Assembly (NCBI RefSeq): GCF_026914265.1
Contig: NC_069131.1
Span: 8,634,001-8,698,000, forward strand
DNA length: 64,000 nt
Source of the DNA: Mya arenaria
Lineage: Eukaryota > Mollusca > Bivalvia > Myida > Myidae
Direction: 5' to 3'
Shown here: positions 1 to 64,000 of the stretch, in pieces
Position numbering within the stretch: the stretch's first letter is position 1
How the letters are laid out: every line of letters begins with the position of its first letter
Translations under genes and position numbers: made by a program
Notes under the pieces: model-generated
Told to the model about the DNA's origin: nothing
Databases searched by the model: none
What the model saw: the letters and a program-made list of their open reading frames with translations, nothing else

Positions 1-1390
1 TATTGAAGACTCGATCCCGGTAAACAATTGATTACTATCGGGGCATTGGTTACCACCGTGTGAAATACAAAAGTTTGAGTTAATATAATACATTTCCCTT
101 TTTGATCAAACCGACCGAATTTGCATTATTTACCAGCACAGCCTCGAAAACATTTACATTCTATATCACATGCTGATACTTAAGTATTTTGACATCCTTG
201 ATAACATTTCTGAACACATATTGTTCAATCGAAACCATCTCTGCACCCGTTTAAAGTGACTCTCTTCTTCAAAATCAACACATACACATGTATAACAAAC
301 ATAAATTTTGACTGATAAACCTTTAACTACTTGCTAAATAATGCATTTTTTGAAAATATTAATTACTGATAACAAGATTGTAGCCGTGTATTTAATAACA
401 GAAAGCGTAAAAATAGTACATGAATGATGAAAGCTAAAAGATTTACTGAGATCTGCTATAGTCTCATAAGTAGAAAAAAAACATGTTTAACGCTCATTTC
501 TTTCAAACTCAACTCGGTATCCTTCATAATAGTATTAATTGTGGTAAATCTTATTTGGGAGAAAGTGTGCATCTCTAAGCAAACGTCTCTCTCTCTCTCG
601 TGTTTACATTCGTTACCAGAACAGTACGGACAACATGTTCAATCACAAACCATTTCAAACACTGAGTTATTTTCACAGCTACTACAGGCACCTGAGTAGC
701 TATCACAAGTACACAAATAATAATCGTGATTGCATGTTTAATTCCCTTCCCACAATAACATGAATAGCATGCATGTAAAATATCATCACAGGTACCATTA
801 CAATTTAATAGTCAAGCTTCATTCAAACATTTGCCATGAGGTTGATTGCATTCGAACGACATTGATTACTATAATACCCTGACACACACAACTGAGAATG
901 CCCTTGAAGACCACAAATATCAAAGCAAGTAGGACAACACGTTTACTCACAGCAACTTTCATATATACATATAACACGTAACGTGCGACACACTCCTGTT
1001 ACGCATTGACAATCATATCCACACGAACTACCGAACTTTCCAGTTTCATACAATGAGCATGACGTTTTTTTAGTACAATCGGAAAAAATAATTGCCACAT
1101 TTGAAGCCACATAAGAGCCTTGTTTGCGTACATATTTACCGATATCACCAAAACAAGTCGGAAATTCACAAGCACATTTGCTCATCTTGCACCACACATA
1201 TCACCCTAAAACCCAACCGGGCTGGCATGTGTCAAAATGTTACAGGTGAGACCATGTTTTCATATTCTATACATTGTGTACAATAAATTCCGCTAGAATA
1301 GAAGCCGTCATTGCATTTACGGTATGATCCTAAGGCCGCGTTAATGTCATGGTCAAGGCAGTTGGATCCACATTGGGTACATTGAGATAG
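1..1390 (-). pseudogene. Inverted, broken copy of the EGF-array exon
   Basis: Read on the minus strand this stretch aligns piece by piece with the forward EGF exon at 6435-7875 and with the segment that follows it. The best block (about 960-1190) matches 6700-6870, including the run CSLYETGKFGSSC against CSLCETGKFGSSC. Other blocks match the ends of that exon: 560-700 pairs with about 7580-7680, 770-850 with about 7060-7150, and 130-240 with the last EGF module. Positions 10-75 match the partial first-EGF segment near 8110-8170. Frames shift repeatedly and parts are missing, so no product is expected. The block at about 1300-1390 resembles an N-terminal EGF module (QCGSNC, then KCNDGFYSSGIYCTQC). 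It is an inverted duplicate of the neighbouring receptor gene and probably continues off the left edge. Confidence 0.8.
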
Positions 1391-3778
1391 TTTAACATAT
1401 CAGTTTGACATACACTAATCGAAACAAACTATCACAACAATACGACCCTTTTACAAACTCATATACTTTAGTGAAAAAACATAACTATCAGTTCAATTGG
1501 AATAAGGTTTAAGGAACTTGACACCATACGATAACATTGCAATGAAAAAAGAAATTTGTCAAACACTTACATAAAATTGAAATCGTTGTACATTTGTGCC
1601 ACGCCACACCGTTCTGTCGGGGTGGTGGTCGTTGCCGATACGTTTATAATATTCGTCTGCATCTTATTCTTTACCACGGTGAAATCATCGGCTGCGCAAA
1701 GATCGACTGTTATCTGAATGTTTTATTAGCGGGATATCAACTGACATTGACGGGACGGGTATTCAGTATTTGTTGTCAAGAGCGGTAATAATGACGATTA
1801 CAAGGGTAACAATTATGAAGTTCAAACAACAGTGACGGTAAATTAATAAAAATCGGCAAAGTGAACAAATGACGCCTACTGGGGATGTTGACGTCGACGG
1901 CATTTGATCAGAAATGACGTAGGGAGCAGATATTTCGGCCACCAAAAAGTACACAGAGGTTTGCATATATCTTGAAAAGTTACATGTAATGACAACAGTG
2001 TATTTAGAAATAAGATTTTGATTTAATAACACCATCCGAAAATAAAGTACACAAATCCAACTTTCGCTCTTATATGAAAACCTTGTATCGTTTTGACAAA
2101 AGTGTTATTAAAAAATCATGGTAAGATATATAATTCAACAGTTCGATGCCATATGAGGCTATTGTCATAATTGTTTCCTGATGCAAATAAGTGGATATAA
2201 TTGTCATTTTTCCACCCAATGCAGTTGTGATTCACTAATTCAACCATACATTGCAAGTTTTGAAGGAGATAGTGATACAAGTAAAATATTATCTGCAAAT
2301 GAGGAATAAACTCCCATGGCTAAAAGGACCGAGCACCCTTGGTTGCAATGGTCCAGTTAATAGACGGTTATATACAGCTGACAACATTCCTCGTTGTATG
2401 ACGGATTTTATGATAGCTATTGCTTCTAATAAATCAATGATGAATTGTCTCATGCAGGTTCAATGCAGCAGTGTCACAACTTATTATTTTCTTAAAGCCC
2501 TGTATATTGGTTTAAAAGAAATACTGCTGAAAAAAGGTTATATAGACCATTTCCATTATTGAACTAAAATATGGCAATAAGGAGACAGATATATCGATAC
2601 GCGGTTGGGTTTTAAATTTCGTCTTACCTGTAAAGCGGGATTAGTAAACTGGCTTTCCAATAAGCAGGATACTTATCCTGTTCCAGAATGAAATTAAGTA
2701 GATCAGATAACATACCCTCGCCGCCATGCACTACATTCTATTTTTTTTCTTTTCCTTGGCTTTTAACCCACTTTAATGACATGATCGCGCACTGTACCTG
2801 CTCAGCGTAGTAGTCCAGTCATAGATATCTTTATTTTGATCACAGTTATTTAAATATCTGTCTTAACTCTTCCACTGTAATTGAATCATTATTCGGCATA
2901 AAGGCTTTCATAAAATAAAGTTTGCGAACGAGATTTTCATCCGAATATGTTATCATTTTAACTATCATCTCATTGCAAATATCTGGCGTTATACTTCTTT
3001 TGTTTCTCAGCAGCTTCCAGAACAAATTTTAATCAGCCGCAGAATGTAAGCCATCACCAACTTTTGTTTTATAATATATTTGCGTTTTCTGTGTATTCGT
3101 CAACAGTTACTATTTGCGGCTATTTAGTTGCGGAGAAATGTATGCTGAATATTTCCTGGGCGCCCTTCTTCAATTCACAGTCTTTGCATGTAACAAGCCT
3201 TGTTGTGGGTGGCATTTATGTCACGGGGGCAGTAGGGTTGAGCCTCTTTATTGAATTTGAAATGCTATAAGTCACATACTGATTTTGAAAGTTTTAGTTT
3301 TAACGTTGCTGAGAACGTCAGGGTATTTCACTGTTGGTCCAGGCGTTGCTGACCCCTTCCACCCCCCCCCCCCTTAATTGCTTCCGTAACAGTGGCTATG
3401 TTTTAACACGCTACATTGCTGGTTTGGGGGCTGGCCGACATAATTATTTGCCGCAATATAATACCGGGAGTATTTAGATGTTTAACCCTCCGATGCTGTA
3501 CATGAAAGTAAACCACTGCCGTAGCTGCCCCAAATCAGACGTTTCAGGATTAGAAACTTGCACAAAACACATAGAACAAGCCATTGTACTAATAAATTTT
3601 TAACGCCTCATGTCGAACATAAGAACTTGTCGGTGTGTATTTGTAATACAAGACCAAATAGCAGCTGCAAAAACTTTAAATTATTGTAAATATCACTAAA
3701 GCGTATCGTTTACCAAACCAGTATTTAGGATCAATGAATTGCCTACCGCATCATTAATGTTAAACTACGCTATAGCGA
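1391..3778. other. Gene-free spacer
   Basis: Lies between the inverted EGF relic and the start of the first receptor gene. I see no coding exon with believable splice signals. Short open frames here have no recognisable composition. A run of about 13 C lies near 3361-3373. Confidence 0.5.
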
Positions 3779-3825
3779 GCTTCCTGGTTTGAATTTAACT
3801 GTGTGGACATATGAATTATATAAAG
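3779..3825 (+). promoter_or_regulatory. ETS-like site and TATA-like box of the first EGF receptor gene
   Basis: GCTTCCTGGTTT at 3779-3790 is 68 bases before the ATG at 3849. A TATATAAAG string at 3817-3825 is 24 bases before that ATG. The same TTCCTGGTT string precedes the other three family start exons in this window. On the opposite strand it reads AACCAGGAAG, which fits the ETS-family GGAA core. Transcription factor binding is inferred from the motif only. Confidence 0.45.
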
Positions 3826-3848
3826 TGTGTTAAATTTAAAGCTGAATA

Positions 3849-3921
3849 ATGGAGATAAAGGCTCAAACAGTTTTTTTGAAAATAGTATTATTCGTTTCCT
3901 TCGGATTTTATCTGTGCGGTG
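3849..3921 (+). CDS. Signal-peptide exon of the first EGF receptor gene
   Basis: ATG followed by a short polar stretch and a hydrophobic core (VFLKIVLFVSFGFYLCG). The exon ends at a good donor, GTG|GTAAGC. Its length is 73 bases and it ends in phase 1, exactly like the signal exon of the phosphatase gene at 32770-32842. This shared length and phase supports common descent. Confidence 0.7.
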
Positions 3922-4659
3922 GTAAGCTGAATAATATATTGTACATCATCATGTTTAGACTTTAATAGTATGTTGATATTTCACTTTAAGTAATTTTTAA
4001 ATCAACTTATATATCACAGACAGTCATCTCTTCGACTTATTTCGATATAGTGTAAACTGTAATTTACTTATCAATCGCTCTGCAGCCAATATAAAGATAC
4101 CCATGATGTACTCCTAAGTCTAATGACATGTAGACGCATTAACTTATGCGGCAGTGACTCCTTATTTGTTCCGTTTATTACATAATAAGAAGTATTTCGA
4201 CGATTTATTCGCATGTTCCTATGATTCCTTTGCAAGTGGTTCGTTTAAGTCATAGTTCATGATAGCTCTTCTACGAATTCCCGTGTGGAAAGCGGTGTGC
4301 ATTTATTGTGTTCATTGCGATTAAATGAGTTACTATTCTTTTAATCCTATCTCGAAAAATCACTCCCATAAAAACACCCGGTCCTATTTCTACCTTCTAC
4401 ATCTTTTGAATACAGGCATCTTTTTTATGCTAATAGCTTGAAAATGATTTAGAGCTTCACATGAGGAATAAATAATTAACTCCCTCATTACTACTAATAC
4501 TGTATGTAATACAATATAATATAATATACTTAATGTAAACATACCGTGTTTGATTAAAACAACACAGTTATCAAATTCCGATCTTTTCTAACCTAACTCT
4601 TTTCATCTAACTATACATAGAGCTCATCTAAAAATATCCATTCATTGGTGTGTTTAATG

Positions 4660-4858
4660 CACCAGTCAATTCCCCGCCCTGCGGGGACGAACTGATGGTA
4701 AAATCCCGGCCAAATCTCCGCTAAATTTGGCGCTAAAACAAAACCACCGCGGTCACTCGGCCCTGCGGGGCCACATTGAAAGTAAAAACACGGCCATTTT
4801 CCCCGGCTATCCCGGTATACCCCCGGACCTGGGGGGCCGTGGTAACAATTGACTGGTG
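4660..4858. mobile_element. GC-rich MITE with CACCAGTCAATT ends, short copy
   Basis: Begins CACCAGTCAATT and ends AATTGACTGGTG. The interior is rich in CCGG/GCGG and contains a CCCCGGACCTGGGGGG palindrome. A second, longer copy lies at 57286-57593 and shares the interior strings CTGCGGGGCCAC and GTAAAAACACGGCC. It stands out sharply from the AT-rich surroundings. No coding capacity, so a non-autonomous inverted-repeat element. It lies inside the first intron of the EGF receptor gene. Confidence 0.8.
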
Positions 4859-5639
4859 AATAATTCTAATATGGATCAATATCAATTACACAATATATTT
4901 CGTCTGCTTCGTAAGTTTTTACAGAGTGTATATTATTGGATTGTTTTATATAATACCGACACTGAACACTATTGGATATAACATCACAGTAATAAACCAT
5001 TCACAATACTTTTATCAAAAATAAAATGCTGATCATTCTAAACAAGTATTTGTTCAGGTTACCATCTATGAATTTTCGAAAATGCCGTTTATAGTTAAAC
5101 TACTTTTGTTTCCTGCAGACGTATTGTATGACTGAGACACAAACATACCACATCTGATAACACAGACGAAACATATATACCCAAGAGCATATTCACTTTC
5201 TCCTTACACACAAGAAAGCATAAACCGTACTTTTCATGACGGGGTAACGCTTGAATAGACAAACATAAACCGTACATTTTTATAATGGCTTTTCTGCAAA
5301 AGAATGGGAAACTAGTGAATAAGTGTATACCATTGGAAAAACCATTTTGTTCGCGCCAGATCGACTTATATTTTTTTGAAATCATGCAAAATTTGTTTTA
5401 CCAGATTCGAAGCACTTTAGCTTGAACTCGAGCTGTAATTCTTCTTTGGTTACGACGTTACGGTCTCAATCCGGAAATTAATTGGCCGATTAATGATCAT
5501 TAAGAAGTATTTTTGACTATAAGACATATCACAATAAGTATTTTAAAATTCTTTCAAAATGCAAAGTCGCATTATATTGGTATTCTTTTTATACAAGTTT
5601 ATACAAGATTACATAATTATTAAGCATCTCTAATTTAAA

Positions 5640-6330
5640 ATGGTTCGTGCTAATACTGTACATTTGTTATCGCTTAATGTTCACGAATTACGAGAAAAAA
5701 AAACGTGTACGTTTAATTGAATGGTTAAAAGCCCAGAGAACCGACATTGTATTATAACAAGAAACGCATTTTACAGAAGATATTTAACAAATTATTAAAC
5801 ATGTTTGATCAATTGTACACTTTTTATTACTATCATGCAAAAACATACCTCTTAATGATATTACGAGTATTTACTGACATTTACCAAATCTACATAAAAC
5901 ACAATTTTGAAAATCCCTATATGCACACCTGCTTGAATTACTCACGTGAGAATATTAATTGGAAATCTTGGTATTGTATAACACATAAATCAGTCGTTGA
6001 CAACAAAGTAAAACAATTTAAAATAAAATTACTTAATAAGTTCGTTCCGACCAACTAAAATTTATTTTCTTGGATTATAAAAGATTCCCCTTTGTTTATC
6101 AGTTGTACTGGAGTAGAAGATTACAAACATTTCTTTTATACATTGTCCTACCTATCTGTTTTTGGAACTCTTTTTGGAATAAATGACGTGTTAAACATAA
6201 CTTTGAAATAAATCAAATATATTTTCAAGGCATATGAAATAGACCAAAAAAAGTGTAATGCTCTATATGTTGCCCTTAGCCAAATAGCATACTGTATCTA
6301 TAACATATATTTTTTAAGCGAACGAAGATC
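5640..6330 (+). mobile_element. LINE remnant: endonuclease start joined to C-terminal end
   Basis: The first 130 bases translate to an apurinic-endonuclease-like start (SLNVHELREKKKR, then LIEWLKAQRTDIV and QETHF after one stop), typical of L1-like LINE ORF2. About 5750-6180 reads as the far C-terminal end of the same protein class (WYCITHKSVVDNKVKQFKIK, then LFSWIIKDSPLF and EDYKHFF). The whole reverse transcriptase is absent. It is thus an internally deleted copy with stops, not able to move. The exact 3' limit is unclear. It lies just before the EGF exon that begins at about 6435 and may have replaced the missing first EGF module. Confidence 0.75.
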
Positions 6331-6434
6331 AGTTTATGTTAATATTTTGTTTTATTTCTACAACGATCTAATTGTTCTCCAAAATATTATTCAAACAAAA
6401 ATGTGTCATCTCGTTTTTTTTAATGATTTTGTAA

Positions 6435-7875
6435 AATGTACTTAAGATACTTTTCAAGTCTAATTGTCAACAGTGTATTTATCCAAATTGCAAAACATGT
6501 TCTAATGCGTCAAACTGTGACTCCTGCAACGACGGTTTTTGGGGTGAAAAATGTGAGGCAATATGTGCAGAAGGGTGTGTTGATAAAATATGCATTATCA
6601 ATAACGGTTTTTGTTCTTGTCTTACGAACTATTACGGAAATAAATGCGATGGACAATGTTCAGACCATTGCGTTTATTCCACTTGCTTTGGTGATAGTGG
6701 TTTTTGTGTGTGTAAACAAGGATATTTTGGGGCAGCGTGTCGCTCATAATGTGGCAATTATTGCGCCGATTGTATGAATATCACGTCATGCTCATTGTGT
6801 GAAACAGGAAAGTTCGGTAGCTCGTGTAAATTCTATTGTCAATGTGATGCAGGCTGTGATATTGTGAACGGAATGTGTCTCCCTTGTGGAACAGACTGTT
6901 TGTCTTGCAATAATAACGTGTGCACTTCATGTGTTACGGGAAAATATGGAAGTCGATGTGAGCATACGTGCTCGTCTACCTGCTATGATGTGTGTGACAA
7001 TCAAGGGAATTGTCAGTCGTGTGTGTCAGGGTATTATGGGCATCAATGTGAATTAAAATGCAATTGTGAGTTCGGGTGAGATCAACTTCAAGGCAACTGT
7101 TTGAATGAAGCTTGCCCAATAAATTGTAATGGTACCTGTGATGATTCTTCACAGACATGCTATTCATGTAATCGTGGTTATCACGGACCATATTGCAACT
7201 TTACTTGCCCTGGTAAATGTGCTGATTCACGTTGTTATACCAATGGTAGATGTTTGTCCTGTGAATCGGGATATTACGGAAACAGTTGCAACATGGAATG
7301 CAAACAGAGCTGTGAGAGTAATATATGTCGTCAGAAAGATGGATTATGTCAGGTCTGCCCAGCAAACTGTGTATCATGTGAGTCCAAATCCACTTGCACC
7401 GTTTGCCTAGAATCGAACTATGGACAAATCTGTCATTTACCTCGCAACGACGAGTGTACTGATAAGATATGCAATATCAAAGGAGTATGTAACGATTGTT
7501 CTTCGTTATCTGCTTTTGGTAGTTACTGCAATTTAACTTGCAATCATAATTGTCATTTGTCTACATGTGATAGATACACAGGTGCCTGTAATAGCTGTAA
7601 AAATAATTCAGTGTTTGGAATGTTTTGTAATGAAACATGTAGTCCGTTTTGTCTTGGTAACGAATGTAAACGAGAGGATGGGGTTTGTTTAAACGGATGC
7701 AGAGATGGATACTTTGGAACTAAATGTGATCAGGAATGTTCTAAAGGATGCCGAAATAGTTCAAGAACAATATGTGATCAGGAATGCCGAAATAGTTCAG
7801 GATTGATATGTGATCTAAAAGGATCATGTCTTGAGGGCTGTGCTGATGGATACTTCGGCGAACGATGCAAATCAG
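6435..7875 (+). pseudogene. EGF-array exon of the first receptor gene
   Basis: A single large exon encodes about ten cysteine-rich MEGF-type modules. Repeated signatures are GYYGNSC, GKYGSRC, GYFGTKC and GYYGHQC, with CxxC pairs between them. The exon ends TGC AAA TCA G|GTAAAA in phase 1, the same as the phosphatase paralogue. The acceptor is uncertain: the frame opens at 6435, and AG dinucleotides at 6446 and 6458 would both give phase 0, not the phase 1 left by the signal exon. Two in-frame nonsense codons interrupt it. Near the 3' end, about 7725-7815, a block (CDQEC, CRNSS) is duplicated in tandem. Confidence 0.75.
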
Positions 7876-7989
7876 GTAAAAGCTCCAAATATTTGTTTAA
7901 AAAATTAACTTGCAAGATATCGAAGATACAGATATCAAAACTGCAAATTCCACTGAACTGAAAATAACACAGTGATAAAACATGGTATT

Positions 7990-8363
7990 TGATTGAAAAG
8001 CATAAAGAGGAACATGTTATGTATTGACTATTACATAAATTGTATTCTTACTCAATGTGTACGTATTAGGAATGTTGCATGCAGTGTTGGAATCACACGT
8101 AATTTTATTAATTATCAATGTTTTGTATTTCATACGGAGGTAACCAGTGGCCTTATAGTTGTCAATCGTGTACAGGGATCGGTTCTAATCCCGTGTACGA
8201 CGATAATAGTGTAATGTGTATACTTTGTTAAAATATTAAACTTGAATGAAATGGACATATCGTTATAGATGCCATTTTTGGTAACAGTATTACATATATT
8301 CGTTCAATGGAACTTAACCGTCAAAGATATATAAGGCGTACCTAATAAGACCCCCCCCCCCCC

Positions 8364-8402
<39 letters not shown>

Positions 8403-8900
8403 AACATTTTTTATTTACACGGGCACTTAATACGAATATATGAATTAGTGCATTGGGTAGCAAACTAATTTCAGTTTCGAATTGTACGGTTTAAACTCTT
8501 GGATTTGGATTTCGCGCTTAAAAGAAAGTATTGGCGGTTTAAATTTGAAAATATAATCATGGAATGGTTGCAAATGACAACCCTGTAATAATTTATAGCT
8601 CAATATAACTTAATAGTATGTATCAGATGCTGTACAAAATACGATATCTTACTGGTCTAAAGTCAGGGTTGTGCAGTTGTCTGTGGCGTAGGATGTGTTT
8701 TACCTGTTTCAGCCTGATTTCCTGGTTTAAGTCATTTTAAAGAGTTTCAAGTTGCCTTAAAGAAATAAAGTATTCCGACTTCTTGTTTCATCAAAAGTGT
8801 TCTAGCGTTGCTTTTAAAAAGATGAGTTGCATTCAAATAATAGCGGTTGTTTCCTTTAGATTGTACTTGATTACTGGTTTATGTTTAAACACGCACTTAG
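7990..8900 (+). pseudogene. Decayed duplicate: partial EGF exon plus promoter and signal exon
   Basis: Positions 8090-8215 resemble the start of an EGF exon (frame GNQWPYSCQSC after a CGGAG acceptor-like end). Positions 8719-8728 hold TTCCTGGTTT, followed 103 bases after the TTCC by an ATG (8822) and a hydrophobic stretch (CIQIIAVVSFRLYLITGLC). The donor expected at the end of that exon is not recognisable. The whole block aligns with 16545-17275. It is a copy of a family unit junction, nested within the intron of the first receptor gene. Confidence 0.6.
8351..8401 (+). repeat. Homopolymer pair: poly-C then poly-A
   Basis: About 14 C followed directly by about 37 A. The A run could be the tail of a retroposed element, but no recognisable body precedes it. 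Length may be unreliable in assembly. Confidence 0.85.
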
Positions 8901-8901
8901 A

Positions 8902-9485
8902 CAACTTATGGAATACCAACATTTTCAAAAATAGTAATTATTGTAGACAACTAGTAGAATAAGAAAATGAGAACGAAAAAACTTAATTCTAACAGTAATT
9001 CGCATTTCTGATAAAAGTTTTAAGACATTAAAATGTAAAAAGAAATGAAAAATGAAAGAAAAAAAACGTAAAACCTCTTTTTTTAAACACACAGATAGGC
9101 CATTTATCCAAAAGAATGAAAATAGCAAAAGCCCAAATAGGAATATGGAACTGCTCGTGCCAACTTACTCATTATTCAAAGACGAATAATGGACATAAAT
9201 GATGGACATTAATGATTTCAATGTCCTATCTGTTTACTAGAGAACTACACAAGATTAAGCTACATATATTGTTTGCTTAAAGGCATTTTCTATCCAAGCG
9301 TTGAATAGTTCTTAAAGTGCTTACTTTACGCAGCGAACTCTGAATACGGAATAAGGATCTGGTTATTCATCCGTACTCAATACGCAAACTATGCATATAA
9401 ACGGTGAACTTTCCTTTTTTCTCTTTTTTCCTTTAACTTTTTGACAATAATTATGCAGCATTAATCTTCACATAACTTTTGTAAG
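8902..9485. other. Intron sequence without recognisable features
   Basis: AT-rich. A minus-strand open frame over 8925-9128 is a phenylalanine-rich low-complexity reading and is not accepted as coding. Confidence 0.5.
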
Positions 9486-9486
9486 A

Positions 9487-9952
9487 ATGCATTTTCTCCC
9501 ACCTCAGATAAGTAGATCCAAAAATTTAACCATGCTAGATATTCTTATCTTGCCCACGGGCGAAGATAAAATGCCCGTATGGAACTCCTTTAACCACATT
9601 ATAATTACCTCCCTTGTTGAAGACTGTCGTCAGTAGCATCAAGGAAATCTTGTCTTATGGTAATATTTAGAACGTTAATTAATTATTTCTCGCTTCAAAT
9701 GTCACCATAAAACAGTTTTCAGGCACTATTCAAGAAATAATGCTTCATTCTCCTTAGAACTATTTAAAAAGACCGATTTGACTATGAACATTAACTGGAT
9801 CACTGCGCGTATATCCATGACAACCACGTGCTATCGCATATCCATACGCAATTATTTTCACTAAGCAAGAAAGAGTTCCAGCAAAAAATACATTTTTACT
9901 TAATTTCGTTTAACTGAGGTGGGAGAAAAAGCATCTAGCATAGCCGCTCGTA
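9487..9952. mobile_element. Inverted-repeat element next to a hairpin
   Basis: The string TTTTCTCCCACCTCAG at about 9492-9507 recurs inverted at about 9916-9931 (CTGAGGTGGGAGAAAA). ATGCTAGAT at about 9533 likewise recurs inverted (ATCTAGCAT) at about 9932. The pair of inverted ends encloses about 450 bases without coding potential, which fits a MITE or foldback. Target-site duplications were not established. Confidence 0.5.
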
Positions 9953-10056
9953 TAAGATAGGTTCATCCCGACCCTCGCGCAGGGTGTTTTGCGGAACCTC
10001 GGTAAACCTCGTTTCCGCGAAACACCCTACGCTCGGGTCGGAATGAACCTATCTTA
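9953..10056. repeat. Near-perfect hairpin, arms about 43 bases
   Basis: TAAGATAGGTTCATCCCGAC at 9953 pairs with GTCGGAATGAACCTATCTTA ending at 10056. The inner arms (GCAGGGTGTTTTGCGG and CCGCGAAACACCCTACGC) also pair. The loop is about 18 bases. GC-rich relative to its surroundings. Confidence 0.85.
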
Positions 10057-10795
10057 CACTCTCGGTCATGGAAGATACTTATAATCTATTAAAGTAATGC
10101 TCAGTGTTTAGAGTGCTTTAAACATACATCAATATTTGACAAAATGACTATGCAACATTATTCTACACCGACTGTCTGCAAAAATAATTGTCCTTTTCAG
10201 CGGTACTTGGGCTTTTAAGCACATCAAGCTTCAAGTACGGAATAAGGAACTCAATTCGATTTTCTTATTCAAATGCTTATAAAGAAAACATGCAATGCTT
10301 TATTTCCGTGTTGACGAACTAGTTATGTGACAATGGCCTTTACATGAAGTTAACCAAAATGAATTATCTATTTAAGCGGTTCTCATTTTCACGCAACAGA
10401 CTGCAGTTGTCGTACATTGTGGTATTCCATAAGTCGCCTATACGCTTTTTAAAATACGAAAACCAATACTAAAATATGGTTTCATGTTCATTTGTTATAG
10501 ACACTTTCTATTCGGAATATGGAAATTATTCAATATAGGAAACCACTTATCATCCATGTTAAGTATTCAGCACAGCATTGGTCGTTTCATTACTCACTTG
10601 ACCCGCATTCGATTACGTATCTATGTTTAAACCAGTTTAGGATAGTAAAGATGTAGCGGTGGGTATAAAATACCTGTTATGTTAAGAACAAATATTATCC
10701 TTCCATTGCAGCAGCCGTCGATTACATTGTACCAGGAAACGTTTTAACAACGTCTCAAAATTCTTGATAAATAATTATGTTATCATGGGTTTCAG
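10057..10795. other. Intron sequence without recognisable features
   Basis: Remainder of the intron before the transmembrane exon. Nothing beyond the acceptor TTTCAG at 10790-10795 stands out. Confidence 0.5.
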
Positions 10796-12226
10796 ATGGC
10801 CGTAACCAACAAACTGAAGAAACTAACTCTGGTTCTGTGATCGGTGGAGCGGTTGGTGGTGTGCTTGGTGTGTGTGCTGTCGTAGCGCTAGTGGTGGTCG
10901 TCCTGGTATTGAAGAAAAAAGGGATTATTTGGTAAATATTTCCTCATGAAAAGTTAGTGTAGAAGCGATAAAGAATTACAATATGTTATTTTTCTCGTAA
11001 TACTGAACTACAGCGCTGTGTTTAATCATTTTTTTTATTTTAAGATTGATATTACAAATTTCTTGTTTCTAATAATTTTAAAAACATGTTTAGGTTCGAC
11101 GGTAAAAAATCAATATTTGTTGATGATATAAGGATACGAATGTGCAAAAGTCAAATAGAAAGAAGGCAAATCGTTGAACTCGTTACCTCTGGTTCTGGAG
11201 TCAATTTGTAACGTCTACACTACTTGGGACTTATACTGGGTGGATATGTTAAACACATGCCTTAATGGCGGCGGAATTTGTCAATTTGCATTGTGTTGTA
11301 TAGGCATATTGAAAAATCAGTTCTTTAGAACAACGTTATCATGTTGCCGACGGTTTGCGTTAAAAGCTGTTTAATAATTGGAAGGGTTACTCTTTTCTGT
11401 ATTTCATTGTGTTGAATATCAAATGAGAGCATATACGCCGGAATGCCCTTGTAATTGATAGTTTAACGTCTTCCTGTTCTTTTTTGCCACACAGGAAGGA
11501 GATCAAGAAGACCTATGAGGATATATCACCAAGAAGAAGCCAAGATGAACCGTACACAACATTGGCTGTTGCGAGCACGAGTATACACATTTTGTTCTTT
11601 GTATTTTTGTTATACTGTCAGAGTTCCATTAATACATCATAGTACTTAGAGTTTCAGTGAAAACATGTTATTTCTTATTATTTGAACTTATATCAAGAGC
11701 AATGATAACTGTGACTGCAGTTGAGTTTCTTGGTATATAACAAAGCCTTGCCTACGAATATCACAGGCAACATCATTTTTATATACATTTTTCAGTAACA
11801 TTGATGATTTGAAGGTGCTCATTTTGGCGCCTGCATCTTTCAGTTTAAAATGGTACAGAGAGTATTCAAAAATGTTTCGGACAACAAAATAATGATAATA
11901 TTGCATAGGTAATAGTTCCTAATATATTATAAAAACTCTTATCAAAATACGCGGTAGTACCTACTATCGAAAATAATTATTAAACAAATTCAGAGAATAG
12001 ATATAAAAAGGTATGAGATCGTATTGTTGATACTTGCGTCATTCCACATTAAATTGTATTCGAAGTTCAGCTAATAATCAGAATCATTTCCGTTAAAGCC
12101 GAGTACGAAATACCCGACTCGGAGCCAAGGTCCGAGCTGACCATCGAAGGTGAAGACAACCGGGTGTATTACAATGATGAAAGGACCTACTACAAGAATG
12201 TCGGGGGAAATGTTCATAAGACATGA
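10796..12226 (+). CDS. Transmembrane helix and ITAM-like cytoplasmic tail exons
   Basis: Exon 10796-10931 encodes a glycine-rich entry (GSVIGGAVGGVLGV), a hydrophobic helix (AVVALVVVVLVL) and a KKK stop-transfer. Exon 11495-11580 begins WKEIKKT and carries YEDISPRRSQDEPYTTL, two YxxI/L boxes separated by nine residues. Exon 12099-12226 adds EYEIP and VYYN (a Grb2-type YxN match), then stops. Acceptors are TTTCAG, CACACAG and TTAAAG; donors are TTG|GTAAAT and ACGA|GTATAC; phases agree throughout. Draper and related engulfment receptors signal through ITAM or NPxY/YxxL tail motifs, so a kinase-recruiting tail is a fair inference. These exons show no stops, unlike the EGF exon upstream. Confidence 0.7.
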
Positions 12227-12774
12227 AAATGTACACAAACAAGTTGTTTGTAGTATGTTTTCAGCGATGTACATTTATACAAACGCTTGCTTTTTATATC
12301 AACACTATGTTTGGTTAATTTTTAAATGCATTTTGAGGTTATCCATGTAAGCTGCACAGTATAATTATAAATTGTATCGTGTCATCAAAATAATTGTATA
12401 AATCTACAAGAACGTACGTAGAACAAAAATGGGAACGGTGTTAAATTCAGTCTTTTTAATGCAAAATACTACTCTGATTTTCTAAAAATGAAACAAATTA
12501 TCAAACGTCGAAGCCGCAAACTCACTGTTCAGACAAAGGCAAATTAAGTTACTCTTAGAACTTATTCCGATATGAATCTCACCGTAAATATAGACTGAAT
12601 ATCGTCTTTAAGAATGGCGGTATGATTGCAAATAGGTGAATATGGTGCTTTGATAATTATCTCTTATAAGTTTTAAATGGCTTCTCTTATGTTTTTCAAA
12701 TAGATAATCAATGTATAATATGGCAGAGTAAGTGCGTATCAATGCAAAATGTGTACTAATTTAAGTACTAGTCT
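12227..12774. other. Post-gene spacer
   Basis: Probably begins with the 3' untranslated region of the first receptor gene. No second gene or clear repeat is visible. Confidence 0.45.
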
Positions 12775-13500
12775 TGTTACAGCATTTGTGTTATATACCT
12801 CATGCTTTGTTTTATTCTAAACATAGTCTCATTCTTCTGTATGGAGCCGAGATATGGGGACTGAAATGTATGCAATGTATTGAAGCTGTACATGTTGATA
12901 CTTGTAAGATAATATATAGTATTTATCATCCCAGTGTTTCTTATGGTGCAGTGTTATCTGACTTCAGAGATATACCCTATGAATATTATGTATTCTATGC
13001 GTTGTATGAAATATTAGATAAAACTTATAAGTATAAAGAATACTAGATATGTTTAAAGACCTAAAAGTATGAGTTTGTACTATTATGACATTCGTTTTTG
13101 ATCGTGAGTGTCAAGCATAAAAATAATTTGTATACCAATGGGATTAGATATATATGGGACCAATACAATTGATGTTCATAAAAAATTGTTTTCATATCAG
13201 TATGTTCAACGGTTTAAAGACCAGATTATCAAAACCTTGTTTGAAAATGTGTCATAAATAGCAAATTGTTTCATTATGAAAAAGGAATCACTATGAAGTC
13301 AAAAATTGTATATGTATCAAAGATATTACAAAAATAGGAAATTGTTTTGCTAAATTTAGAAGTTCGTGTCATAACCTAATTATTTAAAAGGGAATGCATT
13401 ATAAAGCCGAGCAAGTATATAGTTATTGTCAAAAATGTGAATTTATTGTGGAAGACGAATTCTATTTTTTACTTGTGTCTCTATTGTATCAAAGTCTAGG
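12775..13500 (+). mobile_element. LINE 3' fragment
   Basis: The frame beginning at 12774 contains LLYGAEIWGLKCMQCIEAVH, a hallmark of the region after the reverse transcriptase palm in many non-LTR elements. About 13370-13495 reads as the zinc-knuckle-like C-terminus (YCQKCEF, then EDEFYFLLVS). Stops and frame breaks separate the pieces, and the endonuclease and reverse transcriptase core are absent: a 5'-truncated, dead copy. Confidence 0.7.
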
Positions 13501-13512
13501 GATTAATTAAGG

Positions 13513-13658
13513 AATGAATTGCGGGCTTGATGTCATTATCGGGGTATGAACGCAATTGCACTGGTCAAAGTGTGTTGAATCCGAAGGACTCCACGCGTAC
13601 TTTGACCAGCCCAATTGCGTTCATATCCCCGATAATGACATCAAGCCCGCAATTCATT
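13513..13658. repeat. Long foldback palindrome, arms about 60 bases
   Basis: AATGAATTGCGGGCTTGATG at 13513 is mirrored as CATCAAGCCCGCAATTCATT ending at 13658. The arms stay paired through CACTGGTCAAAGT / ACTTTGACCAG with only a few mismatches. The loop is about 25 bases (GTTGAATCCGAAGGACTC and neighbours). This is a foldback element or the joined ends of an inverted-repeat transposon. Confidence 0.9.
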
Positions 13659-13985
13659 ACTTATATTTACACCAATACCTCATTATTTCATTCAATAATT
13701 GTAAAAATAATACTTCATTTCATTTAAGAAAACCTTTCAGTAACTCTTTCCCTTCCATTCTGTAAATAGAACGACCCCACTATAACCGGAATCATTTTTT
13801 TCAAATGACGTCATAATAACGCGGGATAAGATCAGACACTTGAAATCACTTTTAAACCTAAAACTCAAACACTTAAGGCGACTATTCAATTACAATTTAA
13901 AACAAAATACTTTCTAGAATGTTGATTTTATTTTACGGTATCTGCTTACACAATACAAACAATAACAGTATCATATTTTTCTTGT

Positions 13986-14086
13986 ATATTGTTATGCAAT
14001 GAATTGCGGTCCGAACATATCCGAAGATGTTGCGTTCATCGATTCATGAACGCAATTGCCGGAAGGCAGTTCATTTAAGGAATGGA
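13986..14086. repeat. Second, imperfect foldback related to the 13513 palindrome
   Basis: AATGAATTGCGG near 14000 and GAACGCAATTGCCGG near 14048 share end strings with the 13513-13658 palindrome. A GCGTTCATCGATTCATGAACGC inner palindrome is present in part. It looks like a diverged second copy about 350 bases downstream. Confidence 0.6.
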
Positions 14087-14274
14087 AGTTGAGGTGTAAA
14101 TATATATATATGTATACCAAGCTTGTTTCATGTATATCTAACTTTTCGAACATTTTACAATATGGTGGTCATGTCAGAATGAAAATGAAATGATATTATG
14201 TTTGACTAATATTTTGGTATATAAAAAGTACACAAATATGTACTAGAACAATATTTGTTTACATGAATAAAAGA

Positions 14275-15835
14275 CAATGGATGTAGCATACCGACACTGA
14301 GCAAACCATGAATACACGAAACAGACCAAACACTTATAGACACTAAACACACGAAACAGACACAAAAGAGAACAAACATACAATAAACAAAATAAACTGA
14401 CACTGAGCAAACGAAACAGACACGGACAAATGAGACAGACACTGGATAAACCAAACATACATTAAACAAACCAAACAGACACTAAGCAAACGAAACATAC
14501 ACTAAACAAAGCAAACGGACACTGAACGAATGAAACAGACACTAAACACATGCAACAGAAACTGAACAAACCACACAATCACTGGACATTCCAGATACTA
14601 ACTAAAAAATAAACATTCACCGTAAAACAGACACTAATCAAATCAGATATACACTAAATAAGACTCGCAGACACTGAACATTCCAAACATACACTGAATC
14701 AAACAAACAAACAATAAAAAAACAGACAATGGATTAACCAGTCTAACAATGAAAAAAACTGGTACTGAACACTGCAATAACTAATCAAATCATAAAAACA
14801 TTAAAAAAAACAAACAAGCAAACACTGAACAAAACAAACACTGAACGGACCAAATAATCGCTGATAAAATTAAGCATACATTAAATTATCCCAAAAGAAG
14901 GATAATAAACCAAAGAGACACTGAAGAAACCAAACCTACACTCAACAAAAAACAGACAGAGTATTAACCAATCAAAGACACCTCAAACAGAACTGGAACT
15001 GAAAGAACACTATAGTTACTGAAAAAAACAGACAAGCATTCTACAAAACAAACAGACACTGATCAAACCAAACATCACTGAAAAAAGAAAAAGGTCGGTG
15101 ATCAAACAAAGCTTACCTTGAACAAACCAAATAGACATTTAACAAACCAAACATACACTGCAACAAACCAAACAGATACTAAAGAAAACAAACATACACT
15201 GAACAGACAAATAGAGATACTGAACAAATAAAAAGCGTACAGACACTAAACAAATGAACAGACGCCTAAAACAATAACACAAACTAAACAAAAGAACATG
15301 AGCTGAAGATGCCGAATCAACACTGAACATACCAAATTAACATTGATTAAACCACATTTATACTAAACAATCCATACAAACAGAAATCAAACGTACAGAC
15401 ACCACTGCCATATTCAAACTGACATCAATCAAACCAAATATACACTAAAACAAATCACACACTGAACAAACCAAACGGACACGGAAAACACCACATAAAT
15501 TACGGTACTAAGCAAAATCATAACGACATGCACATGCACTTAACACACCAATCTGACATTAAAATATAAAGTAATTCAACATACATACACTAAACAAACC
15601 AATATTCACTTAACATACAAAGCTGATACTGAACAAACCAAACATACACTAAACAATCATACAGACACTTACGAAACCAAATACTTACTCGGCAAACCAG
15701 ATAGATACTCAACAAATCATACAAATATTGAACAAACTTAAAATACAAAATAGACTCTTAACAAACCATACGGACACTGAACGCAACTCGAACGAAACAA
15801 ACTCTACTAACAAAGCAGACAATGAATACGTAGGA
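14275..15835. repeat. Degenerate A/C-rich minisatellite, unit about 20 bases
   Basis: About 1.5 kb of diverged repeats of a unit like AAACAGACACTGAACAAACC, with variants AAACATACACTAAACAAACC. The plus strand is strongly depleted in G and T, so strand asymmetry is extreme. Units vary by substitution and small indels, so the array is old. Open frames on the minus strand here are products of the repeat (rich in Cys, Val, Phe, Leu) and not genes. Confidence 0.9.
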
Positions 15836-16544
15836 ATTCAACATAGATTAAAGCAGTGTTAAAAAGCAGCTAAGCGTAACAGGCTTAAAAACGCCCTTAT
15901 TTCTTAGGTTATGTTCTGTATTTACACGCAAAGCCCACGATCTGTTTGATTTTGGAACAATTTCAGAGAGTTGTGTGATCCTCAATTCCAATTTCTTTCT
16001 TTTTTACATTTGAACCTTATACAACCATATCAATAAACAGATATAGATTCCTGTGAGTAGGTGTATATATCTCCACTGTTTATATCCAGTAATAAGCGTG
16101 GCCATCCAACTATTGATATATATACTTCTTAACTCACATGCAATCATTTAAACAATTGCCTAATTCGAAGAAAATGTGTCTTTCTATCATCCCGTGTACC
16201 ACTTATGTGTACTGTGTATGAATGCAACATTGGTTCAACTACGTTTTCCGCCTTTCTTGAGAAGTGTCTTCGGATAATCGCAGATTATCGAAAGCGAAAC
16301 AAAGTTCGACAGGGGTAAACAAGCACAAAACATCATCAGCAAACCATTCAAGTGTGCGAGGAAATCCTTTTATGCATGTATGCATCATCTGCAACTATGA
16401 AGTACTTCTGTTGTTCATTTGAAAAAAACACAAAATTAATATCACGAATAGGTGCCAAGAATGATAGATAAGGAGACCTGCAAAATATCGAAGATAAAAT
16501 AAAATGATATTTGATCAAAAGGGAAAATCTATTATATTAAATAT
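15836..16544. other. Spacer without recognisable features
   Basis: Sequence between the minisatellite and the next decayed receptor fragment. No exon or repeat end recognised. Confidence 0.45.
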
Positions 16545-17275
16545 TATAATATATTCGTATTCAAAGTGTGCCTATTTGGAATAATGCATGTGGTGTTGGA
16601 AACACAAATAATTATACAAATAATCAAAGCTTTGTATTTCACACGGATGTCATCAGTGTCCTGATAGTTATCTGTCGTGTACCTGGAGTCTTTACTAACA
16701 TATCAAATAGGATATATTGCATTGGTGACTCAATTTGGTAACAGAATGACGTATTCGTTCCATGGAAATTATCTGTCATAGTAAATAAAAGGGTAATAAC
16801 AAATCCCGCAGTATAAGTGTTTATTCGCACGGAAATAATAAATGCATTCGTACATTGCGAAGATTTAAACCAAGGTATCGCTAATCTAAATTTGTATTTA
16901 TACATACAACGGAAATGGTTACAGATGACAACCCCGTTATAATTTAGAGCTCAACATACCTAAAAATATATTATTTGTCAGATGGAAAACTATATCTTTC
17001 AAAGGTTTAACATTTAAATGCAAAACAAGAATTAATAGTTTACTTGTTTAATCTAAGTGATGTTAAATTGATTGAAGCATTGAATCTGTTTAACCTGTAA
17101 CAGCTTCACTTCCTGGTTCGTGTAATTCTAAAGATATTTAAGTTGCCTTAAACAAGTTAATAACTCTCGGACTTCTTGTTTCATCAATAGTGTTCTAGTT
17201 TGATTTTAATGAATGAATTTCTTCCATTTACATTGTACTTTACTACTGATGTTTGCAAGTCTCCTGATAGACGTT
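16545..17275 (+). pseudogene. Second decayed duplicate of EGF start, promoter and signal exon
   Basis: Aligns along its length with 7990-8900. Positions 16590-16720 match the partial EGF-exon segment (TTTGTATTTCACACGGATG against TTTGTATTTCATACGGAGG). ACTTCCTGGTT is at 17108-17118, with TTCC starting 103 bases before the ATG at 17213. A hydrophobic stretch follows (FFHLHCTLLLMFASLLI). The donor site of the intact exon (GTTG|GTAAGAG) corresponds here to GATAGACG, so splicing is lost. No downstream EGF exon is seen. Confidence 0.6.
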
Positions 17276-19689
17276 TTCTGATAGTTTTTTTTCTAAATTG
17301 TAATAATGTATACTTTGTTATGGAGTGAAAATACCAATGTTTTTTATAAATATTCACCGTATCGGTTTAAGACATTACTGTATATGACCTGAAAAGGTGG
17401 TTAAAACAACAATTTCCTTCGAAAATATCTTATTCACCTCAAAATACACGAAGTCAAATCCTAGAAATGGCTCAAGGCTCAATTTGATATGTATATTTAA
17501 GATAACCTATTGTCGATGGGAGTGTGTTGCAATATTGAATCACACTTGAAAAGACAAATTCTAAACGAGATCAATAAATATAAACACATGTCATATTGGA
17601 CACGTGTCCAAAGATTAAACGATTGGCGTTTTTTTCGGTTATTAGAGAATCGCCCGAGTGTAACTATTTTCTTACCTCGGGAATTGACACCACGCCGATA
17701 GCGATAAGGCTACGCCTAAAGTGTCACGTGACTCCTTAGTAAAGGACCTCCGACAAAATATTGATATAACTACCTTAATGTTTCTCTCAATGTATCAATA
17801 TCAGATTCAGTTTCTGTTTCAGTTTATTGGCAATACCATTAAATACATGCGTTTGGCCAATATTAATATCAAATTTCACAAGTATCCTTATTTAATGAAA
17901 TGCAAAACTGTTCTTACATTGTCATTATCCCAAGTTTAAAAATCGATTTGCGTCATTTACAAATATTTTGTTTTATTTATTCGTATATAAGTTTAAAATT
18001 CGATTTGCATTATTTACAAATATTTTGTTTTTTTCTATTCGTATATACATTTTCTGATCTTTAGTTATATGATATCACGGACCTATTTTGTAACTTAAAT
18101 CAAGTTATCGTTTCTGATAATAATATGTCCATACAAAGTTAGAAGCAAATGTAGATGCTTCAGATTTTAAATTTAACGCACAAAAAGGAGACAAATTTCT
18201 AAAGAAAAATAAATAAATTACATGATATCGTCAATATTTTACACTACGTAGTAATACGTACTGATAACTTATAATGATATTTCCTATTTAAAGACTAACG
18301 AAAATATACGTATAATATCAACGGTTACATTAACTATTAATACATTTGGACGGTTAAAATGTCTACTTAAAGCTAACTTTGTTATCAAACAAGTACAATG
18401 AAATGCATAATTTGAGCAGCATTAAGTATTGAATGTTAGCATTTGGGATTTCCTTAATTGTCTTAACTATGTTTCGGTTATGAGAAACATATTTGTATAG
18501 ACAAAAACGTAATTAAACTACTGTTGATAATGTTGTTGTTGTTGAATTTATAAAGGTCTGCCCGCGCCCTATAGTGGCTGCATTGTGGCTTGACCCCGTC
18601 ACATCCCCTAGTGTGACTGAAACATATTTTTGATGCCAAATGGGGAGATATACACCCACCTTTTTGTGGGATAATCGCTAAACTAGTAATTTTGAACCCC
18701 AAATGCCTCAGACCCTACGATGAATGACCTCAAGAGTGGTCCCACAGCTCTGTCTTTTGGATATGGTTTTATTTCTTTTGGTCTTAACTGGTTGATAAGT
18801 GCAGATTGTCGGAGGTCATGGCGGATAGCAACGGGCAACTGATAAGCCCCACCTGTCTTTCATATTAATTTCTTTTTAAAAACTCCACGCATAAACTAAG
18901 CCAAGAACAAAACAAAACATATAAGAAACTGAAAAGATGAACACACCTTTTCAAAAAAAAAAATCGGAAACATACAACTGGTTATCTATGTCAGTAAACG
19001 GCCTAGAATTTAAATAAACTTTATGTTAAAGAGATACGTTTTCATTTATTTTAAACCTAATATTTATGCGGAAAAACTAAGACTAAATCATACCCCAACT
19101 GCTTTGTTTTGTCTTTTGTTTACACTATTAGTAAATGTAATGGTCATTTCAGAACGTGTGTATGGTCAGAGACGATCTAATCTAGAAATAACCTGACTGA
19201 CCCTGCCCATTTCGCTGGACAAATAACTAATACTATACAAAATGTTTGTAACATTTGTTCACAATTGTCATTTTTTTTACTCTGACCGAAAACGCATGTA
19301 AACTTTCAGTATTGAAAAGAAGGTGTAAAAGAGAAGCATTTCCGGTACTTAAAGTTTGATTAGACACACCCAAAACAGTGTGCGAGATTTTTAGGCGATT
19401 GTTCTTTCTACATCCATTAATTTGTTAGGGAGATTCTCCATGGTTCGCCTTACTCATCCCATCTGCTTCGGCGTTCTTCAGTCCTACACGGTATATTATC
19501 TCGAAATCGTATAGGCCTTACGCTCATGACCACCGCTGCACGAATTACAATTATTCTGATAAATTCCTTGAGCGCATTTACAAGGTTTTCCTCGACGTAA
19601 TGTTGTTGTTATTTGTAATAACGTATCAATTATCACATTATAAGAATTCTAATTACTTTTAATGAAAATACATGTCACACTGATGTTGT
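17276..19689. other. Gene-free spacer, mixed repeats
   Basis: Mostly AT-rich. A duplicated string (CGATTTGC, TTTACAAATATTTTGTTTT) lies near 17943-17972 and 18002-18031. Positions 18540-18760 have a higher GC content with a GTTGTTGTTGTT run and may be a short interspersed repeat, which I cannot name. No supported gene. Confidence 0.4.
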
Positions 19690-20387
19690 TAATAGGAAAG
19701 ATATGTATAGACCGTTTGCAACAGAGGGCGATTTTACCATGACACCGTCGCGACGGTCATCTTGGAGGTATTCCCCATATTACGCAATGATGACTCACAT
19801 AGTTTTCACAAACACAACCATTAGGTCAAGGGTTACGGCTGTCAAACAAGGAAGTGGATAAATAAAAACAAGTGAAAATATCGTACAGAGACACTCTAGA
19901 GCCAGTTTTAAGTGCAAGACACGGCGATAAGTTGAAACTAATAGCGGGACACATACACACTGACAACATTGTCGCCAGACGTTAAATTACTACCAGCGGT
20001 GACATATCCCGACATTGTTAACTTCCTTTTGTTTTCTCCCAGTGCCTACACTTTAGATGACCTGAAATGTTACAAAGGGCCTTGAAGCGTACAACCAGTT
20101 TATTTGTGGATGGGTTTCTGGTATTTCAACAGCAGTCATCGACAGAAACATGTTGTCAAGGCAAAGGTAAGAACCCTGTAAAATCTCTTACATTGAAGTT
20201 AAGTATGTTGTTGTGAACAGTGATTTAGGGGAAATCTGAATGCATGCATTCATTAAAGTTTTGTAATTATAATTTGATTTTATTGTTCAATTGCTTAAAA
20301 CAAACAATAGTGGCAAAATACTCAATTTACACAATGGTTGGCATGTGTGCCATACAATTTTAAAATAGGTATTTTGATTGTTTTTAA

Positions 20388-20687
20388 AGCTGCACTCTCA
20401 CAGATTTACCAGATGTTACAACTTTTTTTCTTTTTTTTGTCTTTGAAAGATTTTTTTGTGTAGATATCTGCACGCCAATGATAAAAGATTGCTGACAAAA
20501 TGTGAGTTCTTAGATTTTCAGATAAATGCATAAAACATCAATTTTTAAACTTAATTATAAAAATCTGCGATCTAATTTTATCAGCCGTCTTATATAATTG
20601 GTTTCCATGGATTTTCGCAAAAGTTGGCTCGTTCCAAGACAAAAAATAACAAAGTTGTCTAAATGTTCAAGCTGTGAGAGTGCAGCT
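20388..20687. mobile_element. TTAA-flanked MITE
   Basis: Begins AGCTGCACTCTCACAG and ends CTGTGAGAGTGCAGCT, a perfect 16-base inverted repeat. It is flanked by TTAA at 20384-20387 and at 20688-20691. Length is 300 bases with no coding capacity. TTAA duplications are typical of piggyBac and Kolobok transposons, so it is probably mobilised by one of these. It lies in an intron of the SWIM/YqaJ gene. Confidence 0.9.
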
Positions 20688-22192
20688 TTAAACTGACAAT
20701 GCTTGACTGTGGCATAGATTCATGAAAATAATGTACCAAGCATAATTTCCTTCCTGTGAGTGACCTCCTGCTTGTATATCAATTTATTTACCAATCGAGT
20801 GTGGTATGCGATGGATATATGGTTTTGTGTGTCAAGTGTAATAATTAAATAGATCTTTACTGAAATAAATCATTTATTTACAGGTCCTCCAATCGCAGCG
20901 GCTTCGTGAAAAACCATTGAACCCCTGGATCATCGCGGAAGGGAATGGTAAGGTGCTGTCGTCACACTGCGATTGCATGGCCGGCTTGGGCGAATCATGC
21001 ACACATGTGGCTGCCCTTCTATTTGCAGTTGGTGGAACAGTCCAGATAAGAAATTCAAGGACAGTAACACAGGAACCTGCATATTGGCTGTTACCAACTT
21101 CACTGAAAGGTGTAACTTATAATGAAGTGCGAAACATTGACTTCAGTGCTGCCAAGACTTTGAAGAAGCGATTTAACACTGACTGTGATAATGTCAGTAC
21201 TGCATCTCTGTCTACATCTGCCTAAAAAATAAAACGTAACACTGCAGCATCTACTGATAATGAGTTACAATCATTTTTTTCTTCAAATTTAGCTTCAACA
21301 GGTAGGAAACCGGCTCTACTGTCAATTGTGAATTAACATTCAAATGCATATGCACCAAAGACTGTGGCTACAAAGTACCCTAAATTGCTTATTAACCTTC
21401 GAGAAAAAGATCCTATTTCACTCAACTTTGCAGAACTTTTAAAAAGATGCAATGACATAAACATTGAAGTGTCTAAAGAAGAAGAAGTAAGCAATGTTGA
21501 AAAGGCTACCAAAAACAATCCGAGGAGAATCTTTGGTATGATTTAAGGGCAGGTAGAATCAAAGCTTCAAAAATGAAAAATGCATGTCACACTGACCCGT
21601 CAAACCCATCACAGAGCCTGATCATGGAGATTTGCTATTCTCAAAGAAACAAATTCTCAAACTTGGCCACAAGGTGGGGTCTTTCAAAGGAAAAAGTAGC
21701 CCTCTCAACACTGTTGAATATACTTATTGGTGCACATGAAAATGTAGAGCTTGAAGACAGTGATATGTGTATTTCAACTGATTTCCCCCCATGTAGCAGC
21801 ATCCCCTGATGGAATAAACACATGTGACTGCTGTGGAAGAAGCTGTGTTGAGGTCAAGTGTCCATATTCATTGAGAGATAAACATACTGAAGAGTGCGAT
21901 TATTTAGTGAGATGTGAGGATGGACATTTACGTCTGGAGACACAAAACATAAGTACTACAACCAGATACAGACACAAATGGGAGTTACAAAAACTGAAAT
22001 GTGTTATTTCGTGGTTTAGACAGAGGTTGATATAAATGTTGAACACTTTTTTTTTATTCGGATATGTTTTAGGACTTGCGTGCAAAGGCTACACAAGGTC
22101 GCAATATTACCAGAAATGGTGGGCAAGTTCTACTCAAAACTTCCCAGTTCAGATTTATCAGTATCAGACAAAGGTGACACCTTAAAAATACC

Positions 22193-22363
22193 TGTCTTTG
22201 TAAGACTATGTAAGTAAATAACACGTCGAGTCAGGTTCGATCCGTTTACTCAACTATCATATATATATAAAACAATGGAAGTGACGTCGACGTTAAGTCC
22301 TCACGCCGCGACGTCACGTTACGTAAGTTCGCGCGTAATGTTATACAAATACAATTCATGACA
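22193..22363 (-). repeat. 3' LTR of the BEL/Pao element
   Basis: About 171 bases. In element orientation it begins TGTCATGAATTG and ends CAAAGACA, the usual TG...CA termini. It matches the other LTR with roughly nine substitutions over about 140 aligned bases by eye, plus a length difference of about 26 bases. The insertion is therefore not recent. Confidence 0.85.
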
Positions 22364-25300
22364 CTCCGGGTCAGCGAATGATATTAGTCTCTTGCACTGA
22401 CGGTGTCACACAGCACTTCTAGAGGATACAGTTCTACGATAGGGCGGGTAGTGTGATGTCCATTTTGTGTCCGAATCCGCGCTGCACGAACCAACCCATC
22501 GTTTTCGGTTATGGTCTCCTCCATAACTGCTAGTTTCCATGAGGACCTCGGTGTCTCGTTATGGACCTGGACAACGTCGTCAAACTTGATCGTTTGCTGT
22601 TTTTTGCCGGAAACACGGTGGTGCTCCCTTATAGCGGTTAAATGTTCAGGCTTCCATCGTACGCGGAAATTGTCAATTAACTTTTTCTGGGTCCTCGCTC
22701 GCTTCGTGATGTTTTCAAAGTTACTCGCACGGGGTCCCGGAAGTTCAATGTCTTCGGAATAAGGCAACTTTGTAAGTCGTCTTCCAAACAGCAAGTGAGA
22801 TGGCGTCAATGGCTCCGTCTCGACCTCTCCAAAAGTGACGTAAGTTAGTGGACGGTCATTGATAACGGCCCCCACTTCTGTGATGATAGTGGATAACGTC
22901 TCGGAGTCCACATACGATCGACCCAGTACCTTCTTGACGGCAGTTTTGGTCAACCCAATCAGGCGCTCCCACCATCTTCCGTACCACGCAGCAGGTTTTA
23001 CGATAAAGCGCCATTCTGTTCCTTTGTTGTTGAGCTCTTCCTGTACTGCATTTGATTGCATGAGTTCACGTAGATGATTCGCTGCTCCAATATATGTAGT
23101 ACTCTTTGATATCATCAGACGTAAAAGGGATTTCCGGCTGCGGAATCGGCGAAGAAACGCTTGCAGAAATGTTTCTGTTGTAAAATCCGGCACGAGTTCA
23201 ATGTGTACAGCTCGGGTCGATGCACATGTAAACAAACAACTGTACGCTTTCTTTTCTTGTCCGTCTTTATCGCGTACATACAACGCACAAGTAAAGTCTA
23301 CACCAGTTGCTGTATACGGTTCTGTGTCCTCTACTCGTATTTTTGGTAATGGTGGTGGATCAGGCGCATGGTAGGAGTTGCCGTTAACTCGTCTGCATAT
23401 AACGCAGGCCCGTAACACGGACTGCACGCAACGTCGGATAACCGGTATCCAGTATTTCTGTCTGAGGTATGTAATGGTTAAACTTGACCCAGAATGAAGT
23501 AACCTCTCGTGGGCATCGATTACAACCAGACGTGCGAATGGATGTTTCTGAGGAAGTAGGTATGGAAACTTTTCTGATAGCGGCGCATTGTGAATATGCC
23601 CACCACAACGAACGAAGCCGGTGGCATCTAGGAACAGTCTCAAATGCCTAACCAATGGAAGGCGATTTCCATTTGAACTGAGATTCTTGATTTCCTCGCC
23701 ATAAGTAGATTGTTGACAACTTCTGAGCCATAATTCTTCTGTCTGTTGAAGCTCACTCGCTGTCAGGTGTTCTAGTCTTCTGGATGAAACTTCAAGTCTG
23801 CAGTTTTGTGCAAACCGTAATACGTAGGCGCTGACGAGTAGCAGCTTCCCGAGAGTGCTGTATCTGGTCATATCTATGATATCATGGATTCCAGTAATGG
23901 TGTTTGTTGAAGATTCTGACGGTGACTGTGGCTCAGGCTCGTCACAGTGATCTGTTCCTGTAATGCAAACGGTTGTTAACTGGTAATCCCAAGTCGGCCA
24001 CTTGTCTGTTTCGTCGATCCATTGTGGTCCTTTAAACCACAGTGTGTTGTCACTGAACTGTACAGCCGATATACCACGTGTCAATAAGTCTGCTGGATTT
24101 TCTATTGTAGGACAATACCTCCACTTCCGGTTGTCCGACGGTTGATGGATCTTTCTACACAATTTCTCACAAAACTTGGTAATGACTTCATTGTTTGTAA
24201 CCAATGTAATGTTATTTGGCTGTCTGACCACAGTTCCATCTTGGCAATGTTGAGTTGTTGTTGCACGTGTCTACCGAGTCGCGCACCGATCACTGCGGCA
24301 ATAACTCTAACCGAAGTAGGGTAAGTTCCTTCAATGGTGCAATACGGGATTTTGCCATTACCAGCGCTGATTGGTTGACTCTGCAGCTGTATACAGCTGC
24401 GCCATATGACGTCATACTAGCGTCTGAAAACACGTGCATTATGGTTTGCTGCGTTGACGGTGTTGACTGCTTCAAAGTTGAATAGGCATCTGTTGAATTA
24501 TCAAAATGAAGCACTGTTCATGTCTCGCGCTATTTCCTGCCATTTCTGTTGTAGCTCGCGTGGAAGTGGTGAGTCCCAGGCATATTTCTTCTTCCACAAT
24601 TCTTGCAATATGATCTTAGCTCGAATGGTGACTGGGATGAGGAGTCCAAGCGGATCATACATTCTGGATGTGTGCTGCAAAATGGTACGCTTTGTAACAG
24701 CTCAGCCACATGAATCAACCTCTCGGGAAACGATATAGTGTCCTTGACTGCGTCCCATCGCATACCAAAAGTTTTCGAAGCTCCATCGTTGTCAAGTACA
24801 TGGTCAACTTTGGCCATTTCACGCACGATACTGCTGATGGAATTCCAGGAGCGTAGGTTGAAAATGGTGGCAGACATCAACACACGTGTATCTCTGAAGA
24901 AATCAACGACGTCTCGTTCCTGCGAACCGCTAGATATTATGTTATCAACATATATATCTCTTAGTAAATGGTTACTCACCCGGTTGTCACTGTTGTTTTC
25001 TAGGTGCTTGATGATGGTTGCGCACAGGATGAATGGAGAACACGTAGCCCCAAACAGCACGGCCTTGAACCTGTATGTGGTCAGCGGGGAGTCGGGGTCA
25101 CTTGGGTCACTCAGCCATAGAAATCTCGTGACGTTCCGGTCTTTCTCGTCTAGCGAAACGTAAATAAATGCTTTCCCGATGTATGTTGTAATCGCATATC
25201 TATTCAACCGGAAACGCATAAGTATATCGGCTAAGCCGTTCATTTCCGGTGGTGTAATTGTAGGCAATCATTTAGGCTAGGCTTATCAGCAGATTGACGA

Positions 25301-27583
25301 CAACGCCAATAGTATACAATACTTACTGGGGTGGTGACTTTTTTACTCCATGGTTGGGAAAAAAGTGAATGGGATGATCGTTTTTAACATTTGTGTCCAC
25401 CTCTTCAATAATTCCTTAATCTCTTTTTTCACGAATAATTTCACCATATTTCTGCAACATGAGTGGTGTTTTACGCAACCGCTTGATCAAGTTTTCTGTA
25501 CGTCCTACGTTAACGTCATAATTGGTCGGCAACGGCAGATGGTCATCTTTACATGGAAGCTTGGCGATGTAGCGACCCTCGTCATATGATATGTTAGATT
25601 TCATGTAAGACTTACTGGAACCGGACGAATCGACTCATTCCGGTGTGATTCCGATGGACTCAAGCTTCCAAAAGTCCAGGGTCGTCGGCGGAGTTGTGAT
25701 GACATTCAACAGGTACTGAGCGGATGGTTGTTGTGTTTTGCCTGGTAACGGACCAGAAAACAGAAATCCAATTTTCGACTTCACGGCAGTAGGTACGTTG
25801 CCCCTGACGACATGATTAAACACTATTTTCCAGTATGAATCCACACCAATCAGTAATGAAATGTCAAAACTTTCAGCAATAGTCACTGGGTGTGCCAACT
25901 TCAGTCCCCGGAGATAACTCAATGACGTCACTTCCTTTTGAATGTTTGATAACGGCACTGCAATAGTTGGGACTATCAAAACATCGATATCTATTTTCTC
26001 ATGTCTATCTGTAAGTAGATTCACTGTCGCCGTTGCCATTTGTCGCACGTTCTGTGTGCTGTCGCCGAAGGAAACTAAGTGGATTGTCTCAATTCCCGTC
26101 TGTCTTAGTTTGAGTTTGGTTGCCAATTTTTCAGTAATCAATGACCTCTGTGCCCTTTCGTCAAACAAAATGTTGGCATCTGTTGTATATTGTTCGGAAC
26201 TCACGCTAGCAATGGCAGTTTTGAGAAGAGTATTTGGACGATGTTGTGTCGTTGTGTGCAGTATGGCAGTGTCCAGTTGCCTGTCGGTCTTTGACTGAAA
26301 CAGCGTTGCTTTAGGGTTCAGTTTGCCTATTGTCATCTGCTGTTCGCATGTGTGTGATGCCTTCGCTGACAATTGCGACATCTGAAATTTGACTTGCAGA
26401 CGGATACTTGATGGTCTTCTGATAAGCTATTGAAACACAATATTTTACGTTTCATGCATTCAATTTTCTAATAAACATTGGCTAGGCTTTCACAATTAGA
26501 CGATTTATAATCTCCCTTGCAAAAAGCACATGTCACTCGTCTAAGATAATTTGTGACTTGTTTCGTTTGTGCGTCTGCTTCCTGTTTTTCTACCATTTCC
26601 GGCAAGGATGGATGCTGTTGGCATGTGATGTTCCTGGAACACTGGGATTTTTCCTTCCTGTAACACGTTGATTTCCGTTCCAATGGCTCGTCTACCTTCC
26701 GGTAGCATCCACGGTCGGTCGCCATGGTCACGGGCCATATTACGTCTCAGCACTTTCGGAAGTTTGTCTCTGATGATGGGAACCAACAAGTCGCCATATG
26801 GTTCTTGAGACTGGCATAAGGACTCGAGGACTCTGATGTATGTTTCCATTTTATCACGGAAAGTCTGTATGGTGTGTAGAGTATTCTCCGGTCGTGGCAG
26901 TTCAAGCAAGGACTGCATATACGTGCTGATGATCTTATGCGTCTGACCGAAACGTTCTTTCAGTAGATCAACGGCTTTTGCGTAATTTGCATTCGTTAAT
27001 TGGAAACCAGCAATACTTGAGGCAGCGCTTCCATGTTACAATGATCACAGATAGCTGAATGTTTGAACATCAGAAAGGGTGTGGTTCGAATGCACTGATG
27101 ACTCGTAGCCGTCCCAGAAAGTTTGCCTTTCGGTTATGTCACTTTTAAAATTCGGCAGCGAAAGGTGAGGCAATTTGTGATAAAGCTGTGACATCATTTC
27201 CGATGGTGCTGAATGTTCGTTTATCCGTATCGCCTCTACATTGCGATTCTTGTGTTCGTCGCTCTTGGATAAGTCTGTGTTCTCGGATGCATGTTGTGTT
27301 TGTCTACGGAGTGCCAGGAGTTCAATTCAATGTCGATAGAGTATTCCTCATTTTCAACAAGCCTAGTCTCCAAATCAGCAATGTCTGCATGACTTACGGT
27401 TTTTTCACTTAAGGTTTTGATGGTTTCCGCCTTCTCCGCTAGAATTTCCAGCAACTTGATGCGCTTAGAATTAGATAATTCCTCCTCAAACTTCAAAAGA
27501 AGGTTTTCGACAACTTTCCTTTGTCCATCTCGCATTGAAGTCAGCTTTGTTAGTTGCATGTTGGCTTTGTCACGGCACCAAAA

Positions 27584-27728
27584 TGTCTTTGTAAGACTGA
27601 GTAAGTAAACAACACGTCGTGTCAGGTTCGATCCTTTTACTCAACTATCCTATATATATAAAACAACGGAAGTGACGTCGACGTTAAGTCTTTATGCGCG
27701 TAATGTTATACAAATACAATTCATGACA
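27584..27728 (-). repeat. 5' LTR of the BEL/Pao element
   Basis: About 145 bases, the upstream LTR in element orientation. It shares TGTCTTTGTAAGACT at its left end and CAATTCATGACA at its right end with the 22193-22363 copy. Confidence 0.85.
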
Positions 27729-28611
27729 ATAACAGTGGTTACAAATAAAAGACAGCACTTCCACAAAACAGACCCAGGAAATTTGTACTGGTGATGAAAG
27801 TTCTTTTGAGCAAAGGTGGTGACCAAGTTGAGTCTGGACAAAATTGTGTGGTTCCATTTCACGTGCCTTAAACTGACTAATAAACCTAAAGCCAAGAAAT
27901 GGTATTGCCCAGACTGCAGAAGACTTCCTGAATTTTCAAAAAAGGAAACATCCTGTTTAAGTTTCACAATAATCAAGCAAACACCACAACTGTGTATAAT
28001 GTTCATGACTGTGATATTCATTTACTAAATGATTTTGATCAATTTGGTATAACATTAATAAAGTCAGACAATTATGACATCATCATGCTGTAAAGCTGTT
28101 GTTAATGTACCGCCATGCACTTCTTGTTCATTTGAGCAAAGTACAATTTTGTTTTCTTGCATGTATTTTCACATTTCTTTATTCTGTCTTGTAGCATAAA
28201 TCTGTTCATTTATCATATATAAAATTGAGGTGTACAAGAGAATTAAATGTTAGATATGGTGATGTATTTATTTTATTTTACCTGTCTATAACCACAGCTT
28301 CAGGCTGGTTGTGCAACTATTGTATTAAACTTAGCACGTTACATGATATGATATTTTGACAGCTGATGGCAGAAGACATGAGAGCCTCGTTATTTGACAA
28401 TATAAGCAGTAACTTCATGGCTCCTAAAATGTGTTCAGTTACACAAAATCAACAACATTACCAACATGAAAGTGCTAAATTCATTTTATTTACTTTCAGG
28501 TTAAAAAAACTAAGGATTTATGACTGTAACATGTATATACATTCTAGACACATAATGTTCAACAAAACAAACTTATCATTCATCTATGCATAACTTCATC
28601 CAAAATCAATA

Positions 28612-29320
28612 ACTGACTCGCACAAATTTACTAATGCGCAGCAATGTTGTCAATTGTTGGAGTATTGTCAGCATCTTTCGTCATCAACATGTCAATCGGT
28701 AATGTTCCATTTAAGTGTACATTTGTCGCACCTGAGTCCAATGACACGCTCCACATGAATGCGTACATTTGCTATTTTGCGTGTTGTTTCCACGTTCAAT
28801 GGAGAGAGATGTTTTTTTTCCTTTTGTAATTGCGGGGATTTAAACTTCAGCACACATTGCCCCTACACTGGATTGAATGTCAAATCCGCGGTCAGCAAGA
28901 ATTAAATCACCAGAAATATTTTTGGTCAAAAACCCACAATTTTCCGTGATGTGATTATCACTAGTTCTGCCACCCCATGAATTGGAAATAAAAGACACTA
29001 CTCCCCTGTGGTGTTTTTCCCAAGAGAAATTTGACAGTTTTGTGATGTTTGTATGATGACCATGTCTCTGCCCTAGCTTTTAGATTAGAGGGTCTTTCTA
29101 TGAAAACTTCAAACAGTCTATAATAACAGCACACTTGGTTCCAAAATGCTTTCTAAACTGCATAGGCATTGTTTTTCTGAGTTCTTCGCGCTCTGGCCAC
29201 ATCACAAAAAGTTTCTTTCTTATGAACATAACATCAATGAAATCTGTAATCGTTCGAGAGATTGTGGACACAGAAGCGTGGATCTGATAAGCCAAATGCA
29301 TCACTGACAAGTTAGTCGAA
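28612..29320 (-). pseudogene. DDE transposase C-terminal half (ISL2EU/Harbinger-like, DDE_Tnp_4 type)
   Basis: The minus strand reads a helix-turn-helix-like segment (HASVSTISRTITDFIDVMF), then CAVIIDC with the first catalytic Asp. Next come [17 protein letters not shown] and [12 protein letters not shown] (second Asp), and [10 protein letters not shown] (catalytic Glu). These are the standard blocks of the DDE_Tnp_4 family. The N-terminal part, where a THAP domain would be expected, is not found. The frame is interrupted after the first Asp block and again after the Glu block, and a stop lies between, so it is dead. It faces the SWIM/YqaJ gene tail to tail. Confidence 0.7.
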
Positions 29321-29495
29321 GTCTAGGATGCGTCATTGTTAAACATTCAAATTTACCAAATGACTGAAATTTAGTTGTTTTTGCTTTAGCAATTTTCTTA
29401 ACATCCAGTAAAAATCGGACCCAAAACTATTTTGAGTCGCCCAAATTGTAGCCGATAAGTGACTGCCATTACCATGAATTTATCACCAATAGAAT

Positions 29496-29826
29496 GTTAA
29501 AGGCCTAGTTAAAGCCTTCTCTAAGTGACCCCCATCCCCACCCCCCCACCCCCCGACCCCCCAAAAAAGAAAATAACCGTGTATTTGTACACAACTTCTG
29601 TTTATTGATCTTAATCTAATTGCCTTCTTGTCTTATCACTTCTCCCATCTGAGTATCCTGTTGTGCAGTTTGGGTTGTTTTTTTGACAGAAATGAACCCT
29701 AAATGGCCCTGAGCCAATAAATGAACACACAGGAAATTGGCCCCTACGGTGACACCAGTGCAATTAGCAGAAGATGCTACAGCCTGGGATTATCATGTCA
29801 AACATTTGTTTAACTAGACCTTTAAG
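29496..29826. mobile_element. Short inverted-repeat element with poly-C tract
   Basis: TTAAAGGCCTAGTTAAA at 29498-29514 returns inverted as TTTAACTAGACCTTTAA at 29809-29825, with one mismatch. The approximately 330-base interior starts with CCCCCATCCCCACCCCCCC. TTAA-like ends suggest a MITE. It could mark the edge of the ISL2EU block. Confidence 0.5.
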
Positions 29827-30540
29827 GCACCAGCACATGAGCGGACATGCTTTTTACTCAGTCGAACTACACTCAATTCCCTATCTTTTTAAGAATCACT
29901 TTATGCAAATGGATATTTTATATTTAGCTTTTTGTAATGTCATACTATATAAAATTATAACTGTAATGTTGGTACAATTATTATGCGTAAATTTCGGCCG
30001 CTGTCGATCACTTTGTGTCAGGAAAACGTAATGAAACGTCTCATAGTTTAAGATATATAGGATCTGTCATGATTCGTCATTCAATTCATATTTTATTCAA
30101 CGTGTTTCGGAAATGTATTCGTAAGCGAGCCTTTAACGAGCTTATCTACATATTTCCTGGACTAGTTTTATACAATTGATGACGAGTGTCAGATTAATTT
30201 TAGCAATAAAGAATATGACCGAGCTGTTTTACCTGCGGTGATTATGAGCCGAATACCACAAACCAATGCCATTACCCGCGCTACATCATTTCAGAATTGC
30301 AGTATCTTGAGAGATTTAAAACAACATATACCTCCGATCGTTTTCATTCCGTCACATCCGGTTATATGACGTCATCATTATTACCAATTAATCAGTTTTA
30401 TTACTTTATCACAGACATGCGGGGTGATTTTCTGACCAATAGAAATTGAACAATGTTATATTTCACATGTGTATTACAGAAGAACACGTGATGGTTATAT
30501 TAAATCGGATTAATGTATAGAATAAGTAATGCGGTTAAAG
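29827..30540. other. Spacer without recognisable features
   Basis: No exon or repeat end recognised between the ISL2EU block and the transmembrane-exon relic. Confidence 0.4.
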
Positions 30541-30665
30541 AAGGCCGTACTAAACAAACTGAAAAAACTAACACTGGTTCTGTGATCGGTGGAGCGGTTG
30601 GTGGTGTGCTTAGCTTTTGTTGTCGTACCACTAGTGGTGATTGTGCGTGTATTGAAATAAAGTAA
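30541..30665 (+). pseudogene. Relic of the EGF-receptor transmembrane exon
   Basis: Nearly repeats exon 10796-10931: GRTKQTEKTNTGSVIGGAVG against GRNQQTEETNSGSVIGGAVG. The frame is lost inside the helix through missing bases and an apparent stop (GAAATAAAG) replaces the basic stop-transfer. It shows that at least one more full receptor copy once lay between the two genes. Confidence 0.75.
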
Positions 30666-32640
30666 TTGTTAGATAAATATTTCTTTTTAACGTACCAATG
30701 CTGCCGTAAATTCGATAATAATGCAACATATTCTTTCACAGGATTCTCTTCTTCAACGCTCTCATTTTTGCTTCATTTTTGTTTAAATCCACATGAATGA
30801 CAAGTGTATGATAACAAATTTGCTAATATTCTGAAAATCAGCTAGAGCTATTTAAATAGATTAGAGGAATGTATACAGAACCTAGATGGAACTCAGTAGT
30901 CTTATTGCAAAACCTAGTGTTATTTTGTTTAAATGATAAATCAGCAAAAGCCGAAAACAAACGTATACTGAACCAACTTAAAAACAACTAAACTAGAAAC
31001 ACAGCAATTTTATTTATGTAAGTTTGTATAAGGTAATTTTAGAAAGTAGTTATACAAGTTAATATAATTACCTTATTATTTCATTATAATTTCATTGGTC
31101 GATATTTATAACTTCACTGTTATACACAAAACAGCATACGAAGTTGACTTCATATTGTTGATATCAGTGCCAAATCGGACCTTTGTTTGCATTTAGGCAA
31201 CAACAACATTTATTTATGAAATTATGTAGTGGCACACACTAACGTCTGCTTTCGTCGCTTTACAGCTATTTTTGGTGCTGAATTTCAATATTAAACATGC
31301 ATAATCAATTCATTCTTTGCCAGATTTGTTTGTGTAATTCTTTGCAAGATTTGTTTGTGTAATATGGAGTTGGGCTAATTTTAGGAAAGCAGATTTTATC
31401 CGATTAAGGCTTAAACAGCTATGGTAATATTTCGAAGGCTCTTAAACATACGCAAACAAATAATTTGACAACAAAATCAATTAAACATCTTAAGATTTAA
31501 GTCAAAAGGAGGTAACAAGAAACTCAAACATCAACTAAAATATAATAAGAATATTAACAATATCTCATTTCAGCTTGTACCTTCGAAGTAAAAAGACGTC
31601 TTATCTCTTCACGCACAGAAATACAAATTAATTAGGGTTTGTATAGAATCAAATCCAGAAATTCAACAATGAATACACTGGTCACTTGAGGGACGATAGC
31701 CGTGAATATAAACCACTTTCAATTTTGCCCAATCCCACCTTTCAAAAGGAGTTATTCTATATGTTTCGCGCATAAACCAGATAATAATCTAGGTAGTTTG
31801 TTTAAAACAACTTTCGTTTTGATACAATTGTGATTAAAAAGGTAGGTGTTTATAAATGTTCGTGCTTTAGTTAAAATTCTTGTCGATGGAAGTGACTGGC
31901 ATTATTTTCTGACAAATATGTCAGTGCTGAAGCAATAAATCTAATATGCAAAAGAACATAAAGCCATCCATCAATTAGTGCCTGTGTGTCATTTGAATTG
32001 AAATAGCTGTGAAAAAATGCCCATCTTGTTGACCTATCTTAAACAGCGTATAGCATGAGAATTATATTTCTTGTTTGCCCTAACCATTGTGTTGGTGTCC
32101 ATTTAGTATAATGTAATAAGTTTATCTTAATACCGGGGCGTAGCAAATTGCATATAGAACACCATTCGTACCCACAAGTGTTCCGTCTCTATTCCGTGCG
32201 TTGTTATGATAACCTACCATAAATCATGGGTCATTATTTAGATGGTTATTTTCTTTAGGCAACGATAAACCAAACAGTTATCATCAAATGACATTGAACA
32301 TGTTTTGATAACATGGAATGGTTAAGTATGTTCATGATTTATCACAACCTTTCATTACACAATATAGACAATAATTGACAAGGGAGCTATTGAATATGAT
32401 CTTATATTACCTGTTAGAAAATCATATTGACCGAGGTAGTATCTAATAAGGAAGATTTATTTTCTGCTAACTATTATATATTATATAGAATCGCTTAATC
32501 ACAATAAGTTAATCTATACTATTTATCAGATGAAATCCTTTATGCAAGTTAAACAAGTATGTATTAGTAGTTTGTAGTATGCTATGCCTATTATACGTAC
32601 CGAACCTTCTTTGTTCATTTAAAATAATTCAGTGTAGCAT
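30666..32640. other. Spacer upstream of the phosphatase gene
   Basis: No EGF exon or known repeat recognised. CAGATTTGTTTGTGTAAT and a near copy lie side by side at about 31321 and 31349. Distal regulatory sequence is possible but not visible. Confidence 0.4.
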
Positions 32641-32664
32641 AGCACATTTACAAGTTATGGTCTA

Positions 32665-32676
32665 ACTTCCTGGTTT
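32665..32676 (+). promoter_or_regulatory. ETS-like site upstream of the phosphatase gene
   Basis: AACTTCCTGGTTT, with TTCC starting exactly 103 bases before the ATG at 32770. The same spacing is kept in the decayed copies at 8719 and 17110. The reverse strand reads ACCAGGAAGT across most of it, close to the ETS-family consensus. Confidence 0.5.
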
Positions 32677-32769
32677 ACCTCTTTCTACGTGTTAAGCACC
32701 TTCAAGTTAGCTTCAATAACGACTACATGTTTTATCAATGTGCATTTATACCGTGTGCTCTTTTAAAAC

Positions 32770-35700
32770 ATGAATCTCATTCAATGGGCTGTGTTTTTTA
32801 TTTTTACATTATACCTTACTGTGGATATTTGCATGTCTGTTGGTAAGAGTTTTCCTTTTTCTACATTAGTTCTTAAAGTCATTTGAGAAGTCATCATAAA
32901 TTATCATTCCATTTCATACATCTCAACATGATTTTCACCGAAGTTATTGTGCGTCCAATCATTTAAATTGAACAGCAGAACTTTGTTTTATTACAGAAAT
33001 AATTTCAGATATTTTGAGCAGAAGATAAAAATATCTAGTCGTTTTAACAGCAAATAATTTTGGCTTCCTGTGTTGTGTGTTATTACTTTTGTCCAATTGG
33101 GTAAAATTAAAGTTGATTATTATGTATAACTCTTCAAAATTATTTAATATGTCGACCCATTCGTGTTAAGTACATAGAGGATATTACATAAACACTTATT
33201 CAAAACGGAATTTATTAAACAAGTTAGACATAATTCGTATTAATCGAGCACGAATGTATAAATGCAGAGGACTAAATAAATAAAATGACGTCATATAGCG
33301 AGTTCATTGTTTATCCAATTTGTTTATGGCGTCAAACGGTTTTTCACTAGTTATATATAAAAAGGCGGTGTCATTTATGATATAAATAATTATATAACCA
33401 TAATGTTTTCACCATCTCTGACCGATTCTGCCCTCTATGGTATAAATATGTATATCCATACATAGTTATATGTATTTATTAATCTCAAATTATAGGACCG
33501 GGCTGATTTTAGCATGTACATTCTATTCAAATGTCACAAATGCAATAGTTCCATGTATGTTTGAAATGTCTTTGAAACGCGTACAAAACCGTGCATACTC
33601 ATATTCGTTTATGTTATTATGACTTTAAAATAAAAAAATACTTGTAATCATCAAGCTTGCCCATTAGGAATGTTGCATATATTAGCTGTTTGCACAAAGG
33701 TATGATAATATTGACACCTTTGTTTTTTCACACGAAGGTAACCACTGTCCTGAATCTTGTAAAGAGTGTACTAAGACAGAAAATGATATCGTGTGCCACT
33801 GCAACTCATCAGAGTATTTCTTCAACGGAGGATGTGTTCCATGTACCGCCGTTGGGCTTGACTGTATACGATGTAGCAAGGCGTCTCAATGTGAAGAATG
33901 CATCCCAGGAAAATGGGGACCACAGTGTATCAACAAATGTGGAAGGGGCTGTAAAGATGGAAAATGTAATCATGAGGACGGGTCGTGTACATGCATTCGA
34001 GGATTTCACGGATCTGACTGCAAAATGCAATGTTCACCTAACTGCTTGGGCAACACTTGCTTGGACAATGGTCACTGCAATTGTACAACGGGATATTATT
34101 TACCAACGTGTACTGCACAATGTTACTCGGCATGTGAAGAATGTTCTAACGCTTCCTCATGTACTGTTTGCCCGAATGGAAGATTTGGAGATAAATGTCA
34201 AAATGAATGTCAATGCAGCAACACGATTGGCTGTGACATAATAACGGGTGCATGTATAACTAGGACGTGTCCACATGCATGCATATCATGTGTTAACAGT
34301 GATCACTGCAATGAGTGCACTGTTGGGTGGTTCGGATTAAAATGTGACTTAGAGTGTCCAAGAAATTGTAATGGGGGATGTTTCAAGCCCTCTGGCGTTT
34401 GTAATGCATGTTCAAAGACATATTACGGCTCAAAATGTGATAAAGAATGTTATTATTGTGGTGACAATGACTGTAAACAAAATGGAGAATGCTACAAGTG
34501 CTACCCAGGTTTCTATGGTTCATTTTGTAACTTAACATGTACATATCCATGTACTGCAACGTGCAATCAGGAAGACGGATCATGTACCTTAAATTGTCCT
34601 GCAAACTGCTTAAGCTGTTCAGATAGTGCAACATGCACTAAATGCAAAAACCTTTACTACGGACAGCTTTGTGGTTCACTGTGTAGCCCTACGTGTAAAC
34701 AGGGAAAGTGTGACATACAGTCAGGCCATTGCGTGGAATGCAATTCGTCATCGTACAAAGGAGACTTTTGCAACACTACCTGTAGCTCCATATGCTCCTC
34801 AAATGGATGCGAAAGACAAACTGGAAGTTGTATTGGGTGCTTGGATGAGAAGGTTTATGGAGCATTTTGCAATTTTACATGTAACACTAATTGCAAGAAT
34901 CAAATATGTTTACAAGGAAACGGTTACTGCACAAATGGATGTATATCTAATTATTATGGCACAACGTGTGAGAAAATCTGCTCTGAGAATTGTGCCAACT
35001 CAACAACAGAGTCAAAATGTTACTCATCAGGAAAGTGCATAAGTGGGTGTGTTGATGGTTTCAGCGGCGATACGTGTATATCGGGTATATTTTCATTTGT
35101 TGTATTGAATATTGTTAGATTTGTAAATTATAATGTAGTTACAAATAGATGTTGAAATTATTCATGTTTGATATCTTATTTGGCACATGCTACTACCCGC
35201 CCATGTAGTTTCCGTCATCATATTAATATGATTTCATATAATATATTGACTTACATTTAGATATACCAATTGAACAACGCGTTTCTGTTTGAATGTCCTT
35301 CAGGAGCTAATACGGAGAACGGAAAAAGTGATGTAGCTGCTATAGGAGGAGGTGTGGGAGGGATGTTGGTGTTCGCTGTGGTCGTCGTTTTGATTATCAT
35401 CTTCCTTAAAAGGAGGTGAGTTATTCTAGGGATATATCATGTTAGTGTTTTCGACATCAGTTTTCCTCATTCTTGATGGAAATTGCATATTGTATAACAT
35501 TTGGTAGCACTGTAGACATGTCTTTTTGTAAATGCACTAGAAAATGATTGCAATGTTTACTACGAATTACATGAACATTACCAGACGAATAAGAAGTTCA
35601 TTGTAATACGATTATCCAAAGCCACAAATGATTATATATTTTTCTTCATTAAGACATTATTAACTGACGTATTCAAAATGAATCTGTGGTAACTATTTTA

Positions 35701-38456
35701 ATTGCGATTTTTATTTAGAAGAAATAGAAAGCCCAATGAAGATCAAAGTGAAGATATTGATTTTGAGTGTCAAACAATAGAGCCATTACATGGAGGTATA
35801 TGTATATTTTTTTTTTAATTTCGCCTTTAATATTTTTAGCTTTGTTTATTGCCTTATAACAAGGTTTTTTAAATCAAGGTTATCAGATTCGTGTATGTCG
35901 TTTGGCGAGCGATAGGGCAGATTGATACCGCACAGATAGTTTCATTAAGTCGTGTCCGAGCTGTAACTTGGCCAAGTATAAGGGGATTTCAAAATAACTT
36001 ATGCACACTTTCAAATGTTCACCCATAAGGGTCATTTGGTAATATTTCTTGTAATTTGATTTGCAAGCCATGCATGTATGTAGGTCAAGAGTCAAGCTCA
36101 CACTTAATGGTCAACATTGCTTTAAATGTTACCGGTCTGGGCTGTAATTGGCCACTTCTTTGAGGATTTTGAAACACTTTTCACCATATGAATCCAGCGT
36201 GTGTGTTACAAGACATATATCGGCAGGTTAAATAACAAGCTCATGCTTAATGGAAATTGAATTTAAAAAATCCTTGCTGTTTTGCTTGTCTACATGGCTA
36301 TACATTGGCTATACATTGTAGGATTATAAAATACTTTGGCAACAATATTCACTATGAGAAGCCAGCGTTTGCATGCAAGACCCGTGTCTGTTGGTCATAT
36401 GTCAATGTCAAACTAAGGAATCATTGGTCAAGATTCCTTCTTATATGGCATGTCTGGGCCGTAATTAAGCCATGCATTGGGGGATTTAAAAATAACTTAT
36501 TATTAAATTATGAGAAGCCGAGAAGAGGTAGGTCAGAGTTCAAGGTCAAACGTAAGGGAAGATTCCTTGCAGTTTGGCTTGTCCTGGCTTTAACTTGGCC
36601 ATGCGTTTGGGATTAAAATATAACGAATTTTAACCTGTCTCTTTAACAAAACCAATTAAACAACATTAGTTCCATATTTATAAATACACTTTGATATTTT
36701 ATCCAGCAACCTTTCACGGGACTGTTTTATCATATCTATTCAGTGGCGGGCTTGACATTGATGACATTTTTAACGACAAAGCTCAAGCATATACAGCGCA
36801 AAAAGAGTTACACATTTTCATCTGCATGCCGATCCATCATTCGTTCAAACTTCCCTGAACGTTCTGAGAAAGCAAATTTAAAACCAGGTTTTCTTCGCAT
36901 ATCGACGGTTCTAGTTCAGAATTGATAACGTCGGTATATATAATAATTTCATTGTTTTAATCCTTTTCACATATCATGTTCATAATATAATGAGAATTTA
37001 ACTGGATTTGGCTGAAACAATTTGTTTCGAATGCTTAGCTTAATTAATTATACTCAACTAAAAAATAAACGTACAAAAAGTGTCAAAACCTTTTTTAACA
37101 TTTTATTTGACCTAACTTGTATGCGTTATTATACAGATTTTCCAGGCAAACATGTTTCCACGAAAGCAACAACCGCACCGACGTTAGGAACATTAAACGT
37201 TAATTACAACCATGTATCGGACACATTAATGCTCGGTGGTGGCTTGGAAACAGCTACGGAAGATGATGATCTAGAAGTTGGTTAGTTTGAAACAAATTGT
37301 ACATACTTTAATTGAAACTAGTAAAATAATAAGGTTTGTATGTGTCATTAAGTTTTTATAACGCTAATAATTCCAAAAAATTATATGTATGTACTAGATG
37401 GAAAATGTGTTTGTGTTCAACCGATTATTAGACTGCTAATCACCTCCATGAATAAGATAGCTATGTGTCGACCTCATATATAAAGACGACCTCATATAAT
37501 ATTTGAAAATTCCCGAAGCAACAACTAAATTTCTTAATATTATATTGAGATTTTCTGGTTGACAGGCATCATAGATAAAAAAAATGCCTTATTGAGAACA
37601 ATTTCAACTTCTAAAATGTAAGCTCTCTGATAAAGTTCACTGATTTATTAAATACACTTAAATTTTAAATTACAACACTTTTTCTTTTCGGACCGATGTT
37701 TAATTCTCGATCAAAATACGGACGGTATCAACGATTGCCAATTGTACATAAAGCTAGTGAACTAAACGTATAAATGTTTTCCTGTGACATTTTAAATAAA
37801 TAGGAATATACCACATTGTAATATCTAATGACATATAAATCTGACAGATTTAGACGAAGAGAGAAGGTCCCAAAAAAGGAAACTGGCAAAGAAGGTTGAG
37901 GAGAACGTTTACTACATCGGTATACAGGATATAGAGAAACGGAAAGTGAAAGTGGAGGAACTGGCGGCTTTTGTGGCTGGAAAGACTCTGGATTACTATG
38001 AGGAGGAATTTGATGTACTTGTCAGTTACATAAGCAACACGAATATATATAGTTTTTGTTCTTTGTATATCAAATACGTAACGCTAGTAAAACAATTTAA
38101 AATATGAGTAAAATATAATAAAAAAGCAACTTATAGCATTTTAATTGTAATACAAACTATTTTAGCCTATATATTTGCCTTTCTCTCCTGCAGAATTTCT
38201 CTGACGGCCTCACAAGGAGCTGTGACGCTGCCAAAATACCTCAAAACAGGGCGAAAAACAGATACAAGGGATTATATGCATGTAACAATACCATTGAAGT
38301 TAAATCATTAAAATTCACCGATCCATGGGCATTGATTTCTAATGAAAATTTATTTTACTGCAGTTCAGTTTGAATTAAAACAAGGCTATAAAATTGCTTT
38401 ATCTCTAAATAATAACTAGGATTTATTATCATTATTTTTGTTATTATTATTATTAT

Positions 38457-38509
<53 letters not shown>

Positions 38510-41500
38510 AAATTTAAATTTAAGTATTTATTTATTTTCTATTTTCTTTAATTGTGTTTCCAGATGATGCTACAAGGGTGAAAGTGACTGGTTTTGATAC
38601 TGATTACATCAATGCTAACTACATCGATGTATGTATAAGAACCAAAATACTCAATAAGTTGAAGTGAACTTTAAATGAAATAAATCAAAAACGTATCAAG
38701 TACACTAACAATAATTATTAAAGTTAACGTGATCTTCTACTTACAGGGTTTCAAGGAGAGAAATGCGTATATTGCCTCGCTTGGTAAGAATATATACATA
38801 TTTTCGATATTTACATGTCCGTGAAACCTTCATTTTTGCTAGCGATGATCCTCCAGTAATTAATTTATTGGAACATTGCAAATCATTACTTTGTATTTCT
38901 AAGAATGAGACGGACTACTTTATAACACTCTTTCTTTAAAGAGATATACATCGGGAAAGCAACAATGACATTCATGCATAAATGAAAGATACAACATACA
39001 AAAGGCAATTGCTACCGTTTCTATGGTGTTTTGTATTCCCAGGTCCAATGTCGAAACAGATGGGAGACTTTGGCATGTTTTGGAGTATGATTTGGCAACA
39101 AAAGGTGGAGAAGATTGTCATGGTTACCAACCTGATAGAGGAAGGGGTATAAAGACAATTAATGTGCAAACTTAACCCCGTTAATTAAAACATTCATTCA
39201 AGTACACCAGTATTTCGAAAAATATAAATATATTGAAAAAGGCTTCATATACTGAATTCTTTTTCGATTATTTGAATGCCATTTTAATGTATAACATAAT
39301 TGCAATGTTACCATTGGAATGACCAAACTCGACAAACAAGTATGCGTTAGTCAAATTCAGTTATCGCAATCGCTAAGGCGTTCGGATTATAAAACTATCA
39401 CACAATAACACATGTCAACACAACAACATTGCACACAGATTCTATCATTGTTATCTAAGTCCTTTTTGTATCATCAGAAGGAGAAATGCGAGCAGTACTG
39501 GCCCAATGTTGGGACCACTTTGACCTACAGCGGGGTGAAGGTCACCTGTCAGAGCGAGGATGAGTATGCAGAGTTTACGAGAAGGTTGCTGCTCCTAAAT
39601 GATGTAAGTGTAGTTCGATGTCATTGTTCATTCTAATTATAATTTCAATGCGTACCTATATCAAATATTGTTTTAACATGTGATTTAGAGGAAAAATAAG
39701 ACCCGTTTTGCCGCGACTGCATTTAAAATAATTGTTTCAATGCATATACATTTTTTTCTAAATGAAATATTGTTCCTTATTAACGAACTTGAATATTAAC
39801 AACTATTATCATATGCATTAACATAAATCAGTGAGTCGTATGTATGTACTTTCCAATTTAAATACTTGTCGCTACAAACATATACCATAACTTGTGAAAA
39901 TTAGGCAAAATACCCGGAAGATTAAAATGTACTCAAAACTAAATGTAAACCGTCCGTAATGCTGATGATTAATCTCACTTTACGCTAAACGAATAAGCAC
40001 AAAAGAACACAAAAATATTGCCATTGTACGGAAGAATATTCATTAATTTCTCTGTGCAAGCAATACTATATAAAGCAGTAAATATGTTCGTTTAAAGTCC
40101 TTTGCTTAATTACATGAAACACTGATATTAATTTAAACATTACAAGCAAAGGTAACACACATTAATTTGTATCTAGATTTATTTTTAGTTTGGTAGTTGA
40201 CCGAAATATTTATCATACAGTGAAAACTGACATATGTACTCGATCTTATTAGATTTTGGTTAAATAAATTACACCCACAACCCTAAATGTCAGTGCCTGT
40301 GCATAATAACACACTACAGTCTACGTCCATCGCTTAAAGGACAATGTTTAAAAGCAATGACCTCGGTATCTTATGAAAATATCTTAAAAAACACAGGTAA
40401 TTAATGAAACAAAACACACCTTAACAATAATTGAAATATTACGGTCAACTACAGCGTGGTCAAGGGCACCTGTCAGAGCGAGGAAGTATGACATAAATGT
40501 TCCGCTGACGCGACTGAATCAAAATTCAGTACTCGAATTAGAATATTAATTTAGTGTAAGCAATTATTTGTTGACCAATGAAAAGGTACATTAGGGCTGT
40601 GGCCACACACTTTCTTTAGCACATGAAAGATTTAAGCCATTGTGTACCTTATGTCTTTTCTATATTAACCAGTGTGCTTGGACGACCAATTTAAATTTTA
40701 AGACACATAATCGTAGTCATCAAATCAATCTCTGATTCGGATATGTCTACTAGTTCAAACACTTTAACGTCTCAACCATTCAACTTAATAGTTTGACAAG
40801 GCTTAAATGAAATATAGGCAAAATACACGGAAGTTTAAACAGTAAGCAAACCTAAACTTAAAGCACTCGTAAATTCTAATGTGTATTTCGACTTCACGCT
40901 ACCGGAATAAACACAAAAGATTTACGGAGCGATAGACACTATATTGAAGAATGCTTTTAACATCTTGCGTTAAGTTGAGAATGAAGCGATAAAATGCGTT
41001 TTTCCTTATTATTCACGTATTATGTTATATATCCTTATCTATGCATCCAATGCTTCTGCTTAAAGTGCTTTGTTGAATTAGTAGCTGAATATCAATATAA
41101 AAATTACAAGGAAAGATAACCAGGTTTGACTCGTTATATGCTTCCTTATGAGTTGCTGTTCTAAAACTTACACAATTGATACGAACTTATTCAATATTAA
41201 TCATGTTGATGAAATGTAGAAAGAATTGAACAAGTTAAAGCATTAGATAAATAATACAAATTACACAACACCATCCCACATAAAAAAAATTGTAGAAGGA
41301 TCAAGGCTGTTAAAAACGAAGTTGAATTATATATTTCTACCTGGTGTACATTTAAATGTAAAGATTGTTAAAATTCACTTCAATGGAGTTTTTTTATAAA
41401 AAGAGTCAGGTAATTTGGTCGGTCGGGGTGTATGTGATGTATAAGACTGTAAACACAATTAAGAACTATATCAATTGAAACTTGGTAGCAATATGCCTTC

Positions 41501-43762
41501 CCCTTGACTACGGCACCATGGCATCAACTAAAGTACACTAACAACGATCAATTGTTTGAGTTATATACAATTCATAACTATATACCAATCTTGACAATCT
41601 CATTAAAAACAAATTCATGGCGTTACAACGAAATGCTATGGAAATCAGCGTAAAGCGAACGCCACGAAATTATTAAACCGGAAAACAGAGAGAGAGAGAG
41701 GTGGGGGGCGCGTGGGAGGAGGGGGGCTCCGTAAAGTATTATGACAATATGGAGTCCACAAAAAGCAGGTTATTTCACAAATAGGAATGTATGACCTGTT
41801 TTCAAAATACAACATGCAAGTATGTTTTAACTAGAAAACATAATAAAAACTATTTCAGGGAGAATCTGAGAGGCAGCTGCACCAACTCCACTTCACGGCC
41901 TGGCCGGATAGGGGAATCCCAGAGGACGTCACAGCGCTGATTGAGTTCCGACATAGAGTGTTCAATTCTCCTGCTCATCTTGGCGGTCCAACACTGGTCC
42001 ATTGCAGGTGAAGATTATTTATTGTTCAATTTTTAAACCTTTGCACCTGTTATAAAAGTACTATTTGAGAGCGTTACAGAGCATTCCAAGCATACAGATA
42101 TGTTCTAACTTTGTACCAGTTCGTGCCAAGGAGGAATGCGAGCCAAGCTAGCTCGAGCTAACGGGGTTCGACTGTAATTGCAAGTGTGAGATTTTTTTAT
42201 TGCATATTCAAGAGCCATTGTCATGTTATGAACGTCAAAGATCAGAGCGTCACGGATTCAGTTAAGAAAGATGGTACTCACTGATTGCCCCTGTACATGT
42301 TGATGTCCCACCAACGCTGGTCGCATAAAAGGAAATAATGAATTATAAGTTCTTTAATGAATTTGTCCTGAAGGGAATGTTTTACAACACTAGTAAGGCT
42401 ATAATGGACCATTACAAAGAAAAACACAGAACTAGGGGAACTAAAATCGCTCTCAAGTGCACAAGCATTAGGTCAGACAGTAAGCAAGACATCACAAATA
42501 ATGTGAGTGTTTTCTTTGTACGTGTTGATACAGAACCAGCAATAAACACATTTGAAGCTCTATTGTATGTCCATTAAAACGTTCATGTAAAAACTAGTGA
42601 TAAAGGTGTCCTCCTCTCACGCAAGCGGTCCTGTTTTCGATCGCCATTAGAACCATTACTTGGTCTATAAAATATGACACAGATGACACAGTATTGGTTT
42701 CCAAGTGGACTCGAGAGTGATTTATATCAGCTTTCCAGCACTCTTTATAATGGAGTGTAAAATACATTTGTATAAATTAATAAATAGCGCATTGCCTTTT
42801 ACCATTTGTTATGATCGATAAATGTCATATATGGATGTTCCTTTTAGTGCGGGAATCGGTCGAACAGGGACATATATTGCGTTAGATATTCTAACAAAGG
42901 AAGGCAATTCGAACAACGCCGTTGAGATTCCAGGATGCATCATCAATATGAGACAGAACAGGCCAAACATGGTCCAGACAGCGGTAGGTTGATATGTGAA
43001 TCCTTGAACCACAAAGAACGTAACGGGAGTGACAAAGTAATAGAGAAGTGCAGAAATATAGGGAGGTTCAGAAAATATTAATACAAACTGCGTTCTTACA
43101 TTTTGTCGTACCTTAAAAGTTGTAGTTATAGTTGTAACTCAGCTATGCACGTCTAAAAGATATACCTATTGCATAATTGCTGGATATTTCATGTCCTCTT
43201 TGCAGCCTCAATGGCTTATCAGTTGTCTATTTTCTTCTTGCAGTTTTGTTTTTCTACGTTTACATGTCATATTGGAATTACACAATGTTTATGCTTTACT
43301 TCTGATATGCGTTTTCATAGAACCAATGCACACACAAACGAACCATGAGTATATAAGTGTGTGTGTCTGTCCTGATTTCAGGAACAGTACGAGTTTCTAC
43401 ACCTTGCCCTGGTTCACACCCTGACTTTTAACTGTGAGCAGATACCAGGTAAACAGTTTCAGGACTACATGATAGAGACCAGCAAAGGCGATCTTATCAG
43501 GCAGTTAAAGGTAACGGAATGTGCTTTTGCATTTGCCCAAAGTGAGTATACTTATCAATATTTAGTGCTGCTGTCAATAAGTAGTGTTAACCTGATAATT
43601 ACATAACGATGTTCACTTGGTATTTAAAGTGTATTTATCCAGATACAAACAGTCAAACGAAAGTAACTGTCCCACCTATTAGGCTAAAATTGACAGTTTT
43701 ATTCAAAATGAATGAGTAATATGTTTCTTTGAAACAGATGTAAATGCACATTATGCCCAGAA

Positions 43763-43803
<41 letters not shown>

Positions 43804-46009
43804 TCATAACACAAACGAAATGGCAGTGTAAAGTATTTCTCCTTTGTAGAAAATAAAGGACACTCCCCACGTTCACACTGACGATGAAGTCGTTGCTATT
43901 GGACGAAACAAGTCTGAGAAAGGAAAGAACAGAAGTGGAGCAGATATTCCAGGTGCACGCTTGTAAAGAATATCGCGTACTCATTACCCACTTTATGAAA
44001 TACCCAACATATATCAACAAGCCATACGTAACGCTTCAGCTCTGCTGACCTAATATCATAACCAGTATAACTGCGCGATGACATTCGGTAATGAAATAGT
44101 GCGCTATCAAAATGTAAAATTATGTTAACTCAAAAGGTATATAATAAAAGGGTTATTACTTTCAGGCGATGAATACCGCCCTCGACTTTATCTGGGAATA
44201 AGCAATGGTGATTCAGATTATGTCAATGCTGTCTTTGTTCATGTAAGGGTGTATAAATATTATTATTCAACAATTTCAAAGAACATTTCAAGTTCAAACA
44301 TTTTACATTTAACATTTGCTCTAATTAACGGTAGTTTCTCCAAACATATACAGCCAGTTAAAGTATTTACATATCGTGTTCGTCCATCGCCGTACATTCA
44401 ATTTATGTTGCAGGCGTTTCAGGCGAAACGGAAATATATTGTCGCACAGTCTCCAATGCCAAATACTGTACAGGATTTCCTTAATTTGGCATACCAAGAA
44501 AATTGTTCATGCATTGTCAGCTTTGAGCAAAGTGACGGCAAAAAGGTACGATTAAGAAAATATATATTCCTGTCATTTTGTCAAAAGTCTGTAATGAGTC
44601 GTCTCGATGAAATTACATGAAGTTCTCTCTTGCTGCTGTTTCATTTCAAGACGGAAGAACATAATATATAAATTTCAACTATCTCCTACTGTAGAGGATG
44701 TTCTTTGCACAAGTCTTAATCAAATCCTTATTAACGGAATTTCATTAAAAAAAGAACTTAACATTATTTCCACTAGGATATAGGTGAATATTATCCAGCG
44801 GACAATCAAGAACTCAAGAAAGGTCAACTGACTATTTCATGTGGGAGGGATAAGGTCACGAACGAGTACAACATCCAGAAATGGCTAACTATTGAGTTCA
44901 AGGGAAGCACACAGGTTAGTGTACATGTATACATCGCATACATGTAACTGAATGTACATCATTTGTAAGAAGATTATTTGTGGGGGGTTTAAAACAATAA
45001 AGTAATTTCGGCGTAAAAATGTAATGGATGCCATCAAGAACAAAGAGTAGTTTTGAAACTTTCTTTGCTTTTATTGAACAGTTTAATGTATATTATTGAT
45101 TTTGTTTAATGAAAGTATGCTTTCATATATGTAGTTTTGGTTTTTGTTACAGAGTGAAGGTGGCAAGAGCACATTGCGACACTTTGAGTTTACAGACTGG
45201 AACCAGACTGGAAATGTTCCAAGCAGCCTTGCTAACTATGTCGCATTTCTGAGAGATGTCAAAATGGCATCGTCCAATGGGCCTGTTCTTGTCCACTGCA
45301 GGTAGTACAAATTCAAGCTTTGTAACCCATGTGTTCTCGTTGGATTTTATACACTTTTTTTACTATCTGGATTGCGGGATTTTGGACCAAATATGTTTTC
45401 ATTTGAACTAACATTCACTTTAATCAATCTTATATGCTATATATATCAGGGATGGTGGTAGTAAGAGCGGGCTGTTCTGTGTTATGGCATTCCTCTTGGA
45501 GAAATTGGTAGTAGAGCACGAGGTCAGTGTGGTAAATGCCGTCAGGAGGGTCAAAGCCAGGAGACCCAACGCAGTGGCCAATCAGGTAAGCTAACCATTT
45601 AATTGGTTTTAATTTCGAATTAACATATATCTGAGCTTAATACAAGTGCGTATTATGCCCATTAACGAAAGAGTCAACATAATTAAATTAAATATATATG
45701 TACATATATGTTTGGTCTTCTTTAAAACCCTCTTTCTTTGGCAAATAGTAAGCTTACTATAATCTACGTATTCGCAGGGAATAACGATGACAACCCCGAT
45801 ATAATTAAGTAGTGTACGATATGATATATTCAACTTAATATCCTTTACAAACAATGCAAAGAACGGAGAGTCATAGCTTACTCTACTGCATTTAACCAAT
45901 GTAGTTTGATATTTTCTATTTGTAGGCACAGTTCGACTTCTGCCATGATTGTGTTCTGGAGTTTGTCCGCTCGTTCAAAACATACTCCAATTTCAGCGAA
46001 GATATATAA
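32770..46009 (+). CDS. Receptor-type protein tyrosine phosphatase with EGF-array ectodomain
   Basis: Twenty-one exons join in frame to 1190 residues: 32770-32842, 33738-35084, 35304-35415, 35719-35795, 37137-37280, 37848-38014, 38194-38281, 38564-38628, 38747-38783, 39043-39146, 39478-39603, 41859-42007, 42848-42983, 43382-43510, 43850-43952, 44166-44242, 44414-44545, 44777-44914, 45153-45301, 45450-45585, 45926-46009. All introns are GT-AG with matching phases. The product should sit in the plasma membrane: signal peptide (MNLIQWAVFFIFTLYLTVDI), about ten EGF modules, one helix, D1 and D2. Vertebrate receptor phosphatases carry Ig, FN3, MAM or carbonic-anhydrase ectodomains, so the MEGF-like ectodomain is unusual; similar predicted genes occur in bivalves. 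It probably removes phosphate from tyrosines of nearby receptors. No stop or frameshift is seen. Confidence 0.9.
33738..35084 (+). CDS. Single-exon EGF-array ectodomain of the phosphatase
   Basis: One exon of 1347 bases, phase 1 at both ends, holds the whole ectodomain. It begins GNHCPESCKEC and contains repeated module ends GKWGPQC, GFHGSDC, GRFGDKC, GWFGLKC, TYYGSKC, GFYGSFC, LYYGQLC, NYYGTTC and GFSGDTC. Spacing with short CxxC loops matches the MEGF10/stabilin-like EGF subtype more than calcium-binding EGF. Many NxS/T sequons (for example NFT, NTT, NLT) predict heavy glycosylation. The symmetric 1-1 phase makes the array a ready exon-shuffling unit. It is homologous to exon 6435-7875, which keeps the same 3' phase. 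Confidence 0.9.
35304..37280 (+). CDS. Transmembrane and juxtamembrane exons of the phosphatase
   Basis: Exon 35304-35415 gives AAIGGGVGGMLVFAVVVVLI and the stop-transfer FLKRR. Its glycine-rich entry resembles GSVIGGAVGGVLG of the first receptor. Exon 35719-35795 is acidic (NEDQSEDIDFEC). Exon 37137-37280 is a serine/threonine-rich linker ending TATEDDDLEV. Exon joins are in phases 2, 1 and 1. The approximately 1.3 kb intron between the last two contains a tandem repeat. Confidence 0.85.
35930..36640. repeat. Intronic tandem repeat, unit about 150-220 bases, four diverged copies
   Basis: Each copy carries a core like GTCTGGGCTGTAATTGGCCA followed by GGGGATTT and AAAATAAC. Cores start near 35950, 36135, 36448 and 36580. 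Other shared strings are ATGAGAAGCC and GGTCAAAC. Divergence is substantial, so the array is old. A 119-codon open frame over two of the copies is a by-product. Confidence 0.75.
37848..43510 (+). CDS. Phosphatase domain D1 (catalytic)
   Basis: Nine exons spread over 37848-43510 hold D1. In order: YYEEEFDNFSDGL (N-terminal helix), KNRYKGLYAYDATRV (the phosphotyrosine-recognition loop region), DYINANYIDGF, EKCEQYWP, FTAWPDRGIPED (WPD loop with the general acid Asp), VHCSAGIGRTG (P-loop with nucleophile Cys and Arg), and NMVQTAEQYEFLH (Q loop). All catalytic residues of classical tyrosine phosphatases are present, so D1 should be active. The P-loop serine codon is split by the intron 42008-42847. 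The intron 39604-41858 holds a tandem duplication with a decayed exon copy. Confidence 0.92.
38441..38510 (+). repeat. TTA then TAG trinucleotide array
   Basis: About six TTA units followed by about 16 TAG units in a phosphatase intron, only some 50 bases before the 38564 exon. Its length may vary between individuals. Confidence 0.9.
39480..41130 (+). repeat. Tandem intron duplication with a decayed PTP exon copy
   Basis: Positions 40440-40492 read ACAGCGTGGTCAAGGGCACC and CTGTCAGAGCGAGGA, a worn copy of part of exon 39478-39603 (ACAGCGGGGTGAAGGTCACC). Downstream strings repeat with an offset of about 915 bases: AGGCAAAATACCCGGAAG at about 39902 and AGGCAAAATACACGGAAG at about 40816; also TTTGCTTAATTACATGAAAC and TTTGTTGAATTAGTAGCTGA. 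So exon plus following intron was duplicated in tandem. The second exon copy has an early stop and lost its splice sites. Confidence 0.8.
42105..42175. mobile_element. End fragment of a pogo-like MITE
   Basis: CGAGCTAACGGGGTTCGACTG followed by TA near 42152-42174 matches the right end of the element at 51524-52268 (CGAGCCAACGAGTTTCGACTG, TA). Only one end is recognisable. It lies in the intron that splits the D1 P-loop codon. Confidence 0.55.
43766..43801. repeat. TA dinucleotide repeat
   Basis: About 18 TA units in the intron between D1 and D2 of the phosphatase, roughly 50 bases before the first D2 exon. Confidence 0.95.
43850..46009 (+). CDS. Phosphatase domain D2 (degenerate)
   Basis: Eight exons hold D2: DEYRPRLYLGISNGDSDYVN, then FQAKRKYIVAQSPMPNTV, CSCIVSFEQ, FEFTDWNQTG at the WPD position, VHCRDGGSKSG at the P-loop and VRRVKARRPNAVANQ. 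The nucleophile Cys is kept, but the invariant P-loop Arg is Lys and the WPD proline-aspartate is replaced (DWN). Inactive D2 domains are usual in receptor phosphatases and act in regulation or dimerisation. The CDS ends FSEDI and TAA at 46007-46009, only nine codons after the last helix. Confidence 0.9.
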
Positions 46010-46372
46010 ATTGAATGTGGATTGGAAAACAATACTAAACTATCTTGATTTGTTTTCTTGTCGTCAATTGTTCATATGTCTGTGTTTGTTTTTAAATTGC
46101 ATACCATTGTGTAAAGTTCGGGGCACTTCAATTTTAGCGGTTCCTACAATATAATTATTCCAAGTTCAAACAGCCAACACAATTGTCTTGGCTATATTTA
46201 GAATATGTAATTCCATCAGATATTTGGGGTCACCGCTCCAAGTAAGCCCACATTTATGCTTGAACTAAAATTATTTTTATAAACTCGTTACCAACTGGGA
46301 CAGTTAAATGGTATCTACTCAAAATTACTGAACATACTGTTTCAAATCTAGTTATATCTACACGTATATTAG

Positions 46373-46410
<38 letters not shown>

Positions 46411-46453
46411 ACTACTACTACTACTACACTACTACTACTAGTACTACTACTTG

Positions 46454-46496
<43 letters not shown>

Positions 46497-46497
46497 G

Positions 46498-46534
<37 letters not shown>

Positions 46535-47100
46535 TGCTGGTGCTGCTACTGGTGCTGGTGCTGCTGCTGCTACTACTACTACTACTACTTTTTTACGTGT
46601 AAAATCAAACAAATTGTTTCGTTTGTACATATATATATGAACGTTTCTTATTTGGATTTTGTTAAGCTGTAGTTATGACCCTACCAGTACGGCTTTATCT
46701 ATTCACAGATATGTTATAGTTATACACACGTTTCTGCATTTATCTGCTTTATTCTAATTCTAACAATCTGAGCGTGTTTTCTTTTTGTATAAACTTAATA
46801 GAATGTTTAAGAACTTCTGCAACATGTGAATAGGTTCCTTCGCTAATTGGAATATGGACACATGAATCTATATTGAAGAGTTGAGATACTTTTCTGTATT
46901 GCTCATAACTACCCGGACGTTTACAATGTCGAATACGCTAAGGACTGGTTCCGCACAAATGACAGGCTCTGGTATTGTAATAAGTAATGTAAAACCGCCT
47001 ATTAACTGTCGCTTTGTTTTGCTATTTTCTATTGATAGCATTTGGCTTCGTGATGCATTTGCTTTGAATGAGTGTTGTACTGAATAAAAAAACCTTAATA
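46010..47100 (+). other. Probable 3' untranslated region of the phosphatase gene
   Basis: No coding potential after the TAA. An AATAAA at about 47084 is a candidate polyadenylation signal. Apart from the triplet array within it, nothing else is recognised. Confidence 0.35.
46372..46589 (+). repeat. CTA/CTG triplet-repeat array
   Basis: About 220 bases of alternating CTA and CTG blocks, symmetrically arranged: CTA, CTG, CTA, CTG, CTA. It lies 360 bases after the phosphatase stop codon, likely in the transcript's 3' end. Poly-Tyr/Cys and poly-Val/Ala open frames here are artefacts. Confidence 0.95.
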
Positions 47101-50100
47101 TTGGTTGTGTAAGATACTTGTTAATGCATCAACATGCGGACTGTTGTGGTATGGATTGTATGAAACTAATCGAATTGACACATTGGGTTAGTTCAACCGA
47201 CCAACGTCATATTCTCTTTATATTGTAATTATACAACAAATGAAATAGAAAGGTTACCACTCGGTCATGGGCTCCAAACGTAACAACTTTAAACAACTTC
47301 AGCAAATGAATAATATAATATAATAAAATCATCTATGTTTTTTAACAACTATAGTCAAAAACGGACACTATTGAGCACAATACATTTTATTGTTTGTTAA
47401 AACAGTGTTTGTGGTAAATGTTTAAATTAACATCCTGTGTAATGTTCAATGAATAACATTTACATCGTATCAATACGTCATATAAACTGACAAATAAGCA
47501 GCATCCCACGCACGATATGGGGCTGTGAGACATACACTTGCTTTTCTTGTGTTATCAATTATTTCAATTACTCAAATTTCGGAAGCAACTCTTAAAACTT
47601 TATGATGATACCTTAATATATTCATAAAAATGTTAGACAACCAAAGAACATTATATAGACATTGCAATGACACACATACTTATATAATAGGTAATACAAT
47701 TGACTTAATAGTTTAGTTAGTCTCCGAACAACGTGTCCTTATAAAAAATAATATATTGAAATTTGATGATTCATTCAGAAATGTTCACACGACAAGACAG
47801 TGCAAGATGTGTATTATCTATTATTTGATAAACGTACACCGATTAGATACACCCTCGAATAAATACGTGCATGTATTCAGCAATCAAGTGCATTCACTTG
47901 CAACATGTATTAAGCGTTTAATTTAGTAGTTATATGATCAACAAAACATACGTCGAAAAATAGGTTAGGCAAACGATTGTTTCCGGATCACGTGAGCATT
48001 ATCGTGGATCATGCCTGTATAGGAAAATGATGCCGAGAAAATCAGATAAAACAGTGAAACAAAACGTGATTGATAAAAAGACGCGAAACAACATATTACT
48101 TGTTAAATTTTCTTTATTTTGTCTATCCAATCCCTCAAATCACCCTGTTGGGTGACCATCTTATAAAACCCTTCTAACATTACGGCATACGTGGGACCAA
48201 AAACAAAGGGATTAAAAACAAGCCGTTATGGCTGAAAATGCTGTTCCGCACATGCGCATTGCACATTACCCTCCATTAACGAATCGTGCTAATAACAAAA
48301 TATGCAGTGAAAATGTTCATGATTTCGCCAAAGATTTCGCATATTATGTTTTAGTACACTGAAAAAACATCAACTGTATATACTGTAAGTATTTGTGTTT
48401 ATTTTTTTTTGAGTTTTTCTAGGTTTGTAAACATATTTTAAGACAATGTAAGTCTTCGTCTTCTTCAAAATATCGGCTATGCTAAAATTTTATAGGTTGA
48501 TTGTATATTGTATATACTTCCACATTCGAATATAAATATGTGCAACTTATCTGAGTTATTGTATAAATATGACAAATCTTGACATTATTGTATACTTTTT
48601 ATCAAATTTAATCCAAATATGAATGGTCAATTATAATTTGAAATGTGGTTGTTTTTGGAAATTGTGATACTTTTCTAAAAACTCTGCGTCACACTGGTGA
48701 CATTGTATTTTCATTCAAATTGTTTATGTATATCAATATACTTTCATCATAGTTTTGACATCATTTTGTAAGTAGCATGCTAATAAATGTTGATGCATTC
48801 TTTTAAAAATAATTTCAAAGTAAAAATATTGCTAAATTTGTGACTTAAAGTTTGCCATTTATTCATTGTCAAAATAGGCATCGGATGATTGCTGCCTGGA
48901 TGATGTAATGACATTTGTATTTCATTTCATGTGTTATAATACATATCTGTGGCAATATTTAAATGATAAAATGTTGAGGTATATATCTCAACCAATATAT
49001 GTGATAATATAGTAACATTATACCACTATTAACCCATACAATTATCCGAATATATTTGGTCAAACCGGGAGCAAAATTTCCCAAGAACATTTCGCTTGTT
49101 GTTATGAAAGGAATTGCCATCTTCAATGAATTGATTTTAAAAACAACTTGGCAAAAGGGGGAACCATTACTTCGGTGACCATCTTTACTCACAGACATAA
49201 CGTTACTGTAATTGTTTTTCGATTTTTCTTTCTGGTCAAGCAATGTTATACATTTTCCTAGTGATTTCGTCCACGCTCGTTTCGTTTTTACAAGCGACAT
49301 TGAAGTAAGAGTGACATTACAATGGCAATTATTATCTTTCTGAGCTGTACCATGTAGTTTTTAATATATTCTGTTCATAAATGTTACAGCATCATTACAT
49401 GAAAAGGTTCCAAGATTTGCGCTTGATATATGGAATCATTGATTACTTTACATATATTATGATTTCTTTCATGCTTTTCGATGAAATATGGGGTTTAACC
49501 AGTGAAATAACAACAGTGAAAATATCAATTTGATATTTTCACTGCAAAATAAGGAGTGAAAATATCAACTTTCAGAACTACTTTAAATTCCTTTGTTGTT
49601 ACATGTACTTGCCTACTGGACTTCATTAAATTATGATAAAAAAAAATAAAAAAAAATATAAAAGAAATGTTTTATAAATTTAGATAAATATATAATTGGA
49701 AATTAACAACTTACCGTTTATTACCGGTTATCCCGTTTATCAAACATTTTACTGATCTTTGAAGCTGAATGTTCGAACATTTGCTTTCATACCAAACAAA
49801 TAAACATAAATAAAATTTTATATCATCGTTCAAATGTACTTTGAACTGTTAACCATTGGAGTACGTAAATTGAGCTTCCTCGAGAATTCACACAACAATT
49901 TACAGATAGATCCGATATTTTTTACTCCACCCACACCTCAAAATGTGTCAACAAACTAGCGTGGCATTTACTCTTTATCTGGAAAACAAACATTTTAAAG
50001 CGAAACAGACTGGTCTCTGACAGTAAGATGACTAAATATTAACTTACTATAAAAACACACGTACATGCAGTCTTAAACTAAGAAAAATGGTTAAAATCCA

Positions 50101-51523
50101 ATGAGTATCCACATTTGTTTTGCTAACACATTTGACCTTCCAAATTTTAATTCTTTAAATAGCGGCGTAGTAATTTGGTTATGTTTTGATGTCCATCTTA
50201 AAATAAAAAGTGTTTTCATTATTTTTGGAACATATGTGCACTAATAATACGTCATTGTTTACTGTTCATAAAGCTTTGCAATAAAAAACGAGCGAATATT
50301 AAGCTATAAGAATGAATAGCAGAGAACTATTTCTCAGCAAACCGAAAGTAGAAAAGTTGACAGCTATAATTATGCAGGAGGGGCGCCCCACGGGTAGCGG
50401 CGTATAGCCCACCCTTTTCAAAAAAGGGGGTAATTCAGAAATAAATAAAAAACAAAACAAATAAAACTCCGAAAATAAGCATAAAAGAAACAGAAAATGT
50501 TGTTAATTTCAGTGTAAGATCGTATTTAATTTTACTCGTGATCATAAATCAAATCACAGAATGTGCTGAGGGACGGTACTGCTTAAAGCTGGCAGCAGGA
50601 GAGTTACAACTGGTTGTATGAATGTCAGATGTGTGGAAAGAGGAGATTTAATCAGACCGTACAACACTCCTAGTCTGGTACTTTTTGTAGAAGAAAGTTT
50701 CTTAAGTGGAAATTCAGGACCCGGGCTATGATTTAAAAAGGGCAGGGTGCAAGGTCAGACTGTGATATTTTGATGTGCATTGAAAGAGCGCTAATGGGGC
50801 ATTTGCAAGGGTCAATGTTCAAAATTATTGTGCATGTGTTGTAACTACTCTCAATACCAATACAAATGGTAAGGGTTGCTTTTATCTCAAATAAGTATCA
50901 CAATTATGTTTCTGTATTATTTTTTTGAATTGACATTTAAAATGATTTTGAACATCAAATATAATTCATAGTTATTGATGGAAGCTTTGCCTAACAAAAG
51001 GGCACAGTTGGGAATAGTAATACAGCAGCAAGGAGTCGGAAAATGGAAGCAGGCCTAGCTTAAGCATAGCAATGTTAAAAAATTGGGTAACAACTAATAG
51101 GCTATGACAACAACTATTTAGGCTTTAGTAAGAAGGAAACCACAAAACATGAACACTGAAGTGCATACAGTATATATTTTATCGATAGGTTGTAAATGTT
51201 TTTAATGAATCTCAAAGGAAAAATGTAATACAAAATAGATTTAAACAATTAAATGTTGAATATTATTTATAAATGGAAGCTAATATAAGAGTATAGCTAT
51301 CGGAGGTTCTTCATTAGCTGTAGCAGTTAAAATGCTGACAGTGGTGTATGCATATGATGTTGTTATCGTAGCTGGTTAAATTTACATATCAACAGTCAAC
51401 CACACCTGTCATAGACCAATGCCTAAACCCCAGCAGTTCAATTCCAGAAAAATAAGAACAAGGTATATGAAAAGGAACATTCTCTTTTGTGTGTTTTTAT
51501 AGTTGGTCTATGATTTAATAATA
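47101..51523. other. Long gene-free spacer
   Basis: AT-rich with no supported exon. A small inverted repeat (AGTGAAAATATCAA / TTGATATTTTCACT) lies at about 49516-49545, and AGTGAAAATATCAA recurs directly at about 49556. A GC-rich scrap (GGGGCGCCCCACGGGTAGCG) at about 50380 is probably the end of an unknown repeat. Confidence 0.45.
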
Positions 51524-52268
51524 CAGTCGAAACTCGATGACACGATATTCTAGGGACCGGCCAAAGTACTTCGAGCCTCGAGAATATCGAGCCAAGCGGG
51601 ATTGCTTACAGAATGTTTTTTTTTTCATTAAGTCTTATTTACCTTTTTTCATTTTTCATAAAGTCTTATTTACCTCGTTTGTTATTGGCTACGCTATCTC
51701 CGCAAGAGAAGGAAGAGTATTAATTGGGCATAGTAGGGCACCGTAAATTTCGTAATATGACTTATTCGATTACTAAAAAATATCATTTTATTTTTTTTAT
51801 TTATAATAAAATACATTTATGCGAAAACAAGCAATTGTAAACAGTGGGTAACACAAACATAGCTTAAAAGTTATATCAAAATGCATAGTAATTTAAGGAT
51901 GGATAATAATTAGAGACAGAATTAAAGTGATGGCATGTTTATTCAAACTGTTAAACCATTTAAATAATAATTATAATATCAGTCAAGCAATTTTAATCGA
52001 TTAGCGCCTTGTGCTAAATGAAGCCAATCAAACAAATCAAGGTGTGAGATTCTTAACTGAACCCGCGAAAATGACATCAACCCAAGCAAACAAATCAAGT
52101 GTGAAATTCTAGTTTGGGACCGCGAAAACGACTTCGAGCGTGGAGAAATATCGACCCTCAAGATATCGACCATCCGATCGAAATTTATATGAACAAAGAG
52201 TAAATAAAAATCGGTCCTTTTAATTTGGTTCGAGCCAACGAGGATACCGAGCCAACGAGTTTCGACTG
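51524..52268. mobile_element. Pogo/Tigger-like MITE
   Basis: Starts CAGTCGAAACTCGATG and ends CAACGAGTTTCGACTG, flanked by TA on both sides (51522-51523 and 52269-52270). Inner subterminal repeats (TCGAG, ATATCGA, GAGCCAA) occur at both ends. CAGTCGAAACTCG-type ends with a TA target fit the pogo branch of Tc1/mariner. No transposase is readable in the 745 bases, so it is non-autonomous. Confidence 0.75.
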
Positions 52269-52270
52269 TA

Positions 52271-54050
52271 GTTATAATGCAGTATTTTATTTCATAATCT
52301 GAATAGGTCTGAAATTGAGCCCAATTAACATTACATATAAAGTATGTCTTTATTTCTTCATAATTATCAATATAATACCAGGGTTTATTGGATCAATTGG
52401 GGATGAACTAAAAGTACCAAAATCAGCGAGTTCAATTTTCCCGTAAAACAAGTCTGAACTTGAATTAGGGCTAGTACGAGGTCAAAAATGCAATATTTTA
52501 AATGAAGAAATAAATATTTTCATCCCTGTCTCAGCTGTGTGTATACACTAAAGAATAGCATTTGGCGGTCCTGTGATTTTTACTAGACACATTCAGAAAC
52601 TATTTTTTAAAATAACTGGGATTTACTCGGTCCAAAAACTCAATTAAAATGTACACTAAGATATAAATTCCATTAATTTAAAAGTTTTGGACAGTTTTTT
52701 TTTCATCTTGCAATGGTATCATATGGTGTCTAGTCCCTTGTAATGTATTTCAACCTTGTCTGAATGACAAAAATGCAAGGTAAAGCTCTAGAAGATAATG
52801 GTGTAAGATGAAGGCTATATCAAAGGATGGATTTCTTTTAAAAGAATTGAAAAATAGTTTACTATTACAATTAACCAGTATGTAGAGTTATATGAACTAC
52901 TTTGGCGAAATGATAATGTACAAGTGATAGTGAAAGTAATGCAATTCATGGAAGATGCCGCAGCTGACAATTATCAAATAACATAAATGACAGGAAGAGT
53001 ATATCTATTATCACACTCTTTTGAGCAGCATTTGTCATTATTTACAATTGAACAAGAAGAAATTTACATAAAATGAGATTAGCAATGAATCATGAGTGAA
53101 GTAATAATGTGAAAACAATGAATCTAAATGATACACATAAAAACAATTCAATTCAACATAAAAATGCGATAACATTGTAGCAGAAAAAACATGCAATGAG
53201 TGAAAATAATTGCAATATGTCAAAAATCATTTATTTATAGGTTAAGCAGTGCATTTGGTTGGGGGGAAATCTTATTTTTAAAGGCTGTAAACTGCAAAAA
53301 GGTTTGTCCAAAAATAATTTCATAGCCGTTGAGGAATGTTTGGAATATGTTTCCATAAGGGCATTAGGTTATTGTTATTTTAATTAATTATCAATTTGGA
53401 AGACATTTCTAGGCAGCCATGAAGTAGAGCCTGTTTTTTTAACAGTGATCAGACTTCAAACTTAGAAATGTTAATGAAAAATTTATAGACAATTGAAAGC
53501 AGAAATGTCAAAAGGCTTATTGCTGAGTTATTATAGGAAATAAGACATTGACTGCCTTGTATATAATGAAGTGTACTAATTATATGATATGAAAATGATC
53601 ATAGACAACAGTGGTAGAAATAAATAAAAACAAATTCATCTAGATTATCTGTTAGTGGCACTGGTATAGCAATAGAAATTGAAGTATGTGAACAATACAG
53701 AGTGAAAAATCGCATCTTAATAAAATCAGAGTTAACTTCAAGTACAATATCTATGCATAGAGCACTGATAAGACACAAGTAAAAAATGCAATAAAATTGG
53801 CAATGTCTGTACATACTGGTAATCTCAAGTTGCAGCAGAATTTATAACAGAGGAGTTTATCATTCTTCATTTATCACTGAAGATAGCATGATTGCCTTTC
53901 AGACCTTTCTAGTAATGTTTGAATATGAGGAAATGGTAGTTGAAGTATTATACTGTTCAAGCTGATGGTCCAGGTACACAGATAGTTTGCGTTAATGAAG
54001 GAAGTTGGTGTAATTTCAATCTTTTCAGTTACATGTTATCTTGACAAATT
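52271..54050. other. Gene-free spacer
   Basis: No exon, RNA gene or repeat end recognised. Short minus-strand open frames at 53038-53223 and 53599-53814 lack any family features. Confidence 0.45.
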
Positions 54051-54057
54051 GGTGGCA

Positions 54058-57000
54058 TTAAAACTGAACTGTTTGAAATAAAAGTGAAGACTTCTTTCTG
54101 CTGCCAGTAGGAAGCAAAATCAGCTGGGTGGAAACAGTCAGCATTGTGTCATCTGAAACTCCACCATCCAATCCTCTCTTGGCCTCTTTCACAAAGGTAG
54201 CTCAGATTTTCTGCAAATGTTCACATATGCTAATTATAAATTCAAACCTTGAATACTATAAAATACCAAATCAACAAACATATTTTAATCAATAAATAAG
54301 AAATACAGCTGAAATTAGAGACAAAATAAAGACTGTATTGTATTTGGAAACGAGTGTTTTTGTTTTCTTTAATTATGAGCAGTTGTCATGATGTATCATC
54401 TAGACAAACACAAATCTTAAGCTGAATGAAACAAAAATGAAAAAATGTTTTCAAACAGCATTGATGCTTATTGTTTTAAGTATGATCTGACAAAAGATCA
54501 TAGGCTTTTGGACCAAATGAATGACACTCAGCTGAATTTTTCTAGATATCTGATGGTTATTCTAAAATTATATTCACCTGCATTATCAGTACATTGTTCG
54601 TTGTGGTAGTTGTAGTGAATGGTGTGTAGGTGTTGGCAACAACATCAGTAAAGCATAACATCAGTATGTATCCTGGCCAGATATCTTTCTCCACAGCTTT
54701 GAGCCTAATGGTCACAACCTCATTGCGTTCCTTAACAGTAAGACCTGGGGTTCTTCCTGCATTAGAAGACAAGAAGAAAATGCTTAATAAACTCAGTGAT
54801 TTACATTAACAGAGAAACACAAAAAAAATATGTACTAGCAATATACAAAAGCAAAGTTATATACATCACGGTCTCCAACGCCAGCTCCACCACTTTACGT
54901 TGGTACAAAGAAAAAGAGCTGTCAACACTTCCGTGGTGGAGCTGTGCCCTATATTTACATGAACAAACGGGGGTATGATTTATATTTTATTTGATAATTT
55001 CATTTAACGGACATATTTCGAAAATCGGAGAATGTGGTACCGTGTAAGAACACTTCTACTGTAGGCTGGTTACTATTTCGTTTCAATATTGTGTAAACTA
55101 TGGAGCCAGGAGCTTTTCTCCCGTATCGGATTATGCTGGTTATGCATACTACTTACGGAAACAATGTTCAATGAATGATAAACATAGCAACTTTTGTATG
55201 CATTCCAAAAGCGTTAACTTTTTATACTACTTCAATCGCAAAACATACTCGATAGCGCCACCACTAGGGCAACAGGGCCACCACTTTTATAAATATGTGC
55301 CTTTTTCCTTTTTAAGAAGTGCTTATTAGTTGTGTTGTGTTCCGGCATAGGTAATATACATAACAGTTATGTTTGCATGCGTGATAGTGTTCTTACGGGG
55401 TGTGTAAGCACCGAAATGTACTTGCTATGCAATCAGATCTCAAAATATCTACAAGTCCTATTCGGGAGAATACCAGTTTGCACAATATTGAAACGAAATA
55501 GTAACCAGCCTACAGTAGAAGTGTTCTTACACGGTACCACATTCTCCGATTTTCGAAATATGTCCGTTACATGAAATTATCAAATAAAATATAAATCATA
55601 CTCACGTTTGTTCATGTAAACATAGGGCACAGCTCCACCACGGAAGTGTCGACAGCTCTTTTTCTTTACACCAACGTAAAGTGGTGGAGCTGGCGTTTAG
55701 AGGCCGTGATACATGTAATTGGTGGCTGAGTCAGTGTGAAAGAGATTAGGGCAAACTTAGAAACTGATATATCAGCAAGTTGATAGTTAGATATTTTTCA
55801 GTAGTTAGATTTATATTTTGAAGGTAAAATGGATTGAAAAAATGTATGATATATGAAAGATTCCATACCTGGATTATTTTGCTGGAAACTGACATCCTTG
55901 TTATCCTAAAGGAAGATAGTGGCAGCCCCTGCATGTTAACAAACCAGCACCGGATGCATTTGCTGTTCATGCACAACCAAACCGCTATAACATTAAGTGA
56001 TATTTCTTGTTCCTAGTCTGCCAAATACTGTCTGTGGATGGTAAAGAGCACGTTTGACCTGCTGAATTTGGTAAGAGATGTTATTCCATCATGGAATGCC
56101 ATCTGACCTCCTGTGGTATACCTAATTCCCACAGGCAAAGACTGGGGTATGGCCAGCTTTTTTTTCAAAGGCTTCATTGATGGAATTCATCTGCAAATAC
56201 ATATATTTCATTTTAAAATGGCGACGTCTATCTTATCAATTGATTTTTTTTATGGAAATTGAAGAATCAGGTTCATTTGTAGTGCGTCAATACTGTGCTA
56301 CAGATGCTGGATTGTTTTAAAACAACTCCAATCAATAATTCAAAATGATAATTCAAAATGATAAAGTAACGGTCGAATTAATAGTGTTGCTATACAGTGA
56401 TAAATGTTGAGACCAGGGCCAGTATTCAGTATTGATCTTAGCCTTATCCTTGTCATTGAAATAAGACTTTTGGATGAACAAGCCTGAATTCTTATACTAT
56501 TGCATGGAATCATATTTTTGAACAAGCCGTGCTATATAAAATTCAGAATTTGAGCAAGCCCGGAAGTTATTTTACCAGTGCAGGGCTTGTGGGCTGGTGC
56601 TATTTTCGACCACTGGCTTCACTTATAATAATCTTCAATCAAAGTTGCTTAATAAATACAGCCCCAGGGCTTTACCTAGTCATTGATACACAAAACATCT
56701 AACTCTGTTTTGCACAATATCAATTTTGATAAGAAGAAAATATTACTCTATTCATTAGTCATGTTTAAAGGAGGAACTTTCAATGTCAGGGGTGTTAAAT
56801 ATTCATACAGACTTCTTAATATGGTATTGTGTAAACACCTAGTTATTATATTAGTCAGGCAGGTGCATTGTTGCCATTGTGAGCACTTTTTCAGTCAAAG
56901 AAGCGTAGTTGGTAACTTACTGTCAATCATATTATAGCATTTAGTCAGTACAAAGTGCAATGGTATGTGATCAGAGTAGTATGATTCTAGAGTGCCTAAG

Positions 57001-57910
57001 ATCTTAAACAAGTTGAATCCAAGTATGTGTATATATGGTATTAATATGAGCCATAATCAGTTGTAACTGAATCTATTAATTGGCGTAGATTGAAATTGGT
57101 ATGAAATAAGTGTGCAATAGAAGCCCTTTCATTTTGATCATAATTGAAATCTCCCAATAAAGCGATCTTGACCTGTAATAACTTTTTTGAGTTCTTGGAA
57201 AAGAACTGAATGATTTGAAGTCGTTGCTTCCTTTGGTGGACAATAAACAAAACAAATGAATAAATTGTTTCTGAGCTGTGTAATGCACCAGTCATTTGTA
57301 ACCACGCCCCCCCCCCCCCAGGTCCGGGGAATAGCGGGGACTTTGACTTTCGGTCCAGCCAAGCCCGGGCAAAATCTCCGCCCAGCAGGAACGATCTGCT
57401 TAATTCACCTAATGCCCCACTACCCAAGGGACCTTAGATAAGGCCAATTTCACGCTTTATTTGGCGTGAAGACAAAACCACCACAGTCACCCGGCACTGC
57501 GGGGCCACCTGGAAGGTAAAAACACGGCCCATTTCCCCGGTATACCCCCGGACCTGGGGGGGGGGGGGGGGCTGTGGTTACAATTGACTGGTGGATATTG
57601 GCAAACTCAATACCTGCAACACCATGAATTTTTAGCATTTACAATTAAAATAGTAAACGCACAGATCAAACCTAAATTAACTGTAATAGTTACGCAGTCT
57701 ATTGAGTAACCCTACCTATGCGCTAACCTACTTTCTACGTCTATTTTTAGACTTGGATTTAATAAACAAACGACTATATTGCACAGTTTTGTTTAAATGC
57801 AGTTGAATACAGACCGACAGGCTATACAAGCTGATGCACAATAATTTCACGTTTAGATGGCAATAATAATACTCACTATACACATAGACGTTGAAGTCAG
57901 TCGCTTGCAT
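54058..57910 (-). CDS. Tentative small gene of unknown function, partial exon model
   Basis: Exon 57910-57877 starts MQATDFNVYVY after a good acceptor in the 5' region and ends at TATA|GTGAGT in phase 1. Exon 54756-54578 is flanked by ATGCAG and CAG|GTGAAT and joins in phase. It reads GRTPGLTVKERNEVVTIRLK, then DIWPGYILMLCFTDVVANTY and TTTTTTNN. A last coding-like stretch ends at a stop at 54058-54060 (DGGVSDDTMLTVSTQLILLP), but its acceptor is unclear. Another coding-like piece near 56030-56200 (LPVGIRYTTGGQMAFHDGIT) has no consistent frame in this model. I recognise no family. It may be a real small gene or a relic. Confidence 0.3.
54862..55713. mobile_element. Foldback element with about 235-base inverted arms
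   Basis: The left arm from ATCACGGTCTCC (54865) to TTTCAATATTGTG (about 55093) is mirrored by CACAATATTGAAA (about 55481) to GGCCGTGAT (about 55712). Identity between arms is about 95 percent by eye. The central part, about 385 bases, is unique and non-coding. Such long terminal inverted arms fit a foldback transposon or an inverted tandem insertion. The two arms would pair if transcribed. It lies in the intron of the tentative gene. Confidence 0.85.
55714..57029. other. Intron or spacer sequence
   Basis: Apart from the coding-like piece near 56030-56200 on the minus strand, no feature is supported. Confidence 0.4.
57030..57285 (-). mobile_element. LINE endonuclease fragment
   Basis: The minus strand reads ALLGDFNYDQNE, then FHTNFNLRQLIDSVTTDYGS, the late blocks of an apurinic-like endonuclease of CR1- or RTE-like LINEs (GDFN, then QLI...TT). 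The upstream part is shifted in frame. A MITE abuts its upstream end at 57286, which may have been inserted into it. Truncated and dead. Confidence 0.65.
57286..57593. mobile_element. GC-rich MITE with CACCAGTCA ends, long copy
   Basis: Begins CACCAGTCATTTGTAACCAC and ends GTGGTTACAATTGACTGGTG, with inverted poly-C/poly-G and AGGTCCGGGG / CCCCGGACCT inside the arms. Arms are about 45 bases. A shorter relative is at 4660-4858. It has no coding capacity; open frames through it are artefacts. Confidence 0.85.
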
Positions 57911-60900
57911 AGTCCTTGTTTTGTTCTGTAAATCTTCGTGACAGCGTGTGTAGGACTCCTGTCAATAGGAAGAATTTTAATTGAACGAAAATAATAACAG
58001 CAACAAAATTTAGAATTTACTACAAATTAAGATATTTATAGCTTAACAACCGACTGAAATAATTTTTCAACTGTATGTGCTTCTACATAACGTTTTCAAA
58101 ATATCAGAACAAGATACCAAAATCAGCGAAATTCAAAATAAAGAACAAACTAAATTCGTTGGAAAAGTCACTCACCGAAACTTGCCGGCCGATGATTGGA
58201 CGATGCTTGGAACGATGTGTATTCATACATCATTTGAAATATATCAATCAAATTCCTTGAATCGCATAGTACGTGTTTGCAAATTATGTATGAAAGTCAA
58301 TTATCTTGACGCGCTAGCCGCGTCTATATCCCACTTGTTGTTTTCCTAGCCAAGAATGACAGATCTCAGCGCTAAGTATTATATTCGCGAATGGCAAGAG
58401 AACGGAGAGATACTAAAAGGCTGACCTAAGGGCTGAACAATATTGAGGAAAAGGATGACCCCAAAAAAAATGAATGAAGATATTTTGATATATTTTTTAA
58501 AGTTTTATGGGTTGCCGAGTTTTGAAATTTATTTAATGTACGTGGTTTGGCCTAGATGTAGATTGATACTGCTTTATCTACAAATGATCAAAAAAGTCAT
58601 CTATCTTTAACTAAACGCTCATATTGATTATACAAATATTTATAATAAATCAGTTATAATTCATTCAACATTACAAGGAAATCAAAATAACCCATTAAAA
58701 TTATTTCAACAGAAATAATTCAATTTCCATTTTTCTGGTCAGCGTTTTCCCTCTTCATTTATATGGTCAGCTCTCGGGTCAGCCTTTTAGCACAGGACAA
58801 CGCGCACCTGCTAAGATAGTTCCAAAATGGCGATGTTTTGTTGAAAGAAGCCGATCTGAATAAGTTTTTCATGAAACACTAGTGTCATAAGAGAAAGGTA
58901 TAACCTACCAACAATTCATGTGTAACCATTGTGTTTTTATTTAGCAATGCACTGTTAAATATTATGGAATTACAGTCGAAGAATATATTTTACAATATGA
59001 ATCAGCCGCCTTTGGACGTTACTCGGCTCGCGTACTTATGAATAGCTGACAAAAGGTCTATTTTATTTGGCCGTGCACTTCCGTTTAAAACTGGTTCCTT
59101 AACGCTTCTGTTTGAGGTATGAAGCCGGGGACCAAATGATGCATTCCTGTCGAAAAATAGCATGATACCTATGAACGGCACTGCTTCGCAGTACCGTCCA
59201 AAAACTACATTTTCACTCGTGGCTTCGCCACTCGTGAAAATATGTTTTTTTTATGACACTCGTGAAATAAAATACGATCTTACACTGAAATAAACATATA
59301 TCCTCTATATATTTAATTCATGGATTGTTTTGTCATTGCTGGATTTATATTAAGCTGTTCTTCCGAAAAGAAAACATAAATACTCTGTGAATCTTCATAA
59401 TCATTCCTAGAAGAATATAAGCACGGGAAGCTGGTGGGACATTTAAGCGACTACAATTAATTTTCAATCAGATTCAGATTCATTTTTTTTTCAATGATAA
59501 TCGATAAGTTTAGTTAAATTTCTTTTTTTTTCATACGAGCAGGGAAAAAGATAACTATTGATGTTCTCAGCTTCGAGTAATTATGTCTGATTTTATGTTT
59601 AAGTAGATTTGAGTCCTCTTTTACAAAAAGATGCGAATACTAATCTGTTGTATTTTTGTTCGGCACAATAGTTACCCAGAGTTAAGGATAAGTTTTGAAA
59701 ACAAAACCTTTAAATTCAACATTTAACCAAACGAAAGCAAAATTCTTCATCTCTCAAATCATTCATGTTTTGTGAAGAGATCATGCAAACAATAGACGTG
59801 TTTTACATCTTTATTCGTGAACCGACTTTTTATAGCTCGCTGTATGTAAAATTAAGAAACTAGTTATACTATTTATAGTTAAAACACACGAAAACCAAGT
59901 GTCTTAACTTTCAATCAATTTCTTAATAACGCCTATCGATTTTGAATGCAGTCCGTAGATACCATTTTTTTGTTTACCATATACTTTGAACGCGCAAAAG
60001 AATTATATAAAATATATTTTTCGGATTCAGTTTTCAAATTTTCGGCAGAGAATTCTCTTATCTTCACATCGGTTTGAATTTAATGAAGATAATTAAACAA
60101 AATGCTGTTTTTTTATTAACCTGCACCGGCACTGTAATCGGTCAATTGTTGCCGATTAACACTGAACATTTTGCTTTTAACTCGCTGCTTCACTGCCTCT
60201 TTTTTGTTACGATATAATCTATATCATATGAAAGATAATGATTCTTACTTTGTATGGGTGTAGCAATTGCATAAGTAACAATTTTAGTCATTATGACGAT
60301 TTTCGGAAGATCACTACCATTTTTAAAACTTGAACTGGCTGTCAAATATTGACGATTTCATTCAACGGCTTTTTAATGCCATTGTTTGTTTTGATAGTGT
60401 TTTATTTTATATCATATGGAAGGTCATTTCTTCAGCTTTGTATGGCTGTATAAATTGTAAAAATGCCATATTTATAAGTTATGACGATTTTTGTGAAGGT
60501 ACACCTGTATTCACTCGATACCGCACCTCTGTAAATCAATAAGCGCGCATTGATATTGATCAAGTCATTGTTATCATATTCAGACTGTCGTGTGATTTAA
60601 CATATGATTTCTTTTATCCTACTCCCAGGGTATACTCGGTACCCAAGCGGTTGGGACTACTACTATAACGTAATAAGAGACCCTATACAAACCCGGAACA
60701 AATGCTCTGTCACCGATCCAATACGAAATAAAATTGAATAACCTATTGAAATATATATTTTTTGTTCATTGGAAGTCATTTACTGCTTGAGTAGTGTTTC
60801 AGCTTTAAATTGAATAATAACGCTCCTAAAGTGACAACCTTTATTTTTGAATGATCTGTTAAGCCTGATGATTTCATTGTGTCGATCAAAGACAATTTTG

Positions 60901-62600
60901 TCAAATCAATATTATATCAAGAAAACGGTCTTAATTTGCATTAAGCTTGCTCATATAATAGTTCAATTATGTTCAGATTCGTATTTCGTACACTGGTATG
61001 GGGTAGAATTCAGAACAAAATTCAATTACGCATGAATCATTGTTAGGCATAACACTTGTATTAAACTGAAACCCAAAATAATACCAAGCCGATATCTTCT
61101 CTTCGTTTAGTGACATCTGTTTGTTGTATCATTCAAACATATTCGTAGTATCAATCAACCCCAAAGGACGGAATAATAGCAGTGTAAAATGACAAAAAGG
61201 CAGAAATCTTCTGGAAGTCGTATATTTCGAGTTTTAATGTGATACCCAAATTTCTCGAACTCTTCAGTAGCGTATTTCATTATTTCATCTCCATTTCCTA
61301 CTTTATCTTGATATTTCTAAATACATATAAGTGTATTGTCTCCAGAATAAACATATTACACGCATTATTAAAGAACAGAAATAGCTTTATCCTGTTATAA
61401 AAGATTTGAGATGATTCGAGAATTTTGGGCCTGGTTAATGTTTGTGTTGCCCGAATTGACATTTATACAACCAAGTGCACAACATTCTATGTTATACAAA
61501 ACAAAGCGTTAATTTGGAACATTTGAATCAGTTCATTAAACAACAGTTAATTTATCAAAACAGGTTGATATTTCGGACTTATTATAAACAAACAAATAAT
61601 AAAAAGATGGGATAGATTATGTGTAACAAGATAGAGGAAAGGTGCTTTTAGAAGTAAGGTAAAATTAAATATTACTAGCTTAAAAGAAGATTCATATTTA
61701 TAAATGACAGTAGTATGGGTATATTTCATAAAGATACACCAGCCTGAAAGCATACTAGTATGTAAGAGTGAACTGCTATTAAAAACTATATTTTCTATTT
61801 GTTGCCATTTCCTATTAAAGGTATAACATTTTGTAAAATATTCACTTGTTCATGTAACCAGTGATTTATTTTACCGTGCAGCCGAGATCTATAGTAGAAC
61901 AAAATCTGAAGACCTCTTCAGTTTTATATGTTAACCAGAAATATGAACAGTTTTAAACTATTGTGTACAAACAAACTATGCCTTGGACTCTCTTTTCCTC
62001 AGGACTCATGACTATTAGAGAACACGAAACTCAAGCGGATTTGAAAAGCAATCATTGCAAATGTACGTTCCAAGAAAAATTATCAAATAAAACAATCTTA
62101 CCTAACATAATTATGATTTAAATGATGAATACTTTACAAGATGAATGTGTGAAATATAATAGTACAATTAATAAAATCTTCACTAATTTGATATTTTTAC
62201 ACAACTGTAAATTTAAAGTTTTTAATACAATTAATCAAACACATGAAGGGCTGTATCAGGCCGGTTATCCTCCGAATACCGGAACATCGCTTCTTCATGT
62301 CAGTTGAACGTCGATTGCGTAGATAAAGTGTACGCCGATTGGCGGTAAATAGGCAAACGAATGGCGTCGGCATTTTTTCAGCGTGATTCACTTATTTGCA
62401 AGAAGTTATTTCGTAGAGCATCTTGATTGGCCTGCAGCTGCGAATCTTATATAAATAATGATTGTCCAAAGCAATAACCATTATTTTATCTTAGCCAAGT
62501 TGTCTTCATAAATATCGTAACGTGTGCTTTATGTCGATGTTAAAGCGGTAAGTCTTTATTTGTTTCACTATCGAAACCGTTGAATTCTGACAAATTATGA
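57911..62600. other. Gene-free spacer with small hairpins
   Basis: Positions 57911-58440 may hold the promoter and 5' region of the tentative minus-strand gene. A hairpin TTTTCACTCGTGGC / GCCACTCGTGAAAA lies at 59211-59241, next to CGGCACTGCTTCGCAGTACCG at about 59174. No other exon, RNA gene or repeat end is supported. Confidence 0.4.
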
Positions 62601-62613
62601 TGTCGAACTATTG

Positions 62614-64000
62614 TTAACATAACTTGAATTCGCTCTCATGAACTTGATTAAGTTGCTGAAGGCCTGCTTGGAGTTGGAATGACAGATATACTCTTTTACC
62701 TGTCGTTGTTGAATCAACCCTAGGGACTTGATTCTCGGCTTGAAATTCAGATGATACACTTGATTGACTTCCAGTGGAACTCTTAGACACCTGTCGCTGG
62801 AATGTTTTACTTTCTTTCAGCGTTACAGTTTGTTTGTGTGTGTTCGTTTCTTCTCCTATCAGCATAGAAATTGCCACAACTTTGTTATGAACTGAATCTA
62901 TATCGTCTTTACAGATGATGGCGCCGCTATCGCCTTTTGTTGCAAATGTTGTTTTGTCACTCGCAGCATTTGCCTCCTCGTCAGATGAGTCTTCGTCCTC
63001 AATTCCCACTAGATGTCTTCTATGTCTTTCAAAATATTCGGGCATTGCTATTTTCCCTTTTCCAGGCGACGACGTGGCGCCCCAGATATACACAAGTTCG
63101 CCTGTAAGTGCACTTATTCGTTCAGTTGCAAAGTCAAAAACTTGACTCTCGCTTTCATTCCCATCCGAATTTTTCTGTTTTGTCTCACATATTTTCAACA
63201 GTTGAGTATTTACTTTTGTTGCACATATGTCAATGGGATTAGAAAATTGCAGGCTATCCTGGTGAGGCAATATTTCTCCTAAGGTTAAATTTCCTTGCGG
63301 TCTGATCATTTTCAAAACATTGTTCTCTGCATTAGAAACGACATGGTTTGCGGTTAAAACGCACATATTTGTAGTACCCTCTCTAGTTTTTTCAGCAAAC
63401 CCACCAAGCGTACCAAAGCTGCCTTCTATTGCAAACACCTTGCTACCTACTTTGCAGTTTGATGAAAAGCTTTCATAATGTGTCCCAACCCTTAAAACGT
63501 AACTGTCGACATCAATATTTAACCTTGATAAGCTTGCATTGATATCAAGAAGAAGTTTTTGCTTTTCTTCTTCGTTCAAAATGTTACTGTTTGCATAGAA
63601 ATTTAGGGTCCCAAATCGGTAGCCTAAACCTTGAATGCCTGCAACTTCCTGTAGGATAGCATCAGCGATCTAAAATTAACATTTGATAGCATGTACATTA
63701 AAAAAACACATTAGAATTATTAAGAATGTGAAAAAATCGTATTGTTATAATTGATATATTTCTGCATGTTGACAAAAAGCACCTTGTTGAACGTATTAAA
63801 GCTACTGATACATACTTCCGAACGCTTATATATAATAACGAAGTACTGAATCAAACGAAATCAAAGATATGTTTATATATAATTGCTTACGCATTTGTCG
63901 ACTTTTTGGTCGATATCTCGTGGTTTGGGCTTTTCGTTATCGGGTAGGTTACTTCGTCCATACATAGCTATGATTTCACCATGTAAATCTCGAATTGACT
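62614..64000 (-). CDS. Trypsin-fold serine protease domain protein, 3' exons (partial)
   Basis: The last exon is 63669-62614, after acceptor AATTTTAG. The preceding exon runs from the window edge to 63891 and ends AAATGC|GTAAGC; the two join in phase 0. The exon reads IADAILQEVAGIQGLGYRFG, then a PA-clan (chymotrypsin-like) domain. Counting from the Met at 63579, LTANHVV gives His79, NPIDICA Asp117 and TKGDSGA Ser218, a full catalytic triad in the right order. No signal peptide is visible in this part, and an acidic, low-complexity loop (EDEDSSDEEANAA) lies before the Ser block. The C-terminus is serine/glutamine rich, ending EFKLC. The fold suggests an intracellular HtrA- or trypsin-like protease appended to unknown N-terminal domains outside the window. 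Confidence 0.75.

What the first reader, a model, noticed from the sequence alone, without database searches (positions are those of the whole stretch)
3849..46009. Possible paired-receptor locus: ITAM-tail and phosphatase-tail EGF receptors
Two neighbouring genes on the same strand share a 73-base phase-1 signal exon, a single large EGF exon ending in the same phase, and a glycine-rich helix entry. Their tails are opposite: one has YEDI-x9-YTTL (ITAM-like), the other an active tyrosine phosphatase domain. In vertebrate immunity such pairs of related ectodomains with opposing tails are called paired receptors. I know of no described invertebrate EGF/phosphatase version. The functional link is inference.
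Basis: partly seen in the sequence, partly recalled or inferred. Interest (0 to 1): 0.85.

Follow-up and report, generated by a model that had tools for sequence, protein, structure and literature searches.

The report
Clam array of opposing-tail EGF receptors
A soft-shell clam chromosome carries dozens of neighbouring receptor genes in which related outer parts are joined either to a likely switch-on tail or to a phosphatase tail, much like the paired immune receptors of vertebrates; of the two genes first noticed, one is dead and one looks intact.

Summary
The window lies on chromosome C10 of a clam, by protein matches Mya arenaria. Both genes exist, but gene 1 (ITAM tail) is a pseudogene: its EGF exon has two in-frame stops and lacks its 5' end. 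Gene 2 (phosphatase tail) is intact and equals an NCBI protein.

They are not each other's pair: their ectodomains are 36% identical and belong to two clades, A and B. One level up, the idea gains strong support. They sit in an array of 41 ITAM-tail and 30 phosphatase-tail clusters. A-ITAM, A-PTP, B-ITAM and B-PTP all occur with open exons. In clade B the tail switched at least 6 times (one PTP clade rejected, p-AU 4e-80); in clade A one PTP clade is not rejected. One gene is, in DNA, gene 2's kind of EGF exon joined to gene 1's kind of tail. The ITAM is kept in 19 of 21 exons seen, catalytic motifs in 20 of 20 and 20 of 20.

Shown: architecture, interleaving, reassortment, motif conservation. 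Inferred: ITAM signalling, shared ligand, opposition, immune role. It works like paired receptors with a built-in phosphatase; membership is unproven. Two near-identical mirror-image blocks may inflate counts.

The parts
138..1378 (-). Relic of an A-type EGF exon, with stops and frame breaks
   Evidence: tblastn pieces; inverted repeat to gene 1's EGF exon, 76-84% (I1-I4)
3849..3921 (+). Gene 1 signal exon, 73 bases, phase-1 end
   Evidence: 84% to the A-type signal peptide of P0034
6462..7875 (+). Gene 1 EGF exon (clade A), broken: TAA 6747-6749, TGA 7077-7079, 5' end missing
10796..10931 (+). Gene 1 TM exon, ITAM type
11495..11580 (+). Gene 1 ITAM exon, YEDI-x9-YTTL at 11514-11564
12099..12224 (+). 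Gene 1 last exon, five further tyrosines after the YEIP site's own, TGA after it in frame
   Evidence: EYEIP, VYYND, YYKNV
30533..30682 (+). Relic of another ITAM-type TM exon between the two genes
   Evidence: 86% over 88 nt to 10788-10875
32770..32842 (+). Gene 2 signal exon, 73 bases, phase-1 end
33738..35084 (+). Gene 2 EGF exon (clade B), open, phase 1 at both ends
   Evidence: EGF-rod model
35304..35415 (+). Gene 2 TM exon, PTP type
35719..37280 (+). Gene 2 juxtamembrane exons (two)
37848..43510 (+). Gene 2 exons of PTP D1, with WPD and HCSAGIGRTG; VYYIGI just before it
43850..46009 (+). Gene 2 exons of PTP D2 (HCRDGGSKSG, probably inactive) to the stop

Best explanation
The window holds one stretch of a large tandem array of single-pass receptors on Mya arenaria chromosome 10. 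Each intact member has a signal exon, one EGF-repeat exon, a TM exon and one of two tails: a short ITAM tail or a tandem protein tyrosine phosphatase. Recombination between the signal/ectodomain half and the TM/tail half put the same ectodomain families onto both tails (shown by sequence). Inferred: on binding a target, ITAM-tail members are phosphorylated by Src-type kinases and recruit a Syk/Shark-type kinase, as Draper does, to start engulfment or activation; PTP-tail members with related ectodomains are drawn to the same target and remove those phosphates. That makes an activating/inhibitory receptor set whose inhibitory member carries its own enzyme. Gene 1 is a dead ITAM member of clade A; gene 2 is an intact phosphatase member of clade B.
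For: Array of 41 ITAM-tail and 30 PTP-tail clusters, interleaved, one strand per block apart from one flipped pair. 63 of 68 EGF exons assigned to a tail by position: A-ITAM 13, A-PTP 8, B-ITAM 23, B-PTP 18, outlier-PTP 1; open exons 6, 7, 18, 15, 1. All four main combinations seen in DNA (L039-L042 and gene 2) and in annotated proteins. L039 joins a gene-2-type EGF exon (79% DNA) to a gene-1-type tail region (78% DNA over 1.8 kb). At least 6 tail switches in clade B. Signal peptides go with the ectodomain, not the tail (12 compared). ITAM kept in 19 of 21 exons; SAGIGRTG in 20 of 20 and WPD with VHC in 20 of 20 exons fetched. dN/dS 0.33-0.37 for ITAM and last exons. By analogy: oyster agranulocytes express more Draper-family receptors and more than 40 RPTPs at higher levels than granulocytes (PMC13070813, passages).
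Against: No ligand, expression or signalling data for Mya. Tails were assigned by position; few joins were read in DNA. In clade A one PTP clade is not rejected. Interleaving is only weakly more regular than random (p 0.03 and 0.12, blocks not independent). The ITAM tail was found in Mya alone (10 of 10 hits). Three annotated PTP models (P0004, P0038, P0042) lack the D1 signature. A phosphatase can also activate Src kinases, as CD45 does (recalled), so 'inhibitory' is not assured.
Confidence: 0.55

Rival explanations
1. By-product of tandem recombination: the halves shuffle because the genes are neighbours with compatible phase-1 exons, and the two receptor types do unrelated jobs. There is no functional pairing.
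For: Phases are compatible. Many members are broken: 16 of the 63 assigned exons. Tail labels in clade B are no more clustered than shuffled labels (175 of 500 as low). Both MEGF-like and RPTP families are expanded elsewhere in this genome.
Against: ITAM and D1 motifs are kept in nearly every copy seen and dN/dS is below 1 for every part tested, so both tails seem to be in use; the mixing has lasted through many duplications.
Confidence: 0.25
2. The PTP-tail members are CD45-like positive regulators that keep Src-type kinases active, so both tails push the same way.
For: Precedent of CD45 (recalled). The PTP model has an active-looking D1 and a degenerate D2, as many RPTPs do (recalled).
Against: Matched ectodomains on two tails are the usual layout of opposing receptors (PMC2413239, passages); Draper is opposed by the phosphatase Corkscrew (PMC8092387, passages). 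Neither tests this case.
Confidence: 0.13
3. One EGF exon is spliced to either tail, as in Draper-I/-II: splice variants rather than separate receptors.
For: EGF exons end in phase 1 and both kinds of TM exon modelled here accept that phase. Some NCBI models join odd parts (P0035 has no TM found; P0036 is mixed).
Against: 63 of 68 EGF exons have a tail of their own downstream (median 2.4 kb for ITAM, 5.5 kb for PTP), and gene 2 is complete by itself.
Confidence: 0.05
4. The array is largely an assembly artefact, two haplotypes laid side by side and counted twice.
For: Four locus comparisons at two mirror gene pairs are 99.2-99.8% identical.
Against: The minus block alone has 11 A-ITAM, 5 A-PTP, 12 B-ITAM and 11 B-PTP exons (my count), and most tree rows differ by far more than alleles would.
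Confidence: 0.02

Closest known systems
Draper/MEGF10/CED-1 engulfment receptors, with Draper-I (ITAM) and Draper-II (ITIM, Corkscrew)
   Same: EGF-repeat ectodomain, single TM, ITAM tail; in Draper an ITAM form is opposed by a phosphatase (PMC8092387, passages)
   Different: No EMI domain found by Pfam in 6 array proteins; no NPxY in 10 ITAM-tail proteins; the phosphatase is part of a sister receptor, not recruited; dozens of genes instead of splice forms
Vertebrate paired receptors (FcR, KIR, FcR-like and kin)
   Same: Clustered genes, related ectodomains on opposing tails, lineage-specific turnover and domain shuffling (PMC2413239, passages)
   Different: Ig domains there, EGF repeats here; ITIM there, catalytic PTP here; shared ligand and expression not tested here
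Botryllus fester/FcoR and Hydractinia Alr loci
   Same: Invertebrate receptor clusters with ITAM-like and ITIM motifs, FF and FcoR genes encoded as neighbouring pairs (PMC12065747, passages)
   Different: Ig-type ectodomains and ITIM or hemITAM motifs there; no receptor PTP as a partner in the passages seen
Molluscan EGF-type receptor tyrosine phosphatases
   Same: EGF-type ectodomain, TM and PTP domains in Mercenaria, Sinanodonta, Tegillarca, Solemya, Mactra, Crassostrea, Patella and Bulinus
   Different: Whether they stand beside ITAM-tail partners is not known here
SCARF1 (scavenger receptor class F member 1)
   Same: Best fold match of gene 2's ectodomain (Foldseek E 1.5e-7) and a weak sequence match of P0039 (E 0.005)
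   Different: TM-scores are low (0.07 by query; model pTM 0.32); tails not compared

Membership tests
Paired receptors | Members encoded in one gene cluster | tested here: met
   41 ITAM-tail and 30 PTP-tail clusters interleaved on C10
Paired receptors | Related ectodomains on opposite tails | tested here: met
   not for genes 1 and 2 with each other (36%)
Paired receptors | Activating partner with an ITAM or a link to one | tested here: met
   As a motif only: 19 of 21 exons; no signalling test
Paired receptors | Inhibitory partner with an ITIM | tested here: inconclusive
   A PTP domain instead; VYYIGI before D1 fits the ITIM pattern in 8 array models (P0001-P0006, P0042, P0043) and P0038, but such patterns are common by chance
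Paired receptors | Shared ligand and co-expression in one cell | not testable with these tools
   No Mya expression or binding data held
Draper/MEGF10/CED-1 | N-terminal EMI domain | tested here: not met
   No EMI family at E up to 1 in P0001, P0034, P0039, P0040, P0043, P0061
Draper/MEGF10/CED-1 | EGF-repeat ectodomain | tested here: met
   EGF rods as best fold matches and kinship to molluscan MEGF proteins; Pfam itself names no EGF family
Draper/MEGF10/CED-1 | NPxY motif in the tail | tested here: not met
   None in the 10 ITAM-tail proteins examined
Receptor tyrosine phosphatase | TM plus PTP D1 with WPD and HCX5R, usually a second PTP domain | tested here: met
   Gene 2; 20 of 20 signature and 20 of 20 WPD exons elsewhere in the array
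PTPRK/PTPRM (NCBI's label) | MAM-Ig-FN3 ectodomain (recalled) | tested here: not met
   No MAM, Ig or FN3 family in P0001 at E up to 1
Botryllus FcoR / Hydractinia Alr | Ig-type ectodomain | tested here: not met
   No Ig family in six array proteins; EGF rod

The most novel reading that the evidence does not exclude
An invertebrate paired-receptor system of a kind not described before: scavenger-type EGF ectodomains are dealt out, by repeated recombination, to either an ITAM tail or a catalytic tyrosine phosphatase tail, so that the inhibitory receptor is itself the enzyme. In Mya haemocytes such a fast-changing set could set the threshold for engulfing foreign or altered cells, in a species known for contagious cancer (recalled).
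Probability: 0.35. Interest if true: 0.85.

Novelty: new variant of a known kind. Interest (0 to 1): 0.72.

Why it matters
Receptor sets with opposing ITAM and ITIM signals are known from vertebrates and, with Ig domains, from a tunicate and a cnidarian. A molluscan array that uses EGF ectodomains and a built-in phosphatase would show that this logic arose again from engulfment-receptor parts, and that the brake can be the enzyme itself rather than a docking motif. It also suggests a reason for the large expansions of EGF and receptor-phosphatase genes in bivalves, and offers natural ectodomain-matched receptors for direct tests.

Tried and rejected
Rejected: genes 1 and 2 as a matched pair (36% identity, different clades, gene 1 broken). 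Rejected: that B-ITAM and A-PTP joins are only annotation errors; L039, L040 and L042 show an open EGF exon next to the other tail's exons in genomic DNA, and L039 is a chimera in DNA. Weighed: strict alternation of the tails; the array is interleaved but only weakly more regular than random. Weighed: mirror-image blocks as a source of false counts; the minus block is therefore also counted alone. Led nowhere: papers on this pairing. Searches listed none that describes it; apart from passages in five papers (PMC12065747, PMC13070813, PMC8092387, PMC2413239, PMC7895826) I saw only search listings. [quoted passage not shown] The ITAM tail outside Mya: 10 of 10 hits at E up to 1, among 291 candidates, were Mya. 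A loose ITAM pattern does occur after the TM in five other molluscan MEGF-like proteins (P0023, P0025, P0028, P0055, P0059); three of these were shuffled and matched in 1-3% of trials, but the same pattern also turns up in the tails of eight PTP-bearing proteins, so it is weak.
Full report
What is in the window. Gene 2 is intact. My 21-exon model (32770-46009; [quoted passage not shown] mine has one residue more at the exon 3/4 junction). D1 carries WPD and HCSAGIGRTG; D2 reads HCRDGGSKSG and is probably inactive. Gene 1 has the signal, TM, ITAM (YEDI-x9-YTTL, 11514-11564) and last exons as described. Its EGF exon is broken: TAA at 6747-6749, TGA at 7077-7079, and about 30 codons missing at the 5' end. 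Of six AGs in 6300-6520, two are in frame but run into a stop after 17 and 14 codons and four are out of frame. None of 27 proteins found with gene 1 exceeds 77% identity. Two more relics lie in the window: an A-type EGF exon on the minus strand (138-1378) and an ITAM-type TM exon at 30533-30682.

Where it lies. The window is C10:8634001-8698000 of an 18-contig genome of 1.216 Gb. The length of C10, 74,570,910, equals that of the contig of the Mya proteins. The species name comes from those proteins, not from the genome tool.

The array. Gene 1's TM-plus-tail sequence gave 149 matches; every match with E below 0.001 lies on C10 at 4.89-6.10 Mb or 7.93-8.66 Mb (150 of 180 candidates scored). 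Gene 2's D1 matches fill the same two blocks, with more distant PTPs elsewhere (125 of 1499 candidates scored). Grouped by position they make 41 ITAM-tail and 30 PTP-tail clusters, broken copies included (minus block 27 and 17, 28 runs against 21.9 expected, p 0.03; plus block 14 and 13, 18 runs against 14.5, p 0.12). Scoring limits make these lower bounds, but the blocks are mirror images and not independent: four locus comparisons at two mirror gene pairs gave 99.2-99.8% identity, so some copies may be haplotypes.

Ectodomain and tail are reassorted. EGF-exon searches (94 of 1041 and 87 of 1084 candidates scored) gave 68 exons in the blocks, merged by hand. 63 were assigned to the next tail downstream, 5 were not: A-ITAM 13, A-PTP 8, B-ITAM 23, B-PTP 18, and one outlier (8548999, 'C', labelled BP as L077 in the tree) with PTP. 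Open exons: 6, 7, 18, 15, 1; the open/broken mark is mine, from the stop column and truncation. In the minus block alone the four counts are 11, 5, 12, 11 (my count). Four genes were read in DNA: L039 and L042 are B-ITAM, L041 A-ITAM, L040 A-PTP. L039's EGF exon matches gene 2's at 79% DNA, ending within 4 bases of the exon ends, and its tail region matches gene 1's at 78% over 1.8 kb, introns included. Annotated proteins show the same mosaic: P0034 is A-ITAM; P0035, P0038 and P0043 are A-PTP; P0039, P0040 and P0041 are B-ITAM. Signal peptides go with the ectodomain (12 compared).

Trees. 46 of the 68 exons were used: 44 fetched and the window's two. The protein trees use the longest open stretch of each exon, gene 1 with X at its stops. 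A and B split once; the tail state needs 11 changes (quick method; L077 has a long branch). Within B (26 rows, L077 left out) the tail changed 8 times, at least 6 forced by well-supported branches; one PTP clade is rejected (p-AU 3.8e-80), and the labels are no more clustered than shuffled ones (175 of 500). Within A (19 rows, DNA) 2 changes are needed and one PTP clade is not rejected (p-AU 0.33). So repeated switching is shown for B; for A only that both tails occur. Gene 1's nearest rows include A-PTP and A-ITAM genes; gene 2's clade holds 7 B-PTP and 5 B-ITAM genes.

Constraint. Of 21 ITAM exons seen (of 41 ITAM-tail clusters), 19 keep the motif; the other two, copies of each other, read YEDK. 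Of 26 D1 signature exons in the blocks (my count) 20 were fetched and 20 have SAGIGRTG, one with a stop further on; of 30 WPD exons 20 were fetched and 20 have WPD and VHC (the window's own are not among them). Against this, three annotated array models (P0004, P0038, P0042) lack the D1 signature. Pooled dN/dS, broken copies included: ITAM exon 0.37 (18 copies), last exon 0.33 (17), TM 0.59 (18), ectodomain A 0.49 (18), a part of B 0.42 (10): purifying on average, no sign of strong diversifying selection.

Relatives. EGF-type ectodomains with PTP tails occur in Mercenaria, Sinanodonta, Tegillarca, Solemya, Mactra, Crassostrea, Patella and Bulinus. ITAM-like tails, by a loose pattern, occur in MEGF-like proteins of Ruditapes, Patella and Mercenaria. 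The joint array is shown for Mya only; no other animal genome could be searched. Gene 2's ectodomain is modelled as an EGF rod whose best solved match is SCARF1 (E 1.5e-7, low TM-score; mean pLDDT 78, pTM 0.32).

How it probably works. Shown: two tail types, reassorted ectodomains, conserved ITAM and catalytic motifs. Inferred from Draper (writer Src42a, reader Shark, eraser Corkscrew; PMC8092387, passages): the ITAM tail starts engulfment or activation. Inferred: PTP-tail members drawn to the same target remove ITAM phosphate. By analogy only: oyster circulating agranulocytes express dozens of Draper-family receptors and more than 40 RPTPs at higher levels than granulocytes (PMC13070813, passages). 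A CD45-like positive role of the PTP tail is the chief mechanistic rival, and mere tandem shuffling the chief rival overall.

Known or new. Vertebrate paired receptors, Draper-I/-II, Botryllus FcoR and Hydractinia Alr share the logic (passages). None of those passages describes an EGF receptor array with a built-in phosphatase partner. MEGF is listed among expanded immune families in the figure legend of a vent snail paper, whose abbreviations also name PTPRK (PMC7895826, passages). The searches named under Tried and rejected listed no paper on this pairing; most subscription journals are not held. I file it as a new variant of a known kind: it works like paired receptors, membership unproven.

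Noticed in passing
window 22193-27697 (-): LTR retroelement between the two genes: end repeats 22193-22306 and 27584-27697 are 91% identical, and a 628-aa ORF has integrase H2C2 and DUF5641 domains. The label BEL/Pao is recalled.
   Followed up: partly
G000 C10 4.89-6.10 Mb and 7.93-8.63 Mb: Two mirror-image blocks with 99.2-99.8% identity at the two gene pairs compared: a recent inverted duplication or an uncollapsed haplotype.
   Followed up: partly
G000 C17:40888279-40889817 (-), L001, L002: A two-domain tyrosine phosphatase in one open frame of 881 aa, perhaps a retrogene.
   Followed up: no
G000 C3, C6, C10 (23-42 and 59-71 Mb), C13: Many more PTP exons outside this array (172 matches, 150 of 1851 candidates scored).
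   Followed up: no
protein P0053 (Mytilus californianus): A MEGF-like protein with a kinase domain in its tail (Pfam PF07714, PF00069).
   Followed up: no
protein P0064 (Mya arenaria): An ITAM tail behind a TM segment that by eye looks like the PTP type, which would be another mosaic point.
   Followed up: no
window 8115-8186 (+): Short stretch in gene 1's second intron that matches 7-78 in inverted order (79%) and by eye resembles the 5' edge of a B-type EGF exon.
   Followed up: no
window 21501-21806 (+): Fragment with a YqaJ-like recombinase match.
   Followed up: no
window 62614-63669 (-): 351-aa open frame with weak trypsin-like peptidase matches below Pfam's cut-off.
   Followed up: no
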